A stretch of 64,000 nt of DNA from Gammaproteobacteria bacterium (GTDB lineage: Bacteria; Pseudomonadota; Gammaproteobacteria; Pseudomonadales; Pseudohongiellaceae), in NCBI GenBank assembly GCA_008081045.1, contig VMDC01000002.1, positions 124,001 through 188,000 of the forward strand, in the 5' to 3' direction. The position numbers and the translations under genes are program-made. This document shows, piece by piece, positions 1 to 64,000 of the stretch; within the stretch, counting starts at the first letter, position 1; the number at the start of each line of letters is the position of its first letter. The notes below the pieces were generated by a model. The model was given only the letters and a program-made list of their open reading frames with translations. It searched no databases and was not told the origin of the DNA.

Positions 1-317
1 CGCCGTCGTTCTACTCTGAAGCGCCGCAGGCCGCGATCATCATTGATAATCTTAACCGGCTTGAGGTTGCCGTGGCTGACATTATTGCCTATCCCAATCT
101 GGAAAATCGCGACGAATTGCTGGAAGCTGTCGCAGATGAGTTCACCAAAGACGATGTCAATGTCTCGGATGAGATGGAATACTTACTCTCTGCTCTGAGA
201 GGCGGTATTTTCAATCAGGGTGGCCCGGCAATCGGAGACCTGGGTCGGTCCGAACGCAATCGCTCTCGTGAAGCAATGGATATGGTCCACACGATGATCA
301 TGTCCGGCCCGCAATAG
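1..317 (+). CDS. Hypothetical protein, C-terminal part (5' end outside window)
   Basis: The reading frame is open from base 3 of the window without an in-frame stop, so this is the last ~104 residues of a longer gene and the GTG at 72 is unlikely to be the true start. The tail is acidic and helical in character (for example DEMEYLLSAL) and ends MIMSGPQ. I see no recognisable catalytic motif, signal peptide or membrane segment and do not recognise the family. It is followed at once by a strong terminator shared with the converging downstream gene. Confidence 0.6.
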   Translation, partial: PSFYSEAPQAAIIIDNLNRLEVAVADIIAYPNLENRDELLEAVADEFTKDDVNVSDEMEYLLSALRGGIFNQGGPAIGDLGRSERNRSREAMDMVHTMIMSGPQ

Positions 318-335
318 CCAGAGAGCAGAGGTGTT

Positions 336-365
336 AAAAAGCGAGCCACTGGCTCGCTTTTTTTG
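336..365. terminator. Bidirectional intrinsic terminator
   Basis: A GCGAGCC / GGCTCGC stem with a 3-nt loop is flanked by A-rich sequence on the left and a T tract on the right, so it can work in both directions. It separates the converging genes at 1-317 and 386-796. Confidence 0.9.
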
Positions 366-385
366 TGTCAGCTTCAGACCGGTGA

Positions 386-796
386 TCAGTCAAACCCGGC
401 AATCAGTTCATAAAGCCCTGCATAGGCAGTTTGTAATTCATCCATCGCCGCGCTGGTGTATTCCTGATAATGGATTAACTGGATTTCTGCCCAGAATCGA
501 GTCAAATCGGCGTAGATTTCATTCACTTCTGCTGTATCGGCTGCTGCGAATGCGACCTCATAGTCTTCCATGCGATTGGCCAGTAGCATTTGAAGCGCTG
601 CGAGCCGTTCCTGTGTGGGTGCTGCGAGAAGCCCGTAATAGCGTCTGATCAGATTCTCAGCGCCGGATTCGTTGCCATCACTTGCCAGAAGATCTATGCG
701 GTCGTCGCTGAGAAACAGCAGGACTTCTTCCTCGGCAGCAAAGAGATGACTCATAGACAGGAGCCACAGGAAAGCAAGCAGGTTTCGGTAAATCAT
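386..796 (-). CDS. Small exported hypothetical protein (136 aa)
   Basis: The N-terminus has a typical Sec signal: a short start, then the hydrophobic run LLAFLWLLSMSHLFA before the acidic sequence AEEEVLLF. The mature part is about 115 residues, predicted mostly helical, with no cysteines in pairs or catalytic motifs that I can name. It stands alone between two terminators on the minus strand. I do not recognise the family; a periplasmic location is inferred from the signal only. Confidence 0.6.
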   Translation of the reverse strand: MIYRNLLAFLWLLSMSHLFAAEEEVLLFLSDDRIDLLASDGNESGAENLIRRYYGLLAAPTQERLAALQMLLANRMEDYEVAFAAADTAEVNEIYADLTRFWAEIQLIHYQEYTSAAMDELQTAYAGLYELIAGFD

Positions 797-823
797 GTCA
801 GGGTTGCAGTTGGGTCGGTGGAA

Positions 824-859
824 TAAAAAAAGCCCGACTGCGCAAGCGGTCGGGCTTTT
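824..859. terminator. Intrinsic terminator downstream of the 917-2263 gene
   Basis: AAAAAGCCCGAC pairs with GTCGGGCTTTT around the loop TGCGCAAGCG. The A tract on the left gives the U tract for minus-strand transcripts ending after the copper monooxygenase-like gene. Confidence 0.9.
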
Positions 860-916
860 GTGTCAGTGCTGTGCTCGTAGCCCGAGGCCGCGAGACAGGC
901 TGGGGTCGGACAGCGC

Positions 917-2263
917 CTAGTCGTCGCTGCCGGCCAGAGAGCGTTGCTCTCTTTCTCTTCGTTCAGCCAGCAAAGCCTGATAGCCTTCTTCATCAAGATG
1001 GGTGATGGCCAGCCAGGCGTGAGTCATTTCGTCGCCGGTTCGGCTGCCGCCATACACCCACTGATCAGGATCAGGGTTGTTCGGGTTGTTGGCGGTGTTG
1101 TCGTACCATTGTTTCAGTACCAGCACTGCACCCGCCGGCACCAGCGGTGCGACATCAGGTTCATAAATGTGGCTGTGATGCCAGGTGGCACTCCAGTTTG
1201 AGATCTGGCTGATTTCTTCTGTGCGACCGGTTTCCGGATAGAAGATCTCCAGTGATGCCGCATTCATGCGCAGGTGCCCGTGGGGCTGGAAACTGTCGAG
1301 CCGAATGGGATGGTCAAAGCTGTGGAAGCCCTGAGTCATCTGATAACCATTAGGAGGAATAATCAGATCATCCTGCTCTTCAATTCGGTACAGGGCCAGG
1401 TCCTGCTTGTACACGTCGTTGGTCGCTTCGTAGTCCTCTTCGTGGAACCATAAGCCGATCTCAACCACATTGTCTTCGATCATGTCGCCCTGAGCCGTCG
1501 CGCCAACGCCGCCCGGAAACATGTGAATGCTCCACTGGATCATTGCACCTTCAGGCAAGGTTCGGCAGACACCTTCAGGAACCATTTCACCCCATTTGCC
1601 CATGGCGTATTCCGTCAGCATGCCATAGCGTTGGAGTTCGCCTTCTTCATCTTCCATCCAGACACTTGAGTTGGCGTGATGAACCACAGCGGAAGCATCT
1701 CCCCTCGGCTTCACCTGAACGGCCTTGATGCAGCGAGAGGCAGTCATGCCCGGGTCTACGAATTCATTACTCCACAGATCATTACCGCTTGCCGGGATGT
1801 CATATGAGCTGGAAGGTACAATCAGATCAGGCTGACCAAGCTGAGCAGCAAAGTTCCACTCGTTCGGATCTTTAATCTGCGCCGGTGGCGGTGCATTTTC
1901 CGGATCGCCCATCGGGGCGCCGGCTTCTACCCAAGCGACGATCGCATCGATCTCTGACTGCTCAAGGCGCCAGTCGCCGAGCAGATCCTGAATGCCGATG
2001 TGCTGGTCATAAGCATAAGGAGGCATTTCCCGATTGGCGACTCGATAGGAGATCAGCGGCGCCCAGGGCCGCACCTGGTCGTAGTTCTCAAAAGCCATCG
2101 GACCAATGCCGCCTTCCTGGTGGCATACCACGCAATTTTCATTGATGATTCGGCCAATCTCGCCATTGTAGGCCAGTTCGTGGTCGGACTGGGCGGATGC
2201 CTCAGTAGCCCCCGCCAGCAGGGCAAGAGCGGCAATCCCTGACCAAGCTTTAGCGTTTCTCAT
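917..2263 (-). CDS. Exported cytochrome c / PHM-like type II copper monooxygenase (paralog A)
   Basis: This 448-aa protein has a signal peptide (cleavage probably after ATEASA, ~24), one c-type heme site C44-V-V-C47-H48, then a two-lobed copper monooxygenase module like peptidylglycine alpha-hydroxylating monooxygenase. Candidate ligands line up with the PHM sites: H195-H196 and H247 for the first copper (CuH), H328-x-H330 and M413 in GDEM for the second (CuM). All ligands are present, so activity is plausible. The single heme suggests electrons come from a periplasmic cytochrome chain rather than only from ascorbate (inference). The start is fixed by the RBS GGGAG six bases upstream. Close tandem paralog of the gene at 2584-3939, but each has its own terminator. 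The substrate cannot be read from sequence. Confidence 0.85.
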   Translation of the reverse strand: MRNAKAWSGIAALALLAGATEASAQSDHELAYNGEIGRIINENCVVCHQEGGIGPMAFENYDQVRPWAPLISYRVANREMPPYAYDQHIGIQDLLGDWRLEQSEIDAIVAWVEAGAPMGDPENAPPPAQIKDPNEWNFAAQLGQPDLIVPSSSYDIPASGNDLWSNEFVDPGMTASRCIKAVQVKPRGDASAVVHHANSSVWMEDEEGELQRYGMLTEYAMGKWGEMVPEGVCRTLPEGAMIQWSIHMFPGGVGATAQGDMIEDNVVEIGLWFHEEDYEATNDVYKQDLALYRIEEQDDLIIPPNGYQMTQGFHSFDHPIRLDSFQPHGHLRMNAASLEIFYPETGRTEEISQISNWSATWHHSHIYEPDVAPLVPAGAVLVLKQWYDNTANNPNNPDPDQWVYGGSRTGDEMTHAWLAITHLDEEGYQALLAERREREQRSLAGSDD

Positions 2264-2524
2264 AATTCTCTCCCGTTTGATCGTGTGTAGTGGGTCGGAA
2301 ACTGATCGTACTACTTAATTCTTTACTCCTCAGAGTGTACTCCTTAAAACCCCAGTAAAAAAGCGGGAATTTGTTCTATTTTGGTGCGATTTTTCTCCTT
2401 TTATCCGTCCATTCCACCGGAATGCAGAGAATTGGCGCCGCGGGACGGGTTTTCAGGCCATGGGCCATATTTCAGATTCACGCTGGGAGTCGCATGGGTT
2501 GGCTACTTCTGCAACTGACAGGCA
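2264..2524. other. Intergenic region upstream of paralog A
   Basis: With the terminator that follows, this is a 320-base gap between the two tandem copper enzymes. It is AT-rich near the gene and holds AGTGTACT at 2334-2341, one base different from the AGTATACT half-site seen at 38357-38389. No convincing coding region; it presumably carries the promoter of the 917-2263 gene. Confidence 0.4.
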
Positions 2525-2557
2525 TAAAAAAAGGCCGGTTATGACTAACCGGCCTTT
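2525..2557 (-). terminator. Intrinsic terminator after paralog B
   Basis: Twelve-base perfect stem AAAGGCCGGTTA / TAACCGGCCTTT with loop TGAC, preceded on the plus strand by an A run (U run for minus-strand RNA). It ends the transcript of the 2584-3939 gene. Confidence 0.9.
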
Positions 2558-2583
2558 CTGAGATTTGCTCTACCAGCGAGTGC

Positions 2584-3939
2584 TTAGTCGTCGCTGCCTG
2601 CCAGCGAACGCTGCTCGGCTTCGCGACGCTCGGCGAGAAGCTGTTCATAGCCTTCTTCATCGAGGTGAGTCACAGCGATCCAGGCGTGAGACATTTCGTC
2701 GCCCGTGCGGCTGCCGCCATATACCCACTGATCAGGATCAGGGTTGTTGGGATTGTCGGCGGTGTTGTCGTACCACTGCTTGATTACCAGAACTTCACCC
2801 GGTGCCAGCAGTGGAGCCACGTCCGGCTCATAAATGTGGCTGTGGTGCCAAGTTGCGCTCCAGTTGGAGATTTGGCTGATAGACGTGGTTCGGCCTGTCT
2901 TGGGGTCGAATTTCTCAAGCGAAGCCGCGTTCATGCGCAGGTGGCCATGCGGCTGAAAGCTGTCGATTCGAACCGGATGGTCAAAAGAGTGGAATCCCTG
3001 AGTCATCGCGTAGCCATTGGGAGGCACGATCAGATGGCCATTTTCATAGCCTTCACGCAGAGGGTACAGGCGCAGGTCCTGATTGTAGACATCGTTGGTT
3101 TCCTCGTAGTCCTCGTCATGGAACCACAGGCCGATTTCAACAACGTTGTCCTTGATCATACCGCCTTCTGCAGTGGCACCTACACCGCCGGGGAACATGT
3201 GAATGTCCCAGCGGACCAGCGAGTTCGCTGGCATGGTGCGGCAAACACCCTCAGGCATTAATTCACCCCACTTGCCCATGGCATACTCGGTGAGTTGGCC
3301 GTACTGCTGAAGTTCGCCTTCTTCGTCGTAGACGTAGACGTCAGAGTTAGCGTGGTGTACCACGGCTTTTGCGTCGCCGCGAGGCTTCACCTGAACCGCC
3401 TTGATGCAGCGGTTTTCCGCAAGCTGTGGATCAACAAATTCTTTGCTCCACAGGTCGTTTCCGTTCGCCGGAATGTCATAGGCCTGTGAAGGGATAATCA
3501 TGTGTGGCTCGCCAAACATCGGCTCGAAAGTCCAGCCGTTGGCATCTGGCAGGTCTGCCGCCGGAGGCACGATGTCGGTGTCACCCAACGGGGCGCCTTG
3601 CTGGACCCAGGCAACGATGGTGTCGATCTCTTCCTGTTCCAAGCGCCAGTCGCCTTCCAGCTCCTGAATACCGATGTGCTGGTCGTAAGCGTAAGGAGGC
3701 ATCTCCCGATTTTCCACCTTGTACGAAATCAGCGGAGCCCAGGGGCGTACCTGGTCGTAATTCTCAAACTGCATCGGGCCCACACCGCCTTCACGGTGAC
3801 AGACTACGCAGTTTTCGTTGATGATTTTTGCTACATCACTGTTGTAGGTGATTTCGCGGTCTTGAGCGTGGGCACCCAGGCCAATGGTCAGAGCGATGGC
3901 TCCGCCAAGCAGGGTGGTGGTTTGACGCATGTTTTTCAT
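2584..3939 (-). CDS. Exported cytochrome c / PHM-like type II copper monooxygenase (paralog B)
   Basis: This 451-aa protein starts at the ATG ending at 3939, six bases after a strong AAGGAGA; a longer reading to 3969 lacks such a site. It has a signal peptide ending near GLGAHA, a heme c site C44-V-V-C47-H48, and PHM-like copper ligands H195-H196, H247, H331-x-H333 and M416. It aligns almost without gaps with paralog A, differing by a 3-residue insertion near residue 298, and even the C-terminal end (QRSLAGSDD) is the same. A recent tandem duplication with both copies catalytically intact is the simplest reading. Expected site of action is the periplasm. Substrate unknown. Confidence 0.85.
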   Translation of the reverse strand: MKNMRQTTTLLGGAIALTIGLGAHAQDREITYNSDVAKIINENCVVCHREGGVGPMQFENYDQVRPWAPLISYKVENREMPPYAYDQHIGIQELEGDWRLEQEEIDTIVAWVQQGAPLGDTDIVPPAADLPDANGWTFEPMFGEPHMIIPSQAYDIPANGNDLWSKEFVDPQLAENRCIKAVQVKPRGDAKAVVHHANSDVYVYDEEGELQQYGQLTEYAMGKWGELMPEGVCRTMPANSLVRWDIHMFPGGVGATAEGGMIKDNVVEIGLWFHDEDYEETNDVYNQDLRLYPLREGYENGHLIVPPNGYAMTQGFHSFDHPVRIDSFQPHGHLRMNAASLEKFDPKTGRTTSISQISNWSATWHHSHIYEPDVAPLLAPGEVLVIKQWYDNTADNPNNPDPDQWVYGGSRTGDEMSHAWIAVTHLDEEGYEQLLAERREAEQRSLAGSDD

Positions 3940-4161
3940 GCTGGTCTCCTTATTAGGAATATTAGGCAAATCTCAACCGAAAATAGTAATGGGAGGTCAG
4001 GGAAAAGTCCATTTTTACCGGGCTTTTTACGGGACATTGTGCAACAAATTGCAACAGTCTGAAGGGCACGGAATACGGGGGGTTGAGGGGATTTTCCCGT
4101 TGTAGGGAGGGTAAATGTGATCGCCCAGCAGCGAAATCAGCGACAGTTCTCAGGCCAAAAC

Positions 4162-4190
4162 AAAACGACCGGCGCTAGGCCGGTCGTTTT
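4162..4190. terminator. Intrinsic terminator after the 4206-5144 gene
   Basis: AAAACGACCGG pairs perfectly with CCGGTCGTTTT around a 7-nt loop; A and T tracts on both sides make it usable on either strand. Confidence 0.9.
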
Positions 4191-4205
4191 GCTGCAAATT
4201 TCCGG

Positions 4206-5144
4206 CTAGCGGACGGTGACTCGCTGATAGACGTTAGTCCAGCAGCATTGGTCGCCATTCGAACTGTCGGGGGCCTCATGGATATCCACTTTGGTGCTGA
4301 TAATGTAGTCGCCCGGAGCTGAGAACGTCGCATAGACGCGGGCTGTGCCGGCAGGGCCGGGAATTTCCAATTCATTGGCAGCTGGCGCTCGCCAGAAGTT
4401 GTAGCGTCGGTCGTTTTCGTTATACGGGTTTTCCGCCGCCGGGGTGGACTCGTGCGGAGTGAACTCCACGTCACCCGGGCCCTGATACTTCATGAAGGCC
4501 ACGCCCATCGGCAATGGCTCTCCGAAACGGGGATCAGTGGGGTCGCGTTCCGCTGGGTCCGATGCATTGACAACCAGCTCAACTCGCTCGCCCACGCTCA
4601 CTGCGCCGCCCGGATAGTCTCCGATCTGTGCATACAGCCCGGGCAGTTGGTCACCGCCTTCGCCGAGCCCAACTCGTGGCTGCAGAGCCCCCTGCGGCCG
4701 GGGACGGATGAAATCCAGTTCATAGGCAGATGCCCCATAACGACCGGGCACTTTAAGCTCTTCATTGCTACCGGTTTTGAGATACCACCACACGTCCGTC
4801 TCACGTTCTGCGTTAGGCACGGTGACGGTGAAAGCGCCAGTGGAGCGACCAGGTGGAAAATAGGTGGGCTGAATACCATCCCATTTTGCCGGCTCGATGC
4901 GATTGGCTTCCCCAAGTGGGATGTCCACTCCTTCTTCATTACGATTGATGATGCCGAAAGAGAAACTGGTGGTCCCGTCTTGATTGTCTATCCAGCCCTC
5001 GAGTACCGGTATGATAGGCAGCCCGTCGGGTGGCGTAAGGCTCAGGAAGCGGCCATTATCAGCCGACTGTGCCGATACTGAAATCGCGGACAGGGCAAGT
5101 AGAGTCGATGCGGCAATCGTCAGGAAGTTTTTCATCGTTAGCAT
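4206..5144 (-). CDS. Exported protein of unknown function linked to the copper enzymes
   Basis: The preferred start (ATG ending at 5144) follows GGAGAA at suitable spacing; an ATG at 5159 has no ribosome site. The 312-aa product has a signal peptide ending near ISVSA-QS and a beta-rich, aspartate/proline-rich mature part. Near the C-terminus lies the vicinal-cysteine motif DQCCWTNVYQRV, and histidines are few (FTPHES, VDIHEA). It is the first of three co-directional exported genes (4206, 2584, 917), each ending in its own terminator, so they may be co-regulated rather than co-transcribed. I do not recognise a catalytic family. A binding or accessory role for the neighbouring copper enzymes is a guess from position only. 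Confidence 0.6.
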   Translation of the reverse strand: MLTMKNFLTIAASTLLALSAISVSAQSADNGRFLSLTPPDGLPIIPVLEGWIDNQDGTTSFSFGIINRNEEGVDIPLGEANRIEPAKWDGIQPTYFPPGRSTGAFTVTVPNAERETDVWWYLKTGSNEELKVPGRYGASAYELDFIRPRPQGALQPRVGLGEGGDQLPGLYAQIGDYPGGAVSVGERVELVVNASDPAERDPTDPRFGEPLPMGVAFMKYQGPGDVEFTPHESTPAAENPYNENDRRYNFWRAPAANELEIPGPAGTARVYATFSAPGDYIISTKVDIHEAPDSSNGDQCCWTNVYQRVTVR

Positions 5145-5376
5145 GGATGTATTCTCCATTTAGTCTAGTCGTTTGAGCTGATTCAGTGATTGATTGAACG
5201 GTTGCTCATTCTCGTCTGTCGGCAGCGGCAGTCCGGTGGGACAGAGAGGCGCACTTTATCGTGTGAGTTTAAGTTGCGCACTGTCAATCAGGACAGCTAG
5301 GATAGCGACCAATTCCATTGGCGTCCACATTATTGAAGCGGTAAACAGTGCCTTTATGTTGTTGTTTTTTTACAAA

Positions 5377-7098
5377 ATGTTACATATTCCGAGCCGGGTT
5401 TTCCTGAAACCAGCCCGGCAGCGCGCGTGGCTACTTTTTTCGTTGGTCTGCTGCGCGACGTTCAGCGGGGCCCTCCAGGGAGCCCTCGATCGGGTCGGTG
5501 ACTTTGCGCTGCTGGACGATCGTGGAACTTTTCACCAGCTGAGTCGTTACCAGCACCGGGCTGCACTCGCCGTGATGGCGTATGACAGCAGCTGTGCCGA
5601 GATGGGCAGCATGCTTGACCGCTTTGCGGCTCTGGACTCTTCGTATAGAGACCAGGGTATTGACTTCGTCCTGTTGGATGCAAGAGATCTTGGTCGGGAG
5701 GTCGCCCGTGCACTCGATCTGCCACTTCCTCTGCTGGAAGATGATGGGCAGTTGGTGTCGGAGACTCTCGAAATCACCCGGGCTGGCGATGTGCTCGTGC
5801 TCAACCCACAGAGGCTCTCTGTTTACTACCGCGGAGACAGCAGTGAGGCTCTTGACGGCGCGCTGAATGCGGTAGTGGACGGTCGTGTGGATGATACGAT
5901 GACTGTCGAAACAGCGGGTTGCTCGATTGATTTCCCAATCCGGAGCCGCCATCTTGAATCGCCTCCAGACTATGTGTCAGAAGTGGCACCTATAGTGATC
6001 GAGAACTGTCTGGATTGTCATGTGCAGGGTGGGGTAGGTCCGTTTGCGATGGACTCCTACATCATGCTGCTCGGGTGGTCACCCATGATTCGCGAGGTGC
6101 TGCTGAATAAGCGCATGCCGCCTATGCAGGTCGATCCCTACGTCGGACACAGTGCCAGCGCCAGAGGAGTCTCTAAGCAGGATTTGCAGACCCTGATTCA
6201 CTGGATTGATGCAGGGGCTCCGCGGGGTGAGGGGGAGATCGATCCGCTGGAGCAGCACATGAAATCGGACGATGGGTGGGTGCTTGGAGAGCCGGATTAC
6301 ATTGTTAAGGGTCCTGAACATTCGATACCCTCTACCGGCGTTCTTGATTACTACTACAACAATATTGAGTTGCCCTTTACCGAAGACAAGTGGGTAAAAG
6401 CGGTGCAGTACCGCGCGGGTGATCCGTCTGTGCTTCACCATCTGATCACTTTTGTGTCCGAACCCGAAGAGGATTTCTGGGGGGCAGAGCGTGACAGCAC
6501 CTCAGTCAGCCGTCGCTTCGTTGCTGGCTACATCCCCGGTAAAGATAATGTCTATGAGTTTCCTGAGGGGGTCGGCACTTTTATCCCGGCAGGTCACCGC
6601 CTGTCGATGCAATTTCACTACGTCACGAATGGTCAATCGACCGTAGATCAGACTCAACTGGGGCTGTATTTCAGCGACCAGCCCTTACCACGAGAGCAGC
6701 GAGTCCGAGCGATCGGCACGCGCTTTGTGCTCCCTCCTAATACACCGGAATTTGCACTGCAAGCCAGCCACTCGCTTGACGAGAACATCGTGATTACCGG
6801 TGTACGTGCGCGAATGAATTATCGCGGCAGCAGAATGCGCTTTGAGGTGGAAGCACCGAGCGGCGTCAGCCAGCAGTTGTTCAGTGTGCCGGCGTTTAAC
6901 TATGGCTGGCAGCCTCACTACCTGCTCGACAAGCCGGTTTCTGTCAGTGCGGGTTCGACGCTTCGTGTAGCGGGCGCTTTGGATAATTCAGTGTCGAACC
7001 CTACCAATCCAGATCCGGACCTTGAAATCCCATTTGGTTTCAACAGTTGGGAAGAGATGTTCACGGGATATTTTACTTACTATCAGAGCTTCGACTGA
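5377..7098 (+). CDS. Redoxin-like / cytochrome c / PHM-like fusion with a broken CuM site
   Basis: The start chosen here gives 573 aa, matching the 576-aa homolog at 33430-35160, and places an Arg-rich n-region plus hydrophobic core (AWLLFSLVCCATFSGA) at the front; an ATG at 5356 is possible. Domains: redoxin-like fold ~38-175 with one cysteine (C73) instead of a CxxC pair; heme c site C211-L-D-C214-H215; PHM-like module ~300-570. CuH ligands H354-H355 and H414 are present and the late Met survives in EEMF. The HxH pair of the CuM site is replaced: the homolog reads H-M-H-Y-R-G, this one R479-M-N481-Y-R-G. It may therefore bind only one copper and act as an electron carrier, copper sensor or pseudoenzyme (inference). 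Its stop overlaps the start of the next gene. Confidence 0.75.
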   Translation: MLHIPSRVFLKPARQRAWLLFSLVCCATFSGALQGALDRVGDFALLDDRGTFHQLSRYQHRAALAVMAYDSSCAEMGSMLDRFAALDSSYRDQGIDFVLLDARDLGREVARALDLPLPLLEDDGQLVSETLEITRAGDVLVLNPQRLSVYYRGDSSEALDGALNAVVDGRVDDTMTVETAGCSIDFPIRSRHLESPPDYVSEVAPIVIENCLDCHVQGGVGPFAMDSYIMLLGWSPMIREVLLNKRMPPMQVDPYVGHSASARGVSKQDLQTLIHWIDAGAPRGEGEIDPLEQHMKSDDGWVLGEPDYIVKGPEHSIPSTGVLDYYYNNIELPFTEDKWVKAVQYRAGDPSVLHHLITFVSEPEEDFWGAERDSTSVSRRFVAGYIPGKDNVYEFPEGVGTFIPAGHRLSMQFHYVTNGQSTVDQTQLGLYFSDQPLPREQRVRAIGTRFVLPPNTPEFALQASHSLDENIVITGVRARMNYRGSRMRFEVEAPSGVSQQLFSVPAFNYGWQPHYLLDKPVSVSAGSTLRVAGALDNSVSNPTNPDPDLEIPFGFNSWEEMFTGYFTYYQSFD

Positions 7099-8165
7099 TG
7101 TCGGAGGGCGCACTCTTCGATTGCTCCAGCTGTAATGTTGAGGGTGCTATTCAGGCGCAGGCCCAGCTGCACCATGCTTATCTGCTCGGACTCCAGCTCA
7201 GGGTCTCTCATCAGGTTTCAGACGACGATGTCGAGCGCTGGATGTTCCGGCTTTTTCGTAAACAACACGAAGAAAAGTTTCTTGAGAGCTTCGAAAAACT
7301 TGGGTTGACGGGACTGCCGGATGCCGTCGCCTGCGCGAAATATCATGTACTTTCCAACAGTATCGGTGGGGTCAACGTCGAATTTTTGCCGGAATCGGAC
7401 CAAAAGGCATGGGTGCGATTCCGCTATCCGCGCTGGATGTATTTCGGCCCGGCGCTGTGCGGGGTGCCGGTTGGGGTGAGCCGTGGATTTCTTAAAGGTT
7501 GGTATGCTCATAACGGCGTTTCACTGGGCAATCCGCGCTTGGGCTATGTGTGTGTCTCCGAAGACATGACAGAAGAATTTGGTCTTTGCGGCTATTTCAA
7601 AGAGTATGACCATGAGTTGTCCGAAGATGAACGATTACAGTTTGCCAAAGGAGAAATACCGCCCGCCTATTGTGCGTCACAGCAACCTGAGCCCCCTTCG
7701 TCTCACTGGAACACAGAGCGACTGCGCAAGGCGAACAGAAACTATGCCGTCGATTTCGTGCGTAACGCGCTGGTCGCGCTGCGTACTACCCTTCCTGAGG
7801 AGCAAGCGCTTGCCCTGGCGCGAAGCGCTGCCCGTCTCACCGGTCTGCAGTACTTTCAGGAAACCCGCTTTCTGACGGGTTGTAATGACGGTGACTTGGT
7901 CAGCGCTGTGCACTATTTGCAGGTCATGTCAGCTGGCCTGGGCGATGAATCCGAATTACTTGATTCACCCTCTTGCGAGCAGCGACTTAGAATCCGCTCG
8001 CCCCGAATTGTGAGGGCTTGTGAACCCCTTGAGCGCGTTTTTGTACTCAATGCCTGGCAATGTTTATGGCAAGGCGCACTGGCGTCATTCCGCGACATGA
8101 AAACCCTGAGCGTTGAGGAACAGGGCGATGACCTGATTCTGACCCTCACTGAATTGCAGCGCTAG
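7098..8165 (+). CDS. Hypothetical protein translationally coupled to the 5377 fusion gene
   Basis: The ATG shares a base with the stop of the upstream gene (TGATG), a classic coupling arrangement, so an upstream start at 7047 inside that gene is not needed. The 355-aa product starts MSEGALFDCSSC without a signal peptide, so it is probably cytosolic. It is rich in aromatic residues and cysteine, with a central block WVRFRYPRWMYFGPALCGVP and a helical C-terminal half. I do not recognise the family. Coupling suggests a job tied to the exported copper/heme protein, such as maturation or a partnered metabolic step, but nothing in the sequence proves it. Confidence 0.65.
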   Translation: MSEGALFDCSSCNVEGAIQAQAQLHHAYLLGLQLRVSHQVSDDDVERWMFRLFRKQHEEKFLESFEKLGLTGLPDAVACAKYHVLSNSIGGVNVEFLPESDQKAWVRFRYPRWMYFGPALCGVPVGVSRGFLKGWYAHNGVSLGNPRLGYVCVSEDMTEEFGLCGYFKEYDHELSEDERLQFAKGEIPPAYCASQQPEPPSSHWNTERLRKANRNYAVDFVRNALVALRTTLPEEQALALARSAARLTGLQYFQETRFLTGCNDGDLVSAVHYLQVMSAGLGDESELLDSPSCEQRLRIRSPRIVRACEPLERVFVLNAWQCLWQGALASFRDMKTLSVEEQGDDLILTLTELQR

Positions 8166-8337
8166 ATGACCATTCGCGGTATGCGTTGAGCGTCGGAGGT
8201 CGCCGCTCTGGCGTTTTCCGCTTGACTGCCCCGGGCGCCTCAGACCGGCCTGACGAAGCATGTTAAATGTGCGTACACCGGTGGCAGGGTTTGCTATTCT
8301 TCACCGGCATTTCCCTTGTCTGGTTCTGCCCCGGCGA

Positions 8338-8355
8338 TGGAAATTGCAATTTCCA
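8338..8355. promoter_or_regulatory. 18-bp perfect palindrome, candidate operator
   Basis: TGGAAATTGCAATTTCCA reads the same on both strands. It lies 65 bases before the MFS start; a second inverted repeat (GGGCAC-AAA-GTGCCC) sits at 8371-8385. The position and symmetry fit a dimeric repressor site; no regulator gene is adjacent. Confidence 0.5.
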
Positions 8356-8419
8356 GACAATCGTTTCATCGGGCACAAAGTGCCCGCTTACAAAACTGGA
8401 TTCAGAGTCTGTGGCACCG

Positions 8420-9691
8420 ATGGCTAAGCAAGCTTTTTACGGATGGAAAATAGTCTGGGCAATCCTGGTGCAGCTGACATTCACCAGCGGTTTGAGCTTT
8501 TATAACCACGCTATCTACCTCAACGCGCTTGCGGCCCAGCCAAACTTTGATGTGCAGTCGGCCTCAACTGCCGTTTCTATTTTTTTTCTGAGCGGCGGCT
8601 TTACCGGTCTCTATGTTGCCAAGCTGGTTCAGGATTATGACCCCCGGGTGAGTATTACGCTCGGCGCTGTCATGGCATCCCTGTCTTTGTGCGCACTTCC
8701 TTTTGTCGCCAATCTGGTGCAGCTGTTTGCCGTCTACGTGGTTTTTGGCGCAGGTTTTGCGGCATCAGCTCTGATCCCTGCGACGACTTTAGTGACTCGA
8801 TGGTTCCGGCGCCGACGTGCAGTGGCGTTGTCAGTGGCCTCGACCGGTTTGTCGCTGGGTGGAGTGGTGTTAACTCCGTTGAGTGCCTACATGATCGACA
8901 CCTTAGGTTTCAGGCTGGCGATGCCGCTGCTGGCCTTGCTGTTTGTCATGGGTGTTGTTCCGGTAGCGCTGATCTGGCTGCGGCCTGATCCGGAATCAAT
9001 GGGTTTGTTGCCTGACGGGGATTCGCCTGTGCAGGGCGAGCAGAGCTCCGGGCCGAAACTGGCTGCGGATAGCGCCAGAGCAGCAGAGCAGGGCTTGACT
9101 TTTCAACAGGCCCGCAGGAAGCGTTTTTTTTGGGGAACCAGTCTGGCCTATATCTTTCTCATGCTGGCCCAGGTCGGAGGTATCGCACATCAGTATGGTC
9201 TTTCGCGGGAGCAGCTCGATGACGCTCAGACAGCGCTGGTAGTCGCCATCCTGCCTGTAGCGAGCATTGTGGGTCGTTTAATCGGTGGCTGGGTGGTTGA
9301 GCGGGGCTCAATAAAGGTGTTCGCTGTGTGCATGATGCTGTTGCAGGCCGGTTCGCTTTCCATGCTGGCCGGCGGGTTCAGTGTTGTGACTCTGTGCGTG
9401 GGATTGTTCCTGTTTGGAGCCTCCGTCGGTAACCTGCTCATGCTCCAGCCCCTGATTCTGGCCGAGGCATTCGGTGCGCGGGAGTACGCGAGAATTTTCT
9501 CAGTCAGCAATCTTATGTCCTCGATGGGGACTGCCATTGGGCCGGCCCTGCTTGGGTTTGTTTACGTGGCCGGTGATAACCGCTACATGATTCCTTACCT
9601 TGTCGCCTCAGCGGCGGGCTGCGTCGGTCTGATGCTGTTTTTGTCTGGGGGTCGGCTGGCGCAATCAGAAAGTCCTGCATCGGAGACGTGA
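8420..9691 (+). CDS. MFS transporter, monocarboxylate-porter-like
   Basis: From this ATG the product is 423 aa, the normal size for a 12-helix major facilitator; an in-frame GTG at 8411 is an alternative, and an extension back to 8267 adds a poor N-terminus. Successive hydrophobic helices are visible, with a basic cytoplasmic loop (TRWFRRRRAVALSVAS) after helix 4 and a central hydrophilic loop around residues 205-235, as in MFS proteins. The layout resembles the oxalate/formate and monocarboxylate porter group (VTRWF followed by small residues), but the substrate is not determinable. It follows the two palindromes at 8338-8385 and probably is a single-gene unit. Confidence 0.8.
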   Translation: MAKQAFYGWKIVWAILVQLTFTSGLSFYNHAIYLNALAAQPNFDVQSASTAVSIFFLSGGFTGLYVAKLVQDYDPRVSITLGAVMASLSLCALPFVANLVQLFAVYVVFGAGFAASALIPATTLVTRWFRRRRAVALSVASTGLSLGGVVLTPLSAYMIDTLGFRLAMPLLALLFVMGVVPVALIWLRPDPESMGLLPDGDSPVQGEQSSGPKLAADSARAAEQGLTFQQARRKRFFWGTSLAYIFLMLAQVGGIAHQYGLSREQLDDAQTALVVAILPVASIVGRLIGGWVVERGSIKVFAVCMMLLQAGSLSMLAGGFSVVTLCVGLFLFGASVGNLLMLQPLILAEAFGAREYARIFSVSNLMSSMGTAIGPALLGFVYVAGDNRYMIPYLVASAAGCVGLMLFLSGGRLAQSESPASET

Positions 9692-9820
9692 GTCAGTTAC
9701 CGCCTGCTTGAACGGTGAGGGATCGTGAGATTAAATGCACGCTGAAACGGATTGCCTTTCCTTGTCGGCGAGGGTCTGAAGGTTGTGTCGCATTCATTGG
9801 TTCACCTGCGTGATGTACCT

Positions 9821-11167
9821 ATGATCAAAAAAATTGTTCTGGGATTGCTGTTGTTAGTCGCTCTCGGGCTGGTAGGGCTGAACAGCATCGGCATCACGCC
9901 TGCCTTTATCGTCTACGGTCCGGGCGTTGCCTCCGGCATAGGCGCCAAACTGCTGTGCAGTGCGGAATATGTGATCGGCAGCGAGCGCGATCAGGCCTTT
10001 GAGGATTTGGTTCAGTATTCCCCGATCCTCTCGCAAATTTCAGTACGGTACGACGACGCAGATAGAGCGGTGACAAGCAGTCTTTTCGGCATGAAAGAAA
10101 AGACCGCGAGCTTCATCCCGGGCTTGGGGTGTGCGGTGGATTATGCCAATTACCCGCAACGATCCCGACTGATCGTTCAGCAGGACGAGGCTTCGTCAGC
10201 ACCCTGGCCCGCCGGAAGCGCAGTCGGCGGGATTGATCCGGAACTGCAGGCACTGCTAGAGACTTTACTGGAGCATGATAATTCCCGTGGGTTGAATACG
10301 CGGGCGCTTCTGTTAGTGCATGGAGGAGAGATCAAGGCAGAGGCCTATGGTCAGGGCATGACCAGTGAATCCAAATTACTGGGCTGGTCGATGGCTAAGA
10401 GTCTCAATGCCATCATGCTGGGTAATCTGGAGATGAGGGGGTTTTTGAATTTGTCTGATGGTCCCGGTTTCCCTCAGTGGTCTGCTGACGCGCGCAGCGC
10501 GATTACCAGCATAGCCTTGCTGACGATGACTGATGGCCTGGATTTTTCCGAAGACTACAACCCGGGTGACGATGCGACGGCCATGCTTTTTACCAGCCCT
10601 TCTTCATCAGATTACGTGCTGGAACGACCTCTGTCGGCGGACCCCGGCGCCAGATTCAACTACAGTTCGGGCACCGCAAACCTGCTCTCGAGACTGTATA
10701 CGGATACCCTCGGTGGCCCACAAGCCGCGTACGATAATTATCGCCAGCAGATATTCAAACCCATGGGTTTCCAGCATGCTGTGTTCGAGACAGATGCGAG
10801 CGGCGTTTTCATGGGCAGTTCTTATTTTTATGCGTCGGCACGGGACTGGGCTCGTATGGGGCAGTTGATGTTGAACGGTGGAGTGCTCAATGGTCATCGA
10901 CTCGTGACCGAGGCCTGGATCGCCCGGGCCACGTCGCCTAATCAGTCAGAGAACGACAAAGCCTACGGTTACCAGTGGTGGCTTAACCGTGGTAACGAGA
11001 GCCTGCGATTTCCCGAACTTCCCGAAGACGTGTACTACGCAAATGGGAATCGCCAGCAACTGGTCATGGTGTTTCCTTCGCAGCAGGCAGTGATTGTCCG
11101 CCTCGGCTGGACTTCAGGCAGATATCCGGTGGCTGACAATTTTGCTCGTATTCTGGACGCGCTGTGA
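9821..11167 (+). CDS. Serine hydrolase of the beta-lactamase / 6-aminohexanoate-dimer-hydrolase type
   Basis: The ATG at 9821 opens with MIKKIVLGLLLLVALGLVGL, a signal or membrane anchor, so an extension to 9752 is unlikely. The 448-aa protein has the class C beta-lactamase-like catalytic motifs S190-M-A-K193 (SxxK) and Y281-S-S (YxN-like). The arrangement and the late segment YGYQWWLN fit the EstB/NylB branch of penicillin-recognising hydrolases, which cleave esters or linear amides rather than classical beta-lactams. It is likely periplasmic or inner-membrane anchored. No obvious operon partner: the acyltransferase starts 53 bases downstream on the same strand. Confidence 0.8.
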   Translation: MIKKIVLGLLLLVALGLVGLNSIGITPAFIVYGPGVASGIGAKLLCSAEYVIGSERDQAFEDLVQYSPILSQISVRYDDADRAVTSSLFGMKEKTASFIPGLGCAVDYANYPQRSRLIVQQDEASSAPWPAGSAVGGIDPELQALLETLLEHDNSRGLNTRALLLVHGGEIKAEAYGQGMTSESKLLGWSMAKSLNAIMLGNLEMRGFLNLSDGPGFPQWSADARSAITSIALLTMTDGLDFSEDYNPGDDATAMLFTSPSSSDYVLERPLSADPGARFNYSSGTANLLSRLYTDTLGGPQAAYDNYRQQIFKPMGFQHAVFETDASGVFMGSSYFYASARDWARMGQLMLNGGVLNGHRLVTEAWIARATSPNQSENDKAYGYQWWLNRGNESLRFPELPEDVYYANGNRQQLVMVFPSQQAVIVRLGWTSGRYPVADNFARILDAL

Positions 11168-11220
11168 TCTGTAGCCGATGTCACGAAATAGTAACGACTT
11201 GCAGTTAACGTGGTTCTTGT

Positions 11221-12075
11221 ATGAACACCCTTGAGATTGATCCGCAGTTTACGTCCTATCTGCGAGAACCGCCCAGATTGTCCTACTCCAACCCGGAGGA
11301 CCCGTGGCTTTCGAGGCACCTGGTGTCTTCGCTGGAGGTGCTGTTCGGCCGTAATCGGATGGAGCAGATCTACTATCGGTTAAAGAACCGCGGTTTGTCT
11401 GTGCAATCGTTCTTTGCCGCTGCGCTTGAAGAAACACAGATCGACGTCCAGTTCGATGCTGGAAAACTTGAATCCATTCCCAAGACCGGACCGCTTATGT
11501 TCGTGGCTAACCACCCGTTCGGCGTGGTTGACGGCATCGTTCTGTGCGACCTCGCCCTTAGGGTTCGGGGGGAGATCCGTATCATGATCAATTCTCTTTT
11601 GTGTCAGGATAAAGACCTCGCACCATATTTTCTGCCTATAGATTTTGAGCCAACCAAGAAAGCTGTTGCGACCAACATCAGATCTAAACAGCTGGCGCTG
11701 GAATTCCTCTCGCAAGATATTCCGGTATTAATCTTCCCTTCTGGCATGGTATCCACCGCCGGGGGGTTTGGTTTTGGTCCGGTTGTCGATGCACCATGGA
11801 CAACCTTTGCGGCCAAAATCATCCGGGAAGCCGAGGCAACTGTCGTTCCCGTTTTTTTTCACGGGACCAACAGTCGAAAATTTCATGTTGCTTCGCACCT
11901 TGCCGAGCCACTTCGTATGGCGCTGCTGATTCATGAGGCGCTGCGCAAGTCCGGTGAGTCTGTCAAAGTTGAGATAGGGGCTCCGATCGCGTGGGAAACT
12001 CTGGCCGGCCAGGGAGGGCGCACTCAGTTGACGGACTATCTTTATCAGCAGGTACAGAAGCTGAATCGATCCTGA
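11221..12075 (+). CDS. PlsC-like lysophospholipid/glycerophosphate acyltransferase family protein
   Basis: A 284-aa protein with the acyltransferase signature NHPFGVVD (the NHxxxxD catalytic pattern) near residue 97 and the second conserved block FPSGMVS near residue 176. After these come VVPVFFHG and an ESVKVEIGAPI strand typical of the family end. No transmembrane anchor is evident, so it probably acts at the cytoplasmic face of the membrane. The short length and N-H-P-F-G form resemble the hemolysin-like/ornithine-lipid acyltransferase branch more than essential PlsC, but the acceptor is not predictable. It follows the serine hydrolase by 53 bases and may be co-transcribed. Confidence 0.75.
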   Translation: MNTLEIDPQFTSYLREPPRLSYSNPEDPWLSRHLVSSLEVLFGRNRMEQIYYRLKNRGLSVQSFFAAALEETQIDVQFDAGKLESIPKTGPLMFVANHPFGVVDGIVLCDLALRVRGEIRIMINSLLCQDKDLAPYFLPIDFEPTKKAVATNIRSKQLALEFLSQDIPVLIFPSGMVSTAGGFGFGPVVDAPWTTFAAKIIREAEATVVPVFFHGTNSRKFHVASHLAEPLRMALLIHEALRKSGESVKVEIGAPIAWETLAGQGGRTQLTDYLYQQVQKLNRS

Positions 12076-12317
12076 TCCGTGGCTGTCGTGCAGAGGCTGA
12101 CTATGGTGCCACTGAATCAGGGTCAGCTGTTCGCTGCCCGGGCAATGATTCAGGCCGTTAAAGTGACAGGAGAAGAAATCGCAACTTGTCTCAGATAAGT
12201 ATGGTTAGCGCTGCAGTATAAGATAAATTTCTTTTTATTTCAGTTATTTACACCGTCAGTGGCAGCGATTGAGCGGACTGCGATCAGGCACCGCTGGCGA
12301 TTCAGCGCGAACCTTGA

Positions 12318-13562
12318 TCAAGTTACCTTAGCCCTGACAGAGAAGCGCTCCTGTCTGAATTGGCCTTCTGTCAGTATCTGCCTGAGAATAGCAGCACTCT
12401 TGGCCACTTCGTTAAAAGACAGGAACAAAGGCGAAAATCCCAGTCTGATCAGATCCGGCGCACGAAAATCTACGATGACTCCTGCCTCAATCAGTGCCTG
12501 GCTGATTGGAAACGCGTCGTCGTGGGAAAAGCTCAGCTGCGCGCCTCGCTGTTCGGGTTCTCTCGGAGAGACCAGGGTGAGGGACTCGCAGGTTAGATCT
12601 TCTTCGAGAAGGGATAGAAACATTGTACTCAAGGCCAGCGACTTTTCCCTGAGCTGGGTGGTCGTGAGACCCTCGAAGCACGAAAGAGCAGCATCCAGCG
12701 CTGACATCGATAAAATGCCGGGCGTGCCGGTTTGCAGTTGGTTAATGCCCGCGTCAGGCACATATTTCGGTTCGAATGCAAAGGGCTGTTTATGTCCCAT
12801 CCACCCTTGTAAAGGTTGCTGAAGCTCAGCCTGCAGTCGTGAAGCGACATAGAGAAATGCAGGAGCGCCCGGTCCGCCATTCAGAAATTTATAGCCACAG
12901 CCAACGGCAAAGTCTACCTGACAGTCATCCAGCGCCAGTTCCATAGCACCTGCACTGTGGGACAGATCCCAGATCACCGGCACATCATGATCATGTGCGC
13001 GCGCTGTCAGCCGCTGCATGTCATGCACCGCGCCAGTTCGGAAATTGACATGGGTGAGGAGCAAAACATCCGGTGATTGGGCGATGCCCTCTTCGAGATT
13101 CTCTGCAGCGACCAGTCGAAGCTCCGCGCTGATGCCGTGTTCCTGTAACAGATTTATCAGCCCTTCGGCGATATACAGATCGGAGGGAAAATTGTCTTGC
13201 TGGCTCAGGATAACGGTGCGCTTGCTTGCTCGGTTTGTCAGTGCGGCCGCCAGTAATTTGAACAAATTTACTGAAACAGAGTCGCAGCACAGTACCTGAC
13301 CGGGTGCTGCGCCGATAAGTGGGGCAATCTTCTCGCCGACGGTCAATGGCAGATCAATCCATTGATGTTTATTCCAGCTGGAGATCAGGTCATTGCCCCA
13401 TTGAGACTCGACCACTTCCCGGACGCGGTACTTTGACGCTGTGGTCAGTGGCCCCAAAGAATTGCCGTTCAGATAGATCGTATTTGCCGGTAATTCAAAA
13501 TACCGGCGATGGGCCGCGAGCGGGTCTGCGGTATCGAATTTGATGATGTCGTCTTCAGTCAT
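12318..13562 (-). CDS. kynU: Kynureninase
   Basis: PLP-dependent hydrolysis of kynurenine (or 3-hydroxykynurenine) to anthranilate (or 3-hydroxyanthranilate) plus alanine. The 414-aa length is standard. Visible signatures: YLNGNSLGPL near 30-39, the strand VIWDLSHSAGA around 196-206 that holds the PLP-binding Asp, and GCGYKFLNGGPG with the Schiff-base lysine K225. Its ATG overlaps the stop of the upstream alpha/beta hydrolase by four bases (ATGA), so the two are translationally coupled. No tryptophan 2,3-dioxygenase or kynurenine monooxygenase occurs in this window, so input may be external kynurenine or an elsewhere-encoded dioxygenase. Cytosolic. Confidence 0.95.
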   Translation of the reverse strand: MTEDDIIKFDTADPLAAHRRYFELPANTIYLNGNSLGPLTTASKYRVREVVESQWGNDLISSWNKHQWIDLPLTVGEKIAPLIGAAPGQVLCCDSVSVNLFKLLAAALTNRASKRTVILSQQDNFPSDLYIAEGLINLLQEHGISAELRLVAAENLEEGIAQSPDVLLLTHVNFRTGAVHDMQRLTARAHDHDVPVIWDLSHSAGAMELALDDCQVDFAVGCGYKFLNGGPGAPAFLYVASRLQAELQQPLQGWMGHKQPFAFEPKYVPDAGINQLQTGTPGILSMSALDAALSCFEGLTTTQLREKSLALSTMFLSLLEEDLTCESLTLVSPREPEQRGAQLSFSHDDAFPISQALIEAGVIVDFRAPDLIRLGFSPLFLSFNEVAKSAAILRQILTEGQFRQERFSVRAKVT

Positions 13563-14410
13563 TGGGCAAGCCGTGATTTGAGCATGCCCAGAAACAGGTG
13601 GTAAGCCGGTGTGCCGGGATGAATCCAGTCAAAATGTCCGGCGCCTGCGACAACTGAAAGAGGCAGAAGGTCTTGCGGGAAATGGTCGAGCGGCACGATC
13701 TCGTCATTGTTGCCGTGCAGCAGCAGGCTGGCCGGATTCAGCGACTGCTTTACCGGATTCGCCAGAGCGTAAAGCTCTGGCCCATCTTCCAAGGATACGC
13801 CGATAAAATCGGGCCCCGCAGTCTGACAGCTGTTGGTTCCTCTGCTGTAAGTCTCTATGTCCACGATGGCCGCCAGCCCGATGACTGCTTTTACCGGGGT
13901 CAGGTCTGCACCGGCCATCAGCGCCAGGTGACCGCCTGCGGAGTGGCCTGCAATGGCGACCCGTGACAGATCAATGGCGTAAGAGGAAAGACGTTCAAGC
14001 TGAGACAGCGCGAGCTGGATGTCCTCAAGGGTGCCGGGCCATCCACCTCCGGGGTCTCCGGTGCGGCGATATTCAAGTGACCAGACTGCGAACCCTTCCT
14101 GGTTCAGGGCGGTCGCGAGCGGGCGTGAGTGATTGACGTCAAAACTGTTCAGCCAGCAACCGCCATGGATGAGTATCACCAGAGGCGCGTTTGCGTTCGT
14201 GCTTGGCACCCAGAGTAGGCCGTACTGCAGCGGATTGTCGCCGTAGGCAACCGTTGCGTCGGGTTCCCGGTGCGGCAATGTTTGCACCTGATCAAAAGTG
14301 ACATTCTCAGCCACGGGCGTAAAACTCTGTGTCAGCCCGGTTCCGCCAGCCAACGCTACGGCGCACATCAGGCCGAATTGAAAAATCCGGTAGCAGGTGT
14401 CATTAATCAC
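13559..14410 (-). CDS. Alpha/beta hydrolase, probable exported N-formylkynurenine formamidase (arylformamidase)
   Basis: A 283-aa alpha/beta hydrolase with oxyanion motif H82-G-G, nucleophile elbow G-H-S157-A-G-G, and candidate acid D236 (HGNNDEIVP) and base H259 (GAGHFDW). The HGG/GHSAGG combination and the four-base overlap with kynureninase strongly suggest formamidase of the AFMID type, which converts N-formylkynurenine to kynurenine. Odd point: the N-terminus looks like a signal peptide (FGLMCAVALAGGTGLTQS), which would put this step outside the cytosol while kynureninase is cytosolic. Related periplasmic esterases share these motifs, so the substrate assignment rests on context. Confidence 0.75.
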   Translation of the reverse strand: MINDTCYRIFQFGLMCAVALAGGTGLTQSFTPVAENVTFDQVQTLPHREPDATVAYGDNPLQYGLLWVPSTNANAPLVILIHGGCWLNSFDVNHSRPLATALNQEGFAVWSLEYRRTGDPGGGWPGTLEDIQLALSQLERLSSYAIDLSRVAIAGHSAGGHLALMAGADLTPVKAVIGLAAIVDIETYSRGTNSCQTAGPDFIGVSLEDGPELYALANPVKQSLNPASLLLHGNNDEIVPLDHFPQDLLPLSVVAGAGHFDWIHPGTPAYHLFLGMLKSRLAQ

Positions 14411-14427
14411 GGGAATAAGTCCTGTTT

Positions 14428-14865
14428 TTAACTGAAGAGTGTGCGCCAGTTTTCCGGTGCGCGGGTTACTTTGCCATCGACATCAGTCCAGATATGTCGG
14501 GTGTATCCTGTCACCAGAATATCGCCAGATTCAGGAGCGATGACCTCATAGTGAAAGGTTAGGCTGCGGCTTCTGTTTTCGCCGATACGGGTGCGGATGC
14601 GGACTCGTTCGCCATAGCGGCTGCTGCCGACGTAGCGCAGCTGGGCCTCAGTGACGGGAAGCCGATACCCGCTGGCTTCAATCAGTGCGTAATCACTACC
14701 CAGGTCCCGCATGTATTGACTGCGCCCTTCTTCAAAGTAGACCAGATAGTTGGCATGATGAACCACGCCCATGGCATCAGTTTCTGCGTAGCGCACGGGA
14801 AACTCGGTTTCTCCGATCTCATTAGTCTGGCTGTTACTTATTGAAGAATTCATGGAAGAACTCAT
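14428..14865 (-). CDS. Acyl-CoA thioesterase, hot-dog fold (YbgC/4-hydroxybenzoyl-CoA type)
   Basis: The core reads RYAETDAMGVVHHANYLVYF, the active-site helix of the 4HBT/YbgC thioesterases with the catalytic Asp in ETDAMGVVHH. From the ATG ending at 14865 the protein is 145 aa, close to family size; a TTG start at 14952 would add 29 residues through a repeat tract. It hydrolyses short or aromatic acyl-CoA thioesters in the cytosol. It is the first gene of a minus-strand operon followed after 17 bases by the arylformamidase-like hydrolase and kynureninase, so an aromatic-CoA substrate such as anthraniloyl-CoA is conceivable but unproven. Start choice is uncertain because no clear RBS is present. 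Confidence 0.8.
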   Translation of the reverse strand: MSSSMNSSISNSQTNEIGETEFPVRYAETDAMGVVHHANYLVYFEEGRSQYMRDLGSDYALIEASGYRLPVTEAQLRYVGSSRYGERVRIRTRIGENRSRSLTFHYEVIAPESGDILVTGYTRHIWTDVDGKVTRAPENWRTLFS

Positions 14866-14889
14866 GAAAAACTCATGAAAAAACTCATG
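14843..14889. repeat. Four tandem copies of a 12-nt unit at the thioesterase start
   Basis: Units GAAGAATTCATG, GAAGAACTCATG, AAAAACTCATG (11 nt) and AAAAAACTCATG follow one another. Each carries a minus-strand ATG; the 11-nt copy shifts the frame so that only the two proximal ATGs are in frame with the thioesterase. Confidence 0.8.
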
Positions 14890-15124
14890 GAAGATAAGTT
14901 GTCTTGCGTCGTTTTCTGGACCGCGGGCCCAGTATACCTGAAACTGATTCAAGGCTCAGCGAATGACCTGTTGGAGCGCCCCGCGCCACGGACGTTATCT
15001 GGGGAACTATCTAAGCTGTTTCCTAAGCTGCTACCTAAGAAGCTATGAATAGTGCATAGTGCTCAGGGCAACAGCTGTTTGCTGCCTTGTTACCGCTGTA
15101 TCTTGCATCACAACAACAGAAATT

Positions 15125-16120
15125 ATGCTCAACTTTCCAGAACCCCCCAAAAGCTACAGCTCAGTCTTTCTCGAGGAAACGGATAAACCCCTGCCCGAGA
15201 AAATCGATCCGCGAACGCGCTATGCTTTTTTCAGCACCATTGCTCAAGGGGGAAAATCCCTCATCAAATCCTGTAAGGACCTGCATTTATCCCGTTTTGT
15301 TTGCTACAAAACGCTCAAGCCTGAGTTCGCTGCTGATGAGATCGAACAAAAGCGCCTCATCCGTGAGGCAAGGGTGACTGCCATGCTGCAGCACCCGAAC
15401 ACTGTCCCCACCTATGAGTTGGGTCGCGATGGTCGTGGCAATCCTTATTTCACGATGAAGCTAGTTCATGGTTATACCCTTCGTGAAATTCTGAATTTTC
15501 GAGAGCGCTATGATCTGCATCAACTCGTCGAACTGGTGATTCAGGTCGGGCATGCACTGCAATATGCTCACACGCACGGTGTGGCTCACCGGGACATCAA
15601 GCCTGAAAACATTCTGGCGGGGCCGTATGGCGAGGTTCTGCTGCTGGATTGGGGGTTGGCCAAAGTCTGGCACCCTGACAGCAACGCTTCGGGCTCTGGC
15701 CCTGCAGTCGAGTCAGAGAAAGAAAGCGAATTGGCGGAGCAGAGTCACCGCAGCGCGGCACCGGCTATCGAAGACATCACGCTTACCGGGCACGGGAAAG
15801 CTCAGGGGACCGTGCACTATATGTCGCCTGAGCAATTGAAACAGGACCCTTTAATTGACCATCGCACCGATATTTTCAGCCTTGGCGCTGTGCTTTACGA
15901 AATCCTGTGTGGCGAAAAGCCCGCGCATGGTGAAAAATTGCATGAGGTGGTGGAATCTGTGCTGAACCAGCAGCCGGCAGAAGCCGCTGCTGTGGCGAAA
16001 TACAAAGTGCCGACCCTGCTCAATGATATTGCCGCCAGATGTCTGGATAAAAACCCCGACAGCAGGTTCCAAAGTATGGAAGAAGTGATTATGTTACTGC
16101 AGCAGGACTGGATGTCTTAG
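15125..16120 (+). CDS. Serine/threonine protein kinase, single-domain, soluble
   Basis: A 331-aa Hanks-type kinase from the ATG at 15125. Landmarks: VAIK-like lysine K62 (CYKTLK), alpha-C glutamate E81, catalytic loop H155-R-D157-I-K-P-E-N, magnesium loop D175-W-G instead of DFG, and a GTVHYMSPEQ activation-loop end. The usual glycine-rich loop is degenerate (IAQGGKSLIKS). A 35-residue Ser/Glu-rich insert (~186-222) precedes the activation segment. No transmembrane or sensor domain follows, so the kinase is cytosolic, unlike PknB. DWG is common in bacterial kinases and does not by itself mean inactivity. No cognate phosphatase or substrate gene is adjacent. Confidence 0.85.
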   Translation: MLNFPEPPKSYSSVFLEETDKPLPEKIDPRTRYAFFSTIAQGGKSLIKSCKDLHLSRFVCYKTLKPEFAADEIEQKRLIREARVTAMLQHPNTVPTYELGRDGRGNPYFTMKLVHGYTLREILNFRERYDLHQLVELVIQVGHALQYAHTHGVAHRDIKPENILAGPYGEVLLLDWGLAKVWHPDSNASGSGPAVESEKESELAEQSHRSAAPAIEDITLTGHGKAQGTVHYMSPEQLKQDPLIDHRTDIFSLGAVLYEILCGEKPAHGEKLHEVVESVLNQQPAEAAAVAKYKVPTLLNDIAARCLDKNPDSRFQSMEEVIMLLQQDWMS

Positions 16121-16197
16121 CTGACAGGAGCGTAGTTGTTTTTCACACACGGCAATTTTTCTGACAAACAGTCACGTAGGAGCATGAAGGAGTAGAC

Positions 16198-17067
16198 ATG
16201 AAAGTTGCATTTATCGGACTGGGGGTGATGGGATATCCCATGGCGGGCCATGTGCTCCGCGCTGGCCTCGAGATCTGTGTTTTTAACCGGAATGCTGCCC
16301 GCGCTGAGCAATGGTGCACTGAGTATGGGGGCGATATGGCGCCCACGCCGGCGGAGGCGGCGAAGAACGCTGATGCGGTGTTGGTCTGTGTGGGGAACGA
16401 TGATGACGTTCGTGCCGTGGTGCTGGGTGAGAGTGGTGCGCTCTCAGCCATGAAGCCCGGCGCGATTCTGGTGGATCACACCACGGCTTCTGCCGACCTG
16501 GCTCGGGAGCTTGCTGGGGCAGCCCAACAGCAAGGTAAACAGTTTCTGGATGCGCCGGTTTCCGGTGGGCAGGCAGGTGCAGAGAATGGTGCGCTGACCG
16601 TGATGATTGGCGGTGACCCGTCCACTTATGATCTGGCTAAGCCGGTCATCGACTGCTACTCGAGATTCAGCAAGCTGCTCGGACCGGCGGGCCATGGTCA
16701 ACTGGCAAAAATGGTCAATCAGATCTGTATCGCCGGCGTGGTGCAGGGTTTGGCTGAGGGCTTGAATTTCGCGATGAAAGCAGGCCTTGAGGGAGAGGCG
16801 CTGATAGAGACCATTTCCAAGGGCGCGGCGGGTTCCTGGCAGATGGAAAATCGATATCAGACGATGTTGCAGGATCAGTATGAATTCGGTTTTGCGGTCG
16901 ACTGGATGCGAAAAGATCTGGGGATAGCTCTGGCTGAGGCAGCGAAGAACGGAGCTGAATTACCGGTTACTGCCCTGGTAGACCGCTTCTATCAGGAAGT
17001 TCAGGCGGCTGGCGGTGGTCGCTGGGATACTTCCAGCTTGCTGACCCGTTACACGCGGCCGAAATAA
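16198..17067 (+). CDS. NAD(P)-dependent 3-hydroxyisobutyrate dehydrogenase-family oxidoreductase
   Basis: A 289-aa beta-hydroxyacid dehydrogenase. The Rossmann start KVAFIGLGVMGYPMA (GxGxxG) binds NAD(P), the substrate motif DAPVSGGQAGAENG sits at ~119-132, and the catalytic lysine lies in GQLAKMVNQ (~K171). The second half is the all-helical dimerisation domain. A clear RBS (AAGGAG) precedes the ATG. Members oxidise 3-hydroxyisobutyrate, tartronate semialdehyde or related small beta-hydroxyacids. The glyoxylate-linked aminotransferases elsewhere in the window would fit tartronate semialdehyde reductase, but the residues that separate these activities cannot be judged here. Confidence 0.85.
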   Translation: MKVAFIGLGVMGYPMAGHVLRAGLEICVFNRNAARAEQWCTEYGGDMAPTPAEAAKNADAVLVCVGNDDDVRAVVLGESGALSAMKPGAILVDHTTASADLARELAGAAQQQGKQFLDAPVSGGQAGAENGALTVMIGGDPSTYDLAKPVIDCYSRFSKLLGPAGHGQLAKMVNQICIAGVVQGLAEGLNFAMKAGLEGEALIETISKGAAGSWQMENRYQTMLQDQYEFGFAVDWMRKDLGIALAEAAKNGAELPVTALVDRFYQEVQAAGGGRWDTSSLLTRYTRPK

Positions 17068-17196
17068 ACCCCGCGCAGTTCTTCCAACTGCGATCAAGCT
17101 ACCCCGTCGTGCGGTGAACGCCGGCCAGTCCTATTGATTATTCCGAGGCAAAGCTCTACTTTAGCGTGTTCTGATGACAGTCTCGGAAGGCTAAGC

Positions 17197-18234
17197 ATGA
17201 TTACCAATAAGCGGTTCTTGTCCACATCACTGGCAGCGGCGTGCTGTTTCGCGCTGCTGCACGGCGCCCAGGCGCAAACGGATTATGAGGTTCCCAGAAC
17301 GGAATGGGATCAGCCTGACCTGCAGGGGGTGTGGAATTTCAGTTCCAACACGCCCATGCAGCGGCCCACCCGTTACGGGACTCAGGAGTTTCTGACTGCG
17401 GAGCAAATCGAGGAAGCGGTTGAACGTCAAGCCAGAACGGCGGCGGCTGCTGAAGCGGCTGCCGCGCAGCGAGTGGTTGATCCGGAGGCACCACCGGTCG
17501 GCGATGATCCCGGTGGCTACAATGATTTCTGGTTTGAAGTGGCAGGACTTGGCGATACGGTTCGAACTTCGCACATTGTCTATCCGGAAGATGGCCGTGT
17601 GCCTACTGCGGTTGAAGGCGCACCCAGGGCGTTTGGCGGTCTTGGTCCCGATATTCCGGGGTCTCGTCCGGTGCGATACGTCGTCGGCGGTATCGCCAAG
17701 GACGGTCCGGAAGATAGAGGACTTTCAGAGCGGTGCATCGTTGGCTTCAACTCGGGACCACCGTTTGTGCCAAGCCTGTACAACAATAATATGCAGATCG
17801 TTCAGAATCGGGACACCGCCGTGATATTCACGGAGATGATCCATGACGCCCGGATTGTGCCCTTGATTGATGCGCCTGCCCTCGATGACGATATTCGTCT
17901 CTGGTCAGGAGACTCCCGCGGTTGGTGGGAGGGAGATTCACTGGTCGTGCAAACGCGAAATTTCAACGGGTATCGGCAGACGTTCAGCAGCACGGGAACC
18001 AACTATGACATGGTGTTGACCGAGCGGTTTACCCGCACGGCCTATGACACGGTTAACTATGAATTCACAATCGATGATCCAGCTACGTTTACCGACAAAA
18101 TCACTGCGATTGTCCCGATGACCAAGGTGGCCGGACAGATCTATGAATACGCCTGTCACGAAGGAAACTATGGAATGGTGAATATCCTTCGGGGCGAACG
18201 TATGGCCGAGCAGCGAGCTGGCGACGACAGCTAG
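17197..18234 (+). CDS. Secreted protein of the 'PDLQGVW...GWWEGDSLVV' family, unknown function
   Basis: The ATG at 17197 follows GGAAGG and gives a clear signal peptide (AAACCFALLHGAQAQ). The 345-aa protein has the N-terminal signature QPDLQGVWNF, an Ala-rich helical stretch (~73-95), a single conserved cysteine in SERCIVGF, and the core GWWEGDSLVVQTRNFNG followed by a beta-rich TERFTRT...TIDDPATF segment. The next gene has the same elements, so both belong to one family of exported proteins; the family is familiar from marine Gammaproteobacteria and Acidobacteria but I know of no assigned activity. Spacing of 37 bases to the next gene suggests an operon. Confidence 0.65.
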   Translation: MITNKRFLSTSLAAACCFALLHGAQAQTDYEVPRTEWDQPDLQGVWNFSSNTPMQRPTRYGTQEFLTAEQIEEAVERQARTAAAAEAAAAQRVVDPEAPPVGDDPGGYNDFWFEVAGLGDTVRTSHIVYPEDGRVPTAVEGAPRAFGGLGPDIPGSRPVRYVVGGIAKDGPEDRGLSERCIVGFNSGPPFVPSLYNNNMQIVQNRDTAVIFTEMIHDARIVPLIDAPALDDDIRLWSGDSRGWWEGDSLVVQTRNFNGYRQTFSSTGTNYDMVLTERFTRTAYDTVNYEFTIDDPATFTDKITAIVPMTKVAGQIYEYACHEGNYGMVNILRGERMAEQRAGDDS

Positions 18235-18271
18235 ATGGATAAAACTCACAGTAGGAACAAAAGGGTTAGCA

Positions 18272-19093
18272 ATGAATAATCGTAAGTACAAAATACTGAG
18301 TGCACTGGTATTGAGCCTGTTCGCCGCGAATGTCAGTGCTCAGTTGGATGAGTTCCCAAGGACCCCGTCAGGCAAACCTGATTTCAGCGGAATCTGGCAG
18401 GCAATGACCAAGGCGCACTATGACATCGAGCCCCATGCTGCTGCCTACGGCCCTCATCCCGGCCAGATGGGTACGCTCTCTGCCATTCCGGGCAGTCAGG
18501 GTATCGTTGAGGGAGGCCGAATCCCCTACACCGAGCCTGCGCTTCGCCAGCGAGATGAAAATCGAATCGATGCGATCGACAAAGACCCGCTGACCAAGTG
18601 CTACATGCCGGGCGTGCCTCGTGCCAACTACCTGCCATTTCCTTTCCAGATTGTGCAGTCGACGGATGTGATCCTGATTGCCTATGAATTTGCTGAATCC
18701 AATCGGATTCTGTACGTGGATCAGCCCGAAATCCAGTCGCAGGTGGATGCCTGGATGGGTCACTCGAACGCCGAGTGGGATGGGGATACGCTGGTGGTGA
18801 GAGTGACCGGTCAGATGCCTGATACCTGGTTCGACAGAGCCGGCAATCACCATAGCTGGGAGATGGTCGTTGAAGAGCGCTGGACGCCGATGGGCCCCAA
18901 TCACGTGCAGTATGAGGCAACCATGACGGACCCGAATACCTTCACGCAACCCTGGAAGATCAGTTTTCCGCTGTACCGCCATGTTGCAGAGAATTATCAG
19001 TTGCTCGAATTTAAGTGTGCTGAGTTCGCTGAAGAATATCTCTACGGTGAATGGCGTAAAGAAGGGACGCCAATCGGTAATCCTCCGCAATAA
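18272..19093 (+). CDS. Secreted GWxGD-family paralog, unknown function
   Basis: A 273-aa exported protein with signal peptide ending VSAQ and the start motif GKPDFSGIWQA. It repeats the pattern of the preceding gene: a conserved cysteine (LTKCYMPG), then EWDGDTLVVRVTGQ, EERWTPMGPNHVQYEATM and TDPNTFTQPW, and a late FKCAEF. It is shorter because it lacks the Ala-rich insert. Both genes share the strand and end at a strong terminator, so they probably form a two-gene operon acting in the periplasm. A beta-sandwich or lipocalin-like ligand-binding fold is possible from the strand pattern, but no catalytic residues can be named. Confidence 0.65.
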   Translation: MNNRKYKILSALVLSLFAANVSAQLDEFPRTPSGKPDFSGIWQAMTKAHYDIEPHAAAYGPHPGQMGTLSAIPGSQGIVEGGRIPYTEPALRQRDENRIDAIDKDPLTKCYMPGVPRANYLPFPFQIVQSTDVILIAYEFAESNRILYVDQPEIQSQVDAWMGHSNAEWDGDTLVVRVTGQMPDTWFDRAGNHHSWEMVVEERWTPMGPNHVQYEATMTDPNTFTQPWKISFPLYRHVAENYQLLEFKCAEFAEEYLYGEWRKEGTPIGNPPQ

Positions 19094-19102
19094 CGATATC
19101 CC

Positions 19103-19130
19103 AAAAACCCGGGCTACGACCCGGGTTTTT
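19103..19130. terminator. Intrinsic terminator after the GWxGD pair
   Basis: AAAAACCCGGG pairs with CCCGGGTTTTT around the hexamer loop CTACGA; it ends the two-gene unit at 17197-19093 and could also stop minus-strand transcripts of the nitroreductase. Confidence 0.9.
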
Positions 19131-19205
19131 ATTGTCTGCTGTGGGGATATTTGACCACTAGGAGGCCCTGTTTGAATCGCGATTAGAGGTTGGATTGACT
19201 GAGTT

Positions 19206-19877
19206 TCAGAGAAAGCTCGCAATGTCCTCTAAGGATTTGCGGCCAATGGCAGGAACTGTTGATCCCTCTGCCGGAAACCCGGTAACGAGAATCATATAGG
19301 GTTTTTCTGATGGGGGTCTGCCGACCAGTTCGTTCAGGAACTTCATGGGCGCGGGCGTATGAGTCAAGGTAGCCAGCCCGGCGGTGTGGAGCGCTGTAAT
19401 CAAGACGCCGGTCGCAATTCCCACAGATTCACTGACGTAATAATTTTTCAGCTTGGCCTTGTTCTGATCTTTGCTGAATTTCTCACCGAAGATGATAATC
19501 AGATAGGGCGCAGTCTCAAGAAAAGGCTTATTGGCGTCAGTACCAAGAGGCGCCAGAGCATCGAGCCACTCCTGTGGCGCCCTCGAGGTATAAAACTCTC
19601 TTTCCTCGGCTTCCGCCCCTGCGCGAATCTTCCGTTTAAGATCCGGATCGCTGACCACTGAAAAATGCCAGGGTTGTCGATTGGCTCCACTGGGTGCTGT
19701 ACCTGCGGCGCGCAAACAATTTTCTATGACCTCCCGGGGAACCGGTTTATCTGAAAAATCCCGGACAGTTCTGCGCGATCGCACGGTTTCGTAAAATTCG
19801 CTGGCAGACTTTTGCATTTGCTCGATCGGTTTGGATTGGAAGACCAACGGCTCGGTGATGGCGTCATTTTTTGACAT
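19206..19877 (-). CDS. Nitroreductase-fold flavoprotein, iodotyrosine-deiodinase-like
   Basis: A 223-aa FMN protein. The start [13 protein letters not shown] and [13 protein letters not shown] are nitroreductase FMN motifs. The decisive part is [20 protein letters not shown] followed by the DANKPFL segment: E92, Y96 and K117 have the spacing (4 and 21 residues) of the substrate-binding triad of mammalian iodotyrosine deiodinase (human E157, Y161, K182). That triad clamps the zwitterion of halotyrosines, so reductive dehalogenation of iodo/bromo/chlorotyrosine is a reasonable prediction. Unlike the animal enzyme there is no membrane anchor; it is cytosolic. Monocistronic. A general nitro/quinone reductase is the alternative. 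Confidence 0.8.
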
Positions 19878-20055
19878 AGAGTTTTTTTCTCTTACTGGGG
19901 CATCGGACGCTTTTCCGTGGTCGTCAGACTGACCATATAGCGCAAGCTTCTAGGTTAAGCAGTTAATTCGGGAGCGTTATTGCTCGGCCAATGAAATATC
20001 CCTTCAGACGGCGGGTGCGTGAAGAGAGTGATGCAAACGTATCAGAAAGTCTACC

Positions 20056-21201
20056 TCACTCTTGTTCTGCTATTCTTTGTACCTCATCAAGCACTCGCAG
20101 CAGATTGCCCGACCAGAGCTGACCGATCTGCGCCTCTGTATAGCCCCGCCGAACCAGTTCCAAGGTTACGTTGAACGATTCTGAAGCATCATTCCAACCG
20201 ACCAATCCGCCTCCGCCGTCGAAATCTGAGCTGATGCCAACGTGATCGATACCGATCAGATCCACCAGATAATCAATATGATCGACGAAGTCGGCTACCG
20301 TGGCGGGTGGTGCGTCCTCGCGGTCACCATCCCCAGCCAGATAGACACGCCTTGCTTCGTTCACATAACTGCCAAAAGCGACGGTTTGGACGACCCCCCC
20401 ATTTTCTTTAAGTGCCAGCAGCATGTCGTCATCGAGATTGCGGGAGTGGTCAGCAAGGGCGCGCGCCGCGCTGTGTGAGGCAATCACAGGCGCCTGGCTC
20501 AGCGCCAGGGTTTGCATGATCGAATCGCGTGAGGGATGGGAAATGTCAATCATTATGCCCAGTCGGTTCATTTCCCGGATAGCGAAACGGCCCATTTCAC
20601 TCAAGCCTCCGTGCCAATAGATACCATCGCTTTCGCCTGTGTTGGAGTCTGAAAACTGGTTGTGTCCATTGTGTGCAAGGGACATGTAGCGACCACCCAG
20701 GTCGTAGAATTTCTCTATGTTTGATAGGTCAGGGCCGACAGGGTAGGCATTTTCGATACCGATCATGGCTACTTTTTTTCCGGCTGCAACAATTCGACGT
20801 ACATCTTCAGAGGTATAGGCGATCTCAATCTGATCCGGTGCAATTTCTTCTGCCAGGCGATGGATAGCGGAGAATTTGTCCATCGCGTTCGCATAAGCGG
20901 CGCGATATCCCTCCGGTCCGAGTTCGCCCTGGCCCGTATAGACGATGAACCAGGCAACATCCAGCCCGCCAGCCTCCATTTTCGGCAAATTGACTTGGGT
21001 ATCCAGATCCTGAGTGTAGTTGTTTTCCGGCGTGAAATTCTCGGTATTGATGTCCGCGTGGGTATCAAGCGTGATAACGCGTTCATGAATTCCGCGGGCG
21101 ACTTCTTCAAGATTTGCCTCATTGCTCGTACTGGTATCGCCGCAGGCAGCGAGGAGAGCGAGAATGACTGTCACTGGTGAAAGTTTACTGAAATTTAGCA
21201 T
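20056..21201 (-). CDS. Membrane dipeptidase (peptidase M19) lipoprotein
   Basis: From the ATG ending at 21201 the 381-aa protein begins with a lipoprotein signal, lipobox L17-A-A-C20, so it should be tethered to a membrane facing the periplasm; a TTG start six codons earlier is possible. The metal-binding start DTHAD (H48, D50), the IGIENAYPVG glutamate, SLAHNGHNQFSDS, ISHPSRDS and SHSAARA are in the order of renal-dipeptidase-family zinc enzymes, and DHVGISSDFDGGGG closes the barrel. These enzymes cleave a range of dipeptides, including D-amino-acid-containing ones. It points away from the gamma-glutamyltransferase across a 200-base divergent region. Confidence 0.9.
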   Translation of the reverse strand: MLNFSKLSPVTVILALLAACGDTSTSNEANLEEVARGIHERVITLDTHADINTENFTPENNYTQDLDTQVNLPKMEAGGLDVAWFIVYTGQGELGPEGYRAAYANAMDKFSAIHRLAEEIAPDQIEIAYTSEDVRRIVAAGKKVAMIGIENAYPVGPDLSNIEKFYDLGGRYMSLAHNGHNQFSDSNTGESDGIYWHGGLSEMGRFAIREMNRLGIMIDISHPSRDSIMQTLALSQAPVIASHSAARALADHSRNLDDDMLLALKENGGVVQTVAFGSYVNEARRVYLAGDGDREDAPPATVADFVDHIDYLVDLIGIDHVGISSDFDGGGGLVGWNDASESFNVTLELVRRGYTEAQIGQLWSGNLLRVLDEVQRIAEQE

Positions 21202-21401
21202 GGGGGTGGCATCCGGCAATGAAACTTACAAGGGCTGTTGGCACAGGCGAATCGTCTGGCTGTGTCTTGGCAACTTAGCACTGCGCTGACCGCTTTGACA
21301 ATGGGGAGTTTGATCGAGCAGAGTCCCTGACTTACACTAGCTTGTCGGGAAATTCCGACACGGCTTTTTATTTATAACGTACTGATTAGATTGAGTTAAT
21401 T

Positions 21402-23141
21402 ATGCGCACGATCCTTACAACTACGGGGAAGGTCCGAAAGTTCTCAGCTGGCCCGCTGGCCTTCCTGTTGGTTTGCAGTTTATCTGTGATTCACCCGTCC
21501 TTTGGAGCCGGAGGTCGTACTCCCGTTTATGCCAAAAATGGCATGGTCAGCAGCGCTTCCATGCTCGCATCAGAAGTGGGTGCCAGTACGCTTCAGGCCG
21601 GTGGCAATGCCGTGGACGCGGCGATCGCCACGGCGTTCGCATTGGCCGTGACCTGGCCTTCAGCTGGAAACATCGGCGGAGGCGGTTTTCTCGTCTATCA
21701 CGGTGATGACGGCATGGCAACGACTTTTGATTTCCGAGAGAAAGCGCCGATGGCCGCAACTGAGCGCATGTATCTGGGCCTTGATGGCAAGGTGGTGAAC
21801 AACTCTAATCATTTCGGCCCGCTTGCGGTCGGTGTGCCGGGCACCGTGGCAGGGCTTTATCTGGCTCATCAGCGTTTGGGCTCGATGGCCTGGTCGGACC
21901 TTGTGCAGCCTGCTGTGGAACTCGCCCGTAACGGCATTCCGATCACCTATTCGCTGCAAACGGGGTTTGAAAGAAGCGCCAGCCGCCTGCGTCAGTACCC
22001 GGCTTCTGCCCGAAAATTCTTCAAAGCAGATGGATCCTTCTACCGCCTGGGCGAGACCTGGGTGCAACCCGATCTGGCACATACTCTTGAGCTGATCAGG
22101 GATCACGGTGCAGACGGCTTCTATCGGGGGGAAAATGCAGAGCGGTTTGCCGGTTTTATGGCGGACATCGGCGGGCTGATCACGGAGGAAGACCTTGCAG
22201 CCTACGAGGCGAAAGAACGCGAGCCGATTCGCGGCAGTTACCGGGGTTACGACATAGTCAGCATGCCGCCTCCCAGCTCCGGTGGCGTGGGAATGGTGCA
22301 AATGCTGAACATACTGGAAGGCTTCGATCTGGCTGCCATGGGGCACAATTCAGCGGATTACCTGCATGTGTTGACAGAGTCCATGCGCAGGGCCTACTCC
22401 GACCGGGCAGAGCATCTTGGTGACCCTGACTTCAACGAGGCTATGCCGCTGGATCGCCTGCTCGACAAGGACTATGCAAGCGAACTGCGTGCCTCTATCG
22501 ATATGACCCAAAAATCAGAGAGCAGCCCTGAGTTGTTTGCCCAGGTTTATGAATCTGAAGAAACCACCCATTTTTCTGTGGTAGACAAAGACGGCAATAT
22601 GGTGAGCCTGACTTACACGCTGGAATTCGGCTATGGTTCTGCCATCACCGTTGCGGGTGGAGGGTACCTGCTGAACAATGAGCTCGGCGATTTCAATGCA
22701 GTGCCCGGGGTAACGGATCTGCGGGGTCAGATTGGCACCGCGCCAAACCTGGTTGCTGCGGAAAAGCGGCCTCTCTCAAGTATGACGCCAACCATCGTCG
22801 CGCGTGACGGTAAGCCGCTCTTCGCCGTAGGCAGCCCGGGTGGCAAGACCATCATCAATACCACCATGCAGGTGATACTGAACGTGATTGATCATGGTTT
22901 TAATATTGCCGAGGCCATTGAGGCTGGAAGAATTCACCACCAGTGGTTGCCTGATATTACCAGTGTCGAATCCAATGCGTTGTCTGCCGACACCCTGAAC
23001 AGTTACCAAAATCGTGGCCACCAGATCAGGGAGCGGGGTTCTCAGGGGGCTGCTATGGGGGTCTACTACGATCGTGACCAGGACCTCTTCCTCGGCGCGG
23101 CTGATTCACGGCGCGGAGATGGCGGGGCAGTGGGCTACTGA
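21402..23141 (+). CDS. ggt: Gamma-glutamyltransferase (glutathione hydrolase) proenzyme
   Basis: A 579-aa Ntn-hydrolase exported by a long signal peptide (cleavage near SFGAGG). The autoprocessing site is E-T388-T-H-F-S-V-V-D, where T388 becomes the N-terminal nucleophile of the small subunit, as T391 does in the E. coli enzyme. Also visible: GGNAVDAAIATAF, GNIGGGGF and the small-subunit substrate loop SSMTPTIV with GSPGGKTI. It transfers or hydrolyses gamma-glutamyl groups of glutathione and related peptides in the periplasm. The small lipocalin-like gene follows after 13 bases and is probably co-transcribed. Confidence 0.95.
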   Translation: MRTILTTTGKVRKFSAGPLAFLLVCSLSVIHPSFGAGGRTPVYAKNGMVSSASMLASEVGASTLQAGGNAVDAAIATAFALAVTWPSAGNIGGGGFLVYHGDDGMATTFDFREKAPMAATERMYLGLDGKVVNNSNHFGPLAVGVPGTVAGLYLAHQRLGSMAWSDLVQPAVELARNGIPITYSLQTGFERSASRLRQYPASARKFFKADGSFYRLGETWVQPDLAHTLELIRDHGADGFYRGENAERFAGFMADIGGLITEEDLAAYEAKEREPIRGSYRGYDIVSMPPPSSGGVGMVQMLNILEGFDLAAMGHNSADYLHVLTESMRRAYSDRAEHLGDPDFNEAMPLDRLLDKDYASELRASIDMTQKSESSPELFAQVYESEETTHFSVVDKDGNMVSLTYTLEFGYGSAITVAGGGYLLNNELGDFNAVPGVTDLRGQIGTAPNLVAAEKRPLSSMTPTIVARDGKPLFAVGSPGGKTIINTTMQVILNVIDHGFNIAEAIEAGRIHHQWLPDITSVESNALSADTLNSYQNRGHQIRERGSQGAAMGVYYDRDQDLFLGAADSRRGDGGAVGY

Positions 23142-23153
23142 GGCGGGAACTCT

Positions 23154-23645
23154 ATGAAAACAGCTGGGGCAATGAGGAGGGTTTCCGGTGTCATAGGCGG
23201 TGCTTTGGTGCTCTGCATGCTTGCTTTGCCTCTGACTGCAGTCGGCCAGGCAAAAACGGACGCGGAGCGGTTTGTTGGTGATTACACGCTGATCAGTTAT
23301 GTCACTTTTCCCGAAGCTGGACCGGCGGTCGAGATGTCGTATGTGGGCAAGCTGAGCTATGACAGTGCTGGCAATATGTCAGGTCTCGGGATGCCAAGCG
23401 ACCTGCCGGAGCGCGAGCGCGAAGCTGACGGCAGGCTGACCGGGGGTTTTGCCTATTGGGGCAAGGTCACGGTAGATGACGAAAAGAAAATCGTTGTCCA
23501 CCATGTTGAGGGCTCGCCCCTCATGCCCAGTTGGGTTGGCGGAGATAACGTCCGCTTTTATGAGTTCGAAGACGACCTCCTGCGACTTTCGTTAAAAAAC
23601 GCTGAAGGCCGTACGACGGCCACCCTGACCTGGCGAAGGTTGTAG
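23154..23645 (+). CDS. Exported lipocalin-like domain protein
   Basis: A 163-aa protein with a signal peptide (GGALVLCMLALPLTAVGQA) and a mature part of ~130 residues that begins RFVGDYTLISYV and continues in alternating strands to TATLTWRRL, the pattern of the small bacterial lipocalin-like (lipocalin_5-type) domain: a G-x-W/Y start, a central YVGKLSYD strand and a final T-W-R. It starts 13 bases after the ggt stop with GCGGGAA as ribosome site. Ligand unknown; periplasmic location inferred. Confidence 0.65.
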   Translation: MKTAGAMRRVSGVIGGALVLCMLALPLTAVGQAKTDAERFVGDYTLISYVTFPEAGPAVEMSYVGKLSYDSAGNMSGLGMPSDLPEREREADGRLTGGFAYWGKVTVDDEKKIVVHHVEGSPLMPSWVGGDNVRFYEFEDDLLRLSLKNAEGRTTATLTWRRL

Positions 23646-23727
23646 TTGCATGGTGTGGATGCTCTGCCTGAAATAGGTCAGATAACAAATGCTCTGAAGC
23701 CCGCGATGGATATTTCGTGAGTAAGCC

Positions 23728-26616
23728 TTGATCAATGATTCGCTAAATACTCTACAGCGTCGATTACGAGACAACCTTCGCGGCGAAGTCTTGTTTGATG
23801 CGTTCAGTCGGGGCAGATACAGCACCGACGCCTCGATCTATCAGTTAATGCCCCTCGGCGTCGTAATTCCGGATGGAGATGAAGATGTAGAGGTTGCGGT
23901 GCAACTTGCTTCTGAATACGGAGTGCCTGTTCTGCCCAGAGGAGGCGGGACCTCACAGAATGGCCAGACAGTTGGCGAGGCGCTGGTTCTTGATGCCACC
24001 CGTCACCTCAATCAGTTACTGACCTTCGATCAGAAGGGACGTACCGCATGTGTCCAGCCAGGCATGGTGCTTGATCATCTCAATCGTTTCCTCAAGCCTT
24101 ATGGGTTGTTCTATCCGGTTGATGTCTCCACAGCGAATCGCGCCACCATAGGGGGGATGACCGGGAATAACAGCTGCGGGGCTCGCTCGATTCGCTATGG
24201 CAATATGGTGCATAACGTGCGCAGCGTCGAGGCTCTGCTTGCTGACGGCAGTAAGATCCATTTCGGACCATCAAACGGCCGCATGCCGACGCCTGCTATT
24301 CCAGACCATTTACTGAAAGAGCTCCTGGATCTGGGCAAGCGCGAGGCCGGGGAAATTACCAATCGATTCCCCGATCTACTGCGAAGAGTGGGGGGCTACA
24401 ATCTTGACGCGCTGATTCAGAACCAGCCCAATTTCGGCCATCTTCTGGTAGGTTCTGAAGGCACGCTGGGTTTCTTTCAGCGCATACATCTCGATCTCCA
24501 ACCTCTGCCGTCTCATAAGGTTCTCGGTATCTGCCACTTCCCGAGTTTTTATTCAGCTATGGATTGCACGCAGCACATCGTGAAACTCAATCCGGCGGCT
24601 GTTGAACTGGTTGACCGCACGATGATTGACCTGGCGCGGGACATTCCGCTGTTTGCGCCAACAGTCGGGCGTTTCGTAAAGGGAGAGCCGCAGGCGCTTC
24701 TGCTGGTGGAATTTGCCGGTGCGGATCTGGATGAGCAGTTACAGAGTCTGCGTCAGCTCAATGAGTTGATGGGAGATCTGGGGTTTCCTGATGCCGTGGT
24801 AGAAGCCACTGATACGGAATTTCAAGCCGCAGTTTGGGAAGTTCGAAAATCAGGCTTGAATATCATGATGTCGATGAAAAGTGATGGAAAGCCTGTCTCC
24901 TTTATCGAAGACTGTGCGGTGCGTCTTGAAGACCTTGCCGAATACACTCGCCGACTGACTGAAATTTTCGAAAAGCATGACACTTCAGGAACGTTTTACG
25001 CGCACGCATCCGTAGGCTGTCTGCACGTCAGACCTATCCTCAACATGAAAGAAGAAGCCGGTGCAACAAAAATGCGGGCTATTGTTGAAGAGACTCTCGA
25101 GATCGTGCGCCAGTACAAAGGCTCTCACTCTGGTGAGCATGGAGATGGAATCTCTCGCTCCGAATTTCATCGCCCGATGTTTGGCGAACAAATGGTGAGT
25201 AATTTTGAGGAAATAAAACAGCTCTTTGATCCGCGCGGGCTCTTTAATCCCGGGAAAATCGTTCATCCCTATAGGATGGATGATCGAAACCTCATGCGCT
25301 ACCCGCCCGGCTATAAACCCATCGCTGTTGATACTCAACTAGACTGGTCAGCCTGGCATGGCTTCGATCGTGCGACTGAAATGTGTAACAACAATGGCGC
25401 CTGCAGGAAAGCCCACGATGGCTCTATGTGTCCCTCTTATAGAATTACCGGTGAGGAGCAGCATCTGACACGAGGGCGGGCAAATACCCTACGTCTGGCA
25501 TTGACAGGTCAGCTGGGAGAGGGCGCCTTTACCTCAGAGCAAATGTATGACGCCATGCAGCTTTGCGTTGGCTGTAAGGCATGCAAGCGCGAATGTCCGA
25601 CCGGGGTTGATATGGCCCGGATGAAAACTGAATTTTTATATCACTACCGCTCGCGTCACGGCCTGCCACTCCGGGAGAGGTTATTTGCCTATCTCCCGCG
25701 TTACGCGCACAAAATCAAATTTCTGTCGCCTCTGCTGAATCTGCGAGATCGTATTCCCGGTCTGCCAACCCTCTCTGAAAAACTGCTGGGTTTGTCAGCG
25801 CGGCGGACACTTCCTACCTGGCGAACCGACCACTTTCGACGACCGGTTCAACATCCGCCAGCGGCGGCAGCCAAAAATGAGGTGGTCTTGCTGGTGGACA
25901 CCTTTAACGGGTGTTTTGAAAAGGAAAATGCAGATGCCGCGGTGTCAGTGTTAACTGCAGCCGGATATCGCGTTCATGTACCGGAAGCATTGGATGGGCC
26001 GCGTCCGCTGTGTTGTGGTCGTACGTTTATCAGTAACGGGCTTCTTGATGAGGCGAAGAGCGAAATCCGGCGGACCATCGCGGCGCTCTGGCCTTTTGTA
26101 GAGCGGGGCGTTCCGGTTATCGGAATAGAGCCTTCCTGCCTGCTGACGCTGCGAGACGAATATCAGGCGCTGCTACCGGGTGAGCAGTCTGATGGGCTGG
26201 CAAAAAACACATGGCTGCTTGAGGAATTCCTGCTCAGTGAAATGCAGGCAGAGAGGCTGGATCTGGCGCTGAGGCCTCTGGCCCAGTCAAGGGCGCTGGT
26301 TCACGGGCACTGTCACCAAAAGGCGTTCGGTGCGCTAACACCGGTCAGGCAGATTCTGGCGCTGATTCCGGGGCTAGAAGTGGAAATGATCGATTCGTCT
26401 TGTTGTGGTATGGCCGGATCATTTGGCTTTGAGGCGGAACATTATGACGCCAGCATGGCGATGGCTGAATTGAGTCTGTTGCCGTCTCTTGAGAAAGTAG
26501 ATGCAGACACACTGGTGGTAGCCGATGGCACCAGCTGCCGGAGTCAAATCTTACACGGAGCAGGTCACCGGGCATTGCACGTTGCCAGAGTCCTGCAGAT
26601 GGCGCTGGACAGCTGA
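23728..26616 (+). CDS. FAD- and Fe-S-dependent D-2-hydroxyacid (D-lactate/D-2-hydroxyglutarate-type) dehydrogenase
   Basis: A 962-aa fusion. N-terminal half: FAD-binding PCMH/VAO domain (PRGGGTSQNGQTVG; NNSCGARSIRYGN) and FAD-oxidase C-terminal domain (HASVGCLHVRPILN, HSGEHGDG). C-terminal half: two 4Fe-4S sites (CNNNGACRK...C and CVGCKACKRECPTG) and two CCG domains (PLCCGRTF, DSSCCGMAGSFGFE) as in GlpC/HdrB. This is the YdiJ-like architecture, oxidising D-2-hydroxyacids and passing electrons to the respiratory chain. The start must be TTG at 23728: an in-frame TAA lies two codons upstream and the next ATG falls inside the FAD domain. Converges on the GntP permease with an 18-base gap. Confidence 0.9.
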   Translation: MINDSLNTLQRRLRDNLRGEVLFDAFSRGRYSTDASIYQLMPLGVVIPDGDEDVEVAVQLASEYGVPVLPRGGGTSQNGQTVGEALVLDATRHLNQLLTFDQKGRTACVQPGMVLDHLNRFLKPYGLFYPVDVSTANRATIGGMTGNNSCGARSIRYGNMVHNVRSVEALLADGSKIHFGPSNGRMPTPAIPDHLLKELLDLGKREAGEITNRFPDLLRRVGGYNLDALIQNQPNFGHLLVGSEGTLGFFQRIHLDLQPLPSHKVLGICHFPSFYSAMDCTQHIVKLNPAAVELVDRTMIDLARDIPLFAPTVGRFVKGEPQALLLVEFAGADLDEQLQSLRQLNELMGDLGFPDAVVEATDTEFQAAVWEVRKSGLNIMMSMKSDGKPVSFIEDCAVRLEDLAEYTRRLTEIFEKHDTSGTFYAHASVGCLHVRPILNMKEEAGATKMRAIVEETLEIVRQYKGSHSGEHGDGISRSEFHRPMFGEQMVSNFEEIKQLFDPRGLFNPGKIVHPYRMDDRNLMRYPPGYKPIAVDTQLDWSAWHGFDRATEMCNNNGACRKAHDGSMCPSYRITGEEQHLTRGRANTLRLALTGQLGEGAFTSEQMYDAMQLCVGCKACKRECPTGVDMARMKTEFLYHYRSRHGLPLRERLFAYLPRYAHKIKFLSPLLNLRDRIPGLPTLSEKLLGLSARRTLPTWRTDHFRRPVQHPPAAAAKNEVVLLVDTFNGCFEKENADAAVSVLTAAGYRVHVPEALDGPRPLCCGRTFISNGLLDEAKSEIRRTIAALWPFVERGVPVIGIEPSCLLTLRDEYQALLPGEQSDGLAKNTWLLEEFLLSEMQAERLDLALRPLAQSRALVHGHCHQKAFGALTPVRQILALIPGLEVEMIDSSCCGMAGSFGFEAEHYDASMAMAELSLLPSLEKVDADTLVVADGTSCRSQILHGAGHRALHVARVLQMALDS

Positions 26617-26634
26617 GCGCACTGCTTTCCCCCG

Positions 26635-28008
26635 TCAGATAATCCCGAGTCCCCACATCACACACACAGTGACAAAGGAGACGATACCCCCCACCAGGGT
26701 TGCACCACCATAGCTGAACACGGCGTCAGCTACGCTGAGCTTCGAGAGAGACGTACATACCCAAAAATAACTGCTGTTCACGTATTTGATGATGACGGAA
26801 CCACTTGCTCCTGCCAGCATGGCCGCTTCCGGTGAGAGGGCTAGATTGCCGAGCATGGGAGAGACCAGCGATGCAGCGGTGATAACCCCGACGGTTGTAG
26901 AGCCGGTGATCATGTTGCCAATAATGCCTATGACGAAAGGCAACAAAATTGCTGGCAAACCATAGTCACTAAAGAATGCGGCGATGAAGTCCACCGCCGG
27001 CGTTCCTCTCAGAATCGCGCTGAGCGACCCTCCAAGGCCCGTCACCACGAGAATCATAGCAGAGGTTTTCAGGGCAGCTTCTACCCAGGCGTCTTTGGCA
27101 TTCTCGCGATCTTTCGGGTTCTTGATGTTGCGAAATGCCAGCCACACGCCGAAGGACAGTGCCATCACTGGCCATCCCAGATACAGAAAGACCGTACGCA
27201 GTATGTGCCCGTCGGGAAATGCCAGCGTCACGACGCTCTGTGCACCAATCAACAGGATAGGAACCACGATGGGCAAATAGGAACTCAGGGTGCTCGGCAA
27301 CTCCTGTGGACCGTTCTGATCAAGGTCATCGACGGTGATACCCTCGAATTCGTCACTCGGCGGTGTGCTGACGCGCGGACCGGCAAACAGTACTCCCCAC
27401 GCCCAGCAAGCCAATGAACCAAACAGGCAGGCGATGCTGCCATAGATGATGGTCTTCCCGATGTCTGCGCCGACCAGCGCTGCGGCTGCAAGTGGCCCGG
27501 GTGTCGGTGGCACGATGGCATGGGTCAATTGCAGGGCGCCGACCAGTCCGGTGGACATCACCGCGATGCTCACTCCCATGGTTTTTGCCGCCGAGTGGAC
27601 GAGTGGATTGAGAATCACATAAGCAACATCTGAAAAAATCGCGACGCCTATGATAAACCCGGTCAGGGTGAGGGCCAGAGGCATCCTTTGAGAACCGACC
27701 AGATTGACCATCGAACGGGTGATCACCTGAATTGCCCCGGTGTGTTTCAGTGCTTCAGCAATGATTGAGCCCAGTACAATCACAACACCAATCGAGCCCA
27801 AGGTGTTTCCGAAACCGTTCTCAAATGCGTCAATAAAGTTGTTCTGCTGGATTCCCGGCAAGATGCCAAAGAGCAGGATCGGGATGAGAAGCGCGAAGAA
27901 AACGTGCCATTTCCATCTGGCGATCAGAAATAGCAGCAGAAAAATAATCGCAGCGAAGCCCAGCAGTGATATGGCAGCGCTGGTATTGACCGCGGTGGCA
28001 GAATCCAT
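26635..28008 (-). CDS. GntP-family permease (gluconate/hydroxyacid:H+ symporter)
   Basis: A 457-aa membrane protein with about 12 hydrophobic segments. Family marks: IPILLFGILPGIQ at the start, GFGNTLGSIGVVIVLGSIIAE, and HAIVPPTPGPLAAA, the conserved proline-rich loop of GntP proteins. The start has a good RBS (GGAG seven bases upstream). Family substrates are gluconate, glycerate, D-serine and similar hydroxyacids. With the neighbouring serine/alanine-glyoxylate aminotransferase on the same strand and the converging D-2-hydroxyacid dehydrogenase, a small hydroxyacid such as glycerate or D-lactate fits. Confidence 0.9.
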   Translation of the reverse strand: MDSATAVNTSAAISLLGFAAIIFLLLFLIARWKWHVFFALLIPILLFGILPGIQQNNFIDAFENGFGNTLGSIGVVIVLGSIIAEALKHTGAIQVITRSMVNLVGSQRMPLALTLTGFIIGVAIFSDVAYVILNPLVHSAAKTMGVSIAVMSTGLVGALQLTHAIVPPTPGPLAAAALVGADIGKTIIYGSIACLFGSLACWAWGVLFAGPRVSTPPSDEFEGITVDDLDQNGPQELPSTLSSYLPIVVPILLIGAQSVVTLAFPDGHILRTVFLYLGWPVMALSFGVWLAFRNIKNPKDRENAKDAWVEAALKTSAMILVVTGLGGSLSAILRGTPAVDFIAAFFSDYGLPAILLPFVIGIIGNMITGSTTVGVITAASLVSPMLGNLALSPEAAMLAGASGSVIIKYVNSSYFWVCTSLSKLSVADAVFSYGGATLVGGIVSFVTVCVMWGLGII

Positions 28009-28049
28009 GGGTATCTCCAGTGATTTTTATCGGTGTTATTAAGAGATAT

Positions 28050-29228
28050 CTAGCTTTTGCTGAGCGCATCCATTGCGCTTTCAACGCCTCCCGGTTGATG
28101 GGGGAAATCCGCGATTTTCAGGCCCATTTCCACACCACTCAGCGTGCCCATGAGCATCAGGTCGTTGAAGTCACCAATATGGCCAATGCGGAAGATTCTG
28201 TTTTTAAGTTTGCCCAGACCCGTCCCCAATGACATGTTGAATCTCTCACGAATGATCATTCTTAAATCATCCGCATCGAAGCCTTCGGGCACAAAGACCG
28301 CTGTCGTTGAATTGCAATATTCCTCTGAATTCATGCAGACATTTTCCAGCCCCCAGGCATTGACTGCCGCACGGGTGGCTGCGGCCAGACGCGAGTGACG
28401 GGCGAACACCTTGTCGAGCCCCTCTGCAAGCAACAAATTTAACGCTTCATCCAGACCGTAGAGAAGGTTGGTACTGGGCGTGTAGGGGAAATAGCCTTTG
28501 GCGTTATTGCTTGCCATGGCTTCCCACTGCCAGTAGGAGTGGTGGCTCTGATTCATTCTGGAGCGCGCCAGCGCCTGTTCGCTGACTGCATTGAAACTCA
28601 ATCCCGGTGGCAGCATGAGCCCCTTCTGTGAGGCGCTGACCGTCACATCCACTCCCCAGTCATCATGCAGAAACTCTGTGCAAGCGAGAGAGGAGACAGC
28701 ATCCACCATGAGTAAAGCAGGGTGCCTTACTTTGTCTATCGCGCGCCTGATATCGCCGATTCGACTGGTGACACCGGTTGATGTTTCCGTGTGGACGGCC
28801 AGAACGGCCTGTATTTCATGCTTGCTGTCCTCTGACAGCTTTTCCTCCACGACTGACGGATCGACCCCGTGGCGCCAGTCTCCCGGTATCCACAAGATGT
28901 GAAGCCCCAGCTTTTCAGCGACTTCTTTCCAAAGAGTGGCGAAGTGTCCGGTTTCAAAAGCCAGTACTTTATCTCCGGGTGACAGGCAATTAAGCAGGGC
29001 GCATTCCCATCCACCGGTACCGGATGCTGGATAGATAAAAATAGAGGACTCAGTGTTGAATACGGGCGCGAGCTTCTCCAGTAATCTGAACGTCAGGGCC
29101 GGAAATTCCGGGCCACGGTGATCAATGACCGGTTGAGCCATGGCCCTGAGCACACTTTCCGGAACATTAGAGGGTCCGGGAATTTGCAGAAAATGGCGGC
29201 CGGGCTGATAGGCTCCATCAATACTCAT
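28050..29228 (-). CDS. Class V aminotransferase, serine/alanine-glyoxylate type (copy 1)
   Basis: A 392-aa PLP enzyme. HFLQIPGPSNVPESVL at the N-terminus, GTGGWECALLNCLSPGD, the HTETSTGV loop, MVDAVSSL (PLP Asp) and the Schiff-base lysine K202 in SASQKGLMLPPGL are those of serine-glyoxylate/alanine-glyoxylate transaminases, in particular the serine-cycle type. Cytosolic. It is encoded just upstream of gntP (41-base gap) on the same strand, so import and amino-transfer of a related compound may be coupled. A second member lies at 60939-62114 and differs in the N-terminal motif (LMGPGPSDV) and PLP loop (SGTQKCLS). Confidence 0.88.
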   Translation of the reverse strand: MSIDGAYQPGRHFLQIPGPSNVPESVLRAMAQPVIDHRGPEFPALTFRLLEKLAPVFNTESSIFIYPASGTGGWECALLNCLSPGDKVLAFETGHFATLWKEVAEKLGLHILWIPGDWRHGVDPSVVEEKLSEDSKHEIQAVLAVHTETSTGVTSRIGDIRRAIDKVRHPALLMVDAVSSLACTEFLHDDWGVDVTVSASQKGLMLPPGLSFNAVSEQALARSRMNQSHHSYWQWEAMASNNAKGYFPYTPSTNLLYGLDEALNLLLAEGLDKVFARHSRLAAATRAAVNAWGLENVCMNSEEYCNSTTAVFVPEGFDADDLRMIIRERFNMSLGTGLGKLKNRIFRIGHIGDFNDLMLMGTLSGVEMGLKIADFPHQPGGVESAMDALSKS

Positions 29229-29257
29229 GGTTCTGTTGCCGCTCTCGCTGAAGGTTG

Positions 29258-31522
29258 TTAATTTCCCGGGCGGTATTCCCGCTCCAGGTTGGCTTCGATG
29301 TCGTCACGATAGAACAGGACATCACGAAATTCGCCATTTGCATACATTTCTGCCTGATCGTCGAAATGCGGCGATTCTGGATCGCTTTGCAAGCCGCCGA
29401 CGGTAATGGCTTTGGCTCTTAACGGACGCCCAAACTCCACGGCTGCGACAAAGCTGTTGCCACTGGTGCCGTACATGCGTCGGGTGCCCGGATAGGTACG
29501 CGCGCCAAATGAAGCCAGTGCTCCCCATCTGCCTGAGGCAAAACCGACCGGAACGCTTGGCGCATTGTCGTCAAAATTCTGCACCAGATCTCCGGTGATG
29601 CGCTGATAGCGATTGATCTCTCCCCATGGAACCTGCCAAGAACCAAAATCCTGGGATAGTGTGTCGGCTGCCTGATTCAGGGCGCCGAGAAGCTGATTCG
29701 GGGAAGCATTATTCACCATGTAGTCATAGATGTTGATGTCCGCCGCTGCGGCATCGGCCCGGACCATTTCCATGAGCGCTTCAGCCCAATAAACAGCCAG
29801 TGACGTCTCAACCGAATCCACACCAAAGTTTGTGTCCCAACCTCTGAGTAAATCGATGTAATCGAGAATCTCCCCGGTGAGAGTGCTCTGCAGCTGCACG
29901 GCGTTGCCGTCTTCATCGACAATGCTCGGGCTGTCCACCGCAGTGATGAGCAAAAGTCTGGGAATCAGATCATCAAAAAACGGCAGAGCCGGATCATAAG
30001 CTGCCTCAATTAACGAATCGAGCGTAAAGTCGTTCTTGCCCTCCAGAACTCGCACGGCGTGAACGCCGCGCGGATTTTCCGGATTGTTCGCCATATAGGC
30101 TGGGTAATCTTCCGGTTGCGGGCTGTTACCGGGACCCGCGGCGTTGAACGGTGTATTGTTTGTGTTCTGAATCCAGCCGCTGTCCGGATTGAACACGGTG
30201 ATCATTTCACTGACTGCGTGCAGAGGTCCCCAGTCGGTTGCCGGGTTACTGCCATCGAGCGGACTGTTCCAGTCAAAATTTGGATCTCTTCTGGGAATAA
30301 AGTTGCCGTGCCAGTAGGCAATATTGCCCTCGCTGTCCGCATACACGGTGTTGTTGGAGGAATTGGTGCGCAGCTCCATGGTGGCGGCAAATTCTTCGTA
30401 GTTGCCGGATTTGGTCCTGCCATAGGACTGAGACAGTGCCTTGACAGGCTCCTGCATTAGGCTGATGGAGACCCATTTCCCGTCTTCCTCCCGAATGATA
30501 GGTCCGTGATGGGTGTAATAGGCAGTAACTTCAATTTCCGACATCGCGTCGCCGTCGCGAAAAGGGAGATGGATCAGTTTTTCCTCGAGACGCCGCAATT
30601 CGTCTCCGTACTGATAGTAGTAACCGTCATCCTGCTGGACGATGGTCTCGAGGTATTCATCGATCGCATCGGCTCTGCTGGAGGTGTGCATCCATCCGGT
30701 ATTCTCGTTGAAACCCTGGTAGATGAAAAATTGACCCCAGGTAACCGCGCCGTAGGCGTTCAGCCCTTCTTCGCTCACCATGTGCAATTCTGAGCGAAAG
30801 AAAAATGAAGTGTGAGGGTTGATCAAAAACAGCGCGTTCCCGTTCGCCGTGTTTTTAGGCGCAATCGAGAAGCCGTTTGACCCTCTTGGCTCGCCGTCAA
30901 AAAGGTCTTCTGCCACGGCTACCATTGATGTCGGGTCATAGAAGTCTTTCAGTCGGCTGATGTTTACCCGCTCGATGTCGCCACCGATGCTTCCTTCCGA
31001 GAAAGTGAGCGCCATCCATGGCTCGAATTTTTTGATTACCAGGGGTTCGACATCAGGATGCGTATACAGGTAATAGTTAAGACCATCCGCGAATGCGACC
31101 ATCAGGTCCTTGAGCCAGGCAGGGCTGGTCTCAAATTGTGCCTGCATCTCAACCGGGTCGATAAACAGCTTCATGCGAAGATCCCGATAAAGCTGAGTTT
31201 CTCCTTCCGCTTCAGCCAGCCTGCCCATGGCGTTGATGTAGTTTGTCTCCAGTCGATAAAAGTCATCTTCGGCTTGGGCGTATAGCGTGCCGAAGACTGT
31301 GTCAGCGTCGCTGACGCCATAAATATGGGCAATACCCCAAGTGTCTCTGAGAATAGTGACTTTGTCAGCGGTGGCTTCCCAGCGGGCGATCTCTTCATCG
31401 GAAAACTGGGGGGAAGGCCTGCTGGTTTCTGCCAGGCTTTCTGTCGGGTTGCGGTTATCCTGTCCGCAGCCAATGAGCGCAACACTGAGAAGTGTGACTG
31501 CAATAAAGTTTTTTACCGGCAT
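29258..31522 (-). CDS. Penicillin-acylase-family amidohydrolase lipoprotein (acyl-homoserine-lactone acylase type)
   Basis: The ATG ending at 31522 has AGGCGG upstream and opens a lipoprotein signal with lipobox ALIGC (C19); longer readings lack this. The 754-aa Ntn-hydrolase precursor has the autoprocessing site R-G-S215-N-G-F-S, where S215 becomes the beta-chain nucleophile, then NPHTSF (beta-chain His) and FNENTGWMHTSS. Such enzymes remove acyl chains from penicillins, acyl-homoserine lactones or lipopeptides in the periplasm. It follows an amidohydrolase gene by 26 bases. A role in degrading foreign quorum signals or N-acyl amino acids is possible; the substrate cannot be read directly. 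Confidence 0.88.
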   Translation of the reverse strand: MPVKNFIAVTLLSVALIGCGQDNRNPTESLAETSRPSPQFSDEEIARWEATADKVTILRDTWGIAHIYGVSDADTVFGTLYAQAEDDFYRLETNYINAMGRLAEAEGETQLYRDLRMKLFIDPVEMQAQFETSPAWLKDLMVAFADGLNYYLYTHPDVEPLVIKKFEPWMALTFSEGSIGGDIERVNISRLKDFYDPTSMVAVAEDLFDGEPRGSNGFSIAPKNTANGNALFLINPHTSFFFRSELHMVSEEGLNAYGAVTWGQFFIYQGFNENTGWMHTSSRADAIDEYLETIVQQDDGYYYQYGDELRRLEEKLIHLPFRDGDAMSEIEVTAYYTHHGPIIREEDGKWVSISLMQEPVKALSQSYGRTKSGNYEEFAATMELRTNSSNNTVYADSEGNIAYWHGNFIPRRDPNFDWNSPLDGSNPATDWGPLHAVSEMITVFNPDSGWIQNTNNTPFNAAGPGNSPQPEDYPAYMANNPENPRGVHAVRVLEGKNDFTLDSLIEAAYDPALPFFDDLIPRLLLITAVDSPSIVDEDGNAVQLQSTLTGEILDYIDLLRGWDTNFGVDSVETSLAVYWAEALMEMVRADAAAADINIYDYMVNNASPNQLLGALNQAADTLSQDFGSWQVPWGEINRYQRITGDLVQNFDDNAPSVPVGFASGRWGALASFGARTYPGTRRMYGTSGNSFVAAVEFGRPLRAKAITVGGLQSDPESPHFDDQAEMYANGEFRDVLFYRDDIEANLEREYRPGN

Positions 31523-31548
31523 AACCGCCTCCGACTGTCTGATTTTCG

Positions 31549-33195
31549 TTAGTTTTTTACTGAGACTCTTACCCCATCCACCCAAGTCTCTTGCACCAGA
31601 GTTTGCCACATCTGGGTGAGAGGTTGTGTGAAGATATCCCGGTCGAGCAAGATGAAATCGGCCTTTTTGCCGGGCTCCAGAGTACCAAGATGTGCTTCCT
31701 GGTGTCCCGCGTAAGCGGCATCGATGGTGAAGCTCGCCAGGGCTTCTTCGAGCGTCATGCTCTCCTCAGAATACCAACCACCCGGTGGGTTGCTTTGCTG
31801 ATCCTGACGAGTGACGGAGGCATGCAGGCCATAAAAGGGGTTCGGGTGCTCAACCGGAAAATCGGAACCATTGGCAATGCGGGCTCCGGAGTCCAGAAGT
31901 TTTCGCCAGGCATAAGCACCCTGAATTCGTACCGGACCGAGTCGGTCTTCTGCCATGTTCTTGTCGGAAGTAGCGTGAGTCGCCTGCATTGACGGGATCA
32001 CGCCAAGCTCAGCAAATCGGAGGATGTCTTCGTAGCGCAGGATTTGCGCATGTTCGACGCGATGGCGTCGGTCTTTAGAATCAGTTTCGTTGATCAGTCT
32101 CTCGTAGTTATCCAACACCCGCATATTGGCGTCATCTCCAATAGCGTGCGTGTTCACCTGAAAGCCTGCATTCATGGCAGCCCGCATCAAAAATTCCAGC
32201 CGTTCGTCGTTATACCGCAGCAGACCGCGATTGCCGGGAGCATCATGATAATCCTCAATCAGCGCGGCGCCGCGACTGCCCAGAGCGCCATCTGCCACTA
32301 CTTTGACGCTCTCAACCGCAAATGTCATATCCTCGCTGTGAAAAAAGCCTTCTGCCAAGCGGTCCTGATAGAGAGGGTCGGAGGCGGCAATCATTGCGTA
32401 AACACGAACGGGCAGTGGCGCTTCGCCCACCAGTTCCTTGTAGGCAGCAATCGTGCTGCTGCCGATACCGGCATCATGAACACTGGTAATGCCATAAGTC
32501 GCCAGGGCATTCAGAGCGGTGGTCAGAGCAACTTTCTCCTCTTCGAAAGACGTGGCCGGGATCTGCTCGCGGATGTAGGACATCGCGGTGTCGATAAATA
32601 CTCCGGTTGCCTTACCGTTCTCATCGCGGACGATCTGTCCACCGACAGGATCTTCGGTGTCATCGCTGATGCCGGCCAGTTCCATCGCCAGAGAATTTGC
32701 CCAAGCCGCGTGGCCGTCTACTCGGGTGAGCCAGACTGGTCGGTCACTGACGACAGCGTCAAGGCTGGCTGCCTGGGGAAATTCATTGCTGTCCCACAGT
32801 ACCTGATTCCAACCCCGGCCCTGTATCCATTCGACAGCGGGATTGGCTTGCGCAAAATCCAGCACACGCCCGGCCGCTTCAGACTCCGACTCTGCACCGA
32901 CCAGGTCGACCCGCAGCAGTGAAAGCCCGTAAGACAGCACATGGCCATGTGCGTCTATCAGGCCCGGAATCATCGTTTGCCCGTTGCCATCAATGAGATG
33001 GTCAGGCTCTTGCGGTAAGGGGTCCGAGTCGCCGTAAACGGCATCAATTCTGTCATCGGTGAACTGAATAGCCGAAAACTGCAGCAGCTGAAAATCCCGG
33101 TCCAGCGTGTAGCCATTCACATTGAAGTACAGAGTCGTTTCGGCCACTGTTGCCGAGCAAAGCAGTGACAGGAGCAAAGGAGTCAGTTTATTCAT
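31549..33195 (-). CDS. Exported YtcJ-like amidohydrolase
   Basis: A 548-aa metal-dependent amidohydrolase from the ATG ending at 33195 (a TTG two codons earlier is possible). It has a signal peptide (LLLSLLCSATVAET), the metal motif DAHGH after MIPGL, the VHDAG strand, VNTHAIGDDA, RVEHAQIL and the C-terminal ANGSDFPVE with the catalytic Asp, in the YtcJ order. The GTLEPGKKADFILLD tail is the usual second half of the small beta domain. It probably hydrolyses an amide or carbamate in the periplasm and is co-transcribed with the penicillin-acylase lipoprotein (26-base gap), which suggests sequential attack on an N-acylated compound. Confidence 0.85.
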   Translation of the reverse strand: MNKLTPLLLSLLCSATVAETTLYFNVNGYTLDRDFQLLQFSAIQFTDDRIDAVYGDSDPLPQEPDHLIDGNGQTMIPGLIDAHGHVLSYGLSLLRVDLVGAESESEAAGRVLDFAQANPAVEWIQGRGWNQVLWDSNEFPQAASLDAVVSDRPVWLTRVDGHAAWANSLAMELAGISDDTEDPVGGQIVRDENGKATGVFIDTAMSYIREQIPATSFEEEKVALTTALNALATYGITSVHDAGIGSSTIAAYKELVGEAPLPVRVYAMIAASDPLYQDRLAEGFFHSEDMTFAVESVKVVADGALGSRGAALIEDYHDAPGNRGLLRYNDERLEFLMRAAMNAGFQVNTHAIGDDANMRVLDNYERLINETDSKDRRHRVEHAQILRYEDILRFAELGVIPSMQATHATSDKNMAEDRLGPVRIQGAYAWRKLLDSGARIANGSDFPVEHPNPFYGLHASVTRQDQQSNPPGGWYSEESMTLEEALASFTIDAAYAGHQEAHLGTLEPGKKADFILLDRDIFTQPLTQMWQTLVQETWVDGVRVSVKN

Positions 33196-33378
33196 GGTCA
33201 ATTGTCAGGAATGCGGTCAGCGTTTCGTTTTGGGTCGGTGGGGCGAGTCTACCACAGCCCCATCGGCTGCAAACGCATCGATTGGCAGCGTATAACCATA
33301 TTCCGGCATTGAGGGCAGTTGTTGAAAGAATGCCGGCCACACTGGCAAGGTGTCTGGCCGGCTGATTTCCCAAGACAT

Positions 33379-33413
33379 AAAAAAACCCGGCTGCGTGACG
33401 CGGCCGGGTTTTT
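33379..33413. terminator. Intrinsic terminator after the 33430 fusion gene
   Basis: AAAAACCCGGC and GCCGGGTTTTT pair around a short loop, with A and T tracts on either side; it ends minus-strand transcripts from the redoxin/cytochrome/PHM-like gene. Confidence 0.9.
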
Positions 33414-33429
33414 AGTGTCGGGGGCAGGT

Positions 33430-35160
33430 CTATTCGCCGCCCGGATTACCGGCTTCAACGTACCGGTAGAATCCGAAAAACATTTCCTGCCAGGTCTGTT
33501 CACCCCATGACAGGGTTTGCGACGCATCCGGATTAGAAGGATTGAACTCGGAATTATCAAAGGTGCCGGTAAACACCATTTCGGTTCCCGCCGGCACAAA
33601 CTTGGGTTCTTTAAAATCGTACACCTTCTGCCAGTTGAACTGGTAGTTGGGAACGTTCAGCACTTCTTCACTCGAGCCGTCTGGATAGACCAGGGTGAAA
33701 TTGGCGTCATGGCCCCGGTAATGCATGTGGGGACCGAGCATGGTGATGTAGGAATCCTTTCTGAACTTTGCTGTGGCAACCATCTCGTGGCGCTGCGCGA
33801 ACGGCGGGATGTTGATGTCCAAGTCCGCGGCAGATCCGCCCAGAACCTGACGCTCTGGCTCTTCATCCCACAGATAGAGTGCAATCTCAGAGGCGTCTGT
33901 CGTTTCTTTCCCGGAGGTGGTGTAGTGAAGCTGGAGGAAGAGCCCTCCACCGGCCTTAAGCGGGAAGCCCGAGTTCTCTGGGTAGGTGTTGATTTCGTTG
34001 CCCGGCGCATAGGCACCCAGCCCAATCCCCTGATTGAGAATTTCAAACTGGTTCATTCCGTCGGGACCATAGGCAAAAGCGATGATGTGGTGCAGAACGG
34101 TCGGATCGCCTGCTTCAAACTCGATTGCCTTGACCCAGATATCTTCTTCAAGATCCAGCGCAACCGGTATGTTGCGATAGTCCTGAATTCCGGTCGCCGG
34201 GATCTGCTGAGGAGGAACCGGAATCACCATATCCGGCTCACCGTAGGCCCACTTTACCAGCTCAGGAGAATATTCGGCGAGCGGATCGGCGTCGTCTGTA
34301 TTTTTCGCCCCGTTCTCGATCCAGTTAACCAGTGTCTGGGTCTCTTCAACCGTAATATGAGCAACATCGCGAAAGTCGTGAACGTACTCGTTATCAATCT
34401 GGCCCGGAGGCATGCGCTTAGTGTAGAGAACCTCGCGGATCATGGGAGACCAGCCCTGGACCATCTGGTGGCTGTTCATGGCGAAGGGTGCGATTCCACC
34501 TTCCATATGGCAGCTCACGCAGCGTTCTTTCAGAATAGGTGCGACGTCATTGGCGTAGGAAATGTCTTCAACAGCTGCCAGAGTGATCGCGTCGCCTTTC
34601 GATGAGGTCTGTCTGGCGGTGACGGTCTCGCCTGCCAGAAACTGGCTGAGCGCGTCAGCTGCATAATGATCTGAAGCCCGTCGCGACCTGGTGTCCTCAG
34701 CCCAGCGATCATTGAGCGCCCCGCGGAAGACCAGCTCAAGCGCGGTCGGGTCAAGAATGACTACGTCGGTTGCGCGCTCAATGCCGAGTTCGCGGGCCAC
34801 TAACTGTGTCTCATCCATCAGAACAGGCAGCTCGATATCGGCATCATCTGCAGTTTCCCGAATTTCTGCCTTGTCCGTTTCACCGGTAGAGTCGATGAAG
34901 TAAAAGCCGACGTTTTGCCCTTCGAACTGCGTGCTGAGGTCGGCCAGATCTGAGGCCGCACGGCGAACGTCTCTGCTGTCCTCATGGGCCATGAACACGA
35001 TGGCATCGAAATTAGCCTGACGACTCAGCTGAAAGAATTTTCCGTGCTGATCGATCAGTGAAAAGTCGCTGATGCGCTCGCCCGCACTGACAGGGATGCT
35101 TGCCAAGGTCGCTGCAGCAAAAACCGCAGTCAATCTGAGCAGGGATGAAACTGTATGCAT
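33430..35160 (-). CDS. Exported redoxin-like / cytochrome c / PHM-like copper monooxygenase fusion
   Basis: A 576-aa protein, signal peptide ending IPVSAGE, RBS AGGAGA ahead of the ATG. Domain order: AhpC/redoxin-like fold (~28-178) that has lost every cysteine (the active-site loop reads MAHEDSRDVRRA), heme c site C214-V-S-C217-H218, then the PHM-like module. All copper ligands are present: H357-H358 and H412 for CuH, H478-M-H480 and M560 (QEMF) for CuM. The redoxin part may be a docking or structural domain, while heme feeds electrons to the copper centre (inference). The homolog at 5377-7098 keeps one redoxin cysteine but has lost the CuM histidines, so the two may have divergent or paired roles. 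Confidence 0.85.
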   Translation of the reverse strand: MHTVSSLLRLTAVFAAATLASIPVSAGERISDFSLIDQHGKFFQLSRQANFDAIVFMAHEDSRDVRRAASDLADLSTQFEGQNVGFYFIDSTGETDKAEIRETADDADIELPVLMDETQLVARELGIERATDVVILDPTALELVFRGALNDRWAEDTRSRRASDHYAADALSQFLAGETVTARQTSSKGDAITLAAVEDISYANDVAPILKERCVSCHMEGGIAPFAMNSHQMVQGWSPMIREVLYTKRMPPGQIDNEYVHDFRDVAHITVEETQTLVNWIENGAKNTDDADPLAEYSPELVKWAYGEPDMVIPVPPQQIPATGIQDYRNIPVALDLEEDIWVKAIEFEAGDPTVLHHIIAFAYGPDGMNQFEILNQGIGLGAYAPGNEINTYPENSGFPLKAGGGLFLQLHYTTSGKETTDASEIALYLWDEEPERQVLGGSAADLDINIPPFAQRHEMVATAKFRKDSYITMLGPHMHYRGHDANFTLVYPDGSSEEVLNVPNYQFNWQKVYDFKEPKFVPAGTEMVFTGTFDNSEFNPSNPDASQTLSWGEQTWQEMFFGFYRYVEAGNPGGE

Positions 35161-35307
35161 GGGTATCTCCTAAGACTACTTGCAGGATATTTCAAAATAC
35201 GAATTGTAGGCTCGAAGCGATGACTGGGCATCCTGAAAATTAAAAAGTCCATTAATTTGAATAATTGAGCAGATTTTTTCGCCTGTTACGCAGGTTTTGC
35301 GCCGGTT

Positions 35308-35451
35308 TCAAGTGGGTTCAGGGGTGAGGGGCGCCATCAACCACGAGGCGCTCTGAAGGATCTCCTCAGAAATAATGGCGTATTCGTGCACCGGCAACGG
35401 CTTGAGCTTTGCCGGGCCGGTCGCGGGCAGTAGAGCCTGATCTGCTTTCAT
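35308..35451 (-). CDS. Possible 47-aa protein upstream of the 33430 fusion gene
   Basis: Within the 371-base gap 35161-35531 the minus strand has an ATG seven bases after AAAAGG and reads 47 codons to TGA (begins MKADQALLPATGPAKLKPLP, ends LTPEPT). It has the same direction as the copper/heme fusion gene 147 bases further. No signal peptide or known domain. It could be a real small protein or chance; conservation is needed to decide. The remainder of the gap is AT-rich next to the fusion gene and holds no other convincing feature. Confidence 0.3.
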   Translation of the reverse strand: MKADQALLPATGPAKLKPLPVHEYAIISEEILQSASWLMAPLTPEPT

Positions 35452-35531
35452 CGCTGACCTTTTAGCGCTTCGATCCGGGCTTCAGAAGTGCGAGAATAGA
35501 GTCAGTCAATCAGAATACTGCCAATCCGACC

Positions 35532-36326
35532 ATGTTCCCATTGAAGCGCGTTTTGAGCCACAACTTCCTTCGTTCTGGTATGGCTTGTGCCCTTGTGGTG
35601 TCTGGTCTGTTGACCCTTCCCGCTCAGGCGCAGATCTATCGCTTCGGCCATTGCCTGTTCGGATGCCCGGAAGGCTCCAGCGGCAACCAGATTCTGGTGA
35701 GATCGGCCTACACCCTGTCGTACGATGAAGGCAGGAAATCGGCAGTCTGGGCAGCGTATGAAGTGACGCCCGGCTCGATTGGCATTGCTTCCAGTTTATC
35801 GCGCGATCTGATCCGGGATGATTGGGTTTCGGAATCGCTTACCGCTGCAGATCTCGCGGCGCTGGCGGAGCAGGAATACGTGCGGTCACAGCATGTGCCA
35901 CTGGTCAGCTTTGCGGGAACTCCTTACTGGCGTGAAGTCAACTTTGCCTCGAACGCCACGGTGCGCAGCCGGAGTCTAAGTCAGGGAGCCTGGTACGGGC
36001 TTGACTGGTCGCTTCGAAATTTGGTGAATCGTGAAGCAGCGGTTTATGTCTACACTGGAGCGATCTTTGATCCCGAGGCGGAACCAAGGCTACTGACAGA
36101 GGACAGCGGGTATCGTATCCCGGACAAATTTTTCAAAATTGTGCTGACGGAAGACGGACGTGCCGCTGCGTTTCTTTTTCCGCAAGACACTGCAGTGCAC
36201 GTTCACCACTGCGACTTGCGTGCTGGCATTGAAGAGATAGAAGCGCTGAGCGGGTTGGATTTTTTTCCGGCGGCAACGGTGGAAGTTGAACTGTCGCTAT
36301 ATCCTATGCTCGGCTGCCGCAGCTGA
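35532..36326 (+). CDS. Exported DNA/RNA non-specific endonuclease-fold protein with degenerate catalytic motif
   Basis: A 264-aa protein with signal peptide (VVSGLLTLPAQAQ). The middle and end follow the NUC1/Serratia nuclease plan: Y-x-x-S-Y-D, AVWAAYEVTP, then the position of the DRGH motif, then FASN141 and W-Y-G-L-D158, and VYVYTGAIFD. At the catalytic site the sequence is Y-V-R-S-Q-H121-V-P: the general-base histidine remains but Asp/Arg/Gly of DRGH do not. The metal-ligand Asn is kept. It may be a weakened nuclease, a nuclease with altered chemistry or a binding protein. It converges with the 36337-36894 gene, 10 bases apart. Confidence 0.7.
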   Translation: MFPLKRVLSHNFLRSGMACALVVSGLLTLPAQAQIYRFGHCLFGCPEGSSGNQILVRSAYTLSYDEGRKSAVWAAYEVTPGSIGIASSLSRDLIRDDWVSESLTAADLAALAEQEYVRSQHVPLVSFAGTPYWREVNFASNATVRSRSLSQGAWYGLDWSLRNLVNREAAVYVYTGAIFDPEAEPRLLTEDSGYRIPDKFFKIVLTEDGRAAAFLFPQDTAVHVHHCDLRAGIEEIEALSGLDFFPAATVEVELSLYPMLGCRS

Positions 36327-36336
36327 ATTTCCGATA

Positions 36337-36894
36337 TTATTCCAGCTCGAGCAGGAAATAGTCGTCTCGTAAAAGCTCGCGCACCAGTCGCTCAAGTGAG
36401 GCATTGACCGCGCTGCCAAGGCCTTCCTCCACCGGAACGCGCCCGCGCCCGAACAGCGTGGTCGACCAGATGCTGCGGCCACCGCCGCGAAGCTCAATGG
36501 CAGTGCGAATGGTGAGCTGTAGGTTGGGAACTCCTGCCCTGTCAACCGTTTCCAGTTCAGAGCTGAGCAAAGTGCCGACAATTTCCATGTCAGCACCCTC
36601 GGCCACAAATTCGACACCGCCCTTGTTGAAGCCCTGCTCGAAGGCGTCTCTGATCAGATTTGCCAGAGGCAACTGTGCCCGATCGTCTCCGACAATGGTA
36701 TTTGGATCGGCAACACCACGCTCGTCAGCGAAAGGCGCTAAATGCAGGCTCGGGCTGATACTGCCAATATTCACATTGCGCTCGTAGGTAAAGTCAATAG
36801 TCAGCTCATCAGCGACCACCGGTTTCAGAGCAAGTGAGCTAAGGCATACCAAAAAGGTGAAAGTAAGTCTGGTCATGCTGGTCATGCTGGTCAT
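36337..36894 (-). CDS. Exported hypothetical protein (185 aa)
   Basis: Start placed at the first of three in-frame ATGs (MTSMTSMTR) because GAGGG lies six bases upstream. Signal peptide LTFTFLVCLSSLALKPVVA. The mature part begins with a short strand TIDFTYERN, then holds LANLIRDAFEQGFNKGGVEF and paired strands ADMEIVGTLLSSE...LQLTIRTAIEL, resembling the layout of small curli-assembly/YajG-like periplasmic proteins that contain a 'low-copy outer-membrane' fold, but no lipobox is present. Function unknown. Confidence 0.6.
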   Translation of the reverse strand: MTSMTSMTRLTFTFLVCLSSLALKPVVADELTIDFTYERNVNIGSISPSLHLAPFADERGVADPNTIVGDDRAQLPLANLIRDAFEQGFNKGGVEFVAEGADMEIVGTLLSSELETVDRAGVPNLQLTIRTAIELRGGGRSIWSTTLFGRGRVPVEEGLGSAVNASLERLVRELLRDDYFLLELE

Positions 36895-36895
36895 G
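36869..36895. repeat. Three perfect 9-bp tandem repeats at a gene start
   Basis: CTGGTCATG occurs three times without interruption, giving three consecutive possible ATG starts and the N-terminal repeat MTSMTSMTR in the 36337-36894 gene. Copy changes would keep the frame. Confidence 0.85.
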
Positions 36896-37046
36896 AAAGT
36901 CCCTCGGCTCAAGCGGCAGGCGAATCTGTTATCAGTGAGAATAATTCCTGAGTCTCGTGGGTTCAAGGCTTGCACCCACGGGCATCGATCTTCTTTGACT
37001 GAAAAGAGTATCCCGGTATCAGTTTTTAATCCGGATTGAAGGCATG

Positions 37047-37082
37047 AAAAAGCCCGGCTCTCGTGACAGAGAACCGGGCTTT
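37047..37082. terminator. Intrinsic terminator after the PAL-like gene
   Basis: AAAAAGCCCGG and CCGGGCTTT form the stem, with the additional inner pairing TCTC/GAGA; the A tract gives the U tract for minus-strand RNA. Confidence 0.88.
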
Positions 37083-37104
37083 GCTTAGCCGGTCTGGCTG
37101 TGGC

Positions 37105-38301
37105 TTACAGCTCTGATGCTGGCCAGGTCGGTGCGCGGTCTCTGACGGTGACCGGGCGCATACCCTGATACAGGAACTTCTGTACCCGCTTGCCCTCATA
37201 GGTCTCCGTGGTATAGATGTTACCCTCGGAATCCGTGGCAATGCTGTGCGGTGCGTAGAACAGTCCGGGCTGACGTCCACCGTCACCAAAGGTGTACAGC
37301 ACCTCCATTGACGCACGATCAATGATGGAGATCTTGAAATTCTGACCGTCTGCCAGGTAGATGAATTCCTGATCTTCATCCGGTGAGAACGCGATATCCC
37401 AGGTAGATCCCTGAGCAAGCGTTGCCGGGTTGTAGATATGTTCGCTCACGAAGGTTCCGTCGGGGCGGAAAATCTGCACCCGGTCAGCTCCTCGGTCGCA
37501 CACATAGATCAGACCGTCATTGGAAGGCTCTGCGCAGTGAACCGGTCCGCGGAAAACGTCCGGACCTGGTTGACCCGGCGTGTAGGTATCATCGGCGTCG
37601 TCGTCGATGTCCGTGCTGCCGTAGGCGCCCCAGTAACGCTTGAACGCACCGGTCGCCACGTCGACCACTGCAACCCGCTTGTTGACGTAGCCGTCGGCAA
37701 AGTAGGCTTCACCGGCGTCTTCATCGATGGCGATTTCAGCAACGCGGCCAAATGCAGTTGTACTGTTGCTGTCGAATTCCTCGCCGGGAACTCCGACCGT
37801 TCGAATGTATTCGCCGTCCCGTGTGAAAACCAGCACGTGAGAATCAGGACCGCCGTTGCCACCAATCCAGACGTCGCCGTTGGCAGCGACTTCAATGCCG
37901 TGGTTTGACTCAGGCCACTGGTACGGGGCTCCCTCGACCGGACCGCCCCACGCGTTGATCAGATTGCCTTCGATGTCGTACTCAAGGATAGGAGGCGCCG
38001 GTGTGCAGCATTCTGCCACGCCGAGTGCCAGTCCTATTTCAGTGCGTCCACCGAACATGTTTTCAGTGTTTCTGTGTACCGTAAAGATGTGATCTCTGTC
38101 ATCCACATCCACGCCAATGGTGTTACCGGTGATCCAGTGATTAGGGAGTGGCTTGGGCCACAGCGGATCGACCAGGAAGGCCGGAGCCATTACGTCATTG
38201 CTGGCTGCAATGGTAGGTTCCTGAAGCTTTGATTGACCGATCCCCAGCGCAACCAAGCTTGCTGTCAGGAATGAGCCGATCGCCAGTTTCTTGTTTATCA
38301 T
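37105..38301 (-). CDS. Exported NHL beta-propeller, peptidyl-alpha-hydroxyglycine lyase (PAL)-like
   Basis: A 398-aa protein, RBS AGGAGAAG before the ATG, N-terminal signal or anchor (FLTASLVALGIG). The NHL repeats fit the six-bladed propeller of the PAL half of animal PAM. Matching elements in order: FTVHR77 (PAL catalytic Arg533 region), NH134GIEVAANGDVW (Zn His585), YFADGY205VNKRV (Tyr654, the PAL DGYCNSR segment), PVH255CAEP...VCDRGADRVQIF (His690) and APH352SIATDSEGNIY (His786); only catalytic Met784 differs (Ala350). PAL cleaves alpha-hydroxyglycine amides produced by PHM, and PHM-like proteins occur on the same segment. A vicinal Cys pair (AECCTP) is extra. An SMP30/other NHL function is the alternative. 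Confidence 0.75.
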   Translation of the reverse strand: MINKKLAIGSFLTASLVALGIGQSKLQEPTIAASNDVMAPAFLVDPLWPKPLPNHWITGNTIGVDVDDRDHIFTVHRNTENMFGGRTEIGLALGVAECCTPAPPILEYDIEGNLINAWGGPVEGAPYQWPESNHGIEVAANGDVWIGGNGGPDSHVLVFTRDGEYIRTVGVPGEEFDSNSTTAFGRVAEIAIDEDAGEAYFADGYVNKRVAVVDVATGAFKRYWGAYGSTDIDDDADDTYTPGQPGPDVFRGPVHCAEPSNDGLIYVCDRGADRVQIFRPDGTFVSEHIYNPATLAQGSTWDIAFSPDEDQEFIYLADGQNFKISIIDRASMEVLYTFGDGGRQPGLFYAPHSIATDSEGNIYTTETYEGKRVQKFLYQGMRPVTVRDRAPTWPASEL

Positions 38302-38356
38302 TTTTCTTCTCCTCTTTTTCTACCTTGCCAGGCAGTCAATGCACAGAGCAAGGCCC

Positions 38357-38389
38357 GAGTATACTGACTTAAGGGCAGACAGTATACTC
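38357..38389. promoter_or_regulatory. Perfect dyad (GAGTATACTG ... CAGTATACTC), candidate operator
   Basis: Two 10-bp arms in inverted orientation flank 13 bases; each arm contains the self-palindrome AGTATACT, so the half-sites are 23 bp apart. TATACT in each arm could also serve as a -10 element on either strand. It lies between the divergent PAL-like gene (56 bases away) and the HupE-like gene, which suits shared repression. Confidence 0.6.
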
Positions 38390-38553
38390 ACGCCCTTCTT
38401 TATGGCACGTAGACTTGTAAGAATTTGTAACAGTCAATTCTCACACTGTTGCGCGGCGAGTTATCTCCGGCTACCCTGCTGCAGTATATCTTTCATAAGT
38501 ATCTGTAATAAATAGAAAAAATATAAATAAGGCAACCATCTTGGGGGAATAAA

Positions 38554-39921
38554 ATGAAGCGAATACGGCGCTTTGCTGAGTGTTTGGTGCTGCTGGCTGC
38601 CGCTGTGGGATGGTCTTCAGCGACCCATGCCCATGATATTCCATCGCGGGTGACCGTCTACGCATTCGTGAAACCGGCCGGAAATGAGCTGACCGCCTTG
38701 TTGAGAGTGCCCATGGAGGCACTCAGCGAGATTGTGTTTCCTTTGCGGGGGCCCGGCTATCTGCAGATATCCGAAGCCGAGTCGGCCCAGGAGGAGGCTG
38801 CCCGCGTCTACATTACTGAATCTATTCATTTTTTTGAAAATGGGGTCGAACTGACTGAAAAGGAATTGATCACGACCCGGGTTTCTCTGCCTTCGAATCG
38901 GACTTTCCGCGACTTTGAGACCGCGATGGAAAACATCCTTTCGGAGCCCCTGGATGATGACGTCAATCTGTTCTGGCGCCAGGGTGTGCTGGACATTCTG
39001 GTGACCTACCCGATCGACTCCGAAGATTCGCAATTTTCCGTGAACCCGGAGCTGGGCACTCTGTCAGAAGAGACAACCACTGTGCTGAGGTTTCTTGTTC
39101 CGACAGGTGCTGAAAGAGTTTTCAACTACCTGGGCAATCCCGGCCTTGTTGAGCTTGACCCTCGCTGGCATCAGGCAGCCTTGCGATTTATCGAGATGGG
39201 GTTTCTGCACATTCTCGAAGGTATCGATCATCTTCTGTTCCTGTTTTGTCTGGTCATACCGCTGCGTCGTGTCAGAGCCCTGATTCCGGTTGTCACCTCG
39301 TTTACCATCGCGCATTCCATCACGCTGATCAGCTCAGCGTTCGGTCTGGCGCCGAATGTGCTCTGGTTCCCGCCGCTCATAGAAACACTGATTGCGCTGT
39401 CAATTGTTTACATGGCCTTTGAAAACATTGTCGGTGCCAAACTGGAGCACCGTTGGATCGTGACGTTTGGATTCGGTTTGATTCACGGGTTCGGCTTTTC
39501 CTTCTTATTCAGTGAAACCCTGCAGTTCGCAGGAGGGCATCTCTTTTCATCTCTGTTGGCATTCAATATCGGGGTAGAACTGGGGCAGCTGCTGGTGCTG
39601 ATTCTGGTTATTCCGATTCTCAATCTTTTGTTCAAATATTTGGTTGATGAGCGCATTGGAGCGATTCTGTTGTCTGCCTTGCTTGCCCATAGCGCCTGGC
39701 ACTGGATGCTAGATCGAGGGGGACAGTTGTCCCAGTTCAGCTATCAGGCGCCAGTGATAGATGGGATATTTCTCGCGGCCTTGATGCGCTGGGGTATGTT
39801 GCTGATCGTTGTGATCGGAGTGCTCTGGGGTATGTATGAGCTGTTTAGACGGTTTTCTCTGATTGACAGCTTTTCCACTTACGGGCCCGGCGACAGGCTC
39901 AGCAGTGAGCCCGAGTCCTAG
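38554..39921 (+). CDS. HupE/UreJ-family membrane protein with periplasmic N-domain
   Basis: A 455-aa protein: signal peptide (LLAAAVGWSSATHA), a ~180-residue soluble beta-rich region, then six or seven hydrophobic helices from about residue 205. The membrane part has the family marks FLHILEGIDHLLFL, SFTIAHSITL and GLIHGFGFSF, whose histidines are the expected metal-handling residues (nickel, cobalt or copper in relatives). It diverges from the PAL-like gene across the AGTATACT dyad. PAL and PHM enzymes need metals, so a metal-supply role is attractive but inferred. Alternative: a general HupE-like protein unrelated to its neighbour. Confidence 0.8.
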   Translation: MKRIRRFAECLVLLAAAVGWSSATHAHDIPSRVTVYAFVKPAGNELTALLRVPMEALSEIVFPLRGPGYLQISEAESAQEEAARVYITESIHFFENGVELTEKELITTRVSLPSNRTFRDFETAMENILSEPLDDDVNLFWRQGVLDILVTYPIDSEDSQFSVNPELGTLSEETTTVLRFLVPTGAERVFNYLGNPGLVELDPRWHQAALRFIEMGFLHILEGIDHLLFLFCLVIPLRRVRALIPVVTSFTIAHSITLISSAFGLAPNVLWFPPLIETLIALSIVYMAFENIVGAKLEHRWIVTFGFGLIHGFGFSFLFSETLQFAGGHLFSSLLAFNIGVELGQLLVLILVIPILNLLFKYLVDERIGAILLSALLAHSAWHWMLDRGGQLSQFSYQAPVIDGIFLAALMRWGMLLIVVIGVLWGMYELFRRFSLIDSFSTYGPGDRLSSEPES

Positions 39922-40080
39922 CTTGCCAAAGCGGAGCGCCGGAAGTACTTCATGGCGCGGGTGAGCCGGGGCGATAGAAAGCGCGCTCCAGACGTAGCTC
40001 GACTCGCGGCGGCGTAGTTGGTCTGTCGGTCAGAGCGGCGCAAGCCTTTGAATTTGTTAGGTCTCTGGTCCATTTATCGC

Positions 40081-40110
40081 TTGGCCCTGCCCCCGCTATA
40101 TTGGTATGAT
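40081..40110 (+). promoter_or_regulatory. Candidate sigma-70 promoter of cstA
   Basis: TTGGCC and TATGAT with an 18-base spacer, about 43 bases before the CstA start. The rest of the gap 39922-40080 shows no gene. Confidence 0.45.
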
Positions 40111-40152
40111 CAGCTTTGAATAATTAATAATAACAAGTCGGGAGAGTGCTTT

Positions 40153-41877
40153 ATGTCCTCGATCTTTATCGTCTTATTTGGTCTCGTCGGGTTTACATTC
40201 GGATGGTTTGTCTACTCTAAATTTATTGCCGAAAAAATTTATCGCCTTGATCCGAACTACGAGACTCCAGCGCACCGTTTCAACGATGGCGTGGACTATG
40301 TTCCTACTAACAAGTTTGTGCTGTGGGGTTCGCATTTTACCGCTGTCGCCGGTGCTGCGCCGATTGCAGGTCCTGCCCTGGCGGTTTATTGGGGCTGGGC
40401 GCCCGCCGTCCTTTGGGTTACGTTTGGTTCTATCTTTTTCGCCGGTGTTCACGATTTCGGTGCGCTTTGGGCGAGCAGTCGACATGACGCCAAATCAATC
40501 GGGGCTCTCTCAGAGAGCGTCATTGGCACCCGCACGCGAGCGCTGTTCATGGTGGTAATTTTCCTGTTGCTTATGCTGGTGAACGCGGTGTTCAGCACGA
40601 TCATCGCGACGGACATGGTGATCTTTCCGACCTCGGTCTTTCCTGCTTGGGCCGCGATACCTGTAGCCATCTGCGTGGGTATTCTGATTCGTCGAAAGGT
40701 CAATCTGCTGGCGGTGTCGGTAATCGGCGTGGTGATTTTATACTTCACCATCTGGGTTGGCAGCGTCATGCCACTCTATCTGCCCGGCACGGACGATCCG
40801 GAATTTCTGCTGGGCCCCAACGGCAACTGGATTATTATTTTATTTATTTATGCCGGTATCGCCTCGATGTTGCCGGTTTGGTTGCTGTTGCAACCGCGCG
40901 ACTATATTAATGGTGCGCAGCTCGTGATCGGGCTTGTTGTCATGTACGGAGCCGTGCTGCTGGCGATGCCTACGGTGTCCGCTCCAGCATTTAATCCGAA
41001 CCTCGCTGAAGGCACACCGCCTCTATTCCCCATTCTGTTTGTAACGATTGCCTGTGGGGCGCTTTCCGGATTTCACGGTATTGTGTCGTCAGGAACCAGC
41101 TCGAAACAGCTGAACAATGAAAAGGATGCCCGCTTTGTCGGCTATCTCGGTGCGCTCGGTGAAGGATCGCTCGCACTGATCACCATTGTGGCGGTTACAG
41201 GGTCGCTTTATGCAGCCAACGCGGCAGACTGGACGGCGATTTACGCCAGCTTTAGCGGTGGTCCCGGCCAGAAGGGATTTATCGAGGGCGGTGCCGCTCT
41301 GATCTCCACAGGTTGGGGAATTCCCGAGGCTTTCTCGCAGACCATGCTGGCGACCATGGTGGTTCTGTTCGCCGGCACGACCATGGATGCAGGACTGAGG
41401 TTGCAGCGTTATATCGTTCAGGAATGGGGTGCGATCTACAATATCCCGCCACTGAAGAATAACTACATCTCAACCTTGATCGGGGTGGGCTTCTGTCTGC
41501 TGCTGGCATTCGGGGTGACCGCAGGCAATTATCCGGGAGATGGTGGCAACCTGATTTGGCCGGTTTTTGGTGCGACCAACCAGATTCTTGCCAGTTTGAC
41601 CTTGCTGATTGTGTCAATCTACCTGATGAAGCTTGGTCGACCCGCAATTTTCACACTTGCGCCCATGGTGTTCATTATCTTCATGGCTTTCTGGGCAAGT
41701 GTCTGGTACCTGATCGATTACTTCCAAACGGAACGCTGGCTGCTGGTTGCCCTTAACCTGGCGGTGATGGTGGTGAGTGTGATGGTGATGCTTGAGGCCA
41801 TGTCCGTCATTTCTAAACTGCGAAGTGGTGGTCTGGGAGATCCGGAAGAAGCGGGCTCAACGTCCTCAGGCGACTGA
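40153..41877 (+). CDS. cstA: CstA-family peptide/pyruvate transporter (carbon starvation protein)
   Basis: A 574-aa integral membrane protein with the CstA signature near the N-terminus (YVPTNKFVLWGSHFTAVAGA and AGPALAVYWGW) and later FHGIVSSGTSSKQ plus PVFGATNQILASL. Family members import peptides or pyruvate under carbon limitation. It is the short-form length (E. coli CstA is about 700 aa). RBS GGGAGAG is 8 bases before ATG. Monocistronic, with a promoter-like sequence upstream and a long hairpin downstream. The window has several peptidases, which fits peptide uptake, although pyruvate is equally possible. Confidence 0.9.
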   Translation: MSSIFIVLFGLVGFTFGWFVYSKFIAEKIYRLDPNYETPAHRFNDGVDYVPTNKFVLWGSHFTAVAGAAPIAGPALAVYWGWAPAVLWVTFGSIFFAGVHDFGALWASSRHDAKSIGALSESVIGTRTRALFMVVIFLLLMLVNAVFSTIIATDMVIFPTSVFPAWAAIPVAICVGILIRRKVNLLAVSVIGVVILYFTIWVGSVMPLYLPGTDDPEFLLGPNGNWIIILFIYAGIASMLPVWLLLQPRDYINGAQLVIGLVVMYGAVLLAMPTVSAPAFNPNLAEGTPPLFPILFVTIACGALSGFHGIVSSGTSSKQLNNEKDARFVGYLGALGEGSLALITIVAVTGSLYAANAADWTAIYASFSGGPGQKGFIEGGAALISTGWGIPEAFSQTMLATMVVLFAGTTMDAGLRLQRYIVQEWGAIYNIPPLKNNYISTLIGVGFCLLLAFGVTAGNYPGDGGNLIWPVFGATNQILASLTLLIVSIYLMKLGRPAIFTLAPMVFIIFMAFWASVWYLIDYFQTERWLLVALNLAVMVVSVMVMLEAMSVISKLRSGGLGDPEEAGSTSSGD

Positions 41878-41934
41878 TTGAAGGTGCCGGTCTCCGACAG
41901 TAAGCGTCGGTGACGGGGCTGAGCAGACAGTTCC

Positions 41935-41982
41935 ACAAAGGAGCGGATCGGTGTGTATAGCACATGGATCTGCTCCTTTTGT
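41935..41982 (+). terminator. Intrinsic terminator after cstA
   Basis: ACAAAGGAGCGGATC pairs with GATCTGCTCCTTTTG around a 17-nt loop, followed by a T-rich stretch. It ends just before the birA start, so birA either has its own start signal here or depends on read-through. Confidence 0.75.
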
Positions 41983-41993
41983 GCTTTTGATGA

Positions 41994-42809
41994 GTGTTAA
42001 AATTACCCGTGGATCATTCAGTTTACAGCGACTTGCTGCACCAGTTGCCGCTTGAGCGGGTGGACACTCATGAGCGCGTCGATTCGACGAACTCGGAGGC
42101 GCTGCGTCTGTTGCGTCAGGGTCAGGCTTGTCCTTTTGTGGTTCTTGCAAGCCAACAGACCGACGGCCGGGGCAGGCGCGGGCGTCGGTGGGAAAGTCCG
42201 CCAGGTGCAGGTCTGTACTACACGCTGGCTGTCGAGGTGCATCAGGATTTGCCGAACGTTGCTGCCTTGAGTCTGGTCACTGCCTTGAGTGTCTGTTCTG
42301 CTTTGGAGGAGATGGGCGTGCATGCGCTTGAGCTGAAATGGCCAAACGATGTGCTCGGCGATGCGCGCAAGCTCTGTGGAATCTTGCTGGAAAGTCTCAA
42401 AATTAAAGACCGTTTTTTTATCGTGATCGGCGCTGGTGTGAATCTGAATCTTCCCGAATCGATTAAGTGCGATATTGGCCAGCCGGTGACCGATGTTAAA
42501 GAGTTGCTCGGGTCGGACTTCGAAGTCGAGCGTCTGGCCGCGGGTATTACGACAAAGCTGCTGACAAATATCGCCCGCTTTGGTGAAAACGGCTTCAAGG
42601 ATTTTGTGGCAGATTGGAACGGCCGGGATGCCTATCTGGGCAAACCGGTCCGGGTTCAGTTGAATGAGTCTGTCAGTCAGGGAGAGGCGCAGGGTGTTAA
42701 CGCTCGGGGAGAACTCAGGTTGCGAACGGAGTCGGGAGAAAAAGTGATCAGTACGGGCGAAATTATGCCCTCTGTACGTTTAATTGCTTCAGGCGAGGCG
42801 ATGACATGA
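41994..42809 (+). CDS. birA: Biotin-[acetyl-CoA-carboxylase] ligase without the DNA-binding domain
   Basis: A 271-aa biotin protein ligase. The ATP/biotin loop GRGRRGRRWESPPG is followed by LKWPNDVL and KLCGILLES with the catalytic lysine, then IVIGAGVNLN, and a small C-terminal SH3-like domain. Only about 30 residues precede DSTN, so the ~60-residue winged helix of E. coli BirA is missing and this enzyme should not repress bio genes (group I ligase). GTG start at 41994; GTG at 42009 is possible. Overlaps coaX by four bases (ATGA). Confidence 0.9.
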   Translation: MLKLPVDHSVYSDLLHQLPLERVDTHERVDSTNSEALRLLRQGQACPFVVLASQQTDGRGRRGRRWESPPGAGLYYTLAVEVHQDLPNVAALSLVTALSVCSALEEMGVHALELKWPNDVLGDARKLCGILLESLKIKDRFFIVIGAGVNLNLPESIKCDIGQPVTDVKELLGSDFEVERLAAGITTKLLTNIARFGENGFKDFVADWNGRDAYLGKPVRVQLNESVSQGEAQGVNARGELRLRTESGEKVISTGEIMPSVRLIASGEAMT

Positions 42810-43567
42810 TTCTGGAATTAGATGTGGGCAACAGCCGGATAAAATGGCGAGTCCTGAATCGTGATGCTCAGGCGGGCACCCGGCATCCCGGCGCGTTGAT
42901 GGGTGGCGCTGAGGACGCCGCTGCCAAACTGTTCGAGAGTATTCCGCGCGACCTTCAATTGTCAGCGGCCCGCGGGTGCAGCGTGGGCAGTGAGTTGCTG
43001 CTCGTCGAACTCGCCGAAGGTTTAAAGGCGCGTTGGGGGCTTGAGCTGGATGTGGCAGAGGTGTCAGCGCAATGCGGTGGCATCACGAACAGCTATCAGG
43101 AGGTCGGGCGCATGGGGGTTGATCGTTGGCTGGCAATGATAGCGGCGTTCAATCGACAAAAAAGAGCCTGCCTTATTGTTGATGCGGGGACCGCACTGAC
43201 GATCGATCTCGTTGCAGATGACGGTCTACATCAGGGAGGGTACATCCTGGCAGGACTGAGTATGGCAGTGGAGGCTCTGGAGAATAATACCGGCATTACA
43301 CTGCGCAATCGCGATTTCAGTCCGCTCGCGGGTCCCGGCACTTCGACAGAGCAAGCCGTACTCGGCGGCGCTCTGAGTAGCACAGTGTCCTTGATACTCG
43401 AAGCCTTGGGGAGGTTGCGCTGTACGGACTCCGAAGCGATGGTCTATCTTTGCGGTGGCGATGCCGAACTCCTCGCTCAGGCGCTGCGCTTGCGGGGCGA
43501 GTCCGGATTCACCGTCGAGCCTGATCTGGTGCTCGATGGTCTTGAATATGCCTGCGGCAATCAATGA
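42806..43567 (+). CDS. coaX: Type III pantothenate kinase
   Basis: A 253-aa acetate/sugar-kinase-fold enzyme. DVGNSRIKW is the N-terminal phosphate loop, GVDRWLAM and VDAGTALTID the conserved central motifs, and GGYILAGLSM the substrate region. It catalyses the first committed step of coenzyme A synthesis and is not feedback-inhibited by CoA in characterised members. The ATG overlaps the birA stop (ATGA), as in Pseudomonas. The SPOR gene follows 10 bases later. Confidence 0.93.
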   Translation: MILELDVGNSRIKWRVLNRDAQAGTRHPGALMGGAEDAAAKLFESIPRDLQLSAARGCSVGSELLLVELAEGLKARWGLELDVAEVSAQCGGITNSYQEVGRMGVDRWLAMIAAFNRQKRACLIVDAGTALTIDLVADDGLHQGGYILAGLSMAVEALENNTGITLRNRDFSPLAGPGTSTEQAVLGGALSSTVSLILEALGRLRCTDSEAMVYLCGGDAELLAQALRLRGESGFTVEPDLVLDGLEYACGNQ

Positions 43568-43577
43568 GATTGCGTCT

Positions 43578-44258
43578 ATGCGTTACGTAGTGATCACCCT
43601 GGTGCTGTTAAATCTGGCCCACCTTGGCTGGAATTTGGGCTGGCCATTGACTGAGCCGGAAGCAGGGGAGTCGCGCGCTTTGCTGAATTCCGGCTTGACG
43701 CTGGTGTCTGAATTTGACTCACGTAATCTTCAGGCTGACTCGGAGGCGGAGCGTCTTTGTTCCCTGGTGTCAGGTTTTGAGGATGAGGCGGAGGCGGCAG
43801 AGTTCATGGCTGAGGCAATCAGTCGGAGTCTCGACGCTGCTTACGCGGCGGGCCAGTCAGGCCGTGAACGTCAGTACCGGGTCTTTCTGCCGCCAACACC
43901 CTCCGCTGAGATCGCCCGCCTCATCCTCGAGGATCTCGCGGCCCGTCTGGAAGCGGCTGACGTCACAGCCGATATTGGGCTTGTCAGTAGCGGTGACAGT
44001 CAAAATGCCATCGCACTCGGCAGTTTTGATTCGGCTACAGCTGCAGTGTCGCTGAGGGATCGGATCTCAGCGCTGGGTTACAGCCCTCAAATAGAGCGAA
44101 TTCAGCCGGAGCCAGAAAGGCTGGAGCTCTGGCTCAGACCGACTCAATCCGGGCGTGTTGAGACGCCCGAATGGCTTGATTTAACTAGAGAAAGGCCGAA
44201 TTTGAGTCGAGTAGAAAATCTCTGTCAAACGATTGCACAAGCCATCCAATTCCAATAA
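43578..44258 (+). CDS. Membrane-anchored SPOR-domain-type protein
   Basis: The ATG at 43578 starts the anchor RYVVITLVLLNLAHLGWNLG; an extension into coaX is unlikely. The 226-aa protein has a periplasmic region rich in Glu/Ala and a C-terminal SPOR-like repeat (QYRVFLPP...AEIARLILEDLAARL... and AIALGSFDSATAAVSLRDRI) that in relatives binds denuded septal peptidoglycan. The same position, between coaX and tRNA-Tyr, is held by a SPOR-like gene in Pseudomonas. The tRNA promoter overlaps its last codons. Confidence 0.75.
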   Translation: MRYVVITLVLLNLAHLGWNLGWPLTEPEAGESRALLNSGLTLVSEFDSRNLQADSEAERLCSLVSGFEDEAEAAEFMAEAISRSLDAAYAAGQSGRERQYRVFLPPTPSAEIARLILEDLAARLEAADVTADIGLVSSGDSQNAIALGSFDSATAAVSLRDRISALGYSPQIERIQPEPERLELWLRPTQSGRVETPEWLDLTRERPNLSRVENLCQTIAQAIQFQ

Positions 44259-44261
44259 AAT
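44233..44261 (+). promoter_or_regulatory. Sigma-70 promoter of the tRNA-Tyr-Gly-Thr operon
   Basis: TTGCAC and TAAAAT separated by exactly 17 bases, followed by the GC-rich discriminator GCCGCCCC typical of stringently controlled stable-RNA promoters. It lies across the stop codon of the SPOR gene. Confidence 0.8.
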
Positions 44262-44312
44262 GCCGCCCCTGAGTTGGAGAGCCAGGGTTTTTGACCCTTG
44301 GGATATCTTCTA

Positions 44313-44396
44313 GGAGGGGTTCCCGAGTGGCCAAAGGGATCAGACTGTAAATCTGACGCGCAAGCTTCGGTGGTTCGAATCCACCCCCCTCCACCA
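44313..44396 (+). tRNA. tRNA-Tyr (anticodon GTA)
   Basis: Acceptor GGAGGGG/CCCCTCC, anticodon stem TCAGA/TCTGA with loop CTGTAAA, class II long variable arm, T arm GGTGG-TTCGAAT-CCACC, and genomically encoded CCA. The 84-nt length suits a class II tRNA-Tyr. First of the three-tRNA operon. Confidence 0.97.
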
Positions 44397-44510
44397 CCTG
44401 ATTTTTCGGGATATTGACGTGAATCCCCATCAGGCAAAGAGCGCGCGGCAGACTCCCATGGGGCGGGAGTGCTGGGTCGGGCACATTCGTAAACGGTCAG
44501 CAAGAGATTA

Positions 44511-44584
44511 GCGGGTATAGTTCAGAGGTAGAACCCCAGCCTTCCAAGCTGGTTGCGCGGGTTCGATTCCCGCTACCCGCTCCA
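44511..44584 (+). tRNA. tRNA-Gly (anticodon TCC)
   Basis: Acceptor GCGGGTA/TACCCGC, anticodon stem CCAGC/GCTGG with loop CTTCCAA, T loop TTCGATT, encoded CCA. It decodes GGA/GGG. Same order (Tyr, Gly, Thr) as in Pseudomonas and E. coli tufB operons. Confidence 0.97.
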
Positions 44585-44673
44585 TTTTCGACCCCTCATG
44601 CGGGCTGAAAACGGAAAAGAGACAATAAAAGTAGAAAGTTCATCGCACCGCTGGGCTTGATGGATAAAGATTG

Positions 44674-44749
44674 GCTCGCTTAGCTCAGGCGGTAGAGCAC
44701 TTCATTGGTAATGAAGAGGTCCCCGGTTCAACTCCGGGAGTGAGCACCA
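44674..44749 (+). tRNA. tRNA-Thr (anticodon GGT)
   Basis: Acceptor GCTCGCT/AGTGAGC, anticodon stem CTTCA/TGAAG with loop TTGGTAA, T arm around GGTTCAA, encoded CCA. Last tRNA before tuf. Confidence 0.97.
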
Positions 44750-45056
44750 GAATTGTTAGCGTAACCTGAGGCTCAACCAAGCGGGTCGCGGGCAAGGTAA
44801 GGGGATCTGATCCCGATGAGAGCGAACCAGAGCCCCCAACAAGGCGTCGCCGGATGAAGCGCCTGGTGAGCGTAGTGTCTGGTGTGCCTGGTGTAGAGAT
44901 GAGAGAAGTCTGACAACACATGGCACGAACTGGTCCGATCCGGAAGGGATGAAAAGATAGGGAAAGATGAGCAACACCCCGTCAGGAATGAACCTGGCAA
45001 GCAGGAAAAGATTTAAACCACATTGATCAAACGTTTGAAGATAGAGGCTGTCTGGC
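44750..45056 (+). other. 307-base tRNA-tuf spacer (probable tuf leader)
   Basis: No convincing gene: minus-strand readings here lack ribosome sites. The spacer is purine-rich toward tuf, contains a short inverted repeat GGGATC/GATCCC near 44802, and ends in AGAGG before the tuf ATG. tuf is probably transcribed with the tRNAs as in other gammaproteobacteria. Confidence 0.5.
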
Positions 45057-46247
<1,191 letters not shown>

Positions 46248-46265
46248 TCTGACCGCGCTTTGACT

Positions 46266-46303
46266 GAAAAGGCCGGCCTGCGCATGTGGGTTGGCCTTTT
46301 TTC
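46266..46303 (+). terminator. Intrinsic terminator after tuf
   Basis: AAAAGGCC pairs with GGCCTTTT across an 18-nt loop and is followed by a T tract, so the S10 operon needs its own promoter. Confidence 0.85.
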
Positions 46304-46542
46304 CTTTCAGGGGCATGGTCCAGCTGGCGCGATAAACCGTATTGGCTCTGCTCGCTGGCCGTTCAGCCCTTGATTGCGAGTTGTTATCGGGGTCGCAATT
46401 GTGGGCTGCCCTGCCCAGCAGAAGAATCTTCGGAAAGAATGTCCTTTTGACCGACTAAATTCGGTAAAACCGGGCTCGCCTCGTCAGTAGCGCTCCAAGG
46501 GCTCTAGCCCACGGATATTGCGCCCTTCAGCCTGATAATGTG

Positions 46543-46571
46543 TTGACTTGGGCTGGGCGCTCACTTACAAT
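46543..46571 (+). promoter_or_regulatory. Sigma-70 promoter of the S10 operon
   Basis: TTGACT and TACAAT with an exact 17-base spacer, 90 bases before rpsJ. The rest of the 414-base gap 46248-46661 shows only the tuf terminator and no gene. The implied leader is ~83 nt, shorter than the ~170-nt L4-binding leader of E. coli. Confidence 0.85.
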
Positions 46572-46661
46572 GCGCATCCTTTTTTGGCGTCTTGAATGGT
46601 CGCGCCAAATAAGTGGGCAGTAACCCGTTCTTTTACATCGATTTTTTGGAGATACACGTAG

Positions 46662-46973
<312 letters not shown>

Positions 46974-47119
46974 TAACCCGGAGGATGACATAACCAGGTA
47001 GCGAGCTATCAGTCCTCGCTATCCTTTTAAGCAGCTGTTTTAAAAGTTTTGGCGCACTGAATGTTCTGTCTCCCCCTGCGGGAGCAAGTTTCGTGTAACG
47101 CGTCAGCGGCCAGAGCGGG

Positions 47120-47149
47120 TTTTAGCCCCTTGCACAACGAGGTCTAAAA
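47120..47149 (+). promoter_or_regulatory. Hairpin covering the rplC ribosome binding site
   Basis: TTTTAG pairs with CTAAAA and an inner CCT with AGG, so the rplC Shine-Dalgarno (GAGG) is inside the stem and ATG follows directly. Further stems upstream at 47006-47028 (TAGCGAG/CTCGCTA) and 47070-47085 (CTCCC/GGGAG) make the rpsJ-rplC spacer a candidate control element. Confidence 0.5.
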
Positions 47150-47150
47150 A

Positions 47151-47789
47151 ATGTCGATTGGATTAGTCGGTCGAAAGAGCGGGATGACCCGCGTTTTCAC
47201 TGAAGAAGGCAATTCTGTGCCTGTCACTGTGGTGGAGGTACAACCCAACCGCGTGACACAAATAAAAACGCCTGAGACAGATGGATACAGCGCGATTCAG
47301 GTAACCATGGGTTCCCGCCGCGCGTCACGGGTCAGCAAGGCGATGGCCGGTCACTATGCCAAGGCCAATACAGAGGCTGGCGAAGGCTTGTGGGAGTTTC
47401 GCACAGAAGATCTGGCCGAAATTGAAGTCGGTGGCGAGATCAGGGTCGATCTGTTTGAAGCCGGTCAGAAGGTCGATGTGACCGGGACTTCCAAAGGTAA
47501 AGGCTTTCAGGGCGGCGTTAAGCGACACAACTTCCGCATGCAGGATGCCACTCACGGTAATTCGATCTCGCACCGAGCTCCCGGCTCTATCGGTCAGTGT
47601 CAGACACCGGGCCGAGTGTTCAAGGGTAAAAAGATGGCCGGCCAGATGGGGTCTGAACGCAAGACTACTCAGAGCCTCGAGGTGGTTCGGGTCGACGCTG
47701 AGAACAACCTGCTACTCATCAAGGGCGCGGTACCGGGAGCCACCGGGTCCAGCGTCATTGTCCGTCCAACGATTAAGGTTAAGAGGTAA
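47151..47789 (+). CDS. rplC: 50S ribosomal protein L3
   Basis: 212 aa, usual length. Starts [19 protein letters not shown] and contains [13 protein letters not shown] and [18 protein letters not shown], the segment that reaches the peptidyl-transferase centre. Its Gln within GQ-MGSER region is the site methylated by PrmB in E. coli. rplD follows after 7 bases. Confidence 0.98.
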
Positions 47790-47796
47790 GTAAGTC

Positions 47797-48414
47797 ATGG
47801 AATTAGCACTTGCTCTGCCTGGCAACGAAACGGGCGAGAAGATTTCATTGTCTGACGAGACTTTTGGTCGCGAGTACAACGAGCCACTCGTACACCAGTC
47901 CGTCGTGACTTATTTGGCCGGAGCCCGTCAGGGCACGGTTCAGCAGAAGACCCGCTCTGAAGTGCGGGGCGGCGGGCGTAAGCCCTGGCGCCAGAAAGGC
48001 ACCGGCCGGGCGCGCTCCGGGACTATCCGCAGCCCCATCTGGCGCTCCGGTGGCGTCACCTTCGCTGCCAGGCCCCAGGACTTCAGTAAGAAGCTGAATA
48101 AAAAGATGTACCGCGGAGCCATGCAATGCATACTCTCCGAGCTCATCCGACAAGACCGACTGATTGTCGTCAATGAATTTGCAGTCGAATCCCACAAAAC
48201 AAAAGACTTGGTCACCAAGCTCAAAGACTACGACCTAGACAACGTCCTGATCGTTTCCGATCAAATTGAAGAAAATCTTTATCTCGCGGCACGTAACCTG
48301 CACAAGGTTGATGTGCTGGACGTATCTGGTCTGGATCCAGTTAGCCTGATCGGCTTCGACAAAGTGCTGATTACTGTACCTGCGCTTAAAAAGGCCGAGG
48401 AGATGCTGTCATGA
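47797..48414 (+). CDS. rplD: 50S ribosomal protein L4
   Basis: 205 aa, full length, with the extended exit-tunnel loop [20 protein letters not shown]. In E. coli L4 represses its own operon through the S10 leader; the short leader here leaves that uncertain. Its stop overlaps the rplW ATG (ATGA). Confidence 0.98.
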
Positions 48415-48710
48415 ATCCAGAGCGTATGTATCAAGTCATTCTGGGGCCTCACGTTTCTGAGAAATCAGCGATGATGACTGAGGGTAACAACCAGTACGCG
48501 TTCAAGGTTGCGGTTGATGCGTCCAAGCCTGAAATCAAAGAAGCCGTAGAAGCCATCTTCAAAGTGGTGGTTTCAGATCTTCAGGTGCTGAACGTAAAGG
48601 GTAAGACCAAGCGCTCGGCTCGCGGCAGAATCCGTCGCAAGAGCGACTGGAAAAAAGCCTATGTGCGTCTCGAAGCCGGTCATGAGATCGACTTCGCGGA
48701 TATCGGTTGA
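48411..48710 (+). CDS. rplW: 50S ribosomal protein L23
   Basis: 99 aa; starts [20 protein letters not shown]. It lies at the tunnel exit and docks trigger factor and SRP. Four-base overlap with rplD indicates translational coupling. Confidence 0.98.
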
Positions 48711-48731
48711 TCGGGAGTAGAGGGTTAAGTC

Positions 48732-49571
48732 ATGCCAGTAGTCAAATGTAAACCGACATCACCAGGACGCCGCTTTGTCGTCAAAGTAGTGAATCCCGAT
48801 CTGCACAAGGGCGAACCTTTTGCGCCGCTCACTGCAGCCAAGTCAAAGTCTGGTGGTCGTAATAACAAAGGCCGCATCACCCGTCGTCATCAGGGGGGTG
48901 GTCACAAGCAGAAATATCGCGTGATCGATTTCCGTCGCAACAAAGATGGTATCGAGGCAAAGGTTGAGCGTCTGGAGTACGATCCGAATCGGTCAGCCAA
49001 TATCGCCCTGTTGCTGTATGCAGATGGTGAGAGGCGCTACATCATTGCGCCTGCCAAAGTCAGTGCAGGTGACGTAGTCGTCTCTGGTGAGGATGCGCCG
49101 ATCAAGGTTGGCAATACCCTGCCTTTGCGCAACATCCCCCTGGGTAGCACAGTTCACTGTGTCGAGATGAAGCCCGGCAAGGGAGCGCAAATCGCGCGTA
49201 GCGCGGGCACTTCCCTGCAGCTAGTGGCCCGCGAAGGCGACTATGCGACGTTGCGTCTGCGTTCCGGTGAGATGCGCAAGGTGCTGAGCGACTGCCGGGC
49301 GACCCTCGGAGAAGTATCCAATTCTGAGCACGCGCTGCGCTCGCTCGGCAAAGCCGGCGCGAAGCGCTGGCGCGGTGTTCGCCCCACCGTCCGCGGTGTG
49401 GCAATGAATCCGGTTGATCATCCGCATGGTGGTGGTGAAGGACGTACGTCCGGTGGCCGTCACCCGGTGTCTCCGTGGGGTACTCCTACCAAGGGCTACA
49501 AGACCCGAACCAATAAGCGAACCGACGACATGATCGTACGTCGCAGAAATTCAGCCCGTAAAGGCAAGTGA
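48732..49571 (+). CDS. rplB: 50S ribosomal protein L2
   Basis: 279 aa, near the usual 273. Contains the C-terminal [20 protein letters not shown] motif with the conserved histidine near the peptidyl-transferase centre. Starts [13 protein letters not shown]; twenty-one bases after rplW. Confidence 0.98.
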
Positions 49572-49586
49572 TAGAGGATTAGACTC

Positions 49587-49859
49587 GTGCCACGTTCACT
49601 GAAAAAAGGTCCGTTCATTGATCTTCACCTGATGAAGAAAGTTCAGACCGCAGTTGATAACAACGACAAACGTCCAATCAAGACCTGGTCGCGGCGATCC
49701 ATGATTTCGCCGGAAATGATCGGCCTCACGATTGCTGTACATAATGGCCGCCAGCACGTCCCGGTTTTCGTCAGCGAAGATATGGTTGGCCATAAGCTCG
49801 GTGAATTTGCGCTGACCCGGACGTATAAGGGCCACGTTGCCGACAAGAAGGCGCGCTAG
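49587..49859 (+). CDS. rpsS: 30S ribosomal protein S19
   Basis: 90 aa, GTG start preceded by [25 protein letters not shown] and [15 protein letters not shown] are typical. Located in the 30S head, contacts S13. Confidence 0.98.
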
Positions 49860-49865
49860 GAGATT

Positions 49866-50201
49866 ATGATGCAAGTTTCGGCAAGACTAAAAGGTGCCAG
49901 GCTCTCAGCTCAGAAGGCTCGTCTGGTAGCTGATCAGATTCGCGGTAAAGGCGTCGAAGAAGCGCTTGAACTGCTTACCTACAGCACCAAGAAAGGTGCT
50001 GCAGTCATCAAGAAGGTTTTGAATTCTGCGATCGCCAACGCTGAGCACAACGAAGGCGCTGACGTGGATGAATTGAAAGTTTCGACCATCTGTGTGGACG
50101 AGGGTATGACCATGAAGCGCATCATGCCACGGGCGAAAGGGCGCGCTGATCGTATCCTTAAGCGTTCTTGCCACATCACAATTACAGTCGCTGACAGCTA
50201 G
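49866..50201 (+). CDS. rplV: 50S ribosomal protein L22
   Basis: 111 aa; the beta-hairpin lining the exit tunnel is at [15 protein letters not shown]. Two adjacent ATGs (49866, 49869) are both possible; the AGGAG site lies 5 bases before the first. Six bases after rpsS. Confidence 0.97.
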
Positions 50202-50210
50202 GAGATTTGG

Positions 50211-50885
50211 ATGGGTCAGAAAGTACATCCCACGGGTATTCGCCTCGGCATTGTTAAGAAGCATACCTCTACATGGTTTGCTGAAGGGCAGGAATACGCA
50301 GACAACCTGCTGGTTGATCTGCAGGTCAGAGAATTTGTTAAGAAGCGTCTGGCGAACGCCTCGGTCTCCCGCGTCGATATTGAGCGGCCTGCACAGACCG
50401 CGAAGATAACCATTTATACGGCACGGCCGGGTATCGTTATCGGGAAAAAAGGTGAAGACGTTGAAGCCCTGCGCGGAGTTCTTTCAGCCAAGATGGGCGT
50501 TCCCGTGCAAATCAATATTGAAGAAATTCGCAAGCCTGACCTGGACGCGCAGTTGGTTGCAGATAGCGTTGCTCAACAACTGGAGCGACGTGTCATGTTT
50601 CGCCGTGCCATGAAGCGCGCCGTACAAAACGCGATGCGCCAGGGCGCTGAGGGCATTAAAGTGCAGGTTGGTGGTCGACTGGGTGGAGCTGAAATCGCGC
50701 GCAGTGAGTGGTATCGGGAAGGTCGTGTGCCTTTGCACACCCTGCGGGCCGACATAGATTACGCCACATCGGAAGCCAGCACTACATACGGCATTATCGG
50801 TGTGAAGGTATGGATCTTCAAAGGTGAGGTCCTTGATCTGGACGAAGCTATCGTGCCCAAGCAGCAGGCGACAGCCGGCAACTAG
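50211..50885 (+). CDS. rpsC: 30S ribosomal protein S3
   Basis: 224 aa. KH-domain motif [10 protein letters not shown] and the C-terminal [11 protein letters not shown] are present. It forms the mRNA entry site with helicase activity. Starts [23 protein letters not shown]. Confidence 0.98.
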
Positions 50886-50911
50886 GCAATTGGTGTTAGA
50901 GGACTAGAGAA

Positions 50912-51325
50912 GTGTTACAACCCAAACGCACAAAATATCGCAAGATGATGAAGGGCCGGAACCGCGGTCTGTCGCATCGTGGGAGCAAGGTCGATTTCGG
51001 CGAATTTGGTCTTAAGGCGGTATCCCGTGGTCGCTTGACTGCCCGCCAGATTGAGGCTGCTCGTCGTGCAATGACGCGTAAAGTAAAGCGTGGCGCGAAG
51101 ATCTGGATTCGGGTGTTTCCTGACAAGCCAATCACACAAAAGCCGCTGGAAGTGCGCCAGGGTAAGGGCAAGGGCTCGGTTGAATACTGGGTCGCTCAGA
51201 TTCAGCCCGGCCGCATTATGTTCGAAATTGAAGGCGTTGATGAAGAACTTGCGCGTGAGGCGTTCGGCCTTGCATCCGCCAAGTTGCCGTTCGACACAAC
51301 TTTTGTGAAGCGGACGGTGATGTAA
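50912..51325 (+). CDS. rplP: 50S ribosomal protein L16
   Basis: 137 aa from a GTG start ([18 protein letters not shown]). The [17 protein letters not shown] region and the loop around R81, target of the YcfD hydroxylase in E. coli, are conserved. Near the A site. Confidence 0.98.
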
Positions 51326-51368
51326 GCAGCCTTGCTTGGCAAACAACGAGAATTGTAAAGGTAGAGTG

Positions 51369-51563
51369 ATGAAAGCGAGTGAGTTAAGAGACAAATCTGT
51401 GGAGGAGCTGCAGGCCCAGCTGCAGGATTTGTATAAAGATCAGTTCAATAATCGCATGCAGAGTGCGACAGGTCAGCTCGGTCAGATTCATCTGTTGAAG
51501 GCAGTTAGACGAGATATCGCCCGGGTAAAAACGATCATCGCTGAAAAGCAGAAGCAGGCGTAA
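51369..51563 (+). CDS. rpmC: 50S ribosomal protein L29
   Basis: 64 aa from the ATG at 51369 after AAAGGTAGAG; an upstream ATG at 51336 is not supported by the family length. Starts [14 protein letters not shown], two helices as usual. Sits beside L23 at the tunnel exit. Confidence 0.96.
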
Positions 51564-51622
51564 GGAATTCAAGTCATTTTGCGCGCTCCCTTGGCGCAAA
51601 AACGGAAAGAGCGAAACAAGTT

Positions 51623-51916
51623 ATGGCGGAAACTGAGATGCAAAGCGGCCAGGAGGCTACGGACAAAACAGCACGTACTGCTGCTGGCAGGGTTGTCAGC
51701 AATAAGATGGATAAGTCCATCGTTGTGCTTATCGAGCGCCGTGTAAAGCACCCTGTGTATGGCAAGATCATCAAGAGATCAACCAAAATTCATGCGCATG
51801 ATGCCAACAACGATTGCGGTGTCGGCGACGCAGTGACGATTAAGGAAGTTCGCCCAATTTCCAAGACTAAGTCATGGACACTTGTGTCAATTGATGAGCG
51901 GGCAACGCAAATATAG
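51623..51916 (+). CDS. rpsQ: 30S ribosomal protein S17
   Basis: 97 aa, about 13 longer than E. coli S17 because of an N-terminal Glu/Thr-rich extension before [19 protein letters not shown] start five codons later (second Met) would shorten it. The core [14 protein letters not shown] is canonical. Last gene of the S10 set; 98-base gap to rplN. Confidence 0.96.
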
Positions 51917-52014
51917 GCCAAGCTTTCGGGCTTCGCAGGACATGCCGGGATAGGCGCATAACGAAGAAATTTACAGTCGGCACTCGTATCAGAGTTGCGT
52001 GATGGAGCGAATCG

Positions 52015-52383
52015 ATGATTCAAGTTCAGTCTTACTTAGATGTTGCAGATAACAGCGGCGCGCGCCGTGTTATGTGTATCAAGGTGCTCGGGGGTTCCCA
52101 CCGCCGCTACGCACGTATTGGTGACATCATCAAAGTCACCGTGAAGGAAGCGATTCCTCGCGGCAAGGTAAAGAAAGGCCAGGTGCTTACCGCGCTCGTC
52201 GTCCGGACTAAGAAGGGTGTTCGTCGCGGTGACGGCTCTCTGATCCGGTTTGACGATAATGCTGCGATACTGCTTAACAATCAGGAAGCGCCTATCGGTA
52301 CTCGCGTTTTTGGTCCGGTCACCCGCGAACTCCGGAATGAAAAATTCATGCGTATTATATCGCTGGCTCCTGAAGTGCTTTGA
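52015..52383 (+). CDS. rplN: 50S ribosomal protein L14
   Basis: 122 aa, exact family length. [20 protein letters not shown] to ISLAPEVL. First gene of the spc set; RBS GGAG. Binds 23S rRNA at the subunit interface. Confidence 0.98.
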
Positions 52384-52408
52384 CAGCCGGCTTAGAGAGA
52401 ATCTTAGG

Positions 52409-52723
52409 ATGAACAAGTTAAAGAGAGAAGATGAAGTCATTGTTGTTGCCGGCAAAGACAAGGGCAAGCGCGGAACAATCACACAACTGGTCGGTGATGA
52501 TCGCGTCATTGTGGCCGGAGTCAACATGGTGAAGCGTCACACTAAGCCAAATCCGAATCTGGGCCAGCCCGGCGGTATCGTGGAGCGCGAAGCGTCTTTG
52601 CATATCTCTAATGTGGCGATCTTTAATTCAGAGACCAACAAGGCTGACCGAGTTGGTATCGAAATCCTTGAAGACGGCGCTAAGAAGCGTGTGTTTAAGT
52701 CGAATGGTCAGGATATAGACTAG
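52409..52723 (+). CDS. rplX: 50S ribosomal protein L24
   Basis: 104 aa from the ATG at 52409 after TTAGGA; the open frame upstream lies in rplN. KOW motif [13 protein letters not shown] present. Assembly initiator of the large subunit. Confidence 0.97.
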
Positions 52724-52733
52724 GTTACGAATC

Positions 52734-53351
52734 ATGGCTCAGTTGAAAGCGTACTATAAAAAACAAGTTGTCCCTGCCTTGATACAGCAGTTCAGCTTCG
52801 ATAACCCGATGCGGGTCCCAAAAATTACCAAGGTCACACTGAACATGGGTCTTGGCGAAGCGGTGGCGGATAAGAAGATTCTAGAGGCCGCGACCGCAGA
52901 TCTTGAAAAGATTAGTGGTCAGAAGGTTGTAGTGACCAAGGCTAGGAAGAGTATTGCCGGCTTCAAGATCAGGGAAGGCTGGCCAATCGGCTGCAAGGTC
53001 ACCCTCCGCGGTGAGCGAATGTATGAGTTTCTGGAGCGGCTGGTCGACATTTCTATCCCGCGCATTCGGGACTTCCGCGGTCTGAACCCGAAGGCCTTCG
53101 ATGGCCGGGGCAACTATGCGATGGGTGTCACCGAACAAATTATTTTTCCGGAAATCGATTACGACAAGATCGATAAACTCCGCGGTCTCGACATCACAAT
53201 CACCACTACCGCTCGAGACGACGAAGAGGGTCGGGCCCTGCTGTCAGCGCTCCGATTCCCATTCCGTGGAATGAATCCGCAACAATCCGACGCTAAGAAA
53301 GAAGAAGCGTCGGCAGCTGCAGAGCCTGCCGCTGATACTGAGGAGTCCTAA
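52734..53351 (+). CDS. rplE: 50S ribosomal protein L5 with C-terminal extension
   Basis: The L5 core (about 179 aa in E. coli) ends at [12 protein letters not shown]; here it runs on for ~25 residues of Lys/Glu/Ala ([18 protein letters not shown]) to 205 aa. L5 binds 5S rRNA and contacts the P-site tRNA. The tail is low-complexity and likely disordered. Confidence 0.97.
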
Positions 53352-53355
53352 AACT

Positions 53356-53661
53356 ATGGCTAAAAAATCGATGATAGCCAGGGAAAACAAGCGCGCTGCC
53401 ACCGTCGCAAAATACGCGGAAAAACGTGCTGCGTTAAAGGCGATCCTGAATGACGCCGGTGCCAGTGATGATGAGAAATGGGATGCGCAGATCAAGCTTC
53501 AGAAGCTGCCTCGCGATGCCAGCCCTGTTCGTCAGCAGCGTCGCTGTCGCATCACCGGGCGTCCACATGGCGTTTATCGAAAATTCGGACTGTGTCGCAA
53601 CAAGCTGAGAGAAGCGGCTATGCGTGGTGATGTGCCGGGTTTAACCAAGGCCAGCTGGTAG
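53356..53661 (+). CDS. rpsN: 30S ribosomal protein S14, zinc-independent form
   Basis: 101 aa, the long form lacking the CxxC zinc pair, as in E. coli. [19 protein letters not shown] and the terminal GLTKASW are typical. Four bases after rplE. Confidence 0.98.
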
Positions 53662-53686
53662 CAGGGAAAAAGGCAGGAAGAAAATT

Positions 53687-54082
53687 ATGAGCATGTCCGA
53701 TCCAATTGCAGATTTCTTGACTCGCATCCGCAACGCCCAGATGGCGCAGATGTCTGAAGTCAGTTGCCCTTCTTCTAAGATTAAGGTGGCAATAAGCAAA
53801 GTGCTTGAATCCGAGGGCTACATCAACGGGTTCTCAGTGCAGGAAGTGGCTGGCAAGCAAGTGCTTAACGTCGGTCTGAAATATTTTCGCGGTAAGCCGG
53901 TCATTGAAGAAATCAAGCGAGTGAGCCGTCCGGGCCTGCGCAACTACAAGGGCGCAGAAGACATTCCCAAAAATCGGGCAGGATTGGGTATTGCCATACT
54001 GTCAACGAATAAAGGATTGATGACTGATAAGCAGGCAGCCGCTGCCGGTATTGGTGGTGAGGTGCTTTGCACTGTGTTCTAA
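53687..54082 (+). CDS. rpsH: 30S ribosomal protein S8
   Basis: 131 aa. [15 protein letters not shown] at the N-terminus and [19 protein letters not shown] at the C-terminus. In E. coli S8 is the spc operon repressor, acting near rplE. Confidence 0.98.
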
Positions 54083-54120
54083 GCACCAGCTTGGATAACT
54101 AGTAATAGAGTGACGCAACG

Positions 54121-54654
54121 ATGTCGAGAATAGCAAATGCTCCGATAGCGATTCCTAAGGGTGTGGAAACCACTCTGTCGGATTCTGTAATTTCGGTAAA
54201 AGGAAGCAAAGGGAATCTGCAGCTTGACCTGCATGAGTTGGTTGGAATTGCCCAGGATGGTGATGCGCTGAAAGTTTCAGCGAAAGATGAATCTCGCCAA
54301 GCCGGCGCGCTGGCCGGAACTTTTCGTTCACTCATCAACAACATGGTTGTGGGTGTTAGCGAAGGGTTTCAGCGTAAGCTTGAGCTCCAGGGTGTCGGCT
54401 ATCGCGCTAAGGCGCAAGGGAAAACAGTCAATCTGACGGTGGGTTATTCGCACCCGATCGATTATGCACTCCCTGAGGGTGTAACCGCAGAGACTCCTTC
54501 ACAGACCGAAATCGTGATCTCAGGTGCAGACAAGCAGCTAGTGGGTCAGGTAGCAGCAGAGATCAGAGAGTTTCGTCCTCCCGAGCCATACAAGGGCAAG
54601 GGTATTCGTTACGCCGATGAGCGTGTGTATCGCAAAGAAGCGAAGAAGAAATAG
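54121..54654 (+). CDS. rplF: 50S ribosomal protein L6
   Basis: 177 aa, exact family length. [15 protein letters not shown] and the C-terminal [19 protein letters not shown] are conserved. Near the sarcin-ricin loop. Confidence 0.98.
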
Positions 54655-54664
54655 GGTTAAGGCT

Positions 54665-55015
54665 ATGAACGTCAAGAAAGGGGCGCGGCTACGTCGCGCC
54701 AAACGAGCGAGAGCCAAAATCAGCGAACTGCGGATGAACCGCCTTTGCGTGTTCCGCTCGCCCCGACATATTTATGCTCAGGTGATTTCTCCGGAAGGAG
54801 ACAAAGTGCTCGCCAGTGCGTCTACTGTCGAGAAAGACACTCGCGCAGGGGCAACCGGGAACGTCGATGCCGCCGGTAAGGTTGGCAAAATGATCGCGGA
54901 GCGGGCGAAAGCTGCTGGTATTGAAAGTGTGGCGTTTGACCGGTCTGGCTATGCCTATCACGGTCGCGTTAAGGCGCTTGCCGACGCAGCCCGTGAAGGC
55001 GGCTTACAGTTCTAA
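54665..55015 (+). CDS. rplR: 50S ribosomal protein L18
   Basis: 116 aa from the ATG at 54665, ten bases after the rplF stop. [20 protein letters not shown] and [17 protein letters not shown] are canonical. Binds 5S rRNA with L5. Confidence 0.98.
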
Positions 55016-55039
55016 AGAATTTAACTAAAGGTTTTTAAT

Positions 55040-55549
55040 ATGGCATTCAAAGACGAGCCAGGAAAAAACGAAGAGGGCCTGCAGGAGAAGCTCATTCAGG
55101 TTAACCGCGTAGCAAAGGTGGTCAAAGGCGGTCGGATCTTCGGCTTCACTGCACTGACAGCGGTTGGTGACGGTAATGGTCGGGTAGGTTTCGGTCGTGG
55201 TAAAGCCCGCGAGGTACCTCTGGCGATTCAGAAGGCGATGGAATCGGCCCGGCGCAACATGATTACCGTGGGCCTCGATGGCCACACGCTGCAGTATCCG
55301 ATCAAAGCACGACACGGTGCCTCTAAGGTCTATATGCAGCCTGCCTCAGAAGGTACGGGCGTTATTGCTGGTGGTGCCATGCGTGCGATCTTGGAACTGG
55401 CGGGAGTGCAGAATGTTCTGGCGAAGTGCTACGGCTCGACCAATCCGGTTAACGTAGTTTACGCCACTTTTAAAGGCCTGAGGGACATGCGCGCTCCGGA
55501 AGATATTGCTGCAAAGCGCGGCAAGACGGTAGAAGAGCTGGTCGGCTAA
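55040..55549 (+). CDS. rpsE: 30S ribosomal protein S5
   Basis: 169 aa. Double-stranded RNA-binding fold start [17 protein letters not shown], and GRGKAREVP; the GYGSTNPVN-like segment [11 protein letters not shown] lies in the C-terminal domain. RBS AAAGG. Confidence 0.98.
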
Positions 55550-55599
55550 CAGTCGGCGAAGCGACACACGATTATTGACACAGACAGTAGTAGACGACG

Positions 55600-55785
55600 A
55601 TGGCCAAAACTAAAGAGACAGTCAAAGTAACGCTCGTTCGAAGCCCAATCGGCTCACTGCCCAAGCACAAGCTGTGCTTGCAAGGCCTCGGCTTGCGCCG
55701 TATGCATCAAACTGTAGAAGTGGAAGACACGCCAGCTGTTCGCGGCATGATCAACAAGATCAGCTATATGCTGGCCGTGGAATAA
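55600..55785 (+). CDS. rpmD: 50S ribosomal protein L30
   Basis: 61 aa, family length 59. [28 protein letters not shown] is interrupted by nothing unusual. Fifty bases after rpsE. Confidence 0.97.
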
Positions 55786-55810
55786 GCAAACAGGAAACTA
55801 GGTAATAGCT

Positions 55811-56314
55811 ATGCAACTGAATAATTTGAGTCCTGCAGCAGGCAGCACGAAAGCGAAAAAGCGCGTCGGTCGCGGCATCGGTTCTGGCTGGGGAAAAACC
55901 TGTGGTACCGGACATAAGGGACAAAAATCCCGAAGCGGCGGAACGGTGCGTCCGGGTTTTGAAGGCGGACAAATGCCCCTGCAAATGCGTCTGCCTAAGT
56001 ACGGTTTCTCGTCTCGCATCGGTCGCGTTACAGCAGAGATTCGAAGCGCAGAGCTGAACAAGGTTGAAGGGGAAACTGTCAACCTGGAAACTCTGCGGAA
56101 GGCGGGTTTGATCAATGCGTCGATCAAACGCGTCAAGGTGATGCTTTCTGGCGAGGTGACACGGAAGCTGAGTGTTGAGGGTGTTCGTGTCAGTAAAGGC
56201 GCGAAAGAGGCGATTGAAAAAGCTGGCGGCAGTGTGGCCGAGTTTGTCGAGGAGAAGCCCGCCAAACTGACCAAGAAAGCAGCGACTTCGCCCACTGAAT
56301 CAGCAGCAGAGTAA
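55811..56314 (+). CDS. rplO: 50S ribosomal protein L15 with C-terminal extension
   Basis: L15 is normally ~144 aa; this one has 167 because of a Lys/Ala/Glu tail after [14 protein letters not shown]. Core motif [20 protein letters not shown] and [18 protein letters not shown] present. The tail resembles the one on L5. Confidence 0.97.
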
Positions 56315-56366
56315 TCGCGGTCACTGGCCCGGGAAGATAAAGCGAAATTAAAACCAAGTAACTGAG

Positions 56367-57692
56367 ATGGCGAACAAACCAAACATCAATCCAGAAAACA
56401 TCGGCGCAGGGCTCGGCGAGCTTAAGTCGCGCCTGTTGTTTCTGCTGTTCGCGATTTTTGTGTACCGAATCGGGACTCATATTCCGGTTCCGGGGATTGA
56501 TCCCCTTCAGCTGCAGGCCTTCTTCAATCAGAATGAGGGCACGTTTGCAGACCTGTTCAACATGTTTTCGGGTGGCGCTCTTGAACGCATGAGTATCGTT
56601 GCGCTGGGCATCATGCCCTATATTTCCGCTTCCATTATCATGCAGTTGCTGACAGCGGTGAGCCCGCAGCTCGACCAGCTGAAGAAGGAAGGCGAGTCAG
56701 GACGAAGGAAGATTACGCAATACACCCGATATGGTGCTCTGGTTCTGGCCACCGTACAGGGCACGGGTATGACGGTTGGCTTACTGGCGCCCATGGCCTA
56801 CAGCCCCGGCATCGCATTCAATCTGACCGCGATTATCTCCCTGGTGACCGGCGCAATGTTTCTGATGTGGTTGGGCGAGCAGATCACGGAAAAAGGCATT
56901 GGCAACGGGATTTCGATGCTGATCTTTGCCGGGATCGTTGCTGGCTTTCCTGCCGCAGTGGGGACTTCGCTCACCCAGGCTTATGAAGGTCAGATCAGCG
57001 GCGTATTACTTTTGGTCGTTGGGCTGATTGCGATCGGGGTGGTCGCCTGCATCATTTATGTTGAGCGAGCTCAGCGGCGTATAACAGTGAACTATGCGAA
57101 ACGTCAGCAGGGGCGGCGGATGTATCAGGCCCAGGCCAGCCATCTTCCGCTTAAAATAAACATGGCCGGTGTGATTCCTGCGATTTTTGCCAGCAGCATT
57201 CTGTTGTTTCCGGCCTCTCTCGGCCAGTGGTTTGGCCAGTCCGAGGGCGCCGAGTGGCTGCAAGATTTGGCGCTGCTGATTGGCCCGGGTCAGCCTTTGT
57301 ACATCATCATTTTCAGCGCCATGATCATTTTCTTCTGCTTTTTCTATACCGCGCTGGTGTTCAATCCACGTGATGTGGCAGAGAACCTGAAGCGGTCGGG
57401 CGCATTTATCCCCGGTATTCGCCCCGGGGAGCAGACAGCAAAGTACATCGACGGCGTTATCACCCGCCTGACGATGTTCGGTGCGGTATATATCACCCTG
57501 GTTTGTCTGCTACCAAATTTCATGCAGATGCTCGCGAATGTGCCCTTTAATCTGGGCGGAACGGCACTGTTGATATCGGTCGTGGTAACCATGGATTTCT
57601 GGTCTCAGGTGCAGTCTCACCTGATGTCACATCAGTATGATTCTCTGATGAAGAAGTCGAAGCTGGGTAACTACGGGCGTAGCGGTATTTAA
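56367..57692 (+). CDS. secY: Protein translocase subunit SecY
   Basis: 441 aa, ten transmembrane helices. Plug-domain region after [31 protein letters not shown] and the cytoplasmic loop with [20 protein letters not shown] (ribosome/SecA binding) are clear. Forms the SecYEG channel that exports the many signal-peptide proteins of this window. Usual position between rplO and rpmJ. Confidence 0.98.
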
Positions 57693-57751
57693 AGCAGGGA
57701 TACAGTGTTCGAAACTCAAGCGCGCCGGGCGTGCTTGAATGGAGGTTAGAA

Positions 57752-57868
57752 ATGAAAGTACGCGCATCAGTAAAGAAAATTTGCCGTAACTGTAAGGTGA
57801 TCAAGCGTAACGGTTCGGTTCGAGTGATTTGTAGTGCGGAGCCTCGACACAAGCAGCGTCAGGGTTAA
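57752..57868 (+). CDS. rpmJ: 50S ribosomal protein L36, zinc form
   Basis: Only 38 codons. [15 protein letters not shown] to EPRHKQRQG, with zinc ligands C11, C14, C27 and H33. The intact cysteines mark the C+ form, so no zinc-free paralog role is implied. RBS GGAGG eight bases upstream. Confidence 0.97.
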
Positions 57869-57896
57869 GCAGAGAAAATAGGAACGGAGTAGATCT

Positions 57897-58253
57897 ATGG
57901 CACGTATTGCCGGGGTTAACATACCAGACAACAAGCATATCGTGATTTCACTTCGATATGTTTTCGGTATTGGTCCAACGAAAGCGCAGCAAATCTGTGA
58001 CGCCACAGGCATTGCGCCTGCTACGAAAACGGCTGAATTGAGCCCTGAACAGTTGGATGATGTCCGCGCGGAAGTCGCTAAGCTCTCTACTGAAGGCGAT
58101 CTGCGCCGAGAGATTTCCATGAACATCAAGCGACTCATGGATCTTGGCTGCAACCGGGGTATCCGTCACCGTCGGAACCTTCCTGTCCGGGGGCAGCGCA
58201 CGAAGACAAATGCACGTACCCGAAAAGGTCCCCGTAAACCAATACGCAAGTAA
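57897..58253 (+). CDS. rpsM: 30S ribosomal protein S13
   Basis: 118 aa. [20 protein letters not shown] and the RNA-binding tail [15 protein letters not shown]. First of the alpha operon set; in E. coli its leader binds S4. Confidence 0.98.
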
Positions 58254-58280
58254 CACTAACTTTCAGAGAAAGGATAGAGA

Positions 58281-58317
58281 TACTCCAATGAATAGTAGTG
58301 GAGTACCTGGTAACTAA
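58281..58317 (+). promoter_or_regulatory. Hairpin and 9-codon minicistron before rpsK
   Basis: TACTCCA (58281-58287) pairs with TGGAGTA (58299-58305), burying the GGAG that could serve rpsK. From 58288 an ATG reads nine codons (MNSSGVPGN) to a TAA that ends two bases before the rpsK ATG. Translation of this minicistron would open the hairpin. Confidence 0.45.
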
Positions 58318-58318
58318 G

Positions 58319-58708
58319 ATGGCTACAGCTAAATCAGGCAAAAAGAAAGCACGCTCTACCGTCATAGACGGCATCGCGTTTATCCATGCTTCATTCAACA
58401 ACACGATCATTACGATTACTGATCGTCAGGGAAATGCCCTTTCCTGGGCCACGGCCGGTGGATCTGGCTTCCGTGGCTCACGAAAGTCAACTCCATTCGC
58501 CGCGCAGGTTGCTGCTGAGAAAGCGGGAAAGGCGGCGATCGAGTCCTATGGTCTAAAGAACCTTGACGTCAAGGTAAACGGACCGGGTCCTGGTCGCGAG
58601 TCTGCGGTCAGAGCTCTGAATGGCTGTGGATTGAAAATTGGCAATATCACAGATGTGACCCCGATTCCCCACAATGGTTGCCGACCGCCCAAGAAGCGGC
58701 GCGTCTAG
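58319..58708 (+). CDS. rpsK: 30S ribosomal protein S11
   Basis: 129 aa from the ATG at 58319 ([20 protein letters not shown]); reading from 58298 is not supported by the family. Platform protein beside the E site. C-terminal [18 protein letters not shown] canonical. Confidence 0.98.
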
Positions 58709-58723
58709 ACTAGGAGAAATAGT

Positions 58724-59344
58724 ATGGCCCGTTATTTAGGCCCCAAATGCAAACTGGCTCGTAGAGAAGGCACTGACCTCTTTTTGAAAAGCGGTGTGCG
58801 CCCGATTGACAGCAAGTGCAAGGTTGAAACCATCCCCGGTCAGCACGGTCAACGCCGCGGTCGACTGTCGGACTATGGCGTGCAGCTCCGTGAAAAACAG
58901 AAGGTTCGGAGAACCTACGGCGTTCTGGAAAAGCAGTTCCGCAGCTACTACAAAGAGGCGGCCCGTCGAAAGGGCGCTACCGGTGAGAATCTGCTGCAGT
59001 TGCTGGAATGCCGTTTGGACAACGTCGTCTATCGCATGGGGTTTGGCTCGACTCGCGCCGAAGCGCGACAGCTGGTATCACACAAGTCCATCCTCGTGAA
59101 TGGATCAGTCGTCAACGTACCTTCCTATCAGATCAGTGAAGGAGACGTTGTCTCGATCCGCGAGAAGGCAAAGCAGCAGCTACGAATCAAGTCCGCGCTG
59201 GAGCTGGCTGCACAGCGAAGCGACATTGACTGGGTATCTGTCGACATGTCAAAGCTTGAAGGTCAATTCACGCGCAAGCCCGATCGCGCGGATCTGCCTT
59301 CAGAGATCAATGAAAATCTGATCGTTGAGCTTTATTCCAAGTAG
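58724..59344 (+). CDS. rpsD: 30S ribosomal protein S4
   Basis: 206 aa. [19 protein letters not shown] and the S4 RNA-binding domain ([20 protein letters not shown]) present. No zinc cysteines at the N-terminus. Primary 16S binder and alpha operon repressor in E. coli. Confidence 0.98.
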
Positions 59345-59371
59345 TGTCCAAACACAGAAAGGGTGGATTAC

Positions 59372-60370
59372 ATGCAAATTTCTTTATCTGATTTTCTAAC
59401 ACCGCAAGTGATACAGGTTGATGAGTTCGACAAGTGTCACTCCAAAGTGGTGTTGGAACCTCTTGAGCGTGGCTTTGGCCATACATTGGGTAATGCACTG
59501 CGTCGGATTCTGCTGTCATCAATGCCGGGTTGCGCAGTTGAAGAGGTAGAAATTGACGGCGTCGTGCATGAGTACAGCACTATTGAGGGTGTTCGTGAAG
59601 ACGTCATTGAAATTCTGCTGAACCTGAAAGGTCTGGCAGTTGTTCTGAATAACCGTGACGAAGCCATTCTGAATCTCAGTAAAAAAGGCGCCGGTGCCGT
59701 GACAGCGGGCGATATTGAGTTGGATCATGATGTGGAGATCATCAACCCGGATCATGTGATTGCCAACCTCAACAGTAACGGCGAGTTGAACATGCGCATC
59801 CTGGTGCGCAAAGGGCGTGGCTATTCGCCAGCTGACAGCCGGGCCAGTGACGAAGAGGAAACTAGAGCAGTCGGCAAGCTGTTGCTTGACGCTTCCTACA
59901 GCCCGGTTGTTCGTATCTCTTACTCGGTGGAAAATGCCCGGGTAGAACAGCGTACGGATCTTGATAAGCTGATTATCAATCTTGAAACGAACGGTACGAT
60001 AGACCCTGAAGAGGCCATACGTCGTGCCGCGACGATTTTGCAACACCAGTTGAGCGTGTTTGTTGATCTGCAAAGCGAGATTATCGCTGAGCCTGAGGAG
60101 CGGGAAGACGAGATTGATCCCATACTGCTTCGACCCGTTGATGATCTTGAGCTCACGGTTCGCTCCGCAAACTGCCTCAAGGCAGAGGACATTTACTATA
60201 TCGGCGACCTGATTCAGCGTACCGAAGTTGAGCTGTTGAAGACGCCGAACCTTGGCAAGAAATCACTGACTGAGATCAAAGATGTTCTGGCTACCCGCGG
60301 CTTATCACTTGGCCTGCGTTTGGACAACTGGCCGCCATCCAGCCTCAAGACAGATGACCGTGCTGCCTGA
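59372..60370 (+). CDS. rpoA: RNA polymerase alpha subunit
   Basis: 332 aa from the ATG at 59372 (AAGGGTGG upstream; a GTG at 59363 adds three residues). N-terminal dimerisation domain with [21 protein letters not shown]-terminal domain with [20 protein letters not shown], which binds UP elements and activators. Usual place in the alpha operon. Confidence 0.98.
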
Positions 60371-60402
60371 AGCAGGCGCACACAAGATAAAGGTATAGAG
60401 TT

Positions 60403-60813
60403 ATGCGACATCGACACAGCGGTCGCCAACTGAATCGCAATAGTCCACACCGAACTGCCATGTTCAGAAACATGACAGCTTCGCTGGTGGAGCACGAAAT
60501 CATCAGAACAACCCTGGTGAAGGCGAAGGAATTGCGTTCAGTGGCAGAGCCATTAATCACCCTGGCCAAGAACGACAGCGTTGCAAACCGACGTCTGGCA
60601 TTCAGCAGGACCCGCAACAAGGCGACAGTGGGTAAGCTGTTCGATGAGCTCGGGCCTCGCTATGCAAATCGGCCCGGCGGATATATCCGGATCCTCAAAT
60701 GCGGGGAACGGCCGGGCGACAAAGCGCCGATGGCTTACGTCGAGCTGGTTGACCGGCCGCAGCTTGATATCGCCGATCATGAGGACGAAGCAGCGGTTGC
60801 TGAAGAAGAATAA
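60403..60813 (+). CDS. rplQ: 50S ribosomal protein L17
   Basis: 136 aa, with [20 protein letters not shown] and the helix [17 protein letters not shown]. An acidic tail ([12 protein letters not shown]) makes it ~9 residues longer than in E. coli. Last gene of the block before a strong terminator. Confidence 0.98.
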
Positions 60814-60871
60814 GCACGGCGCACTGCGCTGAGCCGAGAATAATCCGGACTGCGCTTGCCGGCAAAACAAG

Positions 60872-60921
60872 CCCGATCTTCCTCACGGTACTATGGACAC
60901 CGAAGGTTGATCGGGTTTTTT
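60872..60921 (+). terminator. Intrinsic terminator of the alpha operon
   Basis: CCCGATC pairs with GATCGGG, followed by six T; an inner CTTC/GAAG pairing extends the stem. Confidence 0.88.
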
Positions 60922-60938
60922 ATTGATCAGGATTTTTT

Positions 60939-62114
60939 ATGACTAGCTCTTTTCATCCGCCAGCCAGAACCCTAATGGGCCCCGGCCCATCTGATGTGAA
61001 TCCGCGAATTCTCGAAGCGCTTTCCCGGCCGACTATTGGTCATCTTGACCCTGCTTTCATCAGCATGATGGATGAGCTCAAAACTCTGCTGCAGTTTGCT
61101 TTCCGCACGACAAATGAGCTGACGATCCCGGTGTCAGCGCCGGGCTCTGCCGGCATGGAATGCGTGTTTGCCAATCTTGTTGAGCCGGGCGAAAAGCTGA
61201 TTGTGTGTCAGAACGGGGTCTTCGGCGGCCGTATGAAAGAAAACGTAGAGCGCTGTGGCGGTACTGCAGTTATGGTTACGGATGACTTTGGTGCGCCTGT
61301 AGATCCGGAAAAGCTTGAAGATGCCTTAAAGAAACATCCCGATGCGGTGGCGGTTGCCTTTGTCCACAGTGAAACCTCTACCGGTGTACGGAGTGACGCT
61401 GAGGCTCTTTGTACCCTCGCTCGCGGGTATGAATGCCTTACGATTGTTGATGCTGTCACTACGCTGGCAGGCATTCCTCTCGAAGTCGATGCTTGGGGCA
61501 TAGATGCGATCTATTCCGGTACGCAAAAATGTCTCTCCTGCATCCCCGGCTTATCTCCCGTCAGTTTCTCGCCACGTGCTGCGGCGAAGATTACCAATCG
61601 TAAGAACAGGGTCCAGAGCTGGTTTCTTGATACTAATCTGGTCATGGGTTACTGGGGAGCGGATGCGAAACGGTCGTATCATCACACCGCCCCGGTAAAC
61701 TCGCTTTATGCGCTGCACGAATCTCTGGTGATCCTTGAGGAAGAAGGTTTGGAGGATTCCTGGAAACGCCACCGCTTGAATCATCTTGCGCTGGTGGCAG
61801 GGCTTGAAAGTCTTGGTCTGGGTTTTGTCGTGGAAGAAGCCAGTCGCTTACCGCAATTAAACGCTGTCTCATTTCCTCAACAAATTGACGACGCCGCAGT
61901 CCGGCGCGCGCTGCTGACTGAGTACGGCTTGGAAATCGGTGCGGGCCTCGGTGCTCTGGCCGGGAAAGTTTGGCGGATCGGTCTGATGGGTTATGCCAGT
62001 AATCGTAAAAACGTGAATCTCTGCGTTTCTGCTCTGGGGAATGTCTTGAATGCACAGGGGCACCGCTGTGATGTCAGCCAGGCGATCGCCGAGGCGGAGC
62101 GAGTCTACGATTGA
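60939..62114 (+). CDS. Class V aminotransferase, alanine/serine-glyoxylate type (copy 2)
   Basis: A 391-aa PLP enzyme starting TLMGPGPSDVNPRILEAL, with SAPGSAGMECVFAN, HSETSTGV, IVDAVTTLAG and Schiff-base lysine K197 in SGTQKCLSCIPG. It resembles alanine-glyoxylate aminotransferase (AGXT) more than copy 1, which has the serine-glyoxylate/aspartate-like N-terminus. The overlapping biochemistry of the two suggests glyoxylate, from glycine or purine-like breakdown, is a real metabolite for this organism. A clear RBS (AGGA) lies 10 bases upstream. Starts right after the alpha operon terminator. Confidence 0.88.
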   Translation: MTSSFHPPARTLMGPGPSDVNPRILEALSRPTIGHLDPAFISMMDELKTLLQFAFRTTNELTIPVSAPGSAGMECVFANLVEPGEKLIVCQNGVFGGRMKENVERCGGTAVMVTDDFGAPVDPEKLEDALKKHPDAVAVAFVHSETSTGVRSDAEALCTLARGYECLTIVDAVTTLAGIPLEVDAWGIDAIYSGTQKCLSCIPGLSPVSFSPRAAAKITNRKNRVQSWFLDTNLVMGYWGADAKRSYHHTAPVNSLYALHESLVILEEEGLEDSWKRHRLNHLALVAGLESLGLGFVVEEASRLPQLNAVSFPQQIDDAAVRRALLTEYGLEIGAGLGALAGKVWRIGLMGYASNRKNVNLCVSALGNVLNAQGHRCDVSQAIAEAERVYD

Positions 62115-62206
62115 GCAGCCTGCCGGGGCATTCAGTTCCGGCATTTTTCTAACACGTGTCGGACGGCTCACTTTCTTTTCTAAAATTCTGGAATTACTGC
62201 GACCCC

Positions 62207-63109
62207 ATGGTAAACGCCGCCTCTCGGAACTATATCGAGCTCTTTCTGATGTCCGCGATCTGGGGCTCGTCTTTTCTGTTTCTCCGAATAGCAGCGCCTG
62301 AGTTCGGTCCGTTCCTGCTGATACAGATGCGTGTGCTCACTGCGGTTATCGTCATGCTGCCAATTTGCATGGTATTCGGCAAGTGGGGCGAACTGATCGC
62401 TAACTGGCGCATCATATTCCTGGTCAGCCTCACAAACATGGCTGTGCCGTTCTGCTTGTTTGCCTACGCCGCCCTCTCTATGGGTTCTGGTTTGCTGTCT
62501 ATCATGAATGCGACTGTTCCGTTTTTTACCGCTCTGATAGGGTTTGCGGTCTTTGGCCAGCGGCTCTCTTCGCTGTCGCTGTTTGGCATGGCAGTGGGTT
62601 TCAGCGGAGTAATCGTCCTGGTGTTCGACCCTGATGCGATAAATCTTGCAGAGGGCGGACTGCTGGCAGTTTCCGCAGCGTTGTGCGCCTGTTTTCTTTA
62701 CGGGATGGCTCTTAATCTCGTGTCGAGAAGGCTGACAGCGGTATCCGGTTTGGCAATTACTACCGGCAGTCTGCTGTTTTCCTCTGTGCTGCTGGTGCCA
62801 TTTTCAATGCAGTCATTGCCGGATGAGATGCCCGGCGTTTCTGCCTGGATGGCGGTCACGGCGCTGGGCATAGGGTGTACGGGGCTGGCTTATCTCATGT
62901 TCTACAGACTGATTGCCCGTATCGGTTCTGAACAGACGATTATGACTGCCTATCTGATCCCGCTTTTCAGCCTGTTGTGGGGCAATCTGTTCCTCTCGGA
63001 GAGCATAACTGCATTTACGGTGCTGGGATGCTTGCTGGTCTTACTGGGTGTGGGGATGACCACTGGTAAACTTCCCGGGCTGTTTAATCGGACCTCAGCA
63101 TCGCGTTAA
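62207..63109 (+). CDS. EamA/DMT-family transporter
   Basis: From the ATG at 62207 the product has 300 aa, the normal size for ten-helix drug/metabolite transporters; a GTG at 62156 would add a non-hydrophobic lead. Two EamA halves are visible: AIWGSSFLFLRIAAPEFGP with SIMNATVPFFTALIGF, and after GLAIT the second half ending PLFSLLWGNLFLSESIT. Probably exports a metabolite such as an amino acid; substrate unknown. Ninety-two bases after the aminotransferase, same strand. Confidence 0.85.
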   Translation: MVNAASRNYIELFLMSAIWGSSFLFLRIAAPEFGPFLLIQMRVLTAVIVMLPICMVFGKWGELIANWRIIFLVSLTNMAVPFCLFAYAALSMGSGLLSIMNATVPFFTALIGFAVFGQRLSSLSLFGMAVGFSGVIVLVFDPDAINLAEGGLLAVSAALCACFLYGMALNLVSRRLTAVSGLAITTGSLLFSSVLLVPFSMQSLPDEMPGVSAWMAVTALGIGCTGLAYLMFYRLIARIGSEQTIMTAYLIPLFSLLWGNLFLSESITAFTVLGCLLVLLGVGMTTGKLPGLFNRTSASR

Positions 63110-63322
63110 GGCGGGCTTCGAAAGCTTAATTCGTAATCCTGAAGGCATTTTCAGGCAGAATCCGGCGCGAATTTGACCTGATTTGACGTTTTTGGCGCAG
63201 GAAATCGCCATATTTAATAGTAATTCGTACACTTATCGTCTAAGTTACTGTTTTTACAAGTATTCTCTATTCAAAGATGCTGAGTTTTTAATTCAGGCAG
63301 GACGCGCAGGGCGGGTAATCGC

Positions 63323-64000
63323 ATGCAGGCTGAGCCCGGTTTAACAATAGAAGACCCGATTGAGGGCGATTTCGATCAGGACGCGTCAGCAGTCCCGAGA
63401 ATCGAGTTGCAATCACCGCCTCTGTCAGAGCTCATTGATGAGCGAGAATATGAGGATACGGCTGTGTCTCTGGAGTCGGTCGATTCGCAGACCATTCAGG
63501 GCAAGTTGCAGCAGCTTAACTCCAGCTCTGACACCATCATCATCAAGGAACCACTGGCATTCATAGCGACTGAGATTGCTATGGACAGGGTCAAACTGCT
63601 GCGTCTCGAAAAGCCGTACAAGATCTCCCTGGGAGAGACATTAAATCCGGACGTCAGTGTTGATCAGGACTCCCAGGGCTTTGAAGTCCTGTTCACTGAC
63701 GGCACCACAATTTCGGGCGATACCTTTGGCTATCGAATCGAAACTAACGGCATTCACTTCTACGAAATTACGGCGATTAAACGTCAGTCCTTTTACTGTA
63801 AACATCTGTTTATTCCCCACGCAGCAATCGATCGTCATAGCATCAGCGATCGGCCTGAACCTCAACGGGATAGCAAGCCCGCCGGTGAGCAGGACACTGC
63901 TGAGCCGCTTCAGAATCGTGCTACAGCAGAGGAAATTCGCCCGACCACCGGTGCCGAGCTTGATGAGGCTTTGTCTGTGATTGAGCAGGTGCAGGACAAT
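63323..64000 (+). CDS. Unrecognised protein, N-terminal part (continues past the window)
   Basis: From ATG 63323 the frame is open for 226 codons to the window edge. The N-terminus is acidic and probably disordered (IEDPIEGDFDQDA); a folded part of ~95 residues follows from KEPLAFIATEIAMDRVKLLR, containing LFTDGTTISGDTFGYRIE and HFYEITAIKRQ...FIPHAAIDR, then another low-complexity stretch. This resembles the small domain found ahead of some GspE/PilB-like secretion ATPases, but the remaining gene is needed; low certainty. The 213-base gap upstream holds TTGAC-type boxes but no clear promoter. Confidence 0.5.
   Translation, partial: MQAEPGLTIEDPIEGDFDQDASAVPRIELQSPPLSELIDEREYEDTAVSLESVDSQTIQGKLQQLNSSSDTIIIKEPLAFIATEIAMDRVKLLRLEKPYKISLGETLNPDVSVDQDSQGFEVLFTDGTTISGDTFGYRIETNGIHFYEITAIKRQSFYCKHLFIPHAAIDRHSISDRPEPQRDSKPAGEQDTAEPLQNRATAEEIRPTTGAELDEALSVIEQVQDN

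Follow-up and report, generated by a model that had tools for sequence, protein, structure and literature searches.

A 64,000-nucleotide stretch of gammaproteobacterial DNA (henceforth referred to as the window) encodes linked, exported relatives of both halves of animal peptidylglycine alpha-amidating monooxygenase (PAM), the copper hydroxylase half (PHM) and the zinc lyase half (PAL), which suggests a putative bacterial system for two-step oxidative cleavage of C-N bonds. The genome carrying the window has a size of 2.75 Mb and belongs to the Pseudohongiella/OM182 group, and the closest named match of the PAL-like protein P0007 is a 100% identical protein of the uncultured Pseudohongiella sp. 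isolate AG-899-E05. A preceding sequence-only reading of the window had described one exported NHL propeller and four exported proteins in which a c-type heme site is joined to a C-terminal PHM-like module (henceforth heme-PHMs), and all of them are present at the positions given in Table 1.

Table 1. Features of the window; locus counts refer to the 21 loci that hold both protein families
Feature	Coordinates	Strand	Description
P0001	917..2263	-	heme c and PHM module, all six predicted copper ligands
P0002	2584..3969	-	heme c and PHM module, all six predicted copper ligands; 73% identity with P0001
P0003	4206..5159	-	exported protein of no known family, PHM partner
P0004	5377..7098	+	weakly matched AhpC/TSA-like domain, heme c, PHM module, CuH intact
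Class V aminotransferase	28050..29228	-	nearest solved relative serine-glyoxylate aminotransferase
Penicillin-amidase-fold (NTN-type) acylase	29258..31609	-	11/21 loci; nearest solved relatives cephalosporin/glutaryl acylase
Amidohydro_3 hydrolase	31549..33201	-	downstream of P0006; 15/21 loci
P0006	33430..35160	-	signal peptide, cysteine-free AhpC/TSA-like domain, heme c (CxxCH), PHM module of two domains
DNA/RNA non-specific endonuclease family protein	35532..36326	+	20/21 loci
Small exported protein	36337..36975	-	no Pfam match; conserved, 19/21 loci
P0007	37105..38301	-	PAL-like six-bladed NHL propeller, N-terminal membrane anchor or signal
HupE_UreJ_2 membrane protein	38554..39921	+	exported N-terminal domain; divergent from P0007; 21/21 loci
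CstA family protein	40153..41877	+	20/21 loci

For P0006 the match to the PHM fold was unambiguous: structure comparison gave residues 195-576 the two-domain jelly-roll fold of PHM type, and the top Foldseek row was human dopamine beta-hydroxylase (4zel, E 1.9e-13), which belongs to the same superfamily; P0001, P0002 and P0004 were placed in the PHM type by alignment only. The copper ligands, which were predicted from the sequence, are in P0006 H357, H358 and H412 (CuH site, an adjacent His pair and a third His) and H478, H480 and M560 (CuM site, HxH and Met). All six are likewise kept in P0001 and P0002, and the claim that the ligands are complete in three of the PHM-like proteins therefore stands. 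The CxxCH motif and a subsequent Met (M250, MPP) are invariant in all 17 rows of alignment A4; M250 is probably the distal axial heme ligand, and the heme, we infer, serves as the electron donor to the heme-PHMs. The kinship with PHM is visible from the fold alone, since the sequence routes all failed: P0006 scored 18.4 bits with the Pfam family Cu2_monoox_C, below the cut-off of 23, Cu2_monooxygen was not among the matches, NCBIfam held no family for the four PHM-like proteins and a search of the PDB with the A3 profile retrieved no PHM. The AhpC/TSA-like domain was ruled out as a CxxC thiol donor and does not classify as a peroxiredoxin or thiol redoxin, as none of 52 redoxin-PHMs has CxxC in it; 16 of them, P0006 included, have no Cys there at all and most others have two single Cys.

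Like PHM, the catalytic half of animal PAM (1phm, 5wja, 1sdw), the heme-PHMs are exported and combine a two-domain jelly roll with HH/H and HxH/M ligands. They differ from it in their fusion to heme c and often also to an AhpC/TSA-like domain, in having no lyase half in the chain and, by motif position, no Arg before HxH, in falling below the Pfam cut-off and in an identity of 16-18%. Dopamine beta-hydroxylase has a DOMON domain where the heme-PHMs have their heme c domain and is not known to need a lyase partner, which may fit those PHMs that have no PAL nearby.

The propeller P0007 has the PAL-type residues R77, H134, Y205, H255, R270 and H352. R77, H134 and Y205 were aligned to PAL Arg533, His585 and Tyr654, and we take H255, R270 and H352, by position only, to be the counterparts of His690, Arg706 and His786. 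These residues are invariant across 20 diverse propeller rows, and P0007 appears indeed to keep the Arg, the catalytic Tyr and the three zinc His of PAL. Whether it is closer to unrelated NHL proteins received a divided answer: PAL was the top fold match, although with a Z score tied with TRIM NHL domains (VIA-align rows), and sequence searches with the propeller placed Thin/TRIM71 or Brat higher than PAL. The case for PAL therefore rests on the residues and not on the fold. In the lower-scoring paralogs of L200, L206 and L207 (323-348 bits), H134, Y205, H255 and H352 are lost jointly, as a functional set would be; among paralogs of similar score, L204 keeps all six and L205 keeps five. Alignment A2, which was used in the propeller searches, contains one 28%-identical row (L013) without some of the six residues. 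P0007 differs from PAL in being a separate exported protein with 19% identity that is paired with HupE_UreJ_2, besides the tie with TRIM NHL domains, and the PHM and PAL relatives differ from bifunctional PAM in that they occupy separate genes (33430-35160 and 37105-38301) and not one polypeptide. Soluble PHM and PAL are likewise separate in planarians (PMC5461114).

The surroundings of P0006 and P0007 were compared in 21 loci, that is, the window and 20 stretches that were picked for holding both families, several of which stop at contig ends. Each locus contains one to three PAL-like propellers and a P0006-type PHM is usually present; one or two PHMs usually adjoin the gene of the CstA family protein, presumably a transporter, with none there in the window. 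Other genes of the locus include GGT (6/21) and an M19 dipeptidase (4/21), and relatives of the class V aminotransferase occur in 8 of 80 fetched loci. Adjoining this aminotransferase are a YdiJ/GlcD-type FAD-FeS dehydrogenase (23728-26616) and a GntP permease (26635-28008), which perhaps serve 2-hydroxyacid or glycolate metabolism. Among 61 genomes of the same genus, 57 encode a P0007-type propeller (the fragment in G008 excluded), and in at least 44 of these a PHM starts within 7 kb of the propeller on the same contig, where chance would give about 8% per propeller (18 PHMs in 3 Mb); several of the other 13 have PHM and propeller on different contigs. P0006 and P0007 are thus physically linked across the genus. 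Twenty-three propellers lie in loci without annotated core genes, although L142 and L154 have a HupE reading frame and the contig carrying two of the propellers measures just 3.2 kb. Six of the 23 have a plain heme-PHM at a distance of 40, 69, 338, 1269, 1576 or 2213 bp and two more have one at 4-5.5 kb. In a tree of all 135 PHM rows, built without removal of redundancy, the PHMs near PAL are spread over several clades and both architectures, with the near-PAL label biased because most loci were fetched via PAL.

The families also co-occur at the genome level in a second phylum. In this phylum, which we take to be Acidobacteriota, 41 of 199 genomes contained a heme-PHM (E up to 1e-20), 32 a PAL-like protein (E up to 1e-30) and 26 both, with the best ten or so candidates scored per genome. 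A heme-PHM was found in 23 of the 28 genomes with a strict PAL match (E under 1e-100) compared to 18 of the 171 others (Fisher p 1.5e-14), and when eight genomes with near-equal matches were folded into one the figures were 16/21 and 18/171 (p 3e-10), kinship beyond that folding being ignored by these statistics. The strict matches that were counted had E values of 1.5e-128 or lower, beyond the 4e-114 of L013 itself; five of the 28 genomes were without a heme-PHM. At the level of loci in this phylum, 6 of 20 stretches that were retrieved with PAL also contained a PHM, and HupE stood beside PAL in 11 of 20. Among 23 genomes reached via PAL loci, 18 contained a heme-PHM (E up to 1e-8; in G381 only at 1.4e-19) and five contained none; to judge from labels and PAL identity, many of the 18 seem related to the group to which the window belongs. 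In 321 Gammaproteobacteria, with the best six candidates scored per genome, heme-PHMs were found in five genomes and PAL-like proteins in two: four genomes besides G000 had a full heme-PHM and no PAL-like match (E up to 1e-30), one matched PAL but not PHM, and six more matches to the PHM profile spanned the heme part only. Since both families are too rare in it, this sample says nothing on pairing.

From the folds, ligand residues, heme motif, linkage and co-occurrence we propose, as the most economical interpretation, the following electron route, metal content, reaction order and substrate. P0006 and its relatives would belong to the PHM/DBH superfamily as periplasmic, copper-dependent monooxygenases with a cytochrome c of their own, in which electrons would travel from the respiratory chain via the covalent heme to CuH and on to CuM, heme c probably replacing ascorbate. 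CuM would activate O2 and hydroxylate the C-H bond next to nitrogen, and P0007, a PAL-like zinc propeller encoded by a gene of its own, would split the hemiaminal (carbinolamide) product into an amide or amine and an aldehyde. With an N-acylglycine or N-substituted glycine as the substrate, the aldehyde would be glyoxylate, a compound that could be converted to glycine by the class V aminotransferase encoded nearby; this enzyme matches serine-glyoxylate aminotransferase at E 4.5e-108 (the match to BhcA was below the cut-off), and its presence downstream fits glyoxylate as the product, albeit without proving it. The purpose would be the scavenging of N-substituted compounds and not hormone amidation. 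We lean towards this reading, in which cytochrome-bearing PHM/DBH monooxygenases and the lyase P0007 serve the scavenging of N compounds, by a modest degree of belief. The same logic of a hydroxylase followed by a hemiaminal lyase is seen in MgdH/MgdL, an oxygenase and a dedicated hemiaminal lyase that demethylate methylguanidine in bacteria by N-dealkylation, albeit with a 2-oxoglutarate dioxygenase and an unrelated lyase; its authors report no sequence homology between MgdL and PAL and name PAL as the only similar activity known to them (PMC12508155).

Several results argue against the two-step reading. The window's genome yielded 13 heme-PHM matches, with a further match that was redoxin-only, against a single close PAL-like protein, so that most of its PHMs are without a PAL of their own; across the 61 genomes of the genus, matches to P0006 number from 2 to at least 24 per genome (redoxin-only matches counted). 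Genomes with only PHM or only PAL exist, the fold tie and the sequence searches favouring TRIM-type proteins weaken the assignment of the propeller, and P0006 has Gly at the motif position of PHM Arg240. In addition, HupE_UreJ_2 is a steadier cross-phylum partner of the PAL-like gene than PHM is, and no neighbour is steadier. A His lies at the likely signal-peptide cleavage point of the HupE_UreJ_2 proteins beside PAL in 19 of 22 aligned rows, 13 of which read exactly AH[DE]IP, and a predicted mature N-terminal His together with the invariant membrane His/Asp/Glu would suit an importer of copper or zinc. In a rival reading two unrelated functions share one locus, the heme-PHMs being stand-alone small-molecule hydroxylases or oxidases, dopamine beta-hydroxylase-like and without a lyase, and the propeller working with HupE_UreJ_2, e.g. 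in metal uptake or in another lyase or lactonase reaction. We regard this as a possible though doubtful alternative: HupE adjoins the PAL-like gene in genomes in which no heme-PHM was found (L145, L149, L152, L154 and L155), P0001, P0002 and P0004 together with P0003 make up a PHM module without PAL, and there are 13 PHMs to a single close PAL, but the propeller keeps PAL catalytic residues, PHMs of several clades lie beside PAL-like genes (in loci fetched mostly, and hence with bias, via PAL) and the two families co-occur in genomes.

True peptide alpha-amidation, by a split bacterial PAM acting on the C-terminus of glycine-extended exported peptides, was the other proposal to be weighed. In PHM, and as far as known in PHM only, the Arg two residues before HxH (Arg240) binds the glycine carboxylate. 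By motif position this residue is Gln in P0001 and Gly in P0006, and the Gly would argue against glycine-extended peptides as the substrate. The neighbours, moreover, are hydrolases, transporters and metabolic enzymes. Even though both PAM halves are present and linked, and oxidative amidation is performed by unrelated enzymes in bacterial RiPP pathways (PMC12636437), we consider peptide amidation very improbable. That the propeller is an ordinary TRIM-like NHL scaffold, its PAL residues a coincidence derived from the repeats, is hardly credible given the invariance of the six residues across 20 diverse rows and the loss of four of them as a set in the L200, L206 and L207 paralogs.

Locus conservation and the data on P0003 and P0004 also led us to drop the view that the five genes between 917 and 38301 form a single system. 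P0003, which matched no family in Pfam or NCBIfam and has seven matches in the window's genome, lies within 1.5 kb of a PHM in 29 of the 30 best matches fetched (the window's own counted), with PHMs on both sides in 24 of these 29; the sole exception, L233, is a stretch of only 2.8 kb. P0004 is oriented divergently to P0003 and P0002, and at its CuM site R and N replace both His of HxH (RxN), so that a CuM site of the PHM type is absent. All 14 orthologs that were retrieved, one from each of 14 genomes and with 55-92% identity, have [RK]x[NS] at this pair and keep the heme, the Met after the heme, the CuH ligands and the late Met, and P0004 may be a pseudo-PHM acting as an electron carrier. 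The conserved P0004 orthologs and the PHM beside P0003 in 29/30 loci make 917-7098 an independent PHM module, which lies some 30 kb away from P0007 and showed no sign of dependence on it within the data examined; the PAL-like protein groups instead with HupE_UreJ_2, CstA and P0006. Of the earlier interpretation, the PHM fold and ligands, the PAL residues, the linkage and the co-occurrence stood, whereas the one system and peptide amidation found no support.

In the open-licence literature, searched through titles and the starts of abstracts, we found no study of a bacterial heme-fused PHM, of a bacterial PAL or of their pairing, and word searches of PMC6529398, for bacteria, prokaryot and archaea, and of PMC8371827 gave no hit. 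The folds and the chemistry are already known; new are the heme fusion, the split, the copy number, the conserved CuM-less member and the bacterial linkage. If correct, a linked split PHM/PAL with a built-in cytochrome would bear on the origin of peptide amidation, show how respiration instead of ascorbate can supply a type II copper monooxygenase, provide proteins from bacteria with which to study electron transfer from one copper site to the other and name an enzyme route for C-N bond breakage in an uncultured marine clade. More speculatively, the window may represent a respiration-driven bacterial counterpart of PAM with a dozen or more heme-PHM copies per genome, several clades of which have a zinc lyase of PAL type as their partner, plus a second unit in which P0004, CuM-less but with its heme, CuH and redox-like domain retained, delivers electrons to, or docks, P0001/P0002 with P0003 as partner. 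To our knowledge, no other system of the PHM family is known to have a protein reductase dedicated to it, as such a unit would, and the conserved CuM-less P0004 lends itself to studying CuH in isolation.

An extreme expansion was seen in the 4.2 Mb genome of L148 (G386, labelled Vicinamibacteria, from the second phylum surveyed), which gave 38 PAL candidates at first look and 57 matches to the heme-PHM profile (E up to 1e-8), some of them perhaps partial. In the window, the region 12318-19877 that separates the two PHM modules holds kynureninase-like, esterase, thioesterase, nitroreductase and 3-hydroxyisobutyrate dehydrogenase-like genes, which are possibly part of another catabolic set.
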